Source: Heterotrichella gracilis (taxonomy: Eukaryota; Sar; Xanthophyceae; Tribonematales; Xanthonemataceae). From it: a stretch of 64,000 nucleotides of DNA. The translations under genes were made by a program, and so were the position numbers. Below the pieces are notes generated by a model. That model was given only the letters and a program-made list of their open reading frames with translations, searched no databases and was not told the DNA's origin. The stretch is taken from positions 62,001 through 126,000 of the forward strand of contig JAULBX010005442.1 in NCBI GenBank assembly GCA_032358255.1, in the 5' to 3' direction. This document shows, in pieces, positions 1 through 64,000 of this stretch (positions are counted from its first letter, which is position 1; every line of letters begins with the position of its first letter).

Positions 1-345
1 TCGGGTTGCTTTCAGTCGCACAGCCTTACCGAAAGCGATCGCACAAAAGCAGCGCAGCTACAGTAACGCTGGAGTGCAGTTGATATTCACTTGTTGCGGC
101 CACCAAGCTCCCTGCGTTTGTATATACCCTAGCTGCGTGCCACACGTGTGCCAAAGGCGAGGCAGGGCTTGCGTATATCACGCTGTTCTGGCGACGTATT
201 TGCAAAGGTCGCCCGTGTGTCGGAATTCCACTTTCGATTGTTCAAACTGAACTCCAGCTAAGCCTTGCGGGCAGTGCACTGCTTGCTCGACAACTGTGTG
301 GGAGCAACTGCCAGACCTAACGCTCGCCAGCTAACTCTCAAGAGA
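1..345. other. Upstream region of the MMACHC-like gene
   Basis: No gene was recognised here. It probably holds the promoter and 5' leader of the cobalamin-processing gene that starts at 346. I see no convincing TATA box, and the short reading frame from 265 begins with TTG rather than ATG. Confidence 0.4.
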
Positions 346-2184
346 ATGGCATCAACGACAGTGGCAAGCCACCCGCATGAATGGGCTCGGGTAGTGCAGG
401 CACTGGCCTCCAAGCTGAGTGCTCGTGGCGTGACGGTTATTCATCCATTTGCTCTGTCGAGGTAGGCTTCCTCAGGTCTATCAGCTGGGCAGACCCTGGA
501 ACCACTCCACACCCTGCCAATTTAGGCAGATTTTTGCATTAGTACTTCGGATTGAACACTCGAGTCTTGTGTATATGCATCAACGTGAAAGGGCAGTTCT
601 TGTGCTCTGTATCGTGGACCAGTGGGCGCGGTTGAGTCGAGAATTCTCTCGAAAGCTGGAATCCCACTGCGCAAAAAATGTGCCAAGCCTGGATACGTAT
701 CCCCAGAGTGTGCACGTACCTCACTGCAGCCTTTGCCAATTCCACTTCCTGTGCCTCTTGAACATTGTCCTTGAGCCTGTATGTTCGTTGCAGGTACACG
801 GAGGTGCAAGCATCCGTTCCGGAGGCTGCCAGCATTCCAGTACTCTCTGGAGAGTCCACGCTGGCCATCCTGGTGGGAAGCACACGGGATGGCTGGCAGC
901 CGTTCGTGCAGAGCTGCAGCTCGGACGACTCGCTGTTGCACTGTGAAAACCCCTTTGACACCTACATGGAGACGGTCATCGGCACGGCAGCTCGCTCCGT
1001 TGGGTGAGTTGGCTGGGCAGCGGCATGCCACCCACATGTAGCCAGCGGGCCACGTTGTTGCAACAGGTGTTTGCTTTACTCCACGCACTGTCTGAAACCA
1101 TCTGGTGTGTTCTGTGCAGGGCCCCTTGCAGAGTGTTCCCGACCCACCAACCAAACGAGGAGGGCAAGTACCTGGCAATCCAGCGCCTGGCTCACGCCAC
1201 TGGGATGGCATATCTAGACCAGGATAGCCACCTGTGCCTGCACCCAAAGTACGGTCCCTGGTTCAGCCTGCGCGCCATCCTGGTGTTTGACACAGTACAA
1301 TACACAGGTAGGGCGCCTTACTGCCAGGGTATTCATGCATGGGGTTTGTTGCACACGGGTTGCACACGGGTTGCATGTTGCCAGGAACGTTGTCCACCCA
1401 TGGTGTGGAAAAGACCACAACAAATGCAACCCCTGCAGCGGGTTTTGCGTCCAGTATTAGCCAGGACATGAACCTCAGCTTGCACGTGATCTCACCTGGT
1501 GCGCTTTCCACAGGTGACCGCCTCCCAGTGCTGCCCAACCCCATCGACCCCATCACCCAGCAGTACGTGAAGCTGGCTATGAGGTCAGCCATGAAAGAGG
1601 GCAGTGATGGTGCGCTACCTGCCATGGTGGGCAGCAGTCCCCAGGGCAGTCCCAGGGGCAGCCCCAGGGCGTCTGGTGTGGCCTCGCGGTGGCGGCGCTG
1701 GGTGGCGGTGCGCGATGCCCCCTGCCCCGGCCACCCCTGGCGCTACTCGCCCGACCAGCTGGAGTATCACTACACAAAGAACAAGGAGGTGGGTTCAGGG
1801 TATAGGGCGAGCAGCAAGACACCAGTGAATGGCAAATCCGGGCAGTGGGCCGCTTGCATGCCCTGCTGGGGTGGAAAATTGCAGTGGAGTATGTGTTATC
1901 ATCTTGTTGCGTGATGCACCATACTGGCACAGTGGCTGCATTCTATTGTCTTGGTTCTGACAACGTTGCGGTGAATTTCAAGCTGCTGCGTGTCTAGGAA
2001 ACCTACCGCCGAGCGATGGGCAGTGCTGACGTGTTGATGTGACGCACCGCAGGTCCTGAGCAGGGCTGTCAAGGGTCTCAAGGCACTGCTCGAGGCGTAC
2101 GCGCCCCGCGAAACGCTTGGGACTCGCACATTTGCAACGTGTGCACTGCCCACCAGCCCGCAGCTGGCGTCTGTGCATGGCTAA
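346..2184 (+). CDS. MMACHC: MMACHC-like cobalamin processing protein (CblC family)
   Basis: Predicted 306-residue homologue of the cytosolic CblC protein, which in animals removes the upper ligand of cobalamins and passes the cofactor on to methionine synthase and methylmalonyl-CoA mutase. Five exons join in frame: 346-461, 794-1003, 1120-1307, 1514-1788 and 2053-2184. Family hallmarks are the block STLAILVGSTRDGWQPFVQS, matching the human PTLAFLVLST...LKPFLQSC region; HPKYGPWFSLRAILVF, matching HPRFGGWFAIRGVVL; and WRRWVAVRDA...YSPDQLEYHY near the end of the conserved core. The length is close to human MMACHC (about 280). The start is the first in-frame ATG, at 346. Exon 4 carries a Gly/Pro/Ser-rich insert before the WRRW block. 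The C-terminal exon is not obviously conserved. Family assignment is by motif recall, without a database search. Confidence 0.82.
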
Positions 2185-3839
2185 GCCTCTCCTTGGCCAG
2201 AGTGAGGCAGTTTTTGTCCAGAAGGGAGGTAGATTCCTCAGTCGGGAACCCCATGCAGCCCAGACATTATTCCAAGGCGGAGGGTTTTCCTGAGGCTGAG
2301 GCGCTACAGGGCTGGGTGTGGCACGGAGTGGCATGGCAATTGTATTGGGTGGGAATGGGGTTTGGTATTTAGCGTCAACTTGCAATGAAATAAAGCGGTG
2401 TGCTCGTTGCAGTTTATTTAGTGTTGTGCGTTTCCAAGTTATCCTCAAGAATTTTCAGCGTGTGGCCCACGGTTCTGCGCTTCTTAGTCTGTGGCTGGTT
2501 GCGTTGCCGGGTTGACCAGAATTCAAGTAACAGCTGGTGCCAATAAGTGAACATTAATATGTGCCTAATGTACCTATCACCCAAGTTGGTGTCGCCTACC
2601 GTATTCTTCAATAGGAGCCTGCACCTGTATGTTTATGAGTGGGGTGTGTTCTGCCTTGCTCGTTGTGTTTAGCCTACACCTTTTTTATATACAGAGTGAA
2701 GAGTTTGGTTAGCAGACCTGCACAATTTTCGCCTTCTGTGTAGTTTTCGCCTTCTGTATGCCTAGAGTTTTGCTCTGCAATGCCAGTACTGTGGTTGGAT
2801 TTATGTCTTTTGAGCTGTCGTTTAGTGTGATACCTTTGTGCTCTATGTTGTGCCCGGTGAACATATTCTTGTGAAGGCTGCATGTCTCCTATCAGCAATT
2901 GTTTGCAAAGTTGAGGCTTGTAAATGACGACGTCTTCTTACCAACAATACTGCAATCCCCATCTGGTATGCAATTCCGCCTCTGTGCGTCCCCTTTCATT
3001 CTTTCTAAGTATGCCCTCAGCAAGGCATTGGCAGTGCTCGGTGAGGTTCCCCACAGGTTCTTGTCCTTTCCAAGGTGGCAAGCAATGCAAGAAACCTTGG
3101 AAGCCTGTCTTTGGAACACACAGCCATGGCAGCACGGTCTGAAAATTGTTAGCCTGGTGGGCTATGTGCGTGCCAGTCAGTCACCTCATACCCAATCACA
3201 CAGTGTGGTGAAGTATGGACAGCCACTTGATGGAGCAGTAGTTGTGCATTTTCACTCTCTCGGGGTGGGAGTGCACCCTGGACTGTACACTACAGAGTGC
3301 GTGGGGCGACACGGAGGCTGTGGTGCGTTGTTGCAACTTTATCACTCCTCTAGCTTGCCTCCACCCACGCACACGCTGTAAGCAGGCGGCAGATTGCCCG
3401 TACCCGCACGCATTGCCCAGCCTGGATTTGTTGCAGCAAGACCTGTTACATCCAAAGCATGCAGAGCGAGCGAGTAGTCCGCAACTCTCTGCCGTAAGCC
3501 AAACTATGCACATGCAACGCTGAGGTAGTGGCAACTCCCTCAGCTGTGCCCTACTTGGTGCATGGTAGGCACCCAGCAAGGCTGAAAGTGTTGACACAAG
3601 GTCGTGCGCGTTGTCCAGCGCAACGGCCGGATGAGACGATGTAGGAAGTGTGTAGTTACAGCAGGCTGTCCCATAACAGTCCCATCAGAAAGCCATAGCG
3701 CTTACTAGCTGCTGCCAAGAGGAACTGCGATTATCCTCTCACTTGCTGCAAGTCTGCAACTGTGTGAAGCAGACTGTCCAAGCAAACACTGCTGGTACTC
3801 CAGACCCGCTGCAACTGGCAAGGTTTGCACTATGCTCCT
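2185..3839. other. Intergenic region between convergent genes
   Basis: This lies between the ends of two convergent genes and should hold both 3' untranslated regions. There is an AATAAA-like stretch near 2388 and a small direct repeat, GTTTTCGCCTTCTGT twice, at about 2725-2757. The longest open frame (2899-3381, +) starts with TTG and has no recognisable motif. I see no supported gene. Confidence 0.4.
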
Positions 3840-4468
3840 CTATACGATTGTGTTGGCTGCTGCTGCCACACGTGGCCACAAGTCTGCGCACTCCTTTGCG
3901 ATTGGCCCAGTGATTGCTGAGCCTGTGATGGGAATACAAAGTTGTCAGCAATGAGAGAGGCAAACCATATACCAGGTGACCTGCTGCAGGTGAAGAATAC
4001 CAGCCCAAAGCTACGCAGCTCCTCACCTTTCATCTCTCCTTTCGGATTGACAATCACGCCTGCATTGTCTTCAAAGTAGATGAAGGTGCCATCCTTCCTC
4101 CTCCAAGGCTTGCGTTGCCTCACCACAACGGCAGGATGCACTGCAGAGTGGCCGACACTTAGTACACAGTGCCCAGTACAAAGAGACGTAGAGCAAGCAA
4201 ATACAAGCCCAGTTAACCAACAGAGGATGCTCGTTCGCCCACCTTTTTTGCGAAGGTCTGGCTTTCCCTTCTTGACGGTGGCCATCACCATGTCACCAGG
4301 CGCACTGGTGGGCAGGCGGTTAAGCCTCGCGCCCCATCCGTGCACAGAGATGATGTACAGGTTCTTTGCTCCGGTGTTGTCAGCGCAGTTAAGAACCGCA
4401 CCCACTGGGAGACCCAGTGACATGCGGAACTTGTTGCCGGCTGCCCCGGCCGCCCGCTTGGACGCCAT
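3840..4468 (-). CDS. RPL23: Large-subunit ribosomal protein uL14 (L23e/RPL23)
   Basis: Cytosolic 60S ribosomal protein of exactly 140 residues, the usual eukaryotic length. Three exons on the minus strand, 4468-4243, 4140-4027 and 3922-3840, join in frame. The protein contains [20 protein letters not shown] near the start, [18 protein letters not shown] before the first intron, [37 protein letters not shown], and the final exon [19 protein letters not shown]. All are signature segments of uL14, which packs near the sarcin-ricin loop and the subunit interface. It is transcribed divergently from the TM9SF gene, with about 575 bases between the two start codons. Confidence 0.97.
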
Positions 4469-5044
4469 CTTGACCCCTGCACCCAGCCACCACCGTTATC
4501 ACCTCACGGGACACACCCACACAGCACGCAGGAACCACGAAACAACCTCGCCTGCGACGCACCTGCAACTCCCTACCGAGATTGAAAGAGGGCTGGGTGT
4601 TCCTTTGCGCCGCCTAAATATGGCTTGGCACGAAAAGTGGCTTGCTTTTTCACAGAGCCCTAGGGCGAGTATAATATTTGCATCTGATGAGGGGAGGTCA
4701 ACAAGCGACCATGGCTCAAAAACCAGCGATGCCTCCGGCCTTCAAAGAGGTCTCAACCCCATGATCGTCTTGCTATTGTAGGTCTGCCTCGTTGCCACGC
4801 GCAATCCAGCACTGCTTGGCTGCCACCGTGACGCTGCAGAGGTGCACTCGAGTGCAAGTTGGTGGGGCCAACCCTTGATGGTACCACAAGTAGTGCACAC
4901 GAAATTCGAGCTTGGAAACAGATGACCGAGGCACGCCCGACTGGTGTTCAACGGTCCTGGTAGCTGTGGTGCCCCGTGATCGACAGCCACTTGCTGCTGT
5001 TTGGACGTACTGAACCTGGTCCACCCCAGTGGGTCCCAGTCCGA
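4469..5044. promoter_or_regulatory. Shared upstream region of RPL23 and TM9SF genes
   Basis: Non-coding stretch between two divergent start codons, presumably carrying promoters for both. The sequence around 4615-4675 (TAAATATGG, TATAATATT) is the most AT-rich part. No specific element can be assigned from sequence alone. Confidence 0.45.
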
Positions 5045-7874
5045 ATGCAGAAAAGGAACGCAACCTTGCGGTTGCAGACCGTGTCTGCAATCCTATTGGG
5101 TGTCATAGCAATAACTTTGAACACAGCTCTGCATGCGAACGCCGAGCAACTCACACTCCAATCAGGAGGGCATGGCAGGAGTCTGCTTGCCAGTGGACAC
5201 AAGTACCAGGAAAGGGAGGAGATCAGGCTGTATGCAAACAAGATAGGACCATACAGCAACCCAACGTAAGCGCTCCTGATTGGCAGCCTCCAGTGTCCCA
5301 GCAAGCATCGCCAGCCAAGCCTTGCTACTTTGGAGGTTTTGTGCTGACCTGCTGCTCCACCTTTGCAGGGAAACCTACCAGTACTACACCTTGCCCTTCT
5401 GCGCTCCTGCTGAAGAGAAGTACAAGACTGAGGGCTTGGGAGAAGTCCTGGAAGGGGACAGGAAGGTGAACACCCTCTATGACATCAAGTTCCGCGTCGA
5501 CAAGGAGAATGAGAGCCTTTGCCAAAAAGACCTTGCGAGGGATGAAGTCAAGAAGTTCAAGAAGGCTGTCCACCAAGAGTACTACTTCCAGGTGCGTTTG
5601 ACTGTGCTGCGTTGTGTCTTTGTATTCTGGGTGGGCTGACTGTGTGCAAGACTGATGGCCTGTTCACCTGCAGTTTTATATTGATGACCTGCCAGTCTGG
5701 GGGTTCATTGGCAAGGCTGAGAAGATCCTGAGGGCAGGGAAGAAGCCGGAGACCCGCTCGTACCTCTTCACCCACCTGCACTTTGACATGTACTTCAACG
5801 GTGACCGTGTGATTGAGGTGAACGTGGCCACGGACCCTAAGCGGTCTGTTGACATCACCGATGCCGAGCCAAAGCGGGTGGACTTCACCTACTCAGTGAA
5901 GTGGAAGGAGACCAACATCCCATTTGAGAAGCGCATGGAGAAGTACAGGCACATCCCCTCCCTGCCTGAGCACCTGGAGGTGCGTTGACTGACGCTGTTG
6001 TGGCCTGCGTTGGAGTTACCTTTTGAGGCATTTGGCTAACTACCAGCACTCCCTGCAGATCCAATGGTTCTCCATTATCAACTCCTGCGTCACTGTCCTC
6101 CTGCTGACTGGCTTCCTGGCCACCATCCTCATGCGTGTGCTCAAGAACGACTTTGTCAAGTACACCAGGGACGACGAGCAAGGTGAGAGACCTCACGCAG
6201 ACTGTCAGCATGTGCCACAGCCAGAGGCTGACTTTGCTGCTGGCTTGCGTTTGCACACCTTGTCGGCCTCTGTATACAATACTAGTCAAGGGCCACTGGT
6301 ATTATCAGAGCTGCAAGCTGTGAAGCATGCGGTGGTCGCATGGTAGCCCCTTTGAACACACCGTGCTGCCATGCGCGAGTACATGCACCTCACCGTGCGC
6401 CACCTCCTTTTCCACCCAGGCGAGGAGGCAGAGGAGACTGGCTGGAAGTACATCCACGGGGACATCTTCCGCTTCCCACCACAGCTCAACCTGTTCTGTG
6501 CGGTGATCGGCACCGGGACCCAAATCATGGTCATCCTGCTCAGCATCTTTGCGCTGGCCCTGGTGGGCCTGTTCCACCACTACTCCCGCGGCGAGCTGCT
6601 GGCAGCCTGCGTGATCCTGTACGCGCTCACCGCGGGCGTGTCGGGCTATGTCAGCGGCGCCAACTACAAGATGATGGGGGGCACCAACTGGGTGCGCAAC
6701 GTGCTGCTCACCACGGTGCTGTTCTGCGGCCCGCTGCTGGTCAGCTTCTCCTTCCTCAACAGGTAGGGGGAGTGGAATGGTTATATGGTGCTTGTGAAGG
6801 AGTGGAGCACAGGGCGTGTGGCCACTGTTGCCTTCCACCAGGGTACCCACCACATGTATGGGTGCATGCCATACAACGCACCCATATGTTGCTACCACTG
6901 TGCTACCCTGGCTAGCACAGGGCTGTAGTGGGGTTTGGGTGCCTTGTCTTCTGCCGGCAACTCGTCATCCTCTACCCACGTTTTTATCAAGGACAGGCTG
7001 TGCAGTTATAAATTTTATTCCCTTTCTCTCCCCCACCAGCGTGGCGTGGAAGACCGGCACCACCCAGGCGCTGCCCTTTGGCACCATCGTGGTCATCATC
7101 CTGCTGTGGGCACTCATCACCTTCCCGCTCACCGTGCTGGGCGGCATCGCCGGCAAGAACACCAAAATGGAATTTGGCGCGCCCTGCCGCACCACCAAGT
7201 ACCCCCGCGAGATCCCCCCGCTGCCCTGGTACCGCACCACCATCCCGCAGATGCTGATGGCGGGCTTCCTCCCCTTCTCCGCCATCTACATCGAGCTGTA
7301 CTACATCTTTGCCAGCTGGTGGGGGCACAAGGTGTACACCATCTACCCCATCCTCTTCATCGTGTTTGTGATCCTCATCATCGTCACCGCCTTCATCACC
7401 GTGGCGCTCACCTACTTCCAGCTGGCGGTGGAGGACCACCGCTGGTGGTGGAGGGCGGTGATGTGCGGCGGCTCAACCGCGCTGTTCATCTACGGCTACT
7501 GTTTCTACTACTATTATGCGCGGTCGTTTATGAGCGGGTTCATGCAGACCTCCTTCTTCTTCGGCTACATGCTCATGGTGTGCTACGCGTTCTTCCTGCT
7601 GCTGGGCACTGTGGGCTTTAGGGCGTCCCTGACCTTTGTCAGGCACATTTACAGGTGGGCAGCAGACGAGCACGCCTCCAATGCATCTTGCTTACAACTG
7701 CAAGGGCCCAATTACATAAGTAAATGCCGCTACCATAATTGTATAACATTTCGGCTGCGCCACAGCCACTTTGGCTGCTGTCAGACTTGTGCACTTCATT
7801 CTAGATGGCAGCTTGCCTTGCAGCACCTTCTTACCCTTGTGAACGACTTTTGCAGGGCAATCAAGTGCGAGTAA
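5045..7874 (+). CDS. Transmembrane 9 superfamily protein (nonaspanin, TM9SF/EMP70 type)
   Basis: Predicted 616-residue Golgi/endosomal multispanning protein. Seven exons (5045-5265, 5369-5591, 5674-5979, 6059-6182, 6420-6762, 7040-7654, 7856-7874) join in frame. The N-terminus MQKRNATLRLQTVSAILLGV is a signal peptide. A lumenal domain follows, with NKIGPYSNPTETYQYYTLPF and DDLPVWGFIGKAE, which are family signatures. Then come nine hydrophobic helices, the first at IQWFSIINSCVTVLLLTGF. The long sixth exon holds most helices and the conserved segment IPPLPWYRTTIPQMLMAGFL. The tail ends IKCE, matching the KXD/E Golgi-retention signal described for plant TM9 proteins. The last exon encodes only this tail. 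The family is implicated in sorting proteins with Gly-rich transmembrane segments and in adhesion. Confidence 0.95.
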
Positions 7875-9230
7875 GCGGAGGTGCAGTGTTGCAGCTGCCA
7901 ACGCTGGAACTGTTAGAAGCTGACAACTGAATAGAAGGCGGGCTCTGGAGAGCAGGTGTTCCCTAAAAGTCATAGAACTGTGTTTTGCCTCGCGCTCCAT
8001 CCAAAGTGTATCCCACGTTGCCAGCAACTGCAGCGCCAGGACAGTGGCTGACAACAGCGTTTTGCCTCAGTCTTTCCCGCACCATGAGCCCGGACAGGCT
8101 GTGTGATGGGGCAGAAGTTAGCGAGGTTTCCTGGTTCCTTTATCTATTGTGCCAATATGGAGGGGGAAACGCCACATTAAAGTGTGGGTGGTTTGCCCGG
8201 CTAGCCACGTCACCTTGTGCACGGAAATACGTTTCCAGGCAGGGGTGTAGAAGGCCGTGGTGGCCTCGGTCTTGCAGTGATCTTGTGGACTGAGTTGTTA
8301 TGGGGTAGTATGAATGTGCTGTGGGTTGCATATTTGGGTGGGGATGGTGGCGCACAACTGAACAATCTTCGGCACTTGTATTGAGCAAAAATTGTCAGGG
8401 TGCCTTAGTACTGAGCTCTCGGTGCTACCCACCTGTTTGGTTGGTGTGTGCCATTCACTGACCAGTTATGTTGGGCGACTTTGTATTAAAATGCAGCCTT
8501 GTCTGTGCACAGCATTTGTGCAACTGGTTTAGTGCGCCTTTCAAGCAGGCAGCAAACTTGGTGGCTTGCCTCACAGCAGGTTTCCGTGAGTATTTTGATG
8601 AGACACCCTGACTGTAACAAACCGCCAAAAGCCTGTGGGCCTTGCTTAAGCAGAAAGTGAGAAGCTCAGGCAGCGTCTCCATCCGATGCTTCAACTAGGC
8701 CTAGGACTCCTCCTCCACATATATATGACGAGCAGGGTGCGTGCACATCCAACTTGCGTGGTGTAGATCACAGGTGCAGGCTGGCACCGTTTGTGGAGTC
8801 AATACTGGTGCAAGGCAATAGTTACTGCTGCCTGTTATAGGCAATCGGGCATAGTTGGGCTGAGAGTGTTACAGCCGTTCCCACTTGCAAGGCAAAACCT
8901 CCTCCCAGGTTAACCCCCCAGTACCTAGTCATGTGTGGAACATAAACCGGCTGCATACCAGCCACTAGTCAAAGAGCAAAGGGGAATAGGACTACCATGT
9001 GTGTGGCAGGGCAAGCAAGCTTTTCAGCTGGAGGACAACGCAGCATCTGTCTATTGCTGGTGGTGGATGCAAGGCTGCGGCTGTGCTGTTATCAACCAGT
9101 AACCTTCCGCTATCTACACCACAGTATGCCTGTATTGGTCGAAGCATCAAGCTGCTTTGGAAACAAGGGTCGCATCCGTAGCTGCTGCTGACGCCCAAGA
9201 GCCCCAGGGCCAGTGCATGCATATGGGTGC
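7875..9230. other. Intergenic region between TM9SF and mitochondrial ACP genes
   Basis: Between convergent genes; probably two 3' untranslated regions. No open frame with recognisable protein features. Nothing repetitive stands out. Confidence 0.4.
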
Positions 9231-9742
9231 CTACTTGGCTTGTGGGTGGCTGGAGATGTAGGCGATGGCATCTGGGACAGACAGGATCTTGTCTGCTTCG
9301 CTGTCTGGGATCTCCACCACAAACTCCTCCTCCAAGGCCATCACCAGCTCGACAGTGTCCAAGCTGTCTAGGCCAAGGTCGTTTTGGAAGTGGGCGGTGG
9401 GGACAACCTGCGTGGGGAATGCACCAATCAGGACACCATGCAAAATGGCATATAAATTTTCCTCAGGACAACACGTGGCTGTATTCCTTAAGCCATCGGT
9501 GGTAAACCAAGCACCGAAGAGCAACATACCTTGTTAGGCTCGACCTTCTCAAAGTGCTTGACCACGTTGAGGATTCTGTCGGTGACCTCATCCTTGTTTA
9601 GGTACGTGCCCTCCGCGAAACCCCGGGAAAAGCTCACCGACGCAGCTGCACCCGCAGACTGCAGGCCCGAGTGCGCCGTGGGGATGCTGACGTGCCTCAA
9701 GATGCCCTGCTTCAAGCTGCCCAGAGCCCGCACCAACGCCAT
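9231..9742 (-). CDS. Mitochondrial acyl carrier protein (complex I SDAP/NDUFAB1 type)
   Basis: Predicted 129-residue acyl carrier protein made from two exons, 9742-9530 and 9407-9231. The first 45 or so residues are rich in Arg, Ser and Ala without acids (start [18 protein letters not shown]), as expected for a mitochondrial presequence. The mature part carries the phosphopantetheine site [19 protein letters not shown] with the attachment serine at about residue 86, followed by the helix pair ending DAIAYISSH. In mitochondria such proteins support lipoic-acid precursor synthesis and are complex I subunits. The presequence and Asp-Ser-Leu context favour the mitochondrial over the plastid form, but targeting was not tested. 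Confidence 0.93.
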
Positions 9743-10799
9743 ATTTGCTGCACCACCCAGCAATGGGCAACAAGGACGCGTGGTTCTGGTTGTGTGTTCA
9801 GCTCAGGGTGCGGAATAGCTAGGTGTGGCGGAGTAGCTGGAATCAACGGTCGTGCGGCCTGGTAACCTTGCTATTTGGCGAATCATCTGCATGCAAAACT
9901 TGCAGACCGGGCGGCCAGAGCACAAAACCCTAGAGCCAGGGTTTCCAAACCTAGGCAAATTAGGCATTAATGCTCAGGAATTACATATCATGTTGGGCCA
10001 CGACGGATATCACCTATGGAGGCGCACGAGAGTTCACAAGCATAGGCAGCAGGAAACTCCCATGATTTCTCGCCTCATTCTGGCATATTATGGAGCATCG
10101 ATAAAACTTGTGCACGATGGTTACACACCAACGTCTCCAAAGTATTTTGCAAAAGAGGCCACATAAATCGCCGCCATTGCAGCACACGCCATTTTGATGT
10201 CACCAAACACCTTCTTCACGACAGTAACACCTATTCAACACCACACTGTGTAAGTTCGTCATAGGTTGGAATACAAGCATGAAGTTGAGGTTGACAGAGG
10301 ATCTGTACTACCTCACTGACACAAACTTCAGTTGCGCAACTGTTGTCCACTGCAGAGCAATCCTCTGCAAGGTATCTTGGGGAACGGCAAGTTATACAGG
10401 CATGGTATGATACTGACCTCATCTACTGTCAATGTTGCATCTGTGCACACACAAACCACTGCTGGAAAAATTGCAGCCCCCACTTGCCCAAATCAGAAAA
10501 TCAATTAATACTTCACAATATGGGTACATTACACTGCCGCTCCTGCAGGTTGGTATGTTGACGCCATTTTCGGGCAGCACCTCTTTCCAGCCCAGTCCCC
10601 AAACTGGGACGGAACGAGTCCCCGCTGCCCTGACCGCACCTCAACCAGCTGCCCCAGCCATTTGCCATGCTCGGCTACAATACAAGGTCAACCCCTCACC
10701 CCAATCCCCCCCAACTTCACTGGCACCGCCTCAAACCCCAGTCACCCCCCTTCCTCCCCCTCCGGTCCCGAAGCAGCACCCACCAATGCTCGCACACCC
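9743..10799. other. Intergenic region
   Basis: Lies between the start of the acyl carrier gene and the end of the UPF0174-like gene. It should contain the acyl carrier promoter and the 3' end of the neighbour. Contains a C-rich tract around 10560-10790. No supported gene. Confidence 0.35.
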
Positions 10800-13471
10800 T
10801 CACGTGCTGGCTGGGTTGATGAACCCCTGCGTGCGCAACAGCCGAACCTGCATACACACACACGTGGAAATGACAAAAGTTGAAAATGATTAATAAGATA
10901 AGTATGTAAGACCGCCCTACCCCACAGCATGTGCCATGTTATACCCCACATGTATAACACCCCACATGTGCAAGTGCATACACTCACTACCTGTGCGAGT
11001 GCAAAGACCGCCCTGACCAGGCGCGTGTAGTCGGTGCCCAGCGCCATGAACGCAAGGTCCACACCCACCCACGCCCACATGAGAGGGCCAAGCAGCGACA
11101 GGCTGCCGCGCACGGCGCTGTAGCGGGCGGCGGCGGCGGCCACGCCACGCTGCGCGGACTGGAGGCATAGGGGGGTTTGGGGTCAAAACAGGGTGGGTGA
11201 GGAAGGGAGAGATGCGGCCATGCCACGCTACGCAGCGCGGGCTGGGGAATGGCCGGAGAGGGGATCCGTGGACCATGTGGGGTATACCATGGTAGGATGA
11301 TGCAAGAGGACGAATGCCGTCGGCTCGACTCGCGGTCTGGGGCGGGTTAGTGGGATGATGCGCTACTAAGGGAACTCCCCAAGCATGCAAACCTCCCCCA
11401 CACTCACACCCGCATCCCCACACTCACACCCGCACCCCCACCCGCACCCCCACCCACACCCACACTTGCACCCACCCACCACCAAACCCACACCCACCTG
11501 CAGCGCCGTGCGGGAGGCCACCGCCTGCCCCGCCCCCTTGGCGCCCCCCTTGAGCAGCACCCCAAGCACCGCCTCATACCGCGCACACTGCCCCACCAGG
11601 GTGCCCCCCAGCCGCCGCAGCACCGCCCCCCGCACCGAGGACAGCGTGAGGGCAGAGGTCAGCTTGGCGAGGGGGGCGGCGAATTCCTGGGCGCCCAGGC
11701 GCAAGGGGGCAGAGAGGCGGGCAAAGAGGTTGGGGGGCGCGTCGCGCAAGCCGCTGGTGCTGTGGGGATGGTAACATTTGTCAGTACTGATTATTGCCTT
11801 GCTACATTCAAAGCGCAGGGCCAATCGCTAGATTTGCCATGCACCATTTTTAAAATCAAAACAGTAGGATTAACTTGGCAGGCATTTGCAGAATATTCCC
11901 CAGAACAAACATGTGAACACTCCTGTTGTGACCCTGGAGTAGAACACATTCGACATGCAAGGCGATCTTCAACTTACGCATGCGTCCACCACCCGCTACC
12001 TGACATCCCCCCCCCCACACCCACACCCACCTGCTGGACGCCATCCCATCCCCATCCATCGCATAGCCCGCCGCAGCAGCAGCCTGCGCCTGCGCCTCCG
12101 CCCCCCCCCCGTCCACCAGCCCCGCATGCTGCTCCAGCACAGCCAGGAACAGCTCTGTCTCCAGGTCGGGGGTGGGCAGGGTGTCTGGGCACGCAACCCG
12201 CAGACGCGTGCGCATGGACACAAGGGTCTCCCGATAGGAGGGGCGCCGGCCGCGGATGGTGGCGACGGCGTCGGCCTGCGGGTGGGAGTTGTGGTGGGGG
12301 GAAGTGGGTGGTTGTGGTGGTGGTGGTGTGGGGAGAGGGAGGCGACAGAGCGGGTGGGTGGGTGGGTGCTTTTGTTGCAGGTTGTGGAGTTGCATGGCAG
12401 CGGGATTGTTGGCAGGTGTGGCGGCAGTGGTTGGCCAGTGCAATGGCTCAAACGGGTTGCGGTGGTAGACTACTGGTAGTGTCGGTGTGCAGCAGCGGGG
12501 TGCGGTAAGGTGATGCTGTGCTTCGTTATCTATTAATTCCTTATTTGGGTTGTTTATTTGCTTGCCACGTACCGCCAGGAAGCGGAAGCGCGACTCTATC
12601 CTGTGCATGACGCTTGCCCGGCCCCTGTGCGCTATGGCCGCGGGCTCGTTCTCTGCCACCAGGGACTTGACCAGGGGACTCAGGGGGCTGGCGCCTGGGA
12701 AAAAGGGACAGAGAAAATAGTAAAGGATGGAAATGAAATAGAATAGGATACGCGCCCGGGCTAGGCTAACCCCTCTTTGTCCAGAACCTTGACACCTGGT
12801 AATAGAGGGTGTAGAAAAACGCCATTCTGTTTTGAGCCCACCAGGACTTGCCAAGGGGGGTTGTGGGCAATGGTTGGACATATGTACACCAGGGTTAATG
12901 CACTGCGTACCCAGGCTTGGACCTCTCTATCCTATCCTAACACACCTTGACCAAACCCCCTCGTCAGGGTCCATGGGTTGAGGTTGTCCAGAAGGTCAAA
13001 AGGGCACATGCATATGGCTTACTAACTGCATGCATGCATATGGCTTACCAACCCCAAAAGCTCGACTAGTAAGGGTACACCTTCTCCCAGAAACAGCAAA
13101 TACACGTAGTACGTCCCTTTCCATGTACAGCCAACGCTGCGCAGCGGCAACGTACCGTGGAGTATCTCGTAGATATGTTCAAGCTCCTCATCGCTGGCAA
13201 GGTCCAATACCTCCCACAGTTCCCTATCCACGTCATTCAAGCCCCTTGGTGGCGTTACAAACTCGTCATCACGTTGCCTGACTACAGCGGAAGATGGAGG
13301 CGACTGCCGTGGCCCCTGCCCATCGGAAGACTGGTTGTTCTGTGCTGCGATCCTGGTGGGTGCATGTTGCTGAAAACGATGGGAGGCCCGTCGTGCAGGG
13401 ACGAGTTGGCGAAAGACGGGGCGGGCTTGAAGGGGTAGACTACCTTTCAGAACAGTGGGTTGCAACTGCAT
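10800..13471 (-). CDS. UPF0174/YaaW-like protein, probably plastid-targeted
   Basis: Predicted 386-residue protein in six exons (13471-13156, 12694-12573, 12275-12031, 11759-11498, 11158-10991, 10847-10800), all frame-consistent. It resembles E. coli YaaW (UPF0174/DUF3944) in several blocks. RELWEVLDLASDEELEHIY parallels the N-terminal LxxxSEEQL helix. PSYRETLVSMRTRLRVACPD followed by LETELFLAVLEQ parallels YRAILLDVSKRLKL and IEQQLLEQFL. A hydrophobic stretch, YSAVRGSLSLLGPLMWAWVG, parallels the VTIPAVLQI region, and the end VRLLRTQGF parallels CLRR. The first 60 residues are rich in Gln, Arg, Ser and Ala with no domain, consistent with a transit peptide. An in-frame ATG 54 bases upstream (13525) would add 18 residues. 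Function is unknown in bacteria and plants. Confidence 0.72.
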
Positions 13472-13889
13472 CGCTATTTGAGGGGCAGAAAACGGCGGAT
13501 TGGGGTTGGGTAGAGCTTGTGGCATGCGTTGAGAGAATGGGGGATGTCGAGTGCAAGCAGCGACTTAGGTCTAAACCCAAAAGTAGATACGCTGTTAGTG
13601 CAACGTGCTGCTGCGACCACCCTTGCCGAGCCTGTGTTTGCGTAGGTTTGTCAAGTGTGGGTGTTTTGCTACAAGTTTTAGCGCTTTTATGGTGGGTGGG
13701 TGGCCAGCCCAGTCGGTGCCAATATATTCATTGTTGAGAACGTCTGATACTGCAAACGTTTTTCCTTGAACACACCACTGCACCTGCTGCTTACCAAGGC
13801 CACCATCATTTTCTGGGCCGCTATTGCTTTTCTGTCCTATTCTTTCCCGTTGCCCAGGATGTGAGTTCCTTTCACGCATGCCGTGCCAG
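13472..13889. promoter_or_regulatory. Divergent promoter region, UPF0174-like and sulfotransferase genes
   Basis: About 420 bases separate the two opposed start codons and presumably hold both promoters. No motif can be assigned with confidence. An in-frame upstream ATG of the minus-strand gene lies inside this interval, at 13525. Confidence 0.4.
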
Positions 13890-16800
13890 ATGGCTGGGGC
13901 ACCATCAGGAAGGATGATGGCCACCTTCATGGCCCAGCTACTATCTTTATGGCTCCTCGTAGTCTTCACTGCCGCCGCAAACTCACTGCCCGACCTTGCA
14001 ACCTGCGAGTCCCTCCTCGAAACCTACCTCCAGGAATTCCCATTGTCAACTAGTGGCACCGCAGCCAACCACACCTTGCTCTACTTCCTCCACATCCCCA
14101 GAACGGCAGGCCGCACCTTCTTCTCATGCTATCTCAAACCCTCGTTCCCGCCCTCGAGGAGGTGTGCAAAGTCGTACGACACCCTACGGCTCAACATCAG
14201 CATGCCAAACTGCGGCCTGCTGTCCAGCCACGACGACTACAGCGCAGTCAAATACTTCCCACCAAACGCAGCCGTCTTGACCCAGATACGTGACCCAGTT
14301 GATAGGCTCCTCAGCGCGTATGAGTTCGCGACGGAAGTGGGTGCCAGAGGGCTCAAAAGGAGCCGAAACTACCGTCCCGACCCAAACATGATCAGCACGC
14401 AAAACGTATGGCCCTGGTCGATCCTGGTGCCCTGGTTTGAGGAGCGACTGAGGCAAAAGGTGTGGGGTCGACATGCATTTGAGCCAAGCTGCCTGCCACA
14501 CACCAGTCGACTCGTTGCGTGCGTGGTCTGCATATGCATGCATATAGCAGCGGTCGCCGGTTCGATGCTTGTGCCAGCGCCAGCATTATGCATGCATGTG
14601 AGAATGCATATGATATGCAAACGCAGCGCTTAAAGCACCACTTCCACCATCTGTAGGTTGATGCTGCGCAAGACGAGGCTCCAGCAGGTAGGCACTTGTA
14701 CCTGCCCACCCGAACGCCATACCTGACAGCCCTGTAATGCTTGCATGTTAGGCTGGGTAATCAGTACTCAGAGCAACCGCTACGCCATCATTATGCCACC
14801 GCACAAAACATCTTGCCCTTCTCTTGCCACCGCCAATGCCATCGCCAATGGCACTACCCAAGCACCGCCAATGCCATCGCCAATGCACCACCCTGCATTT
14901 GAATCCCACGCTTCCCCCCCTTCCGCACTCCTCCCACACCCGCATCCCACCCCTCAGACAACGCGTGGCGGCGGTACCACACGGACGAAGGCGAGGCGTA
15001 CTTCTTCAACCCCGCATTCAACCTCACCCAGTGGGAGCTGCCAGCCAACGCCACCGAGCTCCTCGCGCTCGATCCCTATGACAACCCCCTTGTGCCCCCG
15101 CTGGAAGATTTTGTGAGGTCTGAGGTGGCGGCGGACCTGCTGCATAACGGGGCGGCGCTGCAGGTGGGTGGCGGGTGGGCGGGGTAAGAACAAGATTTTA
15201 AAATATGATTACAGATAAGAATGAAATTGAGATTGAGAATAAGAAGGAAATAAAGATTAAGGTTAAAGATAAAGAGTGAGTGCCCGTCGCGGCTCAGAAG
15301 AAAAAGCATAGGCACCAGGTGGGCGGGGTACAGATGAGGGAGTGGGGGGGGAGTGGGGGGGATATGGAAGAACATGAGCTGAGGGAATTGGTCATGCTTG
15401 GCCGGTCTTATAACCCCTTGTGCCCCCGCTGGAGGGGTGAATTTAAAAAGGAGATGGCAGCAGACATGCTGCAAAATGGGCCGGCGCTGCAGATGGGGCG
15501 TGGGGGATGAGGTGGGGTGGGCTGGGCCCCAACGCTAGAGTTACGTAACTGCATGCTGCCCTTGTCCCCGCATGTTGCCTAATACTGCTATTCTCATGCG
15601 CCTAACGTAAGCCAGGTGAGTCTGCCTACACCCTTCACCCTACAGATGGCCAACCGCATCCACGCCCCCCACCCCCCGCCCCCCACAGGTCCTGGGCCTG
15701 ACCAACTACTCGCACTGGGCCCCCGCCGCCACCATGCGCCAGTGCATCCGCGCACACCCGCAGGTGGAGGACAGGCTGCTTGGCCTGGCCCTGAACCGCA
15801 CAGACAAGTTTGTGCATGTGGGCGTGTTCGACCAACTGGAGGAGTCCATCCGCGCCTCGGCGGTAAGGGTTTCAGGGTTTTGGGGGGTAGGGCTTTGGGC
15901 GTTGGCACGTGGACCTGTTCAATTCTGATGAGGAGTCGATCCGCACCTCCGCGGTAAGGGTTTTCCATGCTCACTGGATTAGTAGAGTATCTGAGTGTTG
16001 AAGCATGTGGCGTGTTGCATACATGCGGAGCGGCGGGCGGGTTTCAATGGATACCATCACCCCACCCACCACCCTACCGCAGGCTAGTAAACCCTAAACC
16101 CTAACCGTACACCCTCCCGTAGGCGACGCTGGGCGTGGACTTGGAGGGGCACAGCTGGAAGAGCCCCAAGACCACAGACATATCATACGAGGTGGGTAGG
16201 GTGAAGGCACGGGATTAAAGTGCAAAAGGATGGTTTATTTTTATATTTCATGATATTTCATACGAGGTGCGGGGCGGGTGGACGGGCGGCGCATGGCTCA
16301 TGGTGGCATGGCACGTGCAAGGGGCCATCAGCTGCGCACGCACATGCGCACGCCCCGCGCAGGTTGCTGTGTGCGTGCATTGATCAGCGGCTTTGGTATG
16401 CCCTCGTCAGTGACTGCGACACGGTGTGGGGTTTAGGCTGTGGTGGTGGCTGTGCAGGGCGAGGGGAGCCGGTCTGTACCCCGGGCGGGGCCCCTGGATG
16501 CGCGTGAGCGGCGGCGACTGGACGACGCCCTCCATGGGGTGAGGCGCAAGCTCAAGGACGTGCGATCGTGAGTAGTGCGCTCTGTCAGCAAAACCCTAGA
16601 CCCATGTGCCTTGCCTTGGAACAGGAACCCATGTTACATCCTAAACTATAAAATGTGAGCCTTGCCTTGGCGCAGGAATCCATCTTCAACTTTAAACCAT
16701 GTGCCTTGCCTTGGTACAGTAACCCGTCTTAAACCCTAAACCTTAAACCCTAAACCACGTGCCTTGCCTTGTTGCAGGAAGCTGTCTGTTGCGCGCAGGC

Positions 16801-18682
16801 AGGAGTTCCAAGGGGGGAAGCAGGGAGGGGGGGACTCTGAGGAGCAGCTGACCGCTAGGCAGGATGCACTGGAGGTAAGTGGGCTTAAATTCTGAGTCTT
16901 AACCCCTGAATCGCATGCTGGAAGTGCGTGGGGCCTATAACCTAAACCCCACCTGTCTCTGTGCACAAAAGTGACCCTGTGGGGTGCCTTTTGCGGCATC
17001 TTGCTGTGGCGCAGCCTAGCTTGCCATGCCCGGAAACCCTAAAATCTCCTGCCTGCCTAGCACCCACAAGACACCCCCACACCGCCACCACACCTGACCA
17101 CATGCCAAAGAGCGCCACCCCCCACACACCCACTTGACCGTTGCCACCATTCCACCCCCACCACCACCTGCCAAGTGGGGGCACACCCACCACCACCACC
17201 ACCACCACCACCACCACATCACCTGTCAGGCAGGCACCCTCCCCACCTGCCCAACTGACACCACCACCAACACCAACACCCCTTTTTTGCAGCGTGAGGA
17301 GCAATCCCTCATGGCCAAGCTGGGGGTGGTGCCCATGTCCCAAGCCAAGGGCGCGGCGCGGCAGCTGGCGCCAGATGAAACCTTCCTCACGCGGAAAAAG
17401 GTGGGTCCCAAACCCTAAGCCTTAAACCCTAACCAGTGTCCCAGGCCAAGGGCACAGTGCGGGAGCTGGCACCAGATTTAGCTTCCCGCACGCACAGTTG
17501 GTGCCCCGACGGCTGCGGCTTGCATGGGGTGCTGGCATTGAGGAATACCCAATCTAACAGTATTAAAAGTCTTTTGGTATATGGATGCGTACATGCCAAG
17601 ATTTCGACATGCATATGTTGCGTCCCAGCACTACATATGCTAATTGTTGTGTGTCTCGCTGGACAGGTGTGGCAGAACTACCGCGAGTGCGTCGCCCGCA
17701 GCCGCGCAAAGAACCGCAGCCAGCGTGCCAACTCGCTGCGCAACCTGGTCATGCCAGACACGCGAGAGGTGCTGTTTGGCCGGGAGGCGCGCGCAAGCAT
17801 CCCGGCGCACGTGATCGACAAGATCAGGTGGGGATATCATAAATGCTTATTCAGTTGGATTTTATATAGTATTACTATACTGAACTGCATGGGCACCAAG
17901 CTGTGTTGCCTGGTGCAGTTCAGGCTTGTTTCAAACCCTAGACCCTGACCCAAGACCCTGCATGTGCAGGTCGCTGAACCGCATGGACACCGAGCTGTAT
18001 CGCCTGGCCCAGTCCAAGCTTGCTGTAACCATAAACCCTAATTCAAAACCCTGCATGTGCAGATCGCTGAACCACATGGACACCGAGCTGTGTTGCCTGG
18101 CGCAGTCCACGCTTGCCCTAAACCCTAAACCCTAATTCAAAACCCTGCATGTGCAGGTCGCTGAACCGCATGGACACCGAGCTGTATCGCCTGGCGCAGT
18201 CCAAGCTAGGCTCGGCACTGGCGGATCACACAGCAGGGGGCACGCTGCAACCGCTGCCCGATCTCACCACGCAGCGCAAGAAGCCTGACCCACCCACCAG
18301 GAGGGCCGGGAACCCAGGTAGGGTTTAGGCTGTGCTGGGTTTAGGGTTTCAGGGTCGCACACGGGCATTCCTATATGGTCTCACCACGCAGGGTAAGGAA
18401 GCCTGACCCACCCACCAGAAGGGCCTGCGTCATTGGATTGAACGTACGATATGTCTGGGTGCACTTTGGCTTGCTGAGTGAGGGTGTGGAGTGGTGGTTC
18501 CCAGGGCCCCTGTGTCGCATGGGGGCCTGGCCCCTGTGTGGGTGGGGTGGTGTGGGGGGGCTGCTATATGTGGCTCAAGCCAAATGGTGTGGAAGAGTGC
18601 ACTGTGCTGAGGGTTTGGCTTGTGCTGAGGGTTTAGTGTTGTTTTTGCAGGCAAGGCCGGCAAGCGCAAGGATGAGTTGTGA
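13890..18682 (+). CDS. Sulfotransferase with WW domain and C-terminal KDEL
   Basis: Predicted 572-residue protein in eleven frame-consistent exons (13890-14459, 14657-14687, 14958-15163, 15689-15862, 16123-16191, 16458-16567, 16778-16874, 17293-17400, 17667-17827, 18157-18317, 18651-18682). An N-terminal hydrophobic segment, FMAQLLSLWLLVVFTAAA, can act as signal or anchor. LLYFLHIPRTAGRTFFSCYL fits the 5'-phosphosulfate-binding loop of Golgi sulfotransferases. IRDPVDRLLSAYEFA fits the 3'-phosphate-binding segment. A WW domain follows (WRRYHTDEGEAYFFN...WELP). The C-terminal third is basic and helical, rich in Arg/Lys/Glu, and the last residues are KRKDEL, a canonical ER-retrieval signal. Inferred role: PAPS-dependent sulfation in the early secretory pathway. 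The exact start is uncertain; in-frame ATGs exist at 13878, 13890 and 13914. Confidence 0.85.
15411..15500 (+). repeat. Echo of sulfotransferase exon 3 tail
   Basis: Decayed copy, inside intron 3, of the end of exon 3 at 15081-15170. It keeps CCCCTTGTGCCCCCGCTGG and the end GGCGCTGCAG, but the donor is now GATGGG. It is not open in the parental frame throughout. Confidence 0.8.
15908..15964 (+). repeat. Echo of sulfotransferase exon 4 tail with donor site
   Basis: Copy of the last 45 bases of exon 4 plus donor. It keeps GAGGAGTC.ATCCGC.CCTC and the donor GCGGTAAGGGTTT, so a second potential 5' splice site lies about 95 bases downstream of the used one. Confidence 0.8.
16251..16275 (+). repeat. 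Echo of sulfotransferase exon 5 tail
   Basis: Short copy of the exon 5 end: ATTTCATACGAGGTGCGGGG against ATATCATACGAGGTGGGT. It retains the GAG/GT donor context. Confidence 0.55.
16601..16730 (+). repeat. Three echoes of sulfotransferase exon 7 acceptor region
   Basis: Three imperfect copies about 45-50 bases apart of the unit CATGTGCCTTGCCTTG followed by a CAG-like acceptor. The used copy sits at about 16758-16790. Each is followed by telomere-like CCTAAA bases. Confidence 0.75.
17188..17219 (+). repeat. (CAC)n microsatellite in intron
   Basis: About ten CAC units in intron 7 of the sulfotransferase gene. Confidence 0.9.
17436..17493 (+). repeat. Echo of sulfotransferase exon 8 tail
   Basis: Copy of GTCCCAAGCCAAGGGC...GGCAGCTGGCGCCAGAT from exon 8, here GTCCCAGGCCAAGGGC...GGGAGCTGGCACCAGAT. 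It lies 35 bases inside intron 8, next to CCCTAA repeats. Confidence 0.8.
17881..18118 (+). repeat. Three upstream echoes of sulfotransferase exon 10 head
   Basis: Three copies precede the used exon 10 start at 18157. Copies two and three keep the acceptor TGCATGTGCAG and the coding block TCGCTGAACC.CATGGACACC almost unchanged. The first is more diverged (CATGGGCACCAAGCTGTG). They are separated by CCCTAAACCCTAA-like spacers. Confidence 0.88.
18375..18428 (+). repeat. Echo of sulfotransferase exon 10 tail
   Basis: Copy of CTCACCACGCAG...AAGCCTGACCCACCCACCAG from the exon 10 end, lying 60 bases inside intron 10. Confidence 0.85.
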
Positions 18683-19895
18683 CGGGTGGGTGGAGGAGGG
18701 CGGGTGCCAGGGGTTGGAGTCGGCAGGCCAACCACAAGGCGCTTGGTGGGGGGAGCTGCAGGCACACCAGCAAAGTGATGTGGTTGGCTCACGTGCGCAG
18801 CTGGGGTTCCCCTGGCAAGGATTTCACCACATTGTGCGCTGGAGGCAGCGTGGATTTGGCGTAGGCGTTGCACCCACAGCCCCTCACCCAAGCGTGGCCG
18901 AGCCGCCAACACTGCCCTCATGGGAAGCCTCCTCCAAGGGCACTGGTAAATGCATTGCCATTGTGGTGGAGGCCCCAACAGTTTACTTGTATTTGAAAGG
19001 TTTTTGGCGTAGGCAGCCAGGGCTCCCACCGCGCCACGCCCCACAGCCCCACCACCCAGCACTCACACCAGCACCAGCAGTCGCCACCCTTCACATCGGC
19101 CCACCATGTTTGCGGAAGTGGCAGGGTACAATGGCAGCATGTAATGGTGTCATGCTGTGATCAGCGGTTTCTATGTGCTGAACGCAGCTTGCGTGTGGAT
19201 TTTTGGAACCTTCTCTGAGACTCCCAGTGAGAGTGCAGTCTACTGCTGCTCAGGAGAATTTTGTCCCAGCAAAATAGACACCTGCCACGCGATGCCAAAC
19301 CTTGTTTCTCTACAGAAGGGCCTGCAATTATCTGTTTTTTCGGTTCAGTATTAGCAACCCCCCCCTTCCATGTTAAGGTCCCCTGGAGGCCCGGAGGGGT
19401 CCAGGATGACGTACCTTTCCTGACGTCACGGTGCTCTGCCCTGCGTACCGGCCGGAGCCTTTAACAACTCTAGCTTGTTCCAAAAGCGTCCCAAAAGCGT
19501 CGCAGCAAGAAGAGCTGTTGTAAGCCACCCGTGCAGCTCCTGTTTAACCAGCACGTCGCGGCTGCAGCGCTAGCATTGTCGCCAAGGAAGCTTGTATTGT
19601 TGAAGCATGATGTCCGCGTATGTCGACTGGTGATATACCTGACTAGGTCCTGTGTTCATGGGACCACGAAGCACTTGCAGTGTGCGCAATTGAGTGAATA
19701 AGCAGTGTACCACCAAATAGTATTGCTTCAACAAAGCAGCCCCGCTTCACATTCAAGCAGTTGCACTCCCCGGAAACAGATACTTGTCTTCAAAAGGTCC
19801 TGTTGTAGAAGCCTGGGGACGGTTTCACCTGCGCAGCCTGCCATCATCAGTGACGTGATGGGAAAGCACACCTTACGGGCGTGGGAGCGGTAGCC
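18683..19895. other. Intergenic region upstream of the cyclase-homology gene
   Basis: Holds the 3' flank of the sulfotransferase gene and the probable promoter of the next gene. A perfect TGACGTCA palindrome sits at 19421-19428, about 470 bases before the start codon. No supported gene. Confidence 0.4.
19421..19428. promoter_or_regulatory. CRE-like palindrome TGACGTCA
   Basis: Perfect 8-base bZIP/CREB-type palindrome in the presumed promoter of the cyclase-homology gene. Function is inferred from motif only. Confidence 0.3.
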
Positions 19896-22800
19896 ATGGC
19901 AGCTTTCTTCGATGGCGGACAGGTAGGGCCCAGCCGTACTTGCCTACACTGCGTTCAAGCAGGTCGTGGAACGGCAGTGGGCTGCACACGCACGGCTATG
20001 CTGTGGTTTCACCTCGACCTGGAAGAAAAGTCCTAGCTTCCTCAGCCACAGTCATCCCCGAAGCTATGTGGTTAGCACTACCACTGCTGTCTGCTGTTGG
20101 GTGCTAGCGAGTCGTTCGGTTCTGTAATCATGTCCTAACTCAAGGTGGGGGGCAACCTCCTGAGTCGGAACCTTCGCCATCGTCACGCCGTGGTACCATC
20201 GGGTCACACTATTTATGTCAACAACCGCATGGCAATGACATGGTCGTTTTAAACACCAGGTGGGCGGGGCGTTTGGAACGGCCAATGCCCGCCAGGAGGA
20301 CCCGGTTGTGGCTGGCGTGGACCAAGACGTGGGCGTCCTGCACCTCTACGTCGTGGTAAGTCCCTCGCTTGGAACACCACCTGCATCTCCCCATTGCCAG
20401 GTTAGGTACGGTGTACCGTGACAAAGCTGGTGGCGTTACGATGGGGTGCTCCCTCCACACAGGGCCTGGACGAGCTGTCGTACAGCGTGGCGCCTGACGT
20501 CATGATGAGCTGGCTGCACCGCTTCCAGGTGGAGCTGGACTTTGTGTGCACCCTGCTCAGCCTGTACAAGGCCTACGCGTCAGGTAGGGTAGGCCACACA
20601 CCCCACCCATATGCACACCCACTTACACCATACCTTGCACACCCACACACACACCATAGGCACAGGCACCATACCATTGCTAGGCATGCCACACACCCTA
20701 AGCGCACGCCGCACAGTCACCACACCACCCATACACACAACCGCACACATTCCACCAGCCGGCGCACACAGCGCTTACACACATCCACACCACATACAAC
20801 CCTTGACCACCTTCCACACAGCAGGGAGCATAATATGACCAACTCCACCTGTCCCACCAATTTGTGCCAGTCCCAGCCTGGAGACGGTAGTACCACCCGG
20901 CGCACTGGCACACAATGCCACCTTTTTGCCACCTACCAAAAATACTGGATACATCTCACGCCATTCCACATAACGATGGTTGACCAGTGTCCCATGCTGC
21001 GTGCAGGTCCCGAGTATGTGGTTGTGTCCGGCATGATGGGCGACAGCCACTGCAGGCCGCACTTTGCGCTGGTGTTTGCCTACTTTGCACAGCGGGTGCT
21101 GCAGCAGGTGAGACGCGGCTACTGGTTAGGATTTGGGCTTCATGGTTTAGGGTTTTGATGACAGCCACTGCTGGCCGCACTTTGCGCTGGTGTTTGCCTA
21201 CTTTGCACAGAGGGTGCTGCAGCTGGTGAGGACAGGGTGCTGATTAGGGTTTGGGCTTCAGGTTCAGGGTTTGGACGCAGCCCTGCAGGTCACACTTTGC
21301 GCTGGTGTTTGCGCACCACTTGATGCTTTGCACAGAGGGTGCTGCAGCTGGTGAGACGCGGCTGCTGTTTAGGGTCCAGGGTTTGCGGTGAAGGGTTATC
21401 GTTTGTGCTGCTGCTGGTCATGGGAACGTGAGCGGATGGCATGCTGGATAGGGTTTGGGTTAGTGCATGCCTGCCGCACCTATGTGGGCCCATGGAGAGA
21501 CAGAGGACATGCCTGCTGGTTAGGGTTTAGGGTTTTGGAAGAAGGACTGGGAGCCACGCATTGCGCTGGTGTCTGCCTATCACCGGATGCTTTGCACAGT
21601 GGGTGTTGCAACTGGTAGAGAAGGTGAAGGGTTTAGGGTGTGTGCTGCTGTTGCTCATGGGGGTGTGAGCCGATGGCAGGCTGTGTAGGGTTAGGATTAG
21701 GGTTGTATGGACAGCTGCATGCCTGGCGCATCCATGTGAACCCCAGTGAGGGAGGAAGAGGGGCTAAGGTGAGGTGAAAACTGCACTTGCTGGTCACAAA
21801 GGGGGCCATTTTTGAGGCTTTTCACCATGGAACCCTACCAAAGGGTTTGCCCCCCACGCCACAAATGCTCCCCGGCCCGCCACCGCCCACTCACCCCTTC
21901 CCCTCCCCCGCAGCTGGGCCCCCTCCAGGGCCACACCCTGCCCCTGCGCATGGGCGTGCACGCAGGGGAGGTCGCCTCGGGCGTGATCGGCACCTCCTCC
22001 CTTGCATACACAATCTTCGGCAGGGCGCCGGTGCTGGCCGAGCGGCTGCAGCGGGAATGCGCCCCTGCCCACCTGCTCGCCACGCGCCACCTGGCGGCGC
22101 TGGCGGAGGGGGTTGGGGTTGAGGGGGGCCTGGAGGTGGGGTGGCGGGGGTGTGCGGCGGTGGAGTCTGCCGGGGAGTGGGTGGCTGTGTGTGAGCTGAG
22201 CTTGGAGGAGCTGGCGGCATCGGACAGCGTGGCAGGTGGGTTTGGCGGTGGGGGTTGGGGGTGGGTTTGGCGTTTGGGGGATGGGAGGGAAGGTGGGTGC
22301 TTCCATGTTGGTCGCGTGCATTGCGTGTTGGTGCACGGCGCCTGGTTGGGGGCACGCATTGCGGCGGTGTTCAGCAGTGGGAGTGGCCAAGGGTGAAAGC
22401 ATGGTTGCAATGCCGTGATGAGTGCTGGCGGGGCATGGTGGTGCATGTGGCGGCCATCGTGGAAGTGCAGCAGTTGGATGCAGTGGCAGGCAACGTAGAT
22501 ATCATGGAAAGTCATGATGCGGACTTGATCACATTTACAATCGCCCACCTAGGGCAGCGACACTTACAATCACAATTAGGACAGCGAATTCGTTCAAGCC
22601 AAGCGCATGCACATGCCATGACATTGTTGTGTAGCTGGGCCAGGATCGCTAGAAGTTTTGGGTTAGGGGATGCTGACAGTGCTCGTGCACCGTTGTGTGG
22701 GGTCGCTTTATGCAAAGACCCTCCCTAGCAGCACAATATGCACCCGCACCCCTAACCCCCCCCGCACCCCCTGCAGAGGCTGTGCAGCGCCTAATCCGCA

Positions 22801-24858
22801 CCCAGCTGGAAACCATCCCTGTGCCTACCTTCCTGCACTCGGCCACCTTTGCAATGCAGCTCATGGGCCTACCGCCGGCGCCCTCCCCACAGGTGAGTGG
22901 CGTACCCTAGGATTACAGTAGGGTATTGATGGTCTTGAGTAGGGTTTGCCATGCACCACATGTGAGCGGCGTACCCTGGGGTATCCAACATTGTGTGGTG
23001 GAGGGCATGGGTAGGGTTTGCGTGGTCAAGGGCAGGGTCTTGAATACCCCACATTCACACCCACTTGCCCTCCATCCACAATGCGCAGGAGTACTACCAA
23101 CAGCAGCGCCAGCGATCCAACGCCGCGCTCCTGGCACAGCTCAAAATTTGAATCCGCTCTTCGCGCGTTTCCTGGGTAGCGCATTACATACTTCAGCAGT
23201 ACACCTCGTTACCATGGAGCACTTTAAAAAACCGGCCGGTTTCATCGACACTAATCCCTTTTTTCCTGCCGCGTCCCACAGGAGTACTACCAGCAGCAGC
23301 GGCAGCGATCCAATGCCGCGTTCCTGGCGCAGCAGCAGAGCCTGCGGCAGCGGCCCCGCCCCCCGCAGCGGCGCCGCCTACAGCTCCCTGTCCCCCAGGA
23401 CGAGCCCCCTGGCGTGTTTCCCACCTGGACGCTTGACTTCCAGTCCAAGAGCATGGAGCAGGACTACGTGGTGTGGGTGGCAAAGCAGCAGTATGCGGTG
23501 GTGAGTGGGCTCCCCTTGAGCGGTTTGCATCCCAACTTGTTCCCATGTGCATCTCCACATGCCCTCAATTTGCATCCCCGAGGGCGGCCAAGCAGCAATA
23601 TGCGGTGGTACGTGGGGGGGGGCATGCGGTGGTCATGGGTGTGGTATGGCGCGTGGGGGTGACAAGGGTTGGGCATGGAGCAGTGGTATCCAGCGGTGGT
23701 TATTTAGATAGCACCTCCTTGCCCGAAGTGCAAAATTTTAATGGTTCCTGTTCCATCCCACGTGCGTTGAAAATGACTTCAGCCATCTGGGCTCTGCTGG
23801 CGGCTGGCGCCTGGACCCTTAATCCTACATGTGCCTCGCAGGACATTGCCTTCTTCTCAATCACTCACCTCATACTGCTGGCGGAGCTGGGGGTGTGCGC
23901 AAGGTGAGAAAAACCCTAAACCCTAAACCCTGACGCGCATACACACACGCAGTGCTGGCGGAGCTGGGGGTGTGTGCATGGTGAGGGACGCATGCATGCA
24001 TACTCATGCAAACATACACGCGCATATTTGGGTATCAAAGCCATGCATGCATGCATACTTACATACGTACATATACATGGCTTTGCACCACGGGGGTGAT
24101 GATTCATGGCATGGTGTGGGTACTACTATCAACAACAAACCACGCTTCTGGTCGAGCAGACATGTTTTTTGTCTGATACTGTAGCCTGAATGGCCACGTG
24201 CTAAATCTTGGTATTGTCATGGATGAGTCACCCAACCTGCTGACGCATGTGGTGAGTCCCACACGCACTTCATCCACCACCACCGCCCACACCGGGTACC
24301 CACTGCCTCTCCGCAGGTGGCACCACCACCTCACCCACCGGCACCCTCTCCCTCTCACTCCCCTCACTCCATTCACCCCGCAGGTCGCACCACCACCGCT
24401 GCACCTCGCTGCTCCTCCAGGCCCTGCTGCTGGCCACCTGCCCCGTGCTGCTCTTTGCCCTCTCCCACGCAACCTACTCGGTGCAGCGAGACAGCGCCAT
24501 CGCCTTCACCATGCTGCTCTCCATACTCGCCAACATCGCTGCAGCCCGCGCCACGCTCCCGCCCTCCGACGTCAACTGCTTCATCCTGCTCATGGCGCAG
24601 ACGGGGCTCATGTACCTCTGCCCGCTGCTGGCGCACGTGCGCTTCTACTACCACATCTTTTTGTACGGCCTGCTGGGCTGCGTGAGCGTGACGGCCATGC
24701 TGCACAGCTTTGCGCAGATCGCCACCGCGGTGGTCACGGAGGCGTCCTTCCTGGCGGCGGCCTACCTGATCGTGAGCGTGATCGCGCCCACGCTGCTGGT
24801 GTACGGGCGGGAGCGGGGCGCGCGGGTGCAGTTCATCGACGCCACCGCGCCGCGGTGA
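19896..24858 (+). CDS. Degenerate class III cyclase-homology protein with C-terminal membrane helices
   Basis: Predicted 522 residues in ten exons (19896-19922, 20260-20355, 20463-20583, 21007-21107, 21914-22235, 22777-22892, 23282-23500, 23842-23903, 24185-24251, 24421-24858). The N-terminal half aligns with adenylate/guanylate cyclase catalytic domains: VLHLYVVGLDELS, EYVVVSGMMGDS, LPLRMGVHAGEVASGVIG and FGRAPVLAERLQRE. Both metal-binding Asp positions (D in FxDIxGFT and in GDxY) and the transition-state Asn appear replaced, so catalysis is doubtful. The C-terminal half has about five hydrophobic helices (for example FILLMAQTGLMYLCPLL and FLAAAYLIVSVIAPTLL). Exon 10 must start at 24421 to keep the hydrophobic frame; earlier AGs give unlikely frames. 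The first tiny exon is the least certain. Confidence 0.62.
21159..21625 (+). repeat. Three echoes of cyclase-homology exon 4 tail
   Basis: Copies at about 21160-21237, 21270-21365 and 21540-21625 of the exon 4 end at 21046-21115. All keep TTTGCGCTGGTGT.TGC or close variants and TTTGCACAG.GGGTG, and each is followed by a GT and TTAGGGTTT-like telomeric bases. Confidence 0.9.
23081..23152 (+). repeat. Echo of cyclase-homology exon 7 head with acceptor
   Basis: Copy of the start of exon 7 (23282 on). Acceptor GCGCAG plus GAGTACTACCAACAGCAGCG are retained. Spliced in place of exon 7 it would read about 20 codons and stop. Confidence 0.85.
23584..23616 (+). repeat. Echo of cyclase-homology exon 7 tail
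   Basis: GCCAAGCAGCAATATGCGGT plus GGTACG donor, copying the exon 7 end GCAAAGCAGCAGTATGCGGT. Confidence 0.75.
23951..23986 (+). repeat. Echo of cyclase-homology exon 8 tail
   Basis: GTGCTGGCGGAGCTGGGGGT with a GGTGAG donor, copied about 75 bases downstream of the used exon 8 end and preceded by three CCCTAAA units. Confidence 0.8.
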
Positions 24859-25826
24859 TGCCGGGGGATGGGGGAGGGGGGCAGTTGTATGTACACCACC
24901 CCAGGCGAGGGGGTGTGGGGGCTGTGCGTAGGACCTGTGTGCGGCCTTTTGGAGAGGGCTTTTTGGACCCCACATGCGCCACAGCCGCCGCCATTAGGGG
25001 GATCCTTGTTATGGGTGGGGGAGCAGCGCCACATGATGCTCACCGTCCAACCAGGCATGGCCAGCAAGGCTAATCCGTATTAATCTATTTCCATTCTTTC
25101 CTTGCTGCGCTTTCCAGCTTGTCCAGGCCTTTTGAGTTGATCCTTTGACATCTCTACCCTTCTTTTTTTCTTTTTTTTTGGTCCCCGCCTTTTTATCCCG
25201 CGCTACAAACCAGCCCGCTGCCTGCAAGCACTTGTCCAGGTCCCCCCCTTTGCAGCCTTGGTATCATTTCACCAGCAGGGGGGGCTGTGCTTTGCTGTGC
25301 AGCGGAACCATCCAGGGGGCGTGCTGCACCTTTTGCGGCATCGTGGCTAGCACATGCATTGCTAATAGGTACCAGCTGGGTAGGAGGGGTGCTGAACCAT
25401 TCCCGAGAAACGAATTTAGTTTGGTAGTATACATTTGCAGTCCATCATGGGAATGCGCTGCACTCCCTAATGGTGCACCGGTGGGGCCTGTCCGTGGTGT
25501 CCCTGCCAAGCCATTTGATTCACATTTGTCACACCTTTCAGGGCATTGCCAGGCAGGGTTGCATCGGAGGGGTATCGAATGGCCACGCGCACGGATGTTG
25601 TCTTACTGTTGTAGGTAATAGTAAAGCCCGTAGGTAGCTTCAATTGAAGTTTAGGTTAAACCGCGCACGGGCACCCATTAATACTATGGGGGTAGGAACC
25701 TGGCTGGATTGTTAGACATCTGACGTGTACACAGGATTTTGAACGCTAGGCATGCAATTGCAATTCGCATCAGATTCCGCGCCAAAACCTGAGGATACAC
25801 TGTCAGTGGTGTCAATGAGTCATCCA

Positions 25827-25913
25827 GTAACAGTTGTCAGACATCCCTTGGGGGCAGCTTAGGGGCAGCCAATTTTGTTGATATTGCCCACAGCTACTGC
25901 TGACAACTGTTAC
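25827..25913. repeat. Short element with 14-base terminal inverted repeats
   Basis: GTAACAGTTGTCAG at 25827-25840 is the exact reverse complement of CTGACAACTGTTAC at 25900-25913. The 87-base unit could be a solo MITE or simply a hairpin. No clear target-site duplication is seen. Confidence 0.4.
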
Positions 25914-26097
25914 AGTGTTTCGAAACTCAATGTAAGAAGTATTTTTTCCTCTACTACCAATGGCATGCAAAACTTGAAAAGCAGTGCTCAGTATACATGT
26001 TATGGACGGTCACTTTCCACCAGGCTGAGCACCTCAGGTCCCGATGCAATAATGTCATCGCAAGGCAGCTCTTGGAGGACCATGGCGCCACCATGTT

Positions 26098-26205
26098 CTA
26101 GAAAGAAAGAAAGAAAGGGAACGCACAGAGGCGTAGTTGGGGGGCCACTGCCAGTGGCTCGCACCAGGGCACCACACCAGCCAGAACGGCTGGTCAAGGG
26201 TAGGC
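26098..26205 (-). repeat. Dispersed repeat with (TTTC)n tail, copy 1
   Basis: Read on the minus strand it runs from GGCCTACCCTTGACCAGCCG to a TTTCTTTCTTTC tail. A second copy on the plus strand is at 34608-34720. The layout recalls a short SINE-like unit, but no pol III box was recognised. Confidence 0.6.
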
Positions 26206-26573
26206 CGTTAACTTGACTTCAAGAAATTCATTCAATGAAACCTTGAGGGACCGGCCACAAGCCACATGGTCACCGGCAACTAAAGCAAAGTTGCAATTTT
26301 TAAAAATTTGAAGGATCCGTGACTCTGACGCATGCTTACTTCCAGTGGACACCCATTGCAGGGTTGGCAGGCACTGATGGCCAAGGGCTGTATCGTTTTA
26401 TGATGGCTAAGGGCAATCATCTGGTGATCGGATCACCAGGAATTTCAAATGTCTTTCCTGCAGGAAACCAGATGGCCAGTTGCTAGCCGGTGTGCTGCAT
26501 ATACATTGGTTACCCTTGTGGACCTGCAGAACCAGGGTGGGGCATCACAGTGCGCTTGTAGCGAGCACAGTCC

Positions 26574-28811
26574 TCATACTAGCTGCAGCGTGGCAAATGC
26601 CTCCTCCACCGCCCTCCTCCGGGGGATATCTGCGGCGCGAGGGGGGGGAAGGGGAGTCAGAGGCTTTGCAGTGGTGTGTGAGCTAGCGGCCTTTCAACCA
26701 CAGCGCCACCGCCGCCATCACCACCACCACCACCACCACCACCTCCACACCACCACCGAGATGCACACCAACAGGTTTCCAGACCAGACTCTGCTGAGCA
26801 GGTGTAGATGACAGCACCACTCTCACCATGCGCCTAGATGTGTATTCGCTTCCCCCGCAGATAATTATTATTACATGCCAAGGAATGCATTGCAACGATG
26901 CCATGCCAGCAGGGCCCATGCTGTGCGCCCACCACAGCCACCAAATTGATATAATATAGATGACAGCCACAAATCATGTGTGCACCCACTCGGCAAGCGC
27001 CATGCCACTAAACCCTAAACCTTTCGGGCAAGCGCCATGCAACGGCATCAATGAAACACATCATGATGATCAGGGCAGCATGGCGATCACATGATGCAGG
27101 GGGCGATCCCAGGGGTATAGTAATACACGAACGGACAGGGGATCCATGTGATCGGCCCGGATGAGTGCATCGCCGTGCAGCATGAGCCATGCGATCGCCC
27201 CATGCCCACATGACCTTCCCCCTTCACATGCACTTGCATCCCATTATCAGCAACTCTCATACAACCAAGATGCCTTAGGGGCCACCGCAAATTCCCAATC
27301 CCCACTAGCCCCCCCCCACCCACCTGGATCCCAGCCGCTAGCCAGCCCCGCCTGCATGTGCTGCTCCTCGGTGGTGGTGGCTGTGGGCGTTGGGAGGTCA
27401 TCGGTGGGGGGTGGGGCGCCGCCGGTGGGGGTGGGTGCGGCACCCACCGGTGCGGGGGGGGCTCTGCGTGGAAAGGTGTGAGGGTGGGTAAGGGGGTTCA
27501 GGATGAGGAGGCGCAAGGGGGAGGAAGCAGGATGTTGGTTGATTGCGCTGCCAACGCCAGGTGGGCACACGGGTATTACCCAATGCCACGAGGTTTCCCC
27601 AGCGTACTGTGTGCACACGAGGACCTCCAATGCAACGTAGGGTTATCGAATGCGAGCAGAGATTTTTCCAATGCAATGTAAGGCTCCCCAGTCACAATGC
27701 AGCACATGCAGAGGGTGTTCACGTACCCCGTGTAGGTGGCTGCAGGCGCATAGATGGCGCCACCTGCCACCGCTGCCGCCGCCTGTGCTGGAGCTGCGGA
27801 GGGGCCTTCGTTTTCTCCGGTGGATGAGATGCGCTGGGCCTGGTCGGCGGGGGCGACGGCTGCCGCCCTGGCGCGAGTAACCTCCGCCTGCAAAGTGGGT
27901 GCAGTCATCCGTTTAGGGGTTAGGGGTTGGGGTTTGATGGGGGCACAAGGGCTATCGCCTGGGGCTCGCGAGACCTCTGCCTGCAAGGGAGGAAGGGGAT
28001 GATGTAGTGGGCCATGATTGTGGTGCAGATGGTGCCTGGGGATGGTGCATGCTGCAAATTTTCGTCCCACATGCTGTCTGCAAGCGGGGTGGCTGGTGGG
28101 GGCTGAACTGGGTGTGTGTGGCTGGGAGGGGTTGCGTGGCTGTGGGCGGTGTGTGGTGCTTTCTGGCCTGGTCAGGTATTAGGATTTAGGCTTTAGGGTT
28201 TACCTTTCTGGCCTGGTTTGTGACTATGTTGTCAAAGTTTGCCTTTTGGTACTGTGCCACCTTCTCCTCGCTCTCCTTCACATCAATGCCCTCCACAAGG
28301 TTGAAGACTGCACCACAGGTCGTCAGGATGGTTGGCGAGCTGTGCACGGTGCGGTTGAAGCAGGTAATAAGTAGACAACTGTAGCTGATGTGTGGATGTG
28401 GGATTGGTTTCTTTGCGCGTGCAGCAGGTACAGGTGGGGGTGACAGCGCATGTAGACCAGCTGCTGTGGGTGGGGAGGTGGCACCAGATGGGTAATTGCA
28501 CAGACAGTCCCCAGTGCGTACTTATGTCCTCTCGCTGCTCAAGGTAGTCATCGTAGTCCCGCTTGCTCTCAAAATCCTCTTCGATCTTGTTGAAGCTGCG
28601 ACCAGCGTGACACGTGGACCGCTGTTGTGGAGAGAACATGCATGCATGCGTAAAGAAAGGCGTGCCAATGCATGCATATACAGCCAAAGGTCTTCAGAAC
28701 CGAAACTTGTGCGCGTTCAGAACGTTTGAGGCACACAGGTGATGTGGTGGTAACGTACACAGACTCGATCCTCTCTCGGATAGCAAGCTCCCTTTGCAAG
28801 GCCCGGTCCAT
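26574..28811 (-). CDS. MAT1/TFB3-like CDK-activating kinase assembly factor, RING not found
   Basis: Six exons on the minus strand (28811-28759, 28595-28522, 28307-28204, 27887-27727, 27463-27324, 26629-26574) join in frame to about 195 residues. The MAT1 central region is clear: RELAIRERIESVFNKIEEDF, DYDDYLEQREDIIFNLVEGI and EEKVAQYQKANFDNIVTNQA. A Pro/Ala/Thr-rich linker follows. The end, ASGWDPGDIPRRRAVEEAFA, matches the algal/plant MAT1 C-terminus. MAT1 bridges CDK7 and cyclin H within TFIIH. The normal N-terminal C3HC4 RING is not visible before the next gene. An in-frame TGA lies 24 bases upstream of the ATG at 28811, and an alternative acceptor (TTGCAAAG) lies inside this first exon, so an unrecognised upstream exon remains possible. 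Confidence 0.78.
26716..26743 (+). repeat. (CAC)n microsatellite
   Basis: About nine CAC units just upstream of the last exon of the MAT1-like gene, inside its last intron. Confidence 0.9.
27962..27993 (-). repeat. Echo of MAT1-like exon 4 head
   Basis: On the minus strand TTGCAGGCAGAGGTCTCGCG copies the used exon start TTGCAGGCGGAGGTTACTCGC at about 27892. Acceptor and frame are both kept. Confidence 0.75.
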
Positions 28812-29411
28812 CGCAGCCCACAGCAATCGGTGTCAACGCAGCTCCATGCCTTGCAACAGCAGGCTTGCAAAAGGTGCAGAAGCCTACACCTCCATTCCCT
28901 CTGCTCCAACAGCTGTTTACTCACAAGTGGTGTTGATGCTGGTGCTGCGAGTAGCCCACTATACACGGTTCGGGTTGTGGGTGTCGGTGTTTGCTTGGAC
29001 ACATGCCGTTAAGGAATGGTGTTGGCCTGATGCACAACGGGGTAAACGGTTTGCAAGACAACAATGGATTTGGGGGCTTGTTTGCTTGCCTTTTACAAGG
29101 CACTGAAGCCTTCGGCGAGGCTTTGACAGGCCTCAAATTAAGGCCCTTGACGTGGGGGAACCCAGGGAAGTGTTTGGGTTGCTATTCACGAGGGTAGGGC
29201 TTGCGGAGGATCACGCGCGATACAAAAGCCCGCCGGTTGCAGCTTTGTGGTCAGCTGGCACAGCTCCCTCTGTCCGCAGAGGCGCGGGTGATTAAGACAG
29301 CCCGCTCTGTCTTGTTCTCCCACCCATTGTAAGCTGGAAAGGCAGCAACGCTTCGAACTCTGCCCAGTCTGGGTGCGGGCCTGACCGTTCAGCCTACCGT
29401 GGGACGTTGAG
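28812..29411. promoter_or_regulatory. Divergent promoter region, MAT1-like and TGS1 genes
   Basis: Six hundred bases between opposed start codons. No RING-like cysteine cluster is seen here on the minus strand. Probably holds both promoters. Confidence 0.4.
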
Positions 29412-32400
29412 ATGGGTGCGGTAGTGACTGGGGCTGCGGTGGTGGGGCTCGAACCTCAGCCACTGACCCTCCCTGGTTCCATACAGCAGGCGGCACAGCT
29501 GGGATTGGACGACACCCGCGTGTATGTGGAGGGGGCGATGGTGCTGCGCACTGTCAACTTCACCGACATCGGCCTTGTGAGGTACAAGGAACGACGCTTG
29601 AACCTGTTGTGTGTGTGGGGATGACCTCCGCGTGTAGGATTGGGCTGCACGAGTGATAGGATTGAGAGCTGGCCACATATGCATGCATTGTGGGTTGCAT
29701 GCATGCATTGTTAACCAGTGTGTGAATCAGAGTGGGAGGCCGCGCCTGGAACAACAGCATCATATCTCTTTAGTTTCGTTCAACATCCACAGAGTGGCTT
29801 TCAAAGGGTATCCTACCCTTGTAGCATGCTGCCGCTGCACAAACACCCATCCACCACCACACCCACCCACTGCCCGCCCCTGCACCTGGTGTCTTCCACC
29901 AAACTCTCACTGTCGTGGTTGGACTCGTGCAGGGGGTTCAAAGTCAGTGAGGGCAGGCAGGTGCGTTACCCTGGCATAGGGTTTAGAGTCCCACCACATG
30001 GGGCCTCGCCTCCCCACGATGCTCTGCACACGCTGGGTACTGCTGTTCTGCGGCTGTGTGTGAGCTGCTACTGGTACTGACTGATGGCTGGTGGTGCTGG
30101 TGGTGCTGTGTGGTGTTGCTGTGCCTCTTTGCCTCGCCACGCCCCTCCTTCCTGCATTGCCATGGCGGCCTGAGTGCGATGCGCCCCTATCCCCCCCTTT
30201 CCTGCCCCGCAGGCCCGCCAACCCAGGGGGGAACAGCACATTGTTGAAAGTGAGGAGGAGCAGCTGCTGAGGCTGCATGGCCTACCCACCTCTTTTGTGT
30301 CAACAAAGGTGCGTATCATACAAACCCTAATATAGGGTTTAGGGATCTGGTGTTGACACCAGTTTAGGAGCGGCTGCTGAGGCTGCATCGCCTACCCACC
30401 TCCTTCGTGTCAACAAAGGTACGTATCACACAAACCCTAATGTAGGGTTTAGCAACCTGGTGGCAGACCCTGGTGTAGGGTTACACAGTCTCATGATGAA
30501 CAAACCCGTAGTCATAGTTGTGCCACCACATTCACTAGGATGCACAGTCCCTATACCCTGGCGCTGAGACCCTACATGCGCGCCTTTCCAAGCCATGAAA
30601 CCTGCGTGGCCCCACACCCAAGCCTAAACCCTAAACCCAAAACCCAAAACCCTACAGGTGCACCGCTCCAAGCCCCGCAAGGACAACCACCTTGAGGAAG
30701 AAGCTATGGAACTGGAGGAGCGGGCAGCATCCCCCTCCCCATCCCCCACCCCCCACCCCTCGCCGGCACCCACGGCAGCGGTACCACTTACCCTTGAGGA
30801 CTCCAGCCCGGTGCCGGAGGAGGGGGTGCAGGGGGTGGATGGCGAAGCTGTGATTGGGGAGGCCGAGGTTTCCCCTTGGCAGCAGGCGTATGACCCGGGG
30901 GCAGGATGTTACTACTACTACAACGAAGCGCAGCAGGTGGGGAGGCTTGTGGGGTGTGAGTAGCATTTTTCTTCTTCTTGCGGATCATTGAGAAGCACCA
31001 GTTGCAGGTCACACATGTCCATCCACTGTTTGACAAGCTGTGCAGATGGACAGTACCCATGCCAGACTGCACAAACGCATCCATAGTGTGCGGCTAGGGT
31101 CTTCATGCACTCATTCTGAACCCTATCACTGCAGGTGACACAATGGGAGCCACCCGCCGATGGCTTCCGCCCCGCACCCCTGGAATGGACCGAACACCAC
31201 CACCTCACCGCCACCACCACCACCACCACCCCGGTGGAGATCTGCACACCCTCGGCAGCGCACCCCGGCCCTGCTGCTGCTGATGGTGATGGTGGTGGTG
31301 GTGGTGGTGGCAGCGGTGATGATGATGGTGGTGGTGCTGCTGGTGTTGATGAGGATGACCTGATGGTTCGCTACGCCACCGCCCACAGCTTTGACCTAGG
31401 GGAGGTGGAGGAGTGGCTGGAGGAGGCGGGGCTGGGAGGTGGGTGCGGTGGGGCGGGGTGGGTGTGGGGTGTGGTCGGTGGTGTGTGTGGTGTGGCTGTG
31501 AGGGATGTATTGTAGGGAGAGGAGAGGGGTGAGACGGGGTTGGTGCATACGGAGAAAATAATACGGTAATGAGGAAAGCCAGCTGCACTTGAGCATAGGC
31601 GGGTCCCAGGCGGAGCGGCTTCCGATCCCGATCGGAGCTTTGGTCCCAAGGAGCTGTGCAAATAGGAAAACGCACATTGCATGGTGAGGGGAGGCGGATC
31701 GTTTTCTGAGGGATTGCTCCCCTTGATTCAGGCCAGCAGGGGAGGGAGCTCATCCGCGCGCTGAGCGCCAGGGCCGAAACCCAGGTGGAGGAAAACCCTC
31801 TAGGGTTGGCCGACGAGCTGTGGTTTGGCACGCCCCCCGCCACCCACACCCGCATGGGGTCTGTGGGGGAGGAGGAGGGGTGGCACTCTGTGGAGGGGTC
31901 AGGGGGGGAGGAAGATGGCGGCGACGGGGGTGAGAGGGTGTGTGTTCGCCACGCGTCACCCAGCGCAGCAGCGGCTGGGGAGGGGTGTGGAGGAAACGCA
32001 TCCGGTGGGGCAAATGGGCTGCACCCCACCCACCCTGCGGACCACCCACCGCCCGGCAGCGCCACCACGCCTCCCACCACCCTGGCCAGCGGTAAAGCGG
32101 GTGGCAAGGGGAAGAAATCGAAAAAGAAAAAACGGGTGAAGAACCAGGGCGGCAACCCTGCCACCCCCTCCAAAACCCCCTTCTCCTCCCCTGGGGATGT
32201 GCATGGCTCTGGCGGTGACAGCTGGCGGTCCACTCACTCGCCTGCCAGGGTGGATAATAAGCATGGTGTGGGTGTAAGGGGAGGGGAGGGGGCGATAACC
32301 GCCCTGCGCCCCACTGATCGCAAGCTTTGGAAGTACTGGTGGCAGCGCTACAGCCTGTTCAGCAGGTTCGACCAGGGGGTGCAGCTGGATGAGGAGGGGT

Positions 32401-33585
32401 GGTACAGGTGAGGAGGAAACCCTAGCACAACCCTAACAACGCCCTAGCAGCTCGTTAGCAACCACTCTAGAAACACCATGGGAGTTGCGGTGCAGGTAAG
32501 GGCACCCTTAGCACACCCCAGCAATGCCCTGGAGATCCCACCCCCACAACCATCATCCCCAACACCCCATTCCCCACATGCAGCGTGACCCCGGAGGTGC
32601 TTGCCCGCCACCACGCGCGGCGCCTGGCAGGGGGGGTGGCGGTGGACGGCTTTGCTGGCTGTGGGGGCAACGTGGTCCAGCTGGCGCTGACGTGTCACCA
32701 TGTGATTGGCATAGAGCTTGACCCTGCGCGCGCCGCCATGGTGCACCACAACGCGCGGGTGTATGGGGTGGATCGCAAGGTGGATGTGGTGATCGGGGAC
32801 TTTTTCAAGCTGGCGCCGCACCTCAAGGTGGGTGTTAGACAGTTACATGACATTGTTGTTGTAGCTGTAGCATCTCCGAGCCGAATAATTCCTGAGCCAA
32901 GGGAGGCGTGCGGGAGCAAAAAGAGGAATGAGACACTCAAATAATAGTGCTGACATTTTTATACCCACCCAGATGGCCTCGATCCTCATGTCCCTCCCTT
33001 GGGCTGTCGATATCAGTTGACTTTTTATTATTTATATAAACTAAATCAATGGGTTATAATACAGAATAACAGAAAAACATGATAATGATGAATAATCAAT
33101 GGGTTATAATACCAGTATTTATCCATTGTTTACCTACCCAGGCGGACTCGGTCTTCATGTCCCCCCCTTGGGGCGGGCCGACCTACCTGCACCAGGAGGT
33201 ATACCCGCTAAAACCCTCGCTAGGGGATTGGGGCATCGGCCTGCCGCAACTACTCACAGCGGCGCACTCGGCCACGGTCCCCGGGGGGCCAGGCGTTGCG
33301 TGCTTCCTCCCCAGAAATTCCAGTTTGGCGCAGATCACGGAGAGCATCCCCGGGGATGCGGGTGGGGATGGGTTTGAGGTGGAGCGTGAGATTGTGAATC
33401 GGCACATCAAGGGGGTGACGGTATATGTGGGAGGGGCGGCGCAGGGGGCGGGGATTCGTATAGCTGATGCAGCGCCTGACCCACCAGCTGTGGAGGACAC
33501 AGCTGAGAAAGCAGTTCCAGTCTCTGAGCCCGCGTCGGCTTTGGTAGCAGTCAAGTGCAAAGAGTCTGATTCAGGGGCGGGGTGA
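29412..33585 (+). CDS. TGS1: Trimethylguanosine synthase with WW domain (TGS1)
   Basis: Predicted 746-residue enzyme that turns the m7G caps of snRNAs and snoRNAs into 2,2,7-trimethylguanosine. Eight exons (29412-29581, 29933-29960, 30213-30308, 30658-30936, 31135-31438, 31732-32407, 32584-32827, 33142-33585) join in frame. A WW domain spans the exon 4/5 junction (WQQAYDPGAGCYYYYNEAQQ then VTQWEPP). The middle is low complexity (Gly/Asp and Ser/Thr/Pro) with a Lys-rich patch, KGKKSKKKKRVK, suited to nuclear import. The catalytic domain has KYWWQRYSLFSRFDQGVQLD, the SAM-binding DGFAGCGGNVVQLAL, VIGIELDPARAAMVHHNARV and the hallmark SPPWGGPTY. WW plus TGS1 also occurs in plants. An extra in-frame copy of part of exon 3 lies in intron 3 and might be used. 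Confidence 0.95.
30368..30418 (+). repeat. Intact 51-base in-frame echo of TGS1 exon 3
   Basis: Copy of the last 51 bases of exon 3 with acceptor TTTAG before it and donor GTACGT after it. It is open in frame (17 codons: ERLLRLHRLPTSFVSTK) against EQLLRLHGLPTSFVSTK in exon 3. Inclusion would not break the frame. Confidence 0.85.
31271..31352 (+). repeat. GGT/GAT/GCT trinucleotide tract in coding exon
   Basis: Encodes an Asp/Gly-rich linker in TGS1 exon 5; likely length-variable. Confidence 0.8.
32955..33010 (+). repeat. Echo of TGS1 exon 8 head with acceptor
   Basis: TACCCACCCAG followed by GCCTCGATCCTCATGTCCC copies the used acceptor and GGACTCGGTCTTCATGTCCC at about 33132. The echo is followed by an AT-rich stretch with an AATCAATGGGTTATAATAC direct repeat (33045 and 33094). 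Confidence 0.8.
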
Positions 33586-34296
33586 GGTATTTGCCATGCT
33601 TTAGGAGCGGGGTTACAGGGCATGTTGGGGCACCACATTTTGACTTGACTGGACCCTAGTGTTCAAGCAACTTGCGGACCGTGAAGTAGTTGCAAAGCGT
33701 TGACAATGTGTACAACCACGTATGCGAACAATGTCATTTTGACCTTTCTGTTGTCAAACTGTTATAAATTATTGTTGACAATTTAGAACTCAGGCCACTG
33801 TGGGTCTGAGTGGGATTGATGTCAGGATATCAAGGTGAGTGACTCAGAGGTACAAGTATATGTAGTGTGGCACGCAAGCAAAGCCTATAGGCTTCTTATC
33901 CTCCCTGCAGGAGAGGGAGCAGGAGACTCTTGAGTAATTTTATAATATTACCAGGGGTGTGATAGTGACAGTCAACATCGACACCAGTCTGAGCTCCATA
34001 TGTGGCTCCTTCGTCCATGAGTGATCAAATTTTGGCTCCTCCTGGATGATTGATCAAATATTGTGCCACATTTTGAGCGGCTCAAAGTTAAAGTTTGTGA
34101 GCTTTAGGCACCCGGTGACCATGGTGATTCTACACTGTACCTGTCAGGCCACTGGTGTGAAACAGGTGATTGTAACAACCACTGTGCCATTTCAATGAAT
34201 GACATGACATGACATGCGGTTTACATAGTTGCTTGTCTCTGTGTTTCAACATTGCTGGTTGTGGTTTGCCGCCGTGTGGGGGGGGGCGTTTTGTTT

Positions 34297-34470
34297 CTTT
34301 CTTTCTTTCTTGCTAGCCTGACACTGTCAGGCTAGCCAGCTTGGAGAATATGGCCATGCGGCAAGGCCGCCTAAACAGGCCGTGATTGGCCTGGCCATGC
34401 CTCGAGCCTGAGCTCAGGCTGGCAGAGGTGATGCCGCGACAGGCCCGCAGCCTGTCAAGCCAGCAGCCTC
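34297..34470. repeat. Palindrome-rich fold-back segment after a (TTTC)n tract
   Basis: Starts with TTTC repeats, then GCTAGCCTGACA and TGTCAGGCTAGC arms meeting almost head to head (34313-34337), then GGCCGTGATTGGCC and a perfect GCCTGAGCTCAGGC. It could fold as several stacked hairpins. Confidence 0.6.
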
Positions 34471-34607
34471 TCAGTGAAGGACTTGAAGTTCCGAGAATTA
34501 TATATTTTGACATTGTCACATTGTGGCTCAAGTCTTGCTGCCAAGCCTTAAAGAATGATGATGCCAGTATACATATCTCACCCCATTGGCATTGGCTAAT
34601 AGGCCTC

Positions 34608-34720
34608 AGGCCTATCTTTAACCAGCCGTTCTGGCTGGTGTGGTGTCCTGATGCGAGCCAGTGGCCCCCTAACTACGCCTCTGTGCGTTCCTTTTCTTTC
34701 TTTCTTTCTTTCTTTCTATC
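34608..34720 (+). repeat. Dispersed repeat with (TTTC)n tail, copy 2
   Basis: Shares CCAGCCGTTCTGGCTGGTGT, GCGAGCCA.TGGCCCCC and ACTACGCCTCTGTGCGTTCC with the inverted copy at 26098-26205 and ends in TTTC repeats. Confidence 0.65.
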
Positions 34721-35072
34721 TCACCCAAAAACGCAAGCAGCATTCTTTTCCTTCAGGAATGATTTAATCCAAAACGCAAACATTGCCAAATGACCCACCA
34801 ATCACCAAGAGGACACTGTACAGTTCACACGGTGCACCACTTGATTCCACGCCCCTGATTTTTTTAATTAAAACTGAAAAAAGCTCTGCGCAAGACCATG
34901 TATCACCCAGGCGTAACCCCATACACGAGCAGAGAATGCGGTGGACTGGTTGCCACAGTGGCGGAGCCAATGACTGAGGTATACTCTGAGGAATGTTCAC
35001 GGCCATGAGTGGGTCACTGCAGTGACAGATGATCCCACTAGCTCCATTGAATCTTGAGCCAATGAAATGCGC

Positions 35073-36614
35073 CTAGAAGATGGCCCTGTCGTTTGGCGAG
35101 GGCCCCGTCACCACCTGCCCCGCCCCGTCCACCTGGATGAAGGAATAGTCCACCACATGCAGGGTGTCGTCCCTGTGCATGGCATAGGCGTACAGGTTGG
35201 GCTCCACGCTGAAGACCCTAAACCCCCTGAAGCGGATGCCCTCCAGGAAGTCCAGCGCCGCGGTGTAGGAGTGGGTGGTCTTGACCGCGTGCAGCTGGAT
35301 GATAAGCTGAGTGAAGGGGAGGACCTCGAACTCGGCCAGCAGGGCGGGTAGGATGGTCCACTCCGATTCCTCCACATCCACCCGCAGGATGTCGATCCAC
35401 TGGGTGCCTAGGGTCTTCATCATGGTGCCTAGGGTTTTGAGGTCCCACACGAGGTCGCTGCCGGGGGTGGGGTTGACCTTGCCGTCCTTGGCGCCCAGTC
35501 CCCAGGGGTGGATGACCAGCCCCGGGAGGCGCTTCTGGATGCTCTTTTTGGTCTCCTCGGGGATTTCGGGGTCGAAGAAGTGGACGGAGCAGGCGGTGGT
35601 CTCCAGGATTTGCTCTTCCACAGATACCACCTATGGTAAACCAAAACAAGTCCATTTAATCAATTGGAGTCCCAATTATTCCCCAAACTGATGCTAGTCC
35701 TGTACACCCAAGAGGAAAACAAAGGAATACCAAACCAATATTTGATACAGTGATGAAAAAGCCCGCCGCAGTATAAGAGTACACCATAGGCACCCCCTGG
35801 CAGGGCGCCAAAAGATGTATGTGGCGATGCTACCCACCTTGTTACTCCCTATGGAGTAGACTGTGCAGCTGTCCCCCTTGTCCTGTATGAAGGTGCGCAG
35901 CCCACACACCCACTTGTGCGTGTCGCCAAACATGCCCACGTGCTGCTTGGTCAGGCAGTTGTAGTAGGGGCCTGTGGGGGGGTGCGGGATCAGAGAAAGG
36001 GCTTGGTGGCTGGTCCACTTGCAGCCAGGCTGGAAGGGTTTGGCTGTGCAGATCAGATGACGTAGGTGTGGACTAGGGTTGGGGAGGGTGTTGGGTTGAC
36101 TTGGGGCCAATGACACCTCTCACCCATAGTTCCCAAAGCAGTTTTCAAGCCTATCCTAGTGCAACTACCAAACACAAAAGCCGAGTGCAAAGCAACCACC
36201 TGTGCAACCTTGATTTAGCCGGAGTACAGCACATTCAACCATGGTGATCTGTAACAGTAGCTGCTGAAGTATTTGCTAGCCCAGCTCACCATAGAACTCC
36301 CAAAGGTAGATGTTGTGTTGCACCACGACCCCCGTGTCACGGAAGGTGCTGCCCTGGCTGGTGTTCCGCAGGTTGAAGCGAGCCATGGACGCATCAGCCC
36401 GTTCCTGGGTCATGTGGTATATCTCCTCCACAATGCCATGAAGCTCCAAGTACACGTTGAGCCTCGACTCTCCAACGACCGAGTCTTCATCGTCTGCTGA
36501 CGAGGACGAGCCGCTGTGGCGGGTGATGATGAAGAGCAGGAGGGCTCCCAGCGCAAGAGCACCCCCTACTTGCATGTACTGCTTGTTCTTGTTCTGGGGA
36601 GGGGGGGGCGCCAT
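35073..36614 (-). CDS. Membrane-anchored methyltransferase-like protein (METTL24/Methyltransf_22 type)
   Basis: Predicted 338-residue type II membrane protein from three exons, 36614-36290, 35971-35838 and 35630-35073. After a short cytosolic start (MAPPPPQNKNKQY) there is one transmembrane helix, VGGALALGALLLFIITRHSG, then a stem. The catalytic-like part has GDTHKWVCGLRTF, CTVYSIGSNK, SVHFFDPEIPEE, a WGLGAKDG segment, then IDILRVDVEESEWTILPALL, LIIQLHAVKTTHSYTAALDF and FRVFSVEPNLYAYA. This order matches the METTL24-like/FkbM-related fold, in which VYSxGS and the following acid bind SAM and DILKxDVExxEW is the central core. The substrate is unknown; a lumenal Golgi location is inferred from the anchor. 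Confidence 0.82.
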
Positions 36615-37857
36615 GATGGAGGGCTGACTGGGAGGGAAGGTGTGGTGTAGGATCGACTCAATAAGACAAAGGTTTGCTAGCTACTGGACTGGCTTATGGC
36701 CTTAAGACCATTTTGACGCCTGATCAGTGGTGCTTTGTGTCGAGCTTAATGCATGCATGCAATCGATCAAGGGGAAGAAGGGGTGTGGGGCAGCGACTGG
36801 GTCCCAATGCGTGTACGGTGGAGGAATGGCGCGTACAGCGTAACAAACTCGTGAAGCTTTGTTTCTGGCTTGTGTTTTAATTCTAGATGATGGCGGCAAT
36901 CGTCAGTCAACTTTTGAACAGTTGCTTTTTGTGCTCTTTTTGCAGTCCTCAAACCCTAAATCCTACTGGTATACCCTAGCAGGTGCATATGCAGAGTTTG
37001 TCAGGAGAAGTCGTCCATAACGGCTATGTATGGCATAGGCTTAGCATGTGCCAACCTGCAATTTTACACCCCAAGTTTCACGCAACACCAAGGGCACTCA
37101 ACACAGTCAACCACATGACATGGCCCACAAAACAACAAGGGATAACCCTCGAGCTGGCAAATTTTTAAACGAAGTTGCTTTATTGCGCGACTGTGGCAAA
37201 ATAGTGTCTTTGGAAAGCTAGCTGCAACTTGATGTTCAATCAACACCACCAGCGGCTAAGCTCTGGTGAAACCACTGGAAGGCACCACCATTCACCAGTG
37301 AACTGTCGTGCAAGCTTGCAAAAAAAGGGCTTCCAACCCCAACACCAGCTTCAGCATATCAGTATGGTGCTAGAAGCTCATCACGCTGATGATGACCAAT
37401 GCTCCCCTGGTATCAGAGCCCCCAGGGAAAGAACAAAAAAATCGGGTCATCAAGCGCTTGCCCCCAAAGGCCTTTGTACTGGATGTCTGCTTTGTCTGCT
37501 GACGGCCTGACCCACAGTGCTTGATTTCACATTGTTACCTTGTAGGCAAAAAGCACACCCTTTTAGGTGTGATGGGTCTTGCCATGCCAAAAGGAGAAAT
37601 CCTCCGAGCCCAATCCTGCACCCCACCCCCCTTCCCTTTTTTCCCCCCTTGCTATAGTACAACCGGGCAGCACCCCTGCTGTGCCACCCACCCGCCATCC
37701 TTGCTTGACCCAGACCCCTCCGCCACCCTCATGCATCCACACTGCCCCCGCCAGCCGACGCCGCTGGACACCGCGCCGGAGACAGGGACCGCCTCCCCAC
37801 CAGACGCATTGCATCCATCAACGGACGCCACCTCTTGCACCCTAAACCCTAAAACCC
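36615..37857. other. Intergenic region
   Basis: Between the start of the METTL24-like gene and the end of the next minus-strand gene. No supported gene. CCCTAAA-like units occur near 36953 and 37842. Confidence 0.4.
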
Positions 37858-40773
37858 TCAATCGGAGTCGCTCATGTCCGTCACCTCGCTATCCTCCCCC
37901 TCCTCCGTCTCTGCCCCGCTGTCAAACTCGTCCAGCGTCGCGGCGGCCGCCTCGGCGTTGGCTGCGCCCGCCGCCGCCGCCATGCCGCTGGTGAGCACGT
38001 TGGGGTCAGCCCGCATGCCCGCCCGCTGCGCCGCCGCCAGCTGCGCCGCCACCGCCTGGCGCTCCCGCTCCAGCGAGGCCTTCACCGCCTGCAGCGCGCC
38101 CTTGTCGTTGTTCAGGATGGCGTTGAGCGGGACCTGCGGCGGGATGGGCGTGTTGTGGTGGGATGGCAACGCGTGGGACACATGGTGACGGGATGCGTGG
38201 GTGGGTGGTGGGTACCGATGGGAGTTACAAGGGTGATGTACTGTGTTGAGGATGGCGTGTTGAGCGGGACATGTGGTGCGGCAGCGCGTCCGTACCCTAG
38301 AGACTTCCTACTCCGCACAACCCCACATACATACAAACCCTACCCTAGGGTTCTGACCCCCACCTGCAGAAACGCGTCCAATCCCTGCCTTGCCGCCTCC
38401 CTCAGCGCCCATCCCCTTCCGCCGCCCCTGTCCCCCCACCCCAAAAATCCACACCTTGCGCCCACATGCAACACAGCCCCCGTCCCACTCAAGCCCTGGC
38501 CTTATGCCCCAAATCCTCCACCCAACACACGCTTGTACCCCACATCCCCACTTGCACCCACCTGTAGTAGCGCATCCGTGCCCTGCCGTGCCGCCTCCCT
38601 CAGCGCGCTCACCGCCCGCACAGTCACCGCCTGGCTCTGGAAGCTGGGCGCCACCGAGGGGTTGGCCTTGGCCTCCAGCCACAGCCGCACGCCGCTGCGC
38701 AGCTCCAGCCAAAGCGCGTACAGCAGCGAGTGGGGCTCGGGGTGCTGCAGGACGCCGTCAAGCAGCTGGCGCCATGCTGGGCCGCAGCCTGGGCGGAGTG
38801 AGGATTGTGGTAAGTGTATGCTCCAATGCCTGTCTCAGCAGCCTGGCGTTTGCCCGATGTCCTTGTTTATTGCCCAAGTTTGCATTACTCGAGCCTAGGG
38901 TTTATCATTTCTGAGGCAGCAAGCGGTCCAGCAGCTGGCGCCAGGCAGCGGGTGGACATGGGGGGTTTGATATGACTGTCCCTGTTCACCCTTGTAGGTT
39001 TTGCTAGGGGTTTATTAACAAGTACAGGTACTCTTTACCCCCACCAACACGATGCACAAACACGCAACCGCCGCCTCCGCCATGGTACCCACCCACCCAC
39101 ACACCCACCGCCAATAGCAACAAAGCTCCCAGTACCCACCCGTCCACCGGCACCCACCTGCAAACATGGCGTCGTCCACCGCCAGCGCCGCCCGCAGCTC
39201 GCGCGCCCGCCCCGCCAGCTCGCCCACCGCCTCGCCCTGCTTCACCGCGCGGCACCAGCCCGCCCGCTTGGTGCGCCAGTTGCGCCGCACCGCGTTCCAG
39301 GGGATGGAGTCCTCCAGCTGCAGCATCTCCTGGCGTAGCCGCGGCAGGAGGAGGTCTGCGGGTAGGGTTTTGGGAGGGTGCGCGGCCGCCACCCGCCCGC
39401 TGCTGCCCACCAGCTCGGAGAAGGGGATTGGGGAGGCGGCACCGGGGTGGGCTGCGGGGGTGGTGGATGGTGGTGGTCAGGGGGTGAGGGATGGTGTTGT
39501 GCGTCTACCTTGCTGTTGACTATGGCGGTGCAAGGTGAAGTACTGGCACTGTACTTATTCCTATGCGCTTTGTATTGTGATGTGCATCGGGGGAGAGCAG
39601 GCATGCTATGAGCGCGCGGTGGTGGTGTTTGTGGCGCAGTGGTTGGTTGTGATACAGGCGGGCGTGGGTAGGACAAGGGGGCAGTGACAGTGTCATGAGT
39701 GTGTGCGATGCCAAGGTCTACCTAAGAAGACTTACGAGATCCTTTGCTAGCACCTAGTCTTTGTTGCGTTACCAAAGCAGGTGTGCTGAACGGCTGCTGC
39801 CTATAGGGAGGCTTGGAGACTGTGCCCTCAAGACGCAATTCAAGGTCAACCCTGCTGCGCGGCTGCGTACCTATGTTGGCCACGCGGGGCGAGGCTGCAT
39901 GCACCAGGCCCTCCATGAAGCCCTGCAGGTTCTGCTGCATGGTGGGGTAGCCATCCAGCGCTTGCGTCACCCTGAGCAAGGGTCCCACACGGGTCAGCAT
40001 AGGTGCAAGGGGGAAAACGCGGTGAAGGAAACACACCTCACAAGAACCCCGACATAACCCACCCATGATTATGCATGTGATGAGGCCCACTGTGGTGACG
40101 GCAGCAGGAGTGCAGGGCGTGCAGTGCGGGGTGTGTGGGTGTGGTGGTGCAAGGTGCAGGGCCAATACCTCATCTGGTGCGCTGCACTTTGCTCCTTCTT
40201 TATCTGTGGGTCGGTTGCTGCGGGCAGGGAGGGACCGGTTTAGAGGTTGGCATCAGGACGCAGCAAGCAGCAGTCGGGGAGGCAGGAAAACAGACCAGAG
40301 CTCTTACCTGCTAGAACAGACAGGGCCGATGCGTGTCTCTGCAAACAAGCCAGTGTCAGCGTACAACGAGGTTGGGAAAGTTTTCAACTGCAGCAGCAGC
40401 TCAAGAAAGGCCTTCGGTACTCACCTTGAAGTATTCGAAAGCAGCCACCGCTGCGTGCTGCACGCTGCGTGATGAGACTGATGTGCAAAAGTCGGTGTCA
40501 TTGTTGAGGCCAGCCAGGATCTGCTCTTTACTCTGCGCAAAAAGCCGTTCAACGCTCAATGGACGGTGGAAACAGACACGAAGACAGCAATGGCAGAAAG
40601 ACTAGTGTAAGTATGGGAGTGGGGGAGGGGACACTGCCGGAGATGGGGGTATTTACCTCTAGCATCGCCAGTCCCGAGTTTCCCAACCCAGGTGCGCCAA
40701 TAAGCAGCACTGGCGTCAGCTTTGTGGCCTGGTTGAGGCCACCCGGAGTGTTCACCATGTTGATGGCTGTCAT
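37858..40773 (-). CDS. Unidentified protein, helical with acidic C-terminus
   Basis: Eight exons on the minus strand (40773-40657, 40532-40425, 40387-40308, 40217-40169, 40036-39871, 39355-39158, 38788-38562, 38133-37858) join without frame breaks to 406 residues, which is good evidence for one gene. I do not recognise the family. The N-terminal part contains LTPVLLIGAPGLGNSGLAML, which resembles a P-loop but has Asn where the Lys should be. The second half is helical with aromatic residues (SIPWNAVRRNWRTKRAGW), loosely like the WHIM/DDT-associated segments of chromatin remodelling subunits, but this is weak. The end is acidic (EEGEDSEVTDMSDSD). Exon 5 uses the acceptor TTGTGAG and is the weakest join; the model could be two genes. 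Confidence 0.55.
38226..38274 (-). repeat. Echo of last-exon head (unidentified gene)
   Basis: GAGGATGGCGTGTTGAGCGGGAC on the plus strand copies CAGGATGGCGTTGAGCGGGAC at 38114, that is, the beginning of the last exon plus its acceptor. Confidence 0.75.
38345..38402 (-). repeat. Echo of exon 7 tail (unidentified gene)
   Basis: CCACCTGCAGAAACGCGTCC...CCTGCC.TGCCGCCTCCCTCAGCGC copies the exon 7 end and donor at 38557-38602. Confidence 0.8.
38908..38950 (-). repeat. Echo of exon 7 head (unidentified gene)
   Basis: CAGCAGCTGGCGCCAGGCAGCGG copies CAAGCAGCTGGCGCCATGCTGGG from the start of exon 7. Confidence 0.6.
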
Positions 40774-41680
40774 GGCGCTCCTCTGTGCGTGGCAAACCAC
40801 AAAACCGGCCCCAAAATCACCAAATCTTGGGGCGTTCCGCTTGTCCCCCCACACGAGCGATGAGCGTTGTCAAGTGCCTCCGGCAGTGCCAAAGGGGTGC
40901 ACAAAGACGCACCGTTACTTCAGCGCGGAAGAACTAGTAAGGTTTCAACAAAGTGGTCCATGTAAACGCCAAATCAGGTCCCACTGCTTGTAGTTTACGA
41001 GGCATGACGCAGGGAATGGCTTCAAGCGAAAACACTCCCACAAGCAACCACAGCTGACACCATTTTCAAAGCAGCACATAAGAACGCCTGAGGTTTACTT
41101 CAACGAGAACGCACAGGGATCATCAAATACCCATCATTACTGCCTTGTCCAACTTTTCTAGCTTTCCATTTTCCACCACCAGCGGACTGCCGAGTAGCAA
41201 CTTTTTTGCGACACCAACAAAACAAACCCGGCAGGTGGGTTCACCAAGACCGCCTTAGGCTGTTGTCTTGCGAACCCAGTGAATTAAACCGTATATAACA
41301 CATACGGTGCTTAGCAGATGAGCGGCTGCAGCACTCGCGCTGGCAGTACGCCATCTGGCACAATATGTGACCGCATATGCATGCGTTGTTTATGTAACAA
41401 CCCAGCAGCTTTTCCAAGCGCATGCCTTTCCCACCCCGGAAATAAACTGTTTGATGGTATGGGTTGTTACGCGTCAGTGCGCGGAGCTGCGTGAGCGCTC
41501 GGAGCCTTTCAATTGCAGTGACTAATCTGCTCTGGCCAGCGCCCTGCACCACAAAGTCGCGATAATGGTCCTTGCTGGATAACCGGCGGCAGCGGTTGGT
41601 TTACCCCACTACTTGTGTCACTTAATATAGTTATTCCCTTTGGAACAGAACCCAGCAGAGGTTGGAGACCCAGCCCCACC
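40774..41680. promoter_or_regulatory. Divergent promoter region, unidentified gene and PPR gene
   Basis: About 900 bases between opposed start codons. TATATAACACAT at about 41291 is a possible core promoter element on either strand. No gene supported. Confidence 0.4.
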
Positions 41681-44600
41681 ATGCATCTGGCACGCCCCGG
41701 CAGGCCTACCGCCCTCCCCACCTCCCACCTCACCCATGAGCCCCCGCGGCCCCACCCGCCACCTCCAACCCCCACCACAACCCCCCGACCCCCTCCAGCC
41801 GCCAGCCGGCAGACGTCCACCCACCGCCGCCCCCCACCACCCCCCTCCACACACACAGCCACCCGCACCCCCACCGACACCTCCACCACCACCATCCACC
41901 GCCAGCCCCCAGCGCGCCTCCTCTCCCTCCTCACCCAACATAATTTCTCCCTTGCGGCGTTCGATTCCGCCCTCACCAGGGGGGATATCGACCTGTGCCT
42001 CTCCTCCCTCCAGCGGCTCACCACCACCCTCACAAAGTCCCCACCGCTGCGCGCCGCGGTCCTCGCCACCACCACCGCCACCCGCACCCCCCACCCCCCA
42101 CCGCCGCCAGCCGATTCCACCCAGGAGCTGCAGCAGTGCCTGTTCCACATCCTGCGGGGCCGGCACCAGATCGTGATGCGGAGGTGCCTGCAGCGGGGGC
42201 GCCTGGATGCCGCGCTGCAATATGTGCAGTCCCTCCCCGCCGACCCGCGATTATATACCTCCCTGCTGAAGGAGTGCCAGCCCTACAGCAACCTGGAGGG
42301 GGTGCTGCAGGTAGTGGAGGTGCGTGTAGGGTTTAGGCCCATGGATTAGGGTTGTAGGGTTGGATTTCACGACTGTCAGCCCTACACCGTCCTGGGAGGT
42401 GCAGGTGGTGCAGGCGAGGCCGGCGAGTTGTAGGGTTTTAGGGTCTCGGATTACGTTCTACATGGATGCATTGTGAAGGGGAGGAAGGGTTGTGCAGCAG
42501 GGGCCCTTAGATCCCTGCACCATCCGGAGCCCATGAATTCACAATGCCAGGGGTGGGTGTGACCCTGCCTCTGTGCAGGCGTATGATACCACCACCACCA
42601 CCAGCACCGCCACCGCCTCACTGCATGGGGTACAGTATACTGCCTGCACCACATACCCACCCTTAACACCCACAATGGCCCCGCCACCCTCCACCCCTCC
42701 ACCCTCCACCCTCCACCCACCCCCAGGTGCGCCGCGCCGCCGGCCTGCCCCCCGACTCCTACTGCTACTGCGCCCTCATCAGCGCCAGCGGGCGCGTGCG
42801 GGACGCGGCAGCGGTCCACCTGTACTACTACGAGGCGCTCATGCGGGGCCACGCCAACGTGTGGGTGTGCAACAACGCCATCGACGCCTTCACGCGCTGC
42901 GGCAGCCACGAGGTGCGGTGGTGGGTGGGCGGTGGTGGTGGGGATGGGAGGATGCACGCCGTGGTGGGGGGGATTGGGTGTGGGGTACCCCGGCGGGCGG
43001 ATGGGGTAATCATGGTGTTTTGCACCTGATGCCTGGTGTCTCAAGCCGAGAATGCAAGAAAAATTCAAGCAGATTCCAAGCGGGTGGAGCTCAATTTGCG
43101 CTGACCAACCCCACCCGACACCTGGTGTCCCGAAAAGTCCCCCGCGCCTGTAATTTTGCAATTCCTTGCGCATCTCGGGAGATGGCATTGCTGAAGCATG
43201 TCTCAGGCTCCATCCAACCCCCACTCACCCCTGCAGGCCGCCTGGGACGTGTGGGTGAAGATGCAGGAGACCCACCTGCCCCCCGACACCATCACCATCA
43301 ACTCACTCATCAAGGTGGCGGTGGCGCGCCAAGACCCCGAGGCGCTGTGCGGCCTGCGAGACATGCTGCTGACCCGCAGGGTGTCTCCCAGTGTGCGCAG
43401 CTACACGCTGCTGTTTGGGGCTGCGGGGGGAATGGGGGAGGAGGGGAACGGCTGGCTCATAGAGGTGCGTGTGGAAGGGGTGTGGTGAGTGGGCAAGAGG
43501 GGTGTGGGTGAGGTGGCCATGACGCGGCAAGATTCTAGGGGATAAAATTATTTATTTTATTATTATTATTGCTGCACTGCTTTTAACCCCTTTAATTGCC
43601 CCATGCCCACATGATCTGTTATCACCTTGTATCAGTCAGGCGTCAACCCCCCTAAACCTGCCCCATGTGCAGGCCTTCAATGGAATGTCCTTATTTGGGT
43701 GAATGGGTTTGTCATGGCGGGGAATCCACATCTAACGGTGACCTAAATGGTCACCGCATGCTGCACCACCCCCACGCTTTAATGGCCCCACACCCACACT
43801 GCCCTTGTCGGCCCCCTTTCCGCCAACCCCAGAAATTCACCCCCCTGCAGGCCTTCAACGGAATGTCCGCATTTGGCCTCACCCCCAACGACATCACAGC
43901 CGTAGCCTTCCTCACCGCCTGTGGCAGGGTGCACCTCACCCCCGCCCAAATCGACGCGGCATTTTCCGCCATCGCCACATTGCGCGGCAGGGGCGCAATT
44001 GGGGCCCCCACCTACGCGGCATTGATCACGATGTGCACCCGCACGGGGGTGCCCGAGCGCGCAGTGGACATCTGGGAGGTAGTGCTGGAGGATGGGCTGC
44101 AGCCCTCGGGTATGTGTGGGGTGGGGGTTTGGGATTTGGACCCTGCACATTGCGGGGGGAATTGTAGAGAGGAGGGGGTGCACAAAAGGACTCTGCACAT
44201 TTGGGAGGTGGTGCTGGAGGATGGGCTGCAGCTGTCGGGTATGTAGGGGGATACAGTCTACACTATAGATGGGGGGGAATCGTACATAGGATTGCACGTT
44301 GCGGCTAGATCTGCATCAGGCTGCAACTGCCACTCGGGCTGTATTTCGTGAATCTCCCGTTTCACGCTCCAATGCTGCGCACGCCTACACCATGATGACC
44401 CCCACCACCCACTGGCCAGCGTTATGAGCAGTGCCAGGACAGGGCTGCTTGGCGCAAGGCATAGTATAGGGTTGACTGCGAATCTGGCTGTACTGCTGGA
44501 CATGGTAGTAAGGAAGGTTTTGCTGCCCGCAGGCCACCTCTACTCCGCCCTCTTCTCTGCATGTGCCACGCACCCCTCCCGCCAGATGCTGGCGCTGGCG

Positions 44601-47600
44601 CAGAGGGCGGGCGAGCACATGCGCGGCCTGGCGCCTACCCACCCGCAGCATGACTCAAGGTGGGGTGGAAGGGTGGGGCGTGGTTTATCCATGGCGAAAC
44701 GACAGGATTTGGGTAGATTCCAGACACAGAAGTATTTCCTGTGCACGGTTTATACAATGTAATTTATATATATTCTTTGCCGCCCGCATGGAGGGTGGGT
44801 GGCTTGCATGTGGGTCAAGATGTGTTGGGGCGGGACTAATGGGGCCGCGGCAGGGGTGGTCCGTGGCTGTGGCTTGCGCTTGCCAGATGCCCTCGTCAAC
44901 ACCCTAGCAAACAAAAATATAAAAATGAAATAAAAACATTATATTCCTGTCCCCAGCGAGATGCGCGTGGCCTACAACTCCCTCCTGCACCTGCTGGCCA
45001 CCACGCCAGACAGCGGAGGGGCGCCCGAGGCATGGCGCCTATACGCGCGCATGCACGCCACTGGCCCCCAGCCCGACACCACCACCATGAACACCATGAT
45101 CAGTGGGTGCGCCCAGGGGGGGGACGTCACGCAGGCGCTGGAGTACTACAAGGAGATGCTGCGCGCGGGTGGGTGGCGGGGATTTGGGGGTTGTGTAATG
45201 CGGGGTGTCATGCTGGTGTCATGCGGTTGTGTCATGCGGGGTAAAATGTAGGTATGTGATGCAGGGGGCCTGCATCCATTTTCAATTCCGTGTGTACCCC
45301 AGCGGTTTGAAATGCATCCACTGACTGGAATCACCCATTTGCTGCCACACCATGTCAAAAGTAAGAAAGCCTAACCTGCCCAAGTTAAGCGGCTGCTCTG
45401 TGAAAACAATCCCCTGTGTGCCCTCCATGCCACCTCCCCCATACACCACCCCCCTGGCACGCCAACTCCTCCACCTCCCACCCCCACCCCCAACCCGCAG
45501 GCCTCAAGCCCAGCCAAACCACATTTGGCGCCCTGCTGCACGTGTGTGCCAAGGGGGGCCAGGTGGGGTGGGCGCGGCACGTGTGGCGCCTGCAGCAGGG
45601 CACCGGTATGGTTGCCAGCGTTGAGGGCTACACCGCACTCATGGATGTGTACTCAAAGGAGGGGAGTGAGCGGTCGCTGGCCATGGTGTGGAGGTGGGTG
45701 TGGGTGGGTGTGGTGGTGGTGGTGGTGGTGGTGGTGGTGGGTCCAGAAAATGGGGTTGCACTGCCCTCATGGATGTATTTGTCAAGGAGGGGAGCGAGCG
45801 GTCGCTGGCCATGGTGTGGAGGTGGGTGGGGTGTGGTGGTGGTGGCGGTGGTGGTAGTAGGAGAGCGGGAGGGGTATTTGGCTCTCATGGATGTGTACTT
45901 AATGGAGGTGAGCGAGCGGTCGCTGGCCATGGTGTGGATGTGGGTGTGGTGGTGGTGGCGGTGGTTCGGTGGGTTTGGAAGTTTCATGGGAGTATGTGTG
46001 AATGTAGGGATTGAGGATGGGTCGAGAGGCTGCCAATGTCAGTGTGCCAGGAGTTGGGATTACCCTGAGGTAGGGTACCCCACACCAAGCGCCATTCGCG
46101 TCTCCCATCACACATCCAATGCCCTCCCTACCCTAAAGCCCCCCCCTGCCCCCATATTCCAGGACATTTTCGGACATGCGCGCCGCCGGCGTGGCCCCCA
46201 CCTCCGTCACCTACGGCTGCCTCATGACAGCCTGCCACGTGGCGTGTGATGTGGAGAGGGCATTTGAGCTGTACCAAGAGGCGGGCCAATTGGTGAGGGG
46301 TTATCTGCATGGCGCCGCATGTGCAAGACTGACTGCTAATCTGACTGTATTGCTGGAATGCATGTAACTAACTAAAGTAACTATCCTCAACCCTGGGAGC
46401 ATTATGGAATACCCTAAAACCCTGCATACCTGTAGTTACAAAGCGATAATTATAGGTATATAAATAGCGGGGTGAAAGGCGAGGGAGTACTTTAGGGCCC
46501 TGGCGCAACATTGCGTCTGCTCGTGGTGTCCAAACACTCGCCGCGCACCGTCACCAAACCCTGAACTTTACCCAAAACCCTGACCATACGCTCACCATTA
46601 ATATCTCCATACGAACACCATTAAGCAAACCAACGCCCTTACCGTACCCTCACCAATACCCTCTCCCGCAGGGTCTGCTGAGCGACGAGTGCCACAACAT
46701 CCTCATACAGGTGTGCACAGCGGCAGGCAGGCTGGACGAGGCCCTGGACCTGGTCAAAACCCTAGCTAGGGGCCACGGGGCCATGCAGACCGCCACCCTT
46801 AACAGCCTCATTCGGGCGCTGGGGCCACACCAGCCTGACCGCGCGCTGCGCATGCTGTCGCTGCTGCGCACCATGGGGCTGACGCCGTATAGGTGGGGGG
46901 CAAAAGCCTAGGGTTTTGGGTAGGGTTTGGGTGACAGTGCGCTGCGTGCTATGGGGCTGTCTTCCTAGGGGTAGGGTATGTGGTAAGGTATCAGTTACTG
47001 CATGCTGGACATGCTGTCTATGCTGCGAACAATGAGTCTTGGGTATACAATCGTGGGGAGCAGACCCTAGGGCAGGGTCAATGGTTGCTTATGGGAGGGT
47101 TTGCAGTAATTGTGGGTCAGGATTTTCTGGTGTAAAGTGACCCAGCTGCGCATGCTGTTGCTGCTGGGGTAGGCCAAAGCGCCAACACCCACCAACCACC
47201 TGTCTCCCCACCGCAGGTCCACCCTCCAGTCCCTGATCGCCGCCTGTGCACGTGCCAGCATGGCTGACGTGGCGCTCAGCCTGTACAATCAGGTGGGGGG
47301 GTGGCACAGGCCTGCACTGCACCTACCCATGGTGGGGTACCAAGCCATGCGCATGCACACCACACCTTATAGCTATACTATTCTGCCGTCCACCCTGCCA
47401 TCTTGAACATGGTACCTGGTTTTCATACCAGGAAGCTATGGGTAAACTCTAAACCCTGACAATTTAGGCTTGCTCTACCAATTGGCTGATTGCCAATGTG
47501 CAAGCACAGCCACAGTCACCACAACAGCCACAGCCACAGCCACAGCCACAGAGCCTTTGCTTTCCTTGACCAGCAGGCCAGCATCACCGCCTCTCCCCCC

Positions 47601-49222
47601 CTTTTTGTGCAGGTTCGCGCGGAGGGTGGCGAGGTGGGTGGACCTGCTTGTTGCGCGCTCATTGTGGCCCTGTGCCAGGCCAGCCGCACCAGCGATGCGG
47701 AGGGGGTGTACAGGGAAATGCTGGCGGGGGCGTACACGGTGCTGGAAGGTGGGTGGGGCGGGGTTGAGGGTTTGGAATATGTGGTTTAGGGTTCCTGCGC
47801 ACATGGTGCGGGGAGGTGGGTGGGGCGGTGTTTGGGGTTTGGGGTTCCAGCGTACACTGCGCAGGAAGGTGGATGGTGGGTGTGGAATGCGGAGGGGGGC
47901 GGGCGAGTGCGGCATGCTTTGTGCCATGTCAGCACATGGGTGCATCTTTGTGCCATGTCAGCACATGGGTGCATGTTTTGTGCCATGTCAGCACATGGGT
48001 GCATGCTTTGTGCCATGTCAGCACATGGGTGCATCTTTGTGCCATGTCAGCACATGGGTACGTTAGACATGCTATGCACGCACACACCTTTTGCACACAC
48101 ATGCATCTCTCAGTCACCAAGGCACACACGCACGTACACACACAGAGTGGTCCCTTTCACCCCGTCCAACCCCCAACCCACACGTGCAGGTGGCCGCCGG
48201 CGGCGCCGACGCATCGCCCAGCGCGCACTGCTGCCTGATGGTGCAGCATGCTCAGCCCTGGTGCTGGCACACTGCCAGGCTGGCAACCTCCCCAGGTAGG
48301 GTTTATGCACCAGGATTATGGTCCTAGCTAGGGTTTTGGTGGTTGATTTGACCTGGCTTTTTAAATGTAAATATGATTTTGTGGATTATCGCTTCATGAC
48401 GTCCTCAGAGGGCCTGGCACTATTACGCCCAGCCGTGCCGCAAACCCGCCAATAGGAATGTCATCGATTATTATCAATTGTGAGTATAATTTGTTCTTGC
48501 CCTCCCCAGGGCCTGGCACTACTACGCCCACCTTCGCCGCGACCCCGCCGCCCTGCCCCCCCTCACGCTGAGCTGGCGCCGCATGTGGGAGGTGCTCCTG
48601 GAGAGCTGCTGCAGGGGCCACCACATGCGCCGTGCATGGATGGTGTTTGGGGACTGGAAGGAGGCGTGCGTGCCCCTGCTGGCAGACCCGCAGGCGGGCA
48701 GGTGGGGGTTGGGGTGTGTGTGTGTGTGGTGGTGGTGGTGGTGGCATGTGTGGCGCCATGAACGTCTCCCTTAATGGGCACGTGGGGGTGGTGTAGTGTG
48801 GTGATGGTGTCATGCGGGCTGGTGGGAGGTGGGGCGGGTGGTTAGGTTACAACCCTGCAGGTACCCCCAAAAGCTGTCCACCGTGACCCTAAACCCTTAA
48901 ACCCTACCCTCATGCAGAGACCCCAAGGTGTCTGCCGTGACCCTACACCCTATAGGGTTTTGCTAAATCCCTAATTTCACACACCAGCTGTCCACCGCGA
49001 CCCTAAACCCTAAAACCCTAACCCCCCCGCAGGTACCCCAAGCTGTCCACTGTGACCCTAGCGTTTCTTGAGGCCTGCTGCCGGGGCGACCCCGACCAGG
49101 AGTGGCGCATGTACGACGTGTGCGCGGTTATGCGCCAGCAGAGCGAGCGCAAGCGGGAGGCGGCGCTGGTGCGGCCCCAGAAGGCCAGCCACCACGTCAT
49201 GGAGCACCGCGGCGAGTGGTGA
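41681..49222 (+). CDS. Pentatricopeptide repeat (PPR) protein, organellar
   Basis: Predicted 964-residue PPR protein in fourteen exons (41681-42319, 42727-42912, 43237-43464, 43851-44109, 44533-44659, 44957-45168, 45501-45693, 46163-46292, 46672-46892, 47217-47292, 47613-47748, 48190-48295, 48510-48701, 49033-49222), all frame-consistent. The N-terminus has no acids and is Pro/Thr/His-rich, fitting an organelle transit peptide. PPR motifs run from about residue 180: PDSYCYCALISASGRVRDAA, NVWVCNNAIDAFTRCGSHEA, PDTITINSLIKVAVARQDPE, PDTTTMNTMISGCAQGGDVT, PSQTTFGALLHVCAKGGQVG, PTSVTYGCLMTACHVACDVE and more. Such proteins bind organellar RNA one base per repeat. The last exon has no PPR pattern and is rich in Arg/Glu. 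Introns carry many copies of neighbouring exon edges. Confidence 0.9.
42369..42423 (+). repeat. Echo of PPR exon 1 tail
   Basis: CAGCCCTACACCGTCCTGGGAGG...GCAGGTGGTGCAGG copies CAGCCCTACAGCAACCTGGAGG...GCAGGTAGTGGAGG at the exon 1 end. Confidence 0.7.
43668..43702 (+). repeat. Echo of PPR exon 4 head with acceptor
   Basis: GTGCAG then GCCTTCAATGGAATGTCC and TATTTGG copy the used acceptor and exon start at 43845. Confidence 0.85.
44186..44246 (+). repeat. Echo of PPR exon 4 tail with donor
   Basis: ATTTGGGAGGTGGTGCTGGAGGATGGGCTGCAGCTGTCGGGTATGT-type copy of the exon 4 end at 44068-44115; 40 or more bases nearly unchanged, donor included. Confidence 0.9.
44471..44518 (+). repeat. Element shared by PPR introns 4 and 8, copy 1
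   Basis: GACTGCGAATCTGGCTGTAC and TGCTGGACATGGTAGTAA resemble 46329-46372 (GACTGCTAATCTGACTGTAT, TGCTGGAATGCATGTAA). Confidence 0.5.
45709..45741 (+). repeat. (GGT)n microsatellite
   Basis: About ten GGT units directly after the exon 7 donor of the PPR gene. Confidence 0.9.
45755..45950 (+). repeat. Two echoes of PPR exon 7 tail
   Basis: Copies at about 45755-45830 and 45884-45945 of CTCATGGATGTGTACTCAAAGGAGGGGAGTGAGCGGTCGCTGG (45638-45680). Both keep GAGCGGTCGCTGGCCATGGT and the following GTGGG donor, with GGT repeats between. Confidence 0.92.
46329..46372 (+). repeat. Element shared by PPR introns 4 and 8, copy 2
   Basis: Partner of the copy at 44471-44518. Its origin is unknown, as no neighbouring exon matches it. 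Confidence 0.5.
46928..47172 (+). repeat. Decayed echoes of PPR exon 9 tail
   Basis: Three degraded copies (about 46930-46978, 46997-47050, 47143-47172) of CGCATGCTGTCGCTGCTGCGCACCATGGGGCTG. The third keeps CTGCGCATGCTGTTGCTGCTGGGG. Confidence 0.65.
47527..47551 (+). repeat. (CCACAG)n short tandem repeat
   Basis: Four CCACAG units in intron 10 of the PPR gene. Confidence 0.85.
47914..48060 (+). repeat. Minisatellite, five units of about 31 bases
   Basis: Unit TTTGTGCCATGTCAGCACATGGGTGCAT(C/G) repeated five times in intron 11 of the PPR gene. The unit holds the partial palindrome TGCCATGTCAGCACATGG. Confidence 0.92.
48406..48448 (+). repeat. Echo of PPR exon 13 head
   Basis: CAGAGGGCCTGGCACTATTACGCCCA copies CCAGGGCCTGGCACTACTACGCCCA at 48506. 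The acceptor AG is retained. Confidence 0.85.
48857..49016 (+). repeat. Three decoy copies of PPR exon 14 acceptor and head
   Basis: Each copy has a (T)GCAG or CAG-like site followed by a variant of TACCCCAAGCTGTCCACTGTGACCCTA. They are spaced by CCCTAAACCC units, and the used copy begins at 49033. Confidence 0.85.
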
Positions 49223-49344
49223 TGCGTGTGGACCCTTGGCTAGGGTCCGGAACATGGAGCCCCGTAGCAGCCATGTACATGGAGGGCTATGTTGGGTTTG
49301 CCATTGTGGCCAGGAGCAATGTATGTGCTTTGGGACATCGGCAC

Positions 49345-49437
49345 GGGAGGTCAAGCGGCAGGGGGGGCTGGCCCGCCTGCAGAAGGCCAGCCACCACGCC
49401 ATGGAGCACCGGCTGGTGACGTGTGTAGGTTAGGGTC
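49345..49437 (+). repeat. Echo of PPR last-exon tail in 3' flank
   Basis: CAGAAGGCCAGCCACCACGCCATGGAGCACCG copies CAGAAGGCCAGCCACCACGTCATGGAGCACCG near the stop codon. The copy therefore lies downstream of the gene rather than in an intron. Confidence 0.88.
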
Positions 49438-50482
49438 TAAAGCTTGGGCCACATGCTACGATTTGGACCCTTATGTGGGTGCGCTGATGAACCCTGTGGG
49501 GTATGACGTGTGCAAATGTAGTGTCACAACCTTGACGGCACTGAGCAGTCATATGAGTGCGCCGTGTTGACCCTGGTCCTCTAGCAAGTATCGCTGGATC
49601 CTGTTGGTAGTGCACGGCGGGGGTACTGTGCAAGGGCAATGGGTTTGGGCCCTGACGTGTGTATACTGTTTTTGAGTTGCATCACCTGCTTGGTTTCAAG
49701 CGTGTTTTGAGGGAGCCAGGCTGTGACACTCACATGTAAACAGCAACATGAGGAGCCCACCCGCTCCCCGTTGACCCCTTGAAAGGCTCTGCCCGCAGGT
49801 ACTGTGTGTTGCTGCACTGGCACCACGCTGCACAAGGTAACCCCAAGAGCCTTCTCCATGACTGCGCATTTGCACTGCATCCTTCCCCGCTGCAGCGGTG
49901 TTACGCGTGTGCAGAGGCCAGGGTATCACCGATAGGCAGCTTAGGGCTATGCTGGACTGGGCCATCCATCACCAAGTTGTGGGCAGTACAGCAATGTCTT
50001 GTCCACCAACAGCTACAACACAAATTGCCTGCCCTTGAAACTGTCTTGCACCAGAACGCAGCCTAGATGTGCATCAGTTTGCAGTCCCTGGCGAGATAGG
50101 GACGTTTGCACCCTTTGGAAGCAAGGGGGCGCCACGCCTGTGCCTGTCCATGCCTGTAACACCGCCGGGAGGGGGCACAACTACAGGCGGGTGGAGGAGG
50201 TGTGTGAGCACGCCCCACGGTTGGCTGAGCCAAGTTTGTGGGGTGCACCAGGTGTGCAGGGCTGGGCATGGGTTACTGAACCCATTGGGCGGCATATCTA
50301 GAGGCGGGCGGGCAGGCACTGCAGTGGTGGCGGACGCAAACCTCTGCAACTCTGCGCCAGTGCTGGGCCGGTGCATGTATGTGGCGCCACGGTTCAGGCG
50401 CGAAAGGGTTGTGGTGGTGGAAAGCCTCGTAGCCCCCCCCTCCTCCCGCCCCTCGTTGTGAGGCAGCCCCCCGCCCGATAGC

Positions 50483-50517
50483 TGGCGCCACACCTGAAGT
50501 ACGGGTGTGTGGCGCCA
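50483..50517. repeat. GGCGCC hairpin
   Basis: TGGCGCCACACC and GGTGTGTGGCGCCA flank an 8-9-base loop. TGGCGCC recurs at about 50382, 50522 and 50628. Confidence 0.65.
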
Positions 50518-51699
50518 GGTTGTGGCGCCGGGGTAGGGTGGTGGCGGTGTGGTGAAGCCCCACCCCCGGCCGGGCGCGCACCTTCGCCTGCAGGTGGGTG
50601 CGAGGAGCAGCCTTCCCGCCCCACTTGTGGCGCCCAACGCACGAAGTAAGCACGCGCACGAGGTGATACCGCCAGGAACCCTAGCAGGAGACGGCCTTGG
50701 ACGACTGTTGCAGGGGTGGTGTGTCATTTTGGCGGAGTGGGGCGACCGTCCACGGTGTCCACCGCCGCACACACATAGGGGCGCTAGGCTGTGGACCCAG
50801 GTGGTAGTGGGGATAAAAGCGGCAGAGGGTGGGAGGGAGGAAGTCGGGGGTTCCCAGTGGGAGAGAGGGTGGCTCTGGAGGGAAACACGGGCAGAGCCTG
50901 CTGGCAAAGCGTGCGTAAACCTGTGCGCTTGGGGGTGCTGGCGCGAGGCGTGTCCGCCCAAATGTACTTCTCGCGGCGACTGGTACACCCACGCGGGAAC
51001 GGTTCCCGCTGAGTAGGGTTTTTATGGGTCATATGCTGACCCTAATCAGTCGGAGGCGGCCAGTCTGGTACAGTTTCTGTGAAGCACGTGGGGCGCTACT
51101 CGCGCCTGCGGTACACTTTGGCGCACATCCTGCCGCCTTACCTGGCGTTTCCTCTGTCATATTCCATTCCCCCTGGCAATCTTCGCGCCAGAAAAGAGTT
51201 GCCTGTGCTGCAAGTTGCGGGTGCCGGCACCGTACTAAAGAGCAGCTCCTGTGCACAAATCGTCAGTTAGTCAGCTGGGCGGGCACCTCGCCCGTCCATG
51301 CCTGATGCCTGCAACAGCTTCCTGCGACACCATGGCTTGCAACAACACCAAGCCTCCACACTGATACGTCCCTGCCGTGGCCTCCATACAGGTGCGTTTC
51401 GTTGGCCCTGGTTTGCGCCGCTTGCGCCTGTCGCCTTGCAGTGCCACCACCTGTTATCCCTTGCTGTATGTGGGTGCCTTGATAGCTGCACACGCGCTCG
51501 TTAGCACGCCGGGTTTTGCTTGCTTGTGTGACCCAGCTTGTGTTGGCCCTCGCACTGTTTGCCTTGGCAAGTGGCGCCCCTGGCCACACCTGCACCCCTT
51601 CACCCGCCCAAACCGCTTTGGCCAATCTCGTTCTTACCAGTTGTCCTTTGCTTGTGCAGGTTACATAGCGGCAATGTCCGGTGCCTGGAGCCACGTGCA

Positions 51700-52660
51700 C
51701 CCAACAACCCCAACAAGGCGGGTACCCTTTCACCGGGATGCCGCTCTACCCCTACCTTAGCACTGCCTACAGTACTACTCCTCCTGGCTTACCGCCACCT
51801 ATCGGTCTACACCTACACCTACTCAAGTACCCACCTCGAAGCCGTACGGCACTATCAACTATGCGTCTCCTACCACTAGGCCAGGTCTGCGCACATACAC
51901 ATACATCCACTACCACTAGGAGCACGCGTCGGTGCCTTTACCCCGGTTAACCGTTCAGCAGGCGCTTCATACCTTTGCTATCATACCTCTATACGTACCT
52001 TTATCAGCTCTAGCCAACCTACCATTTACTACCACTGTATCCTTCACCTATGCCACCTGGCGCCCATTTTCACTGAGCCGTCTGCCTACTGTCGGCGTGC
52101 TCCTTCTACATAGTACGGTTTCAAGCTTGCTTCCCTCCTACTTGGGTAGCAGCTCTACTGCAGTATGTTACCTCCATCACCAGGTCCTAGTGTTGCAGCA
52201 CCTACCGCTTGTCCACTCTGGTACCCACTACTACCCACTACCTACATGTAGCATTTTGCCCTACAACCTTACACAGCATACTACTTTTTACTTAGGTCTC
52301 TTACCCCAGGCCACCAAACACACCTACTTTTACTACCCAGTATCTTTCAAAGTCACAATACCACTAGCTGTTTACACACAGTTCCATAAACACAACTACT
52401 TTTACCAGAGCACAACCTACCTACAGGTTAGCTTTGCCTACGTTCCTTATGCCTAGTGCATCCATACTTACCAGTAGCAACACCTAGGCTTACGCCATAT
52501 CTACCCTTTTAACTACCCGAGGCTTACAATGCCTACCTACTCACATACCACTTAGGCCTAACTGTGCCTTACTACCTATATTCAGTACTCCTTATTACCC
52601 ATACCTACCCACGTATTACTCCTACTCAGGTTTACCTGAGCCCGAGAGACACGCGTTAGC
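51700..52660. other. Strongly G-poor, TACC-rich tract
   Basis: Nearly 1 kb dominated by C, T and A on the plus strand, with recurrent CTACC/TACCCA/ACTACC. No repeat period is fixed. Strand asymmetry is unlike all neighbouring sequence. Confidence 0.55.
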
Positions 52661-53732
52661 ACGAGTGTAGCAGGATGGCAGCCAATGCATACAGCTTATA
52701 GCCTTAACACTACCGTTACTTAAGAACTGTCACCGTTTGCGTTTCAAAGAACTGCTTAGCAACCCACAATACTGTTTAGCTTCACCACAATGTTGTATAC
52801 CATATGTTGCCTCAACAAGTACCATTCTACTGCTTACTATGCAGTCAGCCGCATAGGCTTCAATGTTCAGCAGAGTGCAAATTGCACCTTCTTCAAATCT
52901 GTAACAATGAAACAACTTCAAACTCTAAACAATTCCAGCACTGGTTGACCCAGTGGCATGGCTTTGACAGTACACATGAGTCAAGGAGACAAAAGAAAGG
53001 TGCAGGTGGCTACCACGTTAGCACTGAAATATTGACCTTGATCTGAAGCCTCAACCTCGAGCCCAAAACACTGCACTGGCCTGAAAGAATATGGGCTGTC
53101 ACTGACAGTGTCAGCTACTTTGAACAGCTGCAACAAGTGCGTTGATACCCATGGGCAGTAGATACTGCTGGTAGCTGGCACTGGTATTGACTTGGAACTG
53201 CTTGGAGCCCCACCCACCGGGCAAGCCTAGCCCTAGCGCAAGCCCACCTGTGCACGAGCACCCATGGCTGCAAAGCTACCCCACACACGCCTTGGCCACA
53301 GCTGACCAAGGTGTACAGGCGCTCTGTCACCTGGCGGTGCACTGGACTAGCTCTGGTGCATGCCATGCCATGGCAAGCAATGCCCGGCTACAAAGTGCTG
53401 CTTTGTAACCACATATGGAAAAGTGTGCCCAACAGGGTGCCTTACTGCAGCTCTAGGTGCTTGCTGCGTTGAAGGAAATAAATCGCAGGTATCAAACAAG
53501 TGCAATGCCTTAAAGGGCACTTGGGCTCTGCATGGCATGCCAGCTCACGGGGTGTGCAGTTGTATACTCCCCCCTTACACCACCTTGTCCCATTTTTAGA
53601 TGGCAACCCCTCAAACGCACACATAATAGGAACGCCAACATATAGAACACTGCTATGCCCTTGTACTTTATTGACGCAACGGCCGTCTCTTTCCCTGAAC
53701 AGTCTGTGAGTGGTGGCGGCGAAGCAGCAGCC

Positions 53733-56700
53733 ATGGCAGAGCTTGAACAAGAGATTGGGCTCGCCCAGGAGGCCGTCAACAAGCAAGGCGACACCGTACG
53801 ATCCCTGAAAGCTGCGGCAAAAGATGGGAGCGCCACAAAGGTACCCAGTGCTGTTTCGCTTTTGCTGCGGCATCTTGTACGATGTTGCACATGTGCACCG
53901 GTGGGTTGTTGATGGCTGGGTGTTGCAACAGGACCAAGTGACGGAGGCCATAGAACAGCTCAAGCAGCTGAAGATAACGCTTGATGAGAAGCAAAAGGTG
54001 CGTTCATTGGCACAGGTTAACGCATAAGATGGCCGTCACTTAGTAACCGGTCTCACCACAGCGTTCGCACACAAAGCAGCCAGTTACAGCTGTTTCCAAT
54101 GCACGTTGAGACACAGTTAATCACTGCATCTTACGAGCCCTTGGCGCAACCTCCTTTTGACCATGTAAAGTTATTGTCACATCCCATATGCATGCATGCA
54201 GCAGAGGCCCTGCACCCAGCAGCATATGCATGCACTGAGCCCTGCACCACCCCGCAGGCGTACGAGAAGGTGTCTGGCAAGTCCAGCTCACAAAGCAGGG
54301 AGGCCTTCCGAGCGGCAATGGTACGGAAGCACATGCACAGGCTACAGGCGACACCATGAGTCACACCACCGGACACTGGCACTGGCATGGCACTTGTTTC
54401 TACTGCAAACCCGGCCAAATTTACCCTGTTCAACACTACTGCTTGCCAGCTGTGCGATCCACCACTCTAATATACACACACGCGCCGTGCCACCGCAAAT
54501 CGTTCACCCCTTTGCTTGCTCACCACCACCGTCACTAGCAACCACCACCACCATCACCACAAGCACAACCACAACCACCCATGCTGCAGAACAACGTGCT
54601 TGAGCGGCGCATGTTCTACATGCCCTCCTTCAAGATCTATGGCAGCGTGGGCGGGTTCTACGACTATGGCCCCCCTGGGTGCGCAGTCAAGCAGAACATC
54701 ACGCAGTACTGGAGGCAGCACTTTGTGCTGGAGGAGAACATGCTGGAGGTGGGTGGAGGGGTGGGGATGTGTTGGGGAGGGAGGGGGAGAAGGCAGGAGG
54801 GGGGGGACAATGCATGCTGCACAGCGAGGACCGTATGCCTGCATGCAGCGTGGCAGCGCTGCAGCCCCGTTGTGCATGAAGCACTCGAGCACGCGACTCA
54901 AGAGACACCATTATAACGCAACTAGCACACTCCCACATGGCCCTGACGGACGTCACCGCCACACTTCCCCACCCCCCACAACACCCGCCACTTCCCGCAG
55001 GTGGAGTGCCCCGCAGTGACTCCGGAGATCGTGCTCAAGGCCTCTGGCCATGTGGAGCGGTTCACTGACTTCATGGTCACGGACATCAAGACGGGCGACT
55101 GCCACCGGGCAGACCACCTGCTGGAGCACTGCCTGGAGGCGCTGATCGAGGACAGGGCCAGCGGGGCGGCGGCGGTGGCGGTGCGTTTGCAGGGGCTGGT
55201 GGCTGGGTGGTGCATGGTGCAACGGATGTTTGTGTGGGGGGAGCAGATGTGCTGGTGGTGGGGGGTCGTGTGGTGCATGTGGGGGTGGAGATGGGCCGAC
55301 CACCTGCTGGAGCGTTGCCTGGAGGCGCTGATCGAGGGCAGGGCAAGTGGGAAGGCGGTGGTGGCGGTGCACTGGCCGGGGTCAATGGGCTGGTGGCCGG
55401 GTGCATGTGGGTGGTGGGTGCGTTGGGTGGACCACCCATCTCCACCTGCTGGCGCGCTGCCTGGAGGCGCACTTTGAGGACAGAGTTTGGCGGTGGCAGT
55501 GAGTTGTGTTAGGGGATCTATGTAGTGCAAGTGGGGGCAGGTGGGGGGATGCAGTGCATGGATTTGGGGCACTGTCTGCAGGCGCTGATGGGGAGCAGGT
55601 TGAGCATGGGGCAGGGTGGTGCTGGTGGTGCATGGGGCCATGTGGGGCTGGTGGTTGGAGGGCGGTGAAAGCGGCGCCAGGCACGGGCGGGGCGGGGCTC
55701 GCATGTTTATCAGGCATTTGTATTGTTCACTTTTTATTGCTGGGTGAGGCAGTGAGGCACACGCGAGCTCAGGCAGGGTCCTTCTGGCCGCATCATTGCT
55801 GGTTACATAGTCACATGGCAATGATTAATTGATAAAACAAGAAAAACGGGGACGGCATTGTCGCATGTGCCAGTGCATGGCGGGGCCCTCAAACATCCTG
55901 GGGCCTGCCGTCACACCACCACCACGACCCCACATCCACCCCTGGCCTACCGTCATACCACCACCACCACCACCCCACATCCACCCGGCCACCCCGCCAC
56001 CTGCCCCACTCACCCCACCCACCCACACCCCACAGGAGGCGCGCGACCTGCTGGCCCGAGTGGGCGAGCTGACCATGCAAGACCTGGGTGCTGCCCTCAC
56101 CCGCTACGGCATCACTGCCCCCGACACCAAGAATGGGCTGTCCGCTCCCTTCCCCTTCAACCTCATGTTCCGCACCTCCATCGGGCCCAAGGGGGACATG
56201 GTGGGCTACCTGCGGCCGGAGACGGCGCAGGGCATCTTTGTGAACTTCAGGTGGGTGTGTAATGGTGGGTATGGGAGGGCATAATGGTGGTGGTGGGTGG
56301 AGGTGGGTGGAGGGGCAGGGGTTGTGAATGTGGGCGGGTGATGCAGCCCATCACCGTGTCACGGTGGGCATGGCTGCGCTTCCACAACCTGTCCAGAAAG
56401 CTCTTTGTACACTACAAAGGTGGCAAGGTACCCTTTGCCGCCGCCAAGGTCTTCAACTCCGATCCCCACTCTCTGGCCCACGCTACCAACCCCCAGCAAC
56501 CTAATTTTGTCGTCCAAACTCCCAAACCTAACCCCCAGCACCTATTGCACAACAAGCTCTAGTTGCATGACAATCCCCGCACCACCATCCCAGGGACCTG
56601 CTGTACTACAACGGCGGCAGGCTGCCCTTTGCCGCTGCCCAGATCGGCAACTCCTACCGAAACGAGATCTCGCCGCGGGCTGGTCTGCTGCGGGTGCGGG

Positions 56701-59700
56701 AGTTCACGCAGGCCGAGATTGAGCACTTCTGCAACCCAGAGGACAAGGTGGGTGAGGGTGGGGTGGGGAGGAGAGGGGAGGGGAGGGGATGCGAAGTGGG
56801 GAGGCGGAGGCTGAGGGCTTCATGTTGACAGTGGTTGAGCTGTACTAAAATTCCAAGGGCTTGTTGGGTGGGTGTGGGTGCAACCTTCACGGTGGCAGCG
56901 TTGAGCCTGTGATAGTGGGTGGGGTGGGATCACACAGGGAGCGCTGTAGGGTTTCTGGTTTGCACACAGTGACAGGGGTGCACGACATGAGGACCCTCAG
57001 AACCTGCGCAGCATTCGAGCAATCGATGCACCCATACCCTGCCCGCCCACCCCCCACCCGCACCTGCAGAGCCACCCCAAGTTCAAGTCCGTTGCGGGCC
57101 TGACCCCCCTGCTGTACTCGCGTGCCCTGCAAATGGGCGAGGAAAAGAAGGCGCTGCCCATGGGCCTGGGCGAGGCGGTGGAGAGGAAGATCATCGCAAA
57201 CCAAACACTGGCATACTTCATAGGTAGGAGGTGGTAACCACTGTGGGCAGGAAGATCATTGCAATCGGCTCACTGGCATACTTCATAGGTGGGATTGGGT
57301 TACCACTGTGGGGCTAGCTGTTTGCAGGGTTTCATGGGCTTAAAATCATTGTGGGGCTAGCTGTTTGAAGGGTTTAACGGGGTTAAAATCCACCTATGAA
57401 ATATGTTGCCATACGCCACCAAAATGGACGAAGGTACGTACTGTCTTGCTAGGGTACGAAAAGCAAGGCCTGAACCCTGCTAGGGTTTAGTTGTTGTCAT
57501 CGCCTGCAGCACTGTCGACTGTAATTCGAGGCCCTTATGCACACCGTCTGCACTTTCCCGCAACAGAGCATCAACTCATTTCACACTTATGTTCACACAT
57601 TCCCCCAGGCCGCACCCACCTACTTGCCCTGCGCATCGGCATGGACCCCTCCAAAGTTCGCTTCCGCCAGCACCTGCAGCACGAGATGGCGCACTATGCT
57701 GAGGACTGCTGGGACTTTGAGGTGGAGTGCAGCTACGGGTGGGTGGAGTGCGCGGGGCTGGCAGACAGGAGCGCATACGACCTCAAGGTGGGTGGTGTGG
57801 ACGTGGTGGTGTGGTGTTGACAATGGTGCTGGCACTACCCCGAAAGCTACAGTGATCTTTGACATTGGGACCCACCCTGAATCACCCTACTTCCTTGCCA
57901 TGACCCTTCATCCAAGATTGCACCTTGCCATCACTACTCTGTCCCCAGACGATCATTTATTGAGTAATAGCATTTTTCATGTTGATCTCATTTTCTCAAG
58001 GGCGGACCTGACCCCTGCCACCCACCCTCCATAGGCCCACACCGCCATGTCCAAGATCGAGCTGAACGCATATGAGCGCTTCTCTGAGCCCCGCGTGATT
58101 GACCACCTGGCAATCACCGTCAACAAGAAGGAGATGGGCAAGGCGTTCAAGAAGGACGCAAAGGCGGTGCAGGAGGCGCTGGAGGGTGGGTGGCGGGGGT
58201 GGGGTGGGATGGGTGGGGGATGTGCGCCGCGGGTGGTTTGGGGTGAGGTTATGAGTGGAACGGGGGGACGAGGTGGAATGCACTGCTAGAAGGGGAGAGG
58301 GGGCGAGGGGTGTCGGAGGAGGTGGGTGCGAGGACGGTGTACCTAGCGGCAGGCAGGGCACATGCATCAGTAGATCAGTGGTACACATGCAGGCGTCATC
58401 ATCACATGCGCCACACACCGCGCGGCGCATGGGCGCTGAATCCCCCTGACGCCCTCCCCTGTATGGTTGTGCGGAAGGGTTGTGTTGTACTGACTGCTGA
58501 GCTGGCAGCTGGTGTCATGAGCACATGCGACACGTGCCCTATCGTCACATGGTACCATGCTGCACACGCCTTGATGATATAAATGTGCTGATCCCCGATT
58601 GGTCGCTTGCTGTAGGGATGTGCGAGGGTGATGCGCTGGCGTTGGCCGCTGAGCTGGCGGCGGGCAGGACTGGCCAGGTGGCGGTGGATGGGACCAAGTT
58701 TGACATCATCCCCGGGATGGTGGAGATTGCCAAGGAGAAGAAGAAGGTGTCCGGCAGGTGAGGGAAGGGTTTTGGGTGGGGTTTCGGGGAAGGGTTTTGG
58801 ACAGTGTTTGATTCATTAGGATATTTTCACCGGAACAGAATTGCCCTTGCACCTACCCGCCATGCAGCGGCCCTGCATCCCCCCACCCACACACCCTTCC
58901 CGTCACACACCTTGTACCACACATCCAACACCTGAAACCTCTATGCGTGCAGGGCCTTCATCCCATCTGTGATTGAGCCCTCCTTTGGCATTGGCCGCAT
59001 GATGTATTGCATGTTTGAGCACTGCTTCTACAGCAGAGAGGGCGACGACAAGCGGACGGTGTTCAGGTTCACGCCCCTGGTGGCGCCAATCAAGGTGGGT
59101 GGTGGTGGTGGTGGTGAAGTGCGGGGACAAGGCCGCAGAAGTATAGTAAGCAGAGAATAGTAAATTGATAGTTTACTTCTATGACGCTGGTGGCGCCAGT
59201 CAGGGTGGTGGTGGTGGCGGTGGAGTGGAGTGGAGTGGGAGAATGCCGCAGTGTTTAGTTCCATGCCGCTGGTGGGGCCAATAGCTAGGTGGTGGTGGTG
59301 GTGGTGGTGGTGGTGGGTGGGGCAAGCGGGCGGTGTTCAGTTTCACGCCGCTGGTGGCGCCAAACAAGGTGTGGGGTGGGGGTGGCTGGCGCTGGTAGTG
59401 GGGTGGGGAAACTGTGCGGTTTTTGGGCTAAACCCTGAACCTTGAACCCTAACCATCACCTGCAGGTGACGGTCTTCCCCCTAATGGCTAAGGGCGAGCT
59501 CAACGCCCAGTCGGAGAAGATCAGCGCCACGCTCACCGCCGCTGGGCTGAGCAACATCATCGACACAACGGGGACGGCCATCGGGCGGCGATACGCGCGC
59601 ACCGACGAGATTGGCGTGCCCTTTGCATGCACGGTGGACTACCAGACGCTGGAGGATGGCACCGTCACGCTGAGGGAGAGGGACACCATGGAGCAGGTGG

Positions 59701-60012
59701 GTGGGGTGGGTGGGGTTGGGTGAAGGGCTTTTGGTGGGCAGGGTGCAAGTGACGCAGCTGCGCATTCTTTTGGTGTGTGGGTCACCTTGATGGTGGACAT
59801 GTAATTTAATAACTGGAAACTACACATTCGCTGTCTACAATTTGGCAAAATTCCAAAGTCATTTCCCCTCCCTGCAGGTCCGCGTGCCTGTCTCCGAGCT
59901 GCCCGCTGTGCTCCGCCAGCTAGTGGACATGACCCTGGTGTGGGCCCAGGTGAGGGAGAAGTACCCGCTGCAGGAGGCCAAGGGGGAGGAGGAGGATGGG
60001 GAGAAGGCGTGA
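53733..60012 (+). CDS. GARS: Glycyl-tRNA synthetase (class II, with WHEP domain)
   Basis: Predicted 692 residues in fourteen exons (53733-53840, 53932-53997, 54258-54320, 54590-54748, 55001-55180, 56036-56250, 56594-56747, 57070-57223, 57609-57787, 58035-58185, 58616-58757, 58953-59094, 59466-59696, 59878-60012). Attaches glycine to tRNA-Gly. An N-terminal WHEP helix-turn-helix ([20 protein letters not shown] ... [22 protein letters not shown]) precedes the catalytic core. Motif 1 region: [20 protein letters not shown]. Motif 2: [20 protein letters not shown]. Motif 3: [20 protein letters not shown]. The anticodon-binding domain begins [20 protein letters not shown]. This is the eukaryotic alpha2 type. 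An in-frame ATG at 53655 would add 26 residues and might give an organellar form. Confidence 0.96.
55284..55510 (+). repeat. Echoes of GARS exon 5 tail
   Basis: A near-complete copy at 55290-55370 (GACCACCTGCTGGAGCGTTG, CTGGAGGCGCTGATCGAGGGC, GTGGCGGTGC) and a more decayed one at 55425-55510. The originals are at 55110-55186. Confidence 0.92.
56374..56462 (+). repeat. Diverged echo of GARS exon 7 head
   Basis: CTACAAAGGTGGCAAGGTAC and CCTTTGCCGCCGCCAAGGTC parallel exon 7 CTACAACGGCGGCAGGCTGC and CCTTTGCCGCTGCCCAGATC. Translation gives [12 protein letters not shown] against [12 protein letters not shown]. Confidence 0.8.
57247..57296 (+). repeat. Echo of GARS exon 8 tail with donor
   Basis: AGGAAGATCATTGCAATCGG...CACTGGCATACTTCATAGGTGGG copies AGGAAGATCATCGCAAACC...CACTGGCATACTTCATAGGTAGG at 57183. 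Confidence 0.9.
59175..59395 (+). repeat. Three echoes of GARS exon 12 tail
   Basis: Copies at about 59178-59215, 59245-59290 and 59327-59380 of GTGTTCAGGTTCACGCCCCTGGTGGCGCCAATCAAGGTGG. They are separated by GGT repeats, and each keeps CTGGTGG.GCCA and a GT donor. Confidence 0.92.
59291..59317 (+). repeat. (GGT)n microsatellite
   Basis: About nine GGT units within the exon 12 echo array. Confidence 0.9.
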
Positions 60013-61871
60013 AACGGGGAGGGAACCAGAGGGGGGGGGGGGCTACAGGGTTACAGCCATGCAGTGGGGTAAAGAGGGGAGGTACTGCCCGCTGCAGGGG
60101 GCCAAGGGGAGGGGCTGGACATGGCTTGATAGGGGGGGATTGTAGGTAGGGAGGTTGGTATGATAGGGTGCCGTCGATGGCTTTGCGCCATTCCTGCATG
60201 TGAACCACTCGAGCATACTTGGTGCCTGGTGCTGTGGCCCAGCGATCCATGGTATCAAATACCCGCCATGTGAGGGATAGTGGTACCTTTTTGCACAATG
60301 GGAGGCATCCTGACTTTACATTCATGAATCATGAAGCTACCTGTTGGTCACAAGGAGTTTGAACCCCGGACCACAATCATTGCGTTACTGGTCACCATTG
60401 AATGCTGGCATTTGGTTGAGCATGCATGATTGCTATTGAATATCGATGAATTTCGTTTATACAGACCAAAGGCCCAAAACGTTATTTTGGTTATTGCACC
60501 TTCAATCCTGTCTACCGTAACATGAATTATCATGGCGGAAATGTAAACATTGTGGGCATGTTTTAGTAGCATTGCCCCTGCAAACATTGTGGGCATGTTT
60601 TCATTAAGTAGATGTATCGCGCTGTGACCGGCGGACGGTTCCAGCCTGGAACCACTTGGTCCGTGACACGAAGTGGAGACGTTTGTGCACTGGTTTGTGT
60701 GTGAGGTGCATAGTAATGTTATGTACAATATATTATAATAATCATTGCAGACGGGAGCTAGAGCGCACATGTCACATGGCACACACACTTGCATCATATA
60801 TTATATTATTAATCTATATTCACGCACTGCATCAGATTATAATATATTCATGCCCTGCAGTGAATCAAACCTAGTCTAGGCAATGGCAACGGGTACGTAC
60901 CCCAATCAATGCAGCAGCTGTCAGTGCATTTGGCAAATTGAATCGCATATGTCCTTATAAGTGTTTTACAAGCACTGCGCGGCGCTGCATGCCTCGTATT
61001 CACTTACACTCAGCTATTTTACTAGTAAATTTTCGCTTTACAACAGGGCCTGCATGTTTACAATGCAATTGCAAATACAGTAATATTTACTGTCATTAAT
61101 TTATAATAGTACAAGAAAACATCCCCACCCAAGGAGGCAAAAGAAGGCTGAGCAAAAAGAGTGTGCCTGCGCAGTGCAGACTGGATTCTAGGACCTGAAT
61201 AGTAAACGCAATTCAAGAACAATTTGGGGCCCATGGAAAATAACTGCAGCACTGCATTGCGACTTCTTAGGAATGAAAAACGCAAGCTTGGGCCTTCAAG
61301 ATATCCAACTTCTAGGTAGGCACCATAACTTACAAGCGCTACATGACCCGCCAGCCCATTCATGGTAACCATTGCCAGCTATACGATGTACATGTCATAG
61401 CACAAATTGTTTGTCAAGGAAAGATACAGCACTGAGAAGATGTGGCGTTGGATATTGGAAGGGTGTGATACTAAAAAAAAAAAATGAAACACAAATGCTC
61501 TGAACACCAGTAATGGTCCACCAATGGTTCCCTGCTGGTCAGCTGCCAGGGCTGCCCGGGGTGGTTGGGTTAGGGCTCCTACACCATGTGCAACAGGTGG
61601 TGCTGCGTCGGCTTGACAGTAGTTTTGCCATCCAACCGTTGCCCACCAACCAGCCTCAAGCCTTCATGCAGGCAGGTGGAAGTCACGCAGAGGAGAGCAG
61701 CCAGGGGTGGCATATGAGGACACATGAACCACCATCACTCAGGCGTGGGGGTGCACCCTTGCACCGTAAAAACCAATCAAATGATGGGAGTGGTGCTCGC
61801 CCGCCTCCTGAAAGCTACGCCCAAGTTGCATGAGCACTCCCGTCTGGGACACACTGTGGAACAGGGTCATC
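60013..61871. other. Intergenic region between convergent genes
   Basis: Contains the GARS 3' flank with one echo of its last exon (60076-60118), an AT-rich part with TATATTATA motifs around 60725-60850 and an A12 tract near 61470. No supported gene. Confidence 0.4.
60076..60118 (+). repeat. Echo of GARS last-exon tail in 3' flank
   Basis: GAGGTACTGCCCGCTGCAGG.GGCCAAGGGG copies GAAGTACCCGCTGCAGGAGGCCAAGGGG at 59959, again downstream of the stop codon. Confidence 0.75.
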
Positions 61872-63146
61872 TCAGACTGGTAGACAGGCGCTGGATGTGA
61901 CTTGGTAGCTTGGACAAGAGGAGCGGGGCCGCGCGTAGTACATTGAAAAGTTGTGCTCAGTCTCCACAGTCTCCATGATGTACTCCCAAGGCTTGGCGCC
62001 ACTGCGGCCAACCCCTTCAACCCTCAGCCCCATCTCCTTGTGCAGCCATATATCCAGGACAGGCATTCTTATTTCATGAGTTACCCGAGCGCGCAGCCCC
62101 GGGGGAGGGTTGCAGTGGAATACGCGATGGATAAGATTGTCACACGTATCACCCTGGCGCAGCCTCACCATGAGGTCTTTCGCCATGCCTGCAATGGTGA
62201 CAACTGCAGGGTGGTACTGAAGCACTACCACGCGCTGGTCCTGTCCCATGAGCACTGATGCAAGCGCTTTGCACACTCTTGTAAGCCGCCGTGGTAGGTA
62301 CAAAAGCACAAAGGGGTTCTTCAACACAATTGCAGCCCGCTGCTCCTTGGTGTACCCAGCATCCAGCAGCCGGTACAACACAGCACTGACGTTCTGCCCC
62401 ACATCCACGACTTTCAGAGGGCCGTCCGCTGTGCTCATTACGTTGACCACCTCCTTGGCTTGAGCCTTGTGATTCCTAGCTTGTGCTCCAGGAGCCTCTC
62501 GAGGGAGAATGGGCCCCAGTCCAAACTGGTTCCATAGATGCACACTCCCCTGGGGCACAGAGGGACAGTAAACACGATGCGTGGTGTTGACAGCGCTCAA
62601 ACTGCTGACTTAGGGTAACAAAGCAAGTCTCTAAACCCCCTGACAACGGAACCCTTGACACAAAGACCCTGAGACAGGTCACTAAGGGTACTGTCAACCA
62701 GTCTCATGCCGCTGAGGCAAGTAAAAGCTAAACGTGCTGAGTGCTGGAAGCACACAGATAGTGGTGCCCCAGTGCAGGTCACACCAGAGTTATACTGGTC
62801 TGAATGCTGCTACGTACATCCTTGCAATTGCCGCCCGGGCATGCCGCCCCAGTGTTTTTTCAAATATAAGATTTCAAAATCGTTTTTTGAAAAAGGAGCC
62901 TCGCCCGTACCTCGCGTAGGAGTCACTCGTTTTTGGTGTTGCAGCAAATGACTCTTTTGCAGAGGCTGTGAGGTGCAGTCTGAGACTGAAGTGGGCGGGG
63001 AGGAGGGCTTGGCCGTGATAGGGGCGAGCCAGTGCCCCGGCCTGCATACATGCGTATCCTCGCAAGCCGTTCAGTGCCTGGCGGCCCGTGGCAGGCACAC
63101 CTCTGGCCAGCAGGCGGCCACCGACGAGGCCCAAAGATTTCAGCAT
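61872..63146 (-). CDS. mTERF-like organellar protein
   Basis: Three-exon model on the minus strand (63146-62911, 62711-62603, 62549-61872) gives 340 residues in frame. The start MLKSLGLVGGRLLARGVPAT is basic and free of acids, typical of a mitochondrial presequence. The central part has the helical mTERF pattern: VLYRLLDAGYTKEQRAAIVL then KNPFVLLYLPRRLTRVCKAL, that is, an LLxxGxTxEQ helix followed by xxPxLLxxxxxxL. Such proteins bind organellar DNA or RNA. Only about two repeats are convincing, so the protein is short or diverged. The second donor (GTTTGA) is atypical, and the last exon's C-terminus shows no motif. The third exon alone is well supported. Confidence 0.5.
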
Positions 63147-64000
63147 GGTGTAGCGTATGAGCACAGGGCGTTGGTACAGGAGGTTGGTGCTCCTTTAGCA
63201 ATTGTGCTAGGGTATTCCACCCTGGCGTTGGGTTGTGGGTAAAGGTGCGCAGCGGCAGGCTGGTTGGTGACGGTTGTTTGCACGGCTTGTGTTGCCGTGT
63301 GTTTGCAGGCGTCAAGCTAAGGGAAGGCACCTTTTGTGGGGATACAAATATGCGTTTCGGAATGAGTTCGCTTTTCCCTCCCGTTAGTGGCGCCTACGTT
63401 TCTTTGAGTGCGCAAGCCGTTCCGGCCTGGAATAATAATCTCTTCTGTGGGTTTGAACCTAGTTATAACTGTATTCTGAAACGTGGCTGTCATGCACTCC
63501 TTATGCAGCAGCCGTGGCCCCGCGCTTGCATGCCATGCCATGCATGCCATCGAATGCCAGTGCATGCATGCATGTGCCTAGGACGGGTTTCAGCTCACGG
63601 CCACTGCAGTGTGTACACACCTAGGAGTGATAAAAATTGATCCAGTGGTAAGGTGCAAGAAAAGCACAGAGACTGCCTCTGTAGGACCAGCGCCGCGCCA
63701 TCTGGAACCCGGTTGGCCTTAGGCAATAGGGTGTGTGAGCGCTAGGTATACCAATACAGATCACTGCTCAGTCTGCAGGTCCAGTGGCCCAAAAACGATG
63801 TCAGGGAAGCTTTGTGCAGAACAGCACTACGCTACTCACCAAAACTTGCAGAACATTGCATGCATTGTTTTTCTTTTATATTTTATGCGCATACCTACAA
63901 AAGAAAAACAGTGTGGATAATGTAACACAGCTCAGCGCTATAAAAAGTGAAAACAACATTGCATATATGTGCTAGTCAGTTACACTGGGGGGGGGGGGAC
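63147..64000. other. Upstream flank of the mTERF-like gene to window end
   Basis: Promoter side of the last gene. GCATGC-rich stretch at about 63525-63575. A poly-G run ends the window and may be an assembly or repeat edge. No supported gene. Confidence 0.35.

What the first reader, a model, noticed from the sequence alone, without database searches (positions are those of the whole stretch)
15411..60118. Exon-boundary echoes: introns filled with decayed copies of the neighbouring exon edge
In seven consecutive genes (sulfotransferase, cyclase-homology, MAT1-like, TGS1, the unidentified gene, PPR and GARS) I find over 35 intronic segments of 25-95 bases that copy the last or first part of the adjacent exon including its donor or acceptor. 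Tail copies lie downstream of the exon, head copies upstream, always in the same orientation. Copies range from near-perfect to heavily decayed, and several introns have three. Two also lie just past stop codons. The first five genes (to 13.5 kb) have none. This implies repeated local tandem duplication spanning splice junctions, lengthening introns and creating decoy splice sites. It recalls the AGGT tandem-duplication model of intron gain, but here as an ongoing, multi-round process.
Basis: partly seen in the sequence, partly recalled or inferred. Interest (0 to 1): 0.87.

Follow-up and report, generated by a model that had tools for sequence, protein, structure and literature searches.

The report
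Exon-edge copies in algal introns
In this stretch of what looks like a green-alga genome, introns have repeatedly grown by copying the edge of the neighbouring exon into themselves, often with telomere-type repeats between the copies, which offers a concrete, testable picture of how introns lengthen and collect decoy splice sites.

Summary
I built 13 gene models (82 introns, all GT-AG, no internal stops). Exon edges match their own adjacent intron far more than controls: 26 of 164 edges, against 0 of 164 reverse-complement, 0 of 82 wrong-side and 2 of 4920 other-intron comparisons. A gapped search finds 42 echoes on 30 edges in 28 introns of 8 genes. Divergence runs from 2 to 27%, copies look non-coding, arrays show several rounds.

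The polarity needs no special mechanism: direct duplication across a splice site, with the exon-proximal site kept, gives it. In 16 of 38 testable echoes the duplicated intron part is also detectable. AGGT intron gain does not fit.

Such duplications are nearly absent from 20.7 kb of intergenic DNA and moderately favour edges over intron interiors. And telomere motifs (TTTAGGG) lie mostly in introns, enriched in echo introns and at echo junctions.

Best reading: recurrent break-repair-type tandem duplication in transcribed DNA, filtered by selection. Telomere involvement is suggestive, unproven. One window, no RNA, no relatives.

The parts
15414..15504 (+). tail echo of exon 3 of the sulfotransferase-like gene (source 15086-15175), donor GT lost
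   Evidence: 74% identity
15902..15963 (+). tail echo of exon 4 (source 15810-15872), GTAAGG kept; telomere-like spacer 15866-15880
16602..16777 (+). tandem copies around the acceptor of exon 7 (offsets 44-95; mostly intron sequence, only about 10 exon nt), telomere-like 16730-16756
   Evidence: not among the 42
17433..17506 (+). tail echo of exon 8 (source 17333-17409); spacer 17410-17432 is telomere-like
17880..18113 (+). three head echoes of exon 10 (source 18145-18207), period 94, telomere-like DNA between copies
18379..18425 (+). tail echo of exon 10 (source 18262-18307); telomere-like 18319-18349 in spacer
21160..21621 (+). three tail echoes of cyclase-gene exon 4 (source 21037-21119) in an 806-nt intron, telomere-like spacers
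23086..23140 (+). head echo of cyclase exon 7 (source 23279-23333), 91% identity, no duplicated intron part detectable
23582..23616 (+). tail echo of cyclase exon 7
23953..23985 (+). tail echo of cyclase exon 8 (source 23876-23908), 94%; telomere-like spacer 23911-23931
24311..24330 (+). short head echo of the last cyclase exon with acceptor
27939..27986 (-). head echo of MAT1 exon 4 (source 27849-27893); telomere-like 27911-27935 at the junction
30366..30428 (+). tail echo of TGS1 exon 3 (source 30256-30318), unit 110 nt including intron sequence
32962..33003 (+). head echo of TGS1 exon 8
38244..38276 (-). head echo of exon 8 of the second unidentified gene
38359..38422 (-). tail echo of exon 7 of the second unidentified gene (source 38557-38619)
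38916..38965 (-). head echo of exon 7 of the second unidentified gene (source 38747-38796)
42371..42435 (+). tail echo of PPR exon 1; telomere-like 42327-42361 in spacer
43668..43698 (+). head echo of PPR exon 4
44174..44250 (+). tail echo of PPR exon 4 (source 44045-44121)
45753..45949 (+). two tail echoes of PPR exon 7 (source 45617-45705)
46997..47166 (+). two tail echoes of PPR exon 9 (46997-47062, 47145-47166)
47797..47876 (+). two tail echoes of PPR exon 11 (source 47730-47760); telomere-like 47783-47793
48397..48450 (+). head echo of PPR exon 13
48853..49024 (+). head echoes of PPR exon 14 (48853-48891, 48906-48945; a further partial copy from 48986) separated by telomere-like DNA
49352..49411 (+). 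copy of the end of the PPR coding sequence, past its stop codon (ends 49222)
55293..55631 (+). three tail echoes of GARS exon 5 (source 55107-55187) in an 855-nt intron
56411..56460 (+). head echo of GARS exon 7 (source 56605-56654)
57243..57294 (+). tail echo of GARS exon 8 (source 57178-57229), period 65
58459..58512 (+). weak head echo of GARS exon 11
   Evidence: score 42, 72% identity
59177..59379 (+). three tail echoes of GARS exon 12 (source 59036-59106); the farthest copy is the most similar
60088..60109 (+). short copy of the end of the GARS coding sequence, past its stop codon (ends 60012)

Best explanation
Introns of this alga keep receiving short direct tandem duplications that straddle an exon-intron junction (nearest offset 65-197 nt at 29 of 30 edges, 328 at one). 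Inside transcribed genes a staggered or stalled DNA end near the splice site is filled in and rejoined, giving edge-intron-edge-intron. The exon-proximal copy of the splice site goes on being used, because using the inner copy would usually shift the frame or add a stop. The inner copy is then ordinary intron, decays neutrally, lengthens the intron and for a while remains a decoy splice site. Repetition builds arrays. Telomere-type TTTAGGG stretches near the junctions are either the fragile sites where this starts or filler added by telomere-type repair. Shown: the copies, their polarity, decay, arrays, near-absence from intergenic DNA, and telomere-motif association. Inferred: break repair, the retained-site logic, and any role of telomere machinery.
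For: Matches only on the right side and in direct orientation (26 of 164; controls 0 of 164, 0 of 82, 2 of 4920). Annotation-blind scan: 55 repeat clusters, 32 involving an exon edge, 22 intron-only, 1 intergenic, 0 exon-exon; control offsets of 5.0-5.5 and 9.0-9.5 kb give 0 at the same score. 16 of 38 testable echoes, on 12 of 28 tested edges, continue into duplicated intron sequence at p<0.05 against other genes' introns, about 2 being expected by chance; they include the young ones at exon 10 of the KDEL gene, cyclase exon 4 and TGS1 exon 3. Copies diverge like non-coding DNA: mismatch at codon positions 1/2/3 is 13.5/15.2/17.4%. Divergence per edge runs from 0.02 to 0.27. Telomere motif: AACCCTAA 29 in introns, 2 in intergenic DNA, 0 in exons; a telomere 7-mer in 21 of 28 echo introns and 15 of 54 others (length >=200: 21 of 28 and 11 of 35, p=0.0009); coverage 13.5% of spacers and 6.5% elsewhere in the same introns; within 40 nt of the junction at 12 of 30 edges, null mean 5.3. 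Break-derived tandem duplication needing CST-Pol alpha-primase is reported for mouse and human cells (PMC8355091, abstract and passages).
Against: 22 of 38 testable echoes show no duplicated intron part, some of them young (cyclase exon 8 tail, 7% exon divergence; exon 8 head of the second unidentified gene and one PPR exon 14 head copy, 4%), so a plain contiguous tandem unit is not shown for them; filler insertion or template switching would be needed. Some positives (PPR exon 7, GARS exon 12) rest partly on GGT-rich sequence. 7 of 28 echo introns carry no telomere 7-mer; at the level of 6-mer coverage the contrast is weaker (4.9% of intron, 2.0% of intergenic, 0.8% of exon bases). The motif is also raised on the splice side of copies (12 of 42 windows, p=0.06; coverage p=0.02), as expected if it is simply part of the duplicated intron. 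Within genes the preference for edges is moderate and depends on merging: p=0.0015 to 0.04 (27 of 33, 27 of 36 or 33 of 42 loci against 0.556-0.592 expected). Intron pseudo-edges score often (118 of 1118, against 25 of 164 real edges), largely because the arrays lie there. G-richness of donors does not differ between echo and other introns (p=0.2). The telomere association and the 60-nt cut were found on the same data that test them.
Confidence: 0.58

Rival explanations
1. Plain background tandem duplication, uniform along the genome; selection removes it from coding sequence, and the conserved exon side makes edge copies recognisable for longer, so the edge bias is only a detection effect.
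For: Polarity and orientation follow automatically. Simulated detection is somewhat better for edge units (0.85 against 0.64-0.67 at maximum divergence 0.25). With the loosest merging the within-gene edge excess is only p=0.04.
Against: With that bias included, uniform placement gives 35-40% edge, 24-28% intron and 30-35% intergenic. Observed loci with unit >=60 are 27 edge, 0 independent intron-only, 0 intergenic; with all units 27 edge, 6 intron (9 when one search is added) and 1-2 intergenic: 27 of 35 against 0.40 p=9e-6, intergenic 2 of 35 against 0.30 p=0.0005. Merging of clusters into loci was by hand; a 30-nt minisatellite at 47912 was counted by its unit. Tandem Repeats Finder lists a further intergenic array at 33998-34063, unit 29.
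Confidence: 0.19
2. Copying is coupled to splicing or transcription itself (R-loops, nascent RNA used as repair template, breaks at splice-site chromatin), so exon edges are the true targets.
For: Restriction to introns and edges; in 22 of 38 echoes no similarity beyond the splice-site consensus is detectable, some of them young; intergenic DNA has only one or two short repeats in the scans.
Against: Two copies lie beyond stop codons, where no splice site exists; 16 of 38 echoes include ordinary intron sequence. No direct test was possible.
Confidence: 0.13
3. Intron gain by the AGGT tandem-duplication model: the introns themselves are duplicated exon segments.
For: Same ingredients: direct duplication with AG and GT.
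Against: Copy positions do not abut the opposite splice site; units contain pre-existing intron sequence in 16 of 38.
Confidence: 0.03
4. Echoes are kept as functional alternative exon edges or regulated poison sites.
For: 25 of 38 scored echo splice sites lie in the range of real ones.
Against: 22 of the 25 shift the frame or add a stop; only 3 are in frame and open; mismatches show no strong coding pattern. A poison-site role is not excluded.
Confidence: 0.07

Closest known systems
Boundary-crossing tandem duplication with intron gain in the potato RdRp gene (Ma, Lan and Niu 2016, PMC4974935; abstract and results section read)
   Same: Tandem duplication crosses an intron-exon boundary and duplicates acceptor, polypyrimidine tract and exon start; the same gene also has an 83-bp tandem duplication inside its first intron.
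   Different: There the boundary-crossing event made a new intron and added exon sequence. Here many events, at donors and acceptors, lengthen existing introns and leave the predicted mRNA unchanged.
Short tandem duplication from fill-in of breaks with 3' overhangs by CST-Pol alpha-primase and end joining (Schimmel et al. 2021, PMC8355091; abstract and passages seen)
   Same: Direct tandem units of tens of bases; uses the complex that also fills in telomere overhangs.
   Different: Shown in mouse and human cells at Cas9-induced breaks; nothing on introns as a class, splice edges or telomere-like spacers in the passages seen.
Interstitial telomeric sequences inserted at break repair in mammals (Nergadze et al. 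2007, PMC2246262; outline and passages seen)
   Same: Telomere repeats at repaired breaks, in a minority of cases with duplication of the flank (6 of 130 rodent and 4 of 25 primate loci in its table).
   Different: No link to introns or exon edges in the passages seen; here the motifs are short, degenerate and lie inside duplicated units as well.
[quoted passage not shown] 2011, as cited in PMC4974935)
   Same: Local direct duplication involving splice-site sequence.
   Different: Creates an intron from exon sequence; here parent introns pre-exist.

Membership tests
Short direct tandem duplication | Copies direct and local | tested here: met
   controls (0 of 164 reverse complement, 0 of 82 wrong side)
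Short direct tandem duplication | Contiguous unit: spacer repeats after the copy | tested here: inconclusive
   16 of 38 at p<0.05 (about 2 expected by chance); older ones may have decayed, but several young ones fail
Break repair by fill-in and end joining | Dependence on repair enzymes, readable breakpoints | not testable with these tools
   breakpoint microhomology was not analysed; no mutants
Interstitial telomeric sequence insertion | Telomere-type repeats above chance at the sites | tested here: met
   found and tested on the same data
Interstitial telomeric sequence insertion | Repeats absent from the empty orthologous site | not testable with these tools
   no relatives in two searches, no genome held
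AGGT intron gain | Intron made of duplicated exon, copies abutting the opposite splice site | tested here: not met
   positions
Introner or transposon insertion | Related copies in unrelated genes | tested here: not met
   exon-edge queries against other genes' introns: 2 of 4920 reach score 30; no pairs at score 18 at the two distant offset ranges sampled. Applies to the echoes, not to the telomere motifs
Mutually exclusive or tandem exon duplication | Copies keep frame and coding constraint | tested here: not met

The most novel reading that the evidence does not exclude
Telomere-type repair (telomerase addition plus CST fill-in) acts at breaks next to splice sites inside transcribed genes, so that telomere repeats and exon-edge duplications are laid down together. 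Introns would grow outward from their own splice junctions by a telomere-linked mutational process.
Probability: 0.2. Interest if true: 0.86.

Novelty: new variant of a known kind. Interest (0 to 1): 0.66.

Why it matters
Craig et al. 2021 (PMC8226300, passages seen) report conspicuously long introns in core-Reinhardtinia algae, say that the advantage of such lengths is unknown and that whatever drives them is probably ancient. Whether this window belongs to that group is not known, but here a lengthening process can be read copy by copy, with relative ages, at 30 edges in 64 kb. It would also be a steady source of decoy splice sites and an annotation hazard: my own gene predictor was drawn into echoes at 17970-18135 and 55293-55360. 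If the telomere link holds, it ties intron growth to chromosome-end repair.

Tried and rejected
Unsupervised training of the gene predictor collapsed and one search gave one unsplit model per strand; both were replaced by training on checked exons, gene-by-gene slices and hand-checked edges. An extra cyclase exon (about 24185-24251) was dropped because its length breaks the frame; the 3' part of the ribosomal protein gene was left out. G-rich donors as the cause: no significant difference. Clustered errors at copying: 58 adjacent mismatches against 51.1 +- 6.0 permuted, not significant. Relatives: none found in genome contigs with the TM9SF protein or in viral contigs with GARS; species not identified. 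Literature: in the nine searches I saw listings only, capped in some (15 of 56, 12 of 444), and no listed title or abstract start described systematic exon-edge copies in introns or telomere repeats between them; the library lacks most subscription papers. PMC2891723 (intron sliding or tandem duplication in Drosophila) was seen in a listing only; the rice tandem-duplication and paired-nick papers only as references inside PMC8355091.

Limits: the 60-nt unit cut, the merging by hand of the 55 clusters into 27 edge loci and 6 unrelated intron loci (one search adds 3 more), and the telomere question all came after looking at the data. Intergenic here includes untranslated regions. One search looked only 12 nt into the intron, so intron extension is judged alone, which tested 38 of 42 echoes (the other 4 stop short of the splice site); one search scored 38 of 42. 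The simulation used the offsets of the echoes, longer than the units of the unrelated intron repeats. The copies around the exon 7 acceptor at 16602 and a MAT1 exon 3 tail match (score 28) are not among the 42.
Full report
Setting. The window is eukaryotic nuclear DNA of about 57% GC, with gene content and TTTAGGG-type motifs that fit a green alga; that placement is my inference, the species is not established and no genome is held. Pfam supports 10 of the 13 above its curated cut-offs; the KDEL gene has only a sub-threshold WW match and the two unidentified genes have none.

Is it there. Each exon edge (70 nt) was aligned to its own intron. At score 30 or more there are 16 tail and 10 head matches in 82 introns. 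The same queries reversed and complemented give 0 of 164, on the wrong side of the exon 0 of 82, and against other genes' introns 2 of 4920. A scan that ignores annotation finds 55 local repeat clusters: 32 involve an exon edge, 22 lie in introns, 1 is intergenic and none is exon to exon; the same scan at offsets of 5.0-5.5 and 9.0-9.5 kb finds none at that score. A gapped search lists 42 copies on 30 edges in 28 introns of 8 genes. The two copies past stop codons are also present.

What the copies are. In 16 of 38 testable cases, on 12 of 28 edges, the similarity goes on past the splice site into the intron more than in controls at p<0.05, with about 2 expected by chance. There a unit of exon edge plus intron was duplicated as one piece, for instance 110 nt at TGS1 exon 3, 118 nt at cyclase exon 4 and 94 nt at exon 10 of the KDEL gene. 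In the other 22 no such continuation is detectable, including some young copies. Mismatches are nearly even over codon positions (13.5, 15.2 and 17.4%; 35% synonymous against 28% expected), so the copies behave as non-coding DNA with a small contribution from the exon side. Divergence runs from 2 to 27%. In GARS exon 12 the farthest copy is the closest relative of the exon, and at exon 10 of the KDEL gene the second copy is closer than the first, so these arrays did not grow by simple steps.

Polarity explained. Duplicating a unit across a donor gives edge, intron start, edge, intron start. If the first donor stays in use the second edge is downstream in the intron; across an acceptor the mirror image holds. 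Hence tails downstream, heads upstream, same orientation. Using the inner site would shift the frame or add a stop in 22 of 25 cases with a usable score, a sufficient reason for the outer site to be kept. This step is inference.

Is the edge special. I simulated uniform tandem duplications with the observed offsets, with slower change on the exon side and the same scoring threshold. Expected shares are 35-40% edge, 24-28% intron-only and 30-35% intergenic. Observed, after merging by hand, are 27 edge loci (25 splice edges and 2 coding ends), 6 intron loci not traceable to an edge, all with units under 60 nt, and 1 intergenic locus. A gapped pseudo-edge scan at score 36 gives real edges 25 of 164, intergenic positions 5 of 1284 (2 clusters), exon positions 5 of 300 (2 clusters) and intron positions 118 of 1118 (16 clusters, of which I judge 10 edge-derived and 6 not, 3 of these new). 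Against uniform placement p is 9e-6 and for the intergenic deficit 0.0005; inside genes alone p ranges from 0.0015 to 0.04 with the merging and the simulated expectation used. So the contrast with intergenic DNA is strong and that with intron interiors moderate. Tandem Repeats Finder shows one more intergenic array, with unit 29, at 33998-34063.

Telomere-type motifs. AACCCTAA or its complement occurs 29 times in introns, 2 times in intergenic DNA and not in exons; AAACCCTAA occurs 24 times in introns against 0.3 from a second-order Markov model. Counted as islands, 44 of 50 lie in introns, 4 in intergenic DNA and 2 in exons; as 6-mer coverage the contrast is milder, 4.9%, 2.0% and 0.8%. Introns with echoes carry a telomere 7-mer in 21 of 28 cases, others in 15 of 54; for introns of 200 nt or more 21 of 28 and 11 of 35, p=0.0009. 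Within echo introns, coverage is 13.5% between edge and copy and 6.5% elsewhere, higher than in all 2000 shifts. Taking one echo per edge, 12 of 30 junctions have the motif within 40 nt, null mean 5.3, none of 3000 draws as high. The splice side of copies is raised too, less clearly (12 of 42 windows, p=0.06), which fits a motif that is part of the duplicated unit. The G-rich form tends to lie in the 5' half and the C-rich form in the 3' half of introns (20:10 against 7:14, p=0.02, islands not independent), so a role in splicing, for example as CTAAC-like branch sites (recalled, not tested), is a live alternative to repair filler. Not every echo intron has the motif.

Mechanism. The best-supported account is recurrent short tandem duplication of the break-repair kind in transcribed DNA, seeded near splice junctions, filtered by selection. 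Fill-in of staggered breaks by CST and Pol alpha-primase makes such duplications in mammalian cells (PMC8355091), and telomere repeats are inserted at repaired breaks in mammals, sometimes with flank duplication (PMC2246262). Whether either acts here is not shown.

Relation to known systems. A tandem duplication across an intron-exon boundary has been described as intron gain in potato (PMC4974935). What is different here is the number of events, their use of donors, acceptors and coding ends alike, the unchanged predicted mRNA, and the telomere-type spacers. The AGGT model is not met. In the listings of nine searches I saw no description of this pattern. I rate it a new variant of a known kind. 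The main weakness is that everything comes from one 64-kb window with models lacking RNA evidence.

Noticed in passing
window 9925-59436, 50 islands listed: Plant-type telomere motifs (TTTAGGG/CCCTAAA) occur as short islands, 44 of 50 in introns, 4 intergenic, 2 exonic, often near splice sites.
   Followed up: yes
window 17970-18135 and 55001-55360: A simple gene predictor takes echoes for exon sequence, so automatic annotation of such genomes may contain false exon extensions.
   Followed up: partly
introns, whole window: The palindromic 9-mer ATGCATGCA is more frequent in introns (26) than in intergenic DNA (8).
   Followed up: no
47912-48059: A 30-nt minisatellite with five near-identical copies inside PPR intron 11, not traceable to an exon edge.
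   Followed up: no
52001-54000: AT-richer, C-skewed, mostly intergenic stretch (GC 0.496, skew -0.162), by eye rich in TACC/TACT words, between the PPR and GARS genes.
   Followed up: no
13890-18682: The gene called sulfotransferase has no Pfam sulfotransferase match; it ends in KDEL and has a sub-threshold WW match.
   Followed up: partly
28811-25999: The MAT1-like gene model matches positions 13-92 of the 201-position Pfam MAT1 profile; I modelled no RING part upstream.
   Followed up: no
36614-35073: A Methyltransf_22 gene lies amid the echo-rich genes, yet no echo was found in its two introns.
   Followed up: partly
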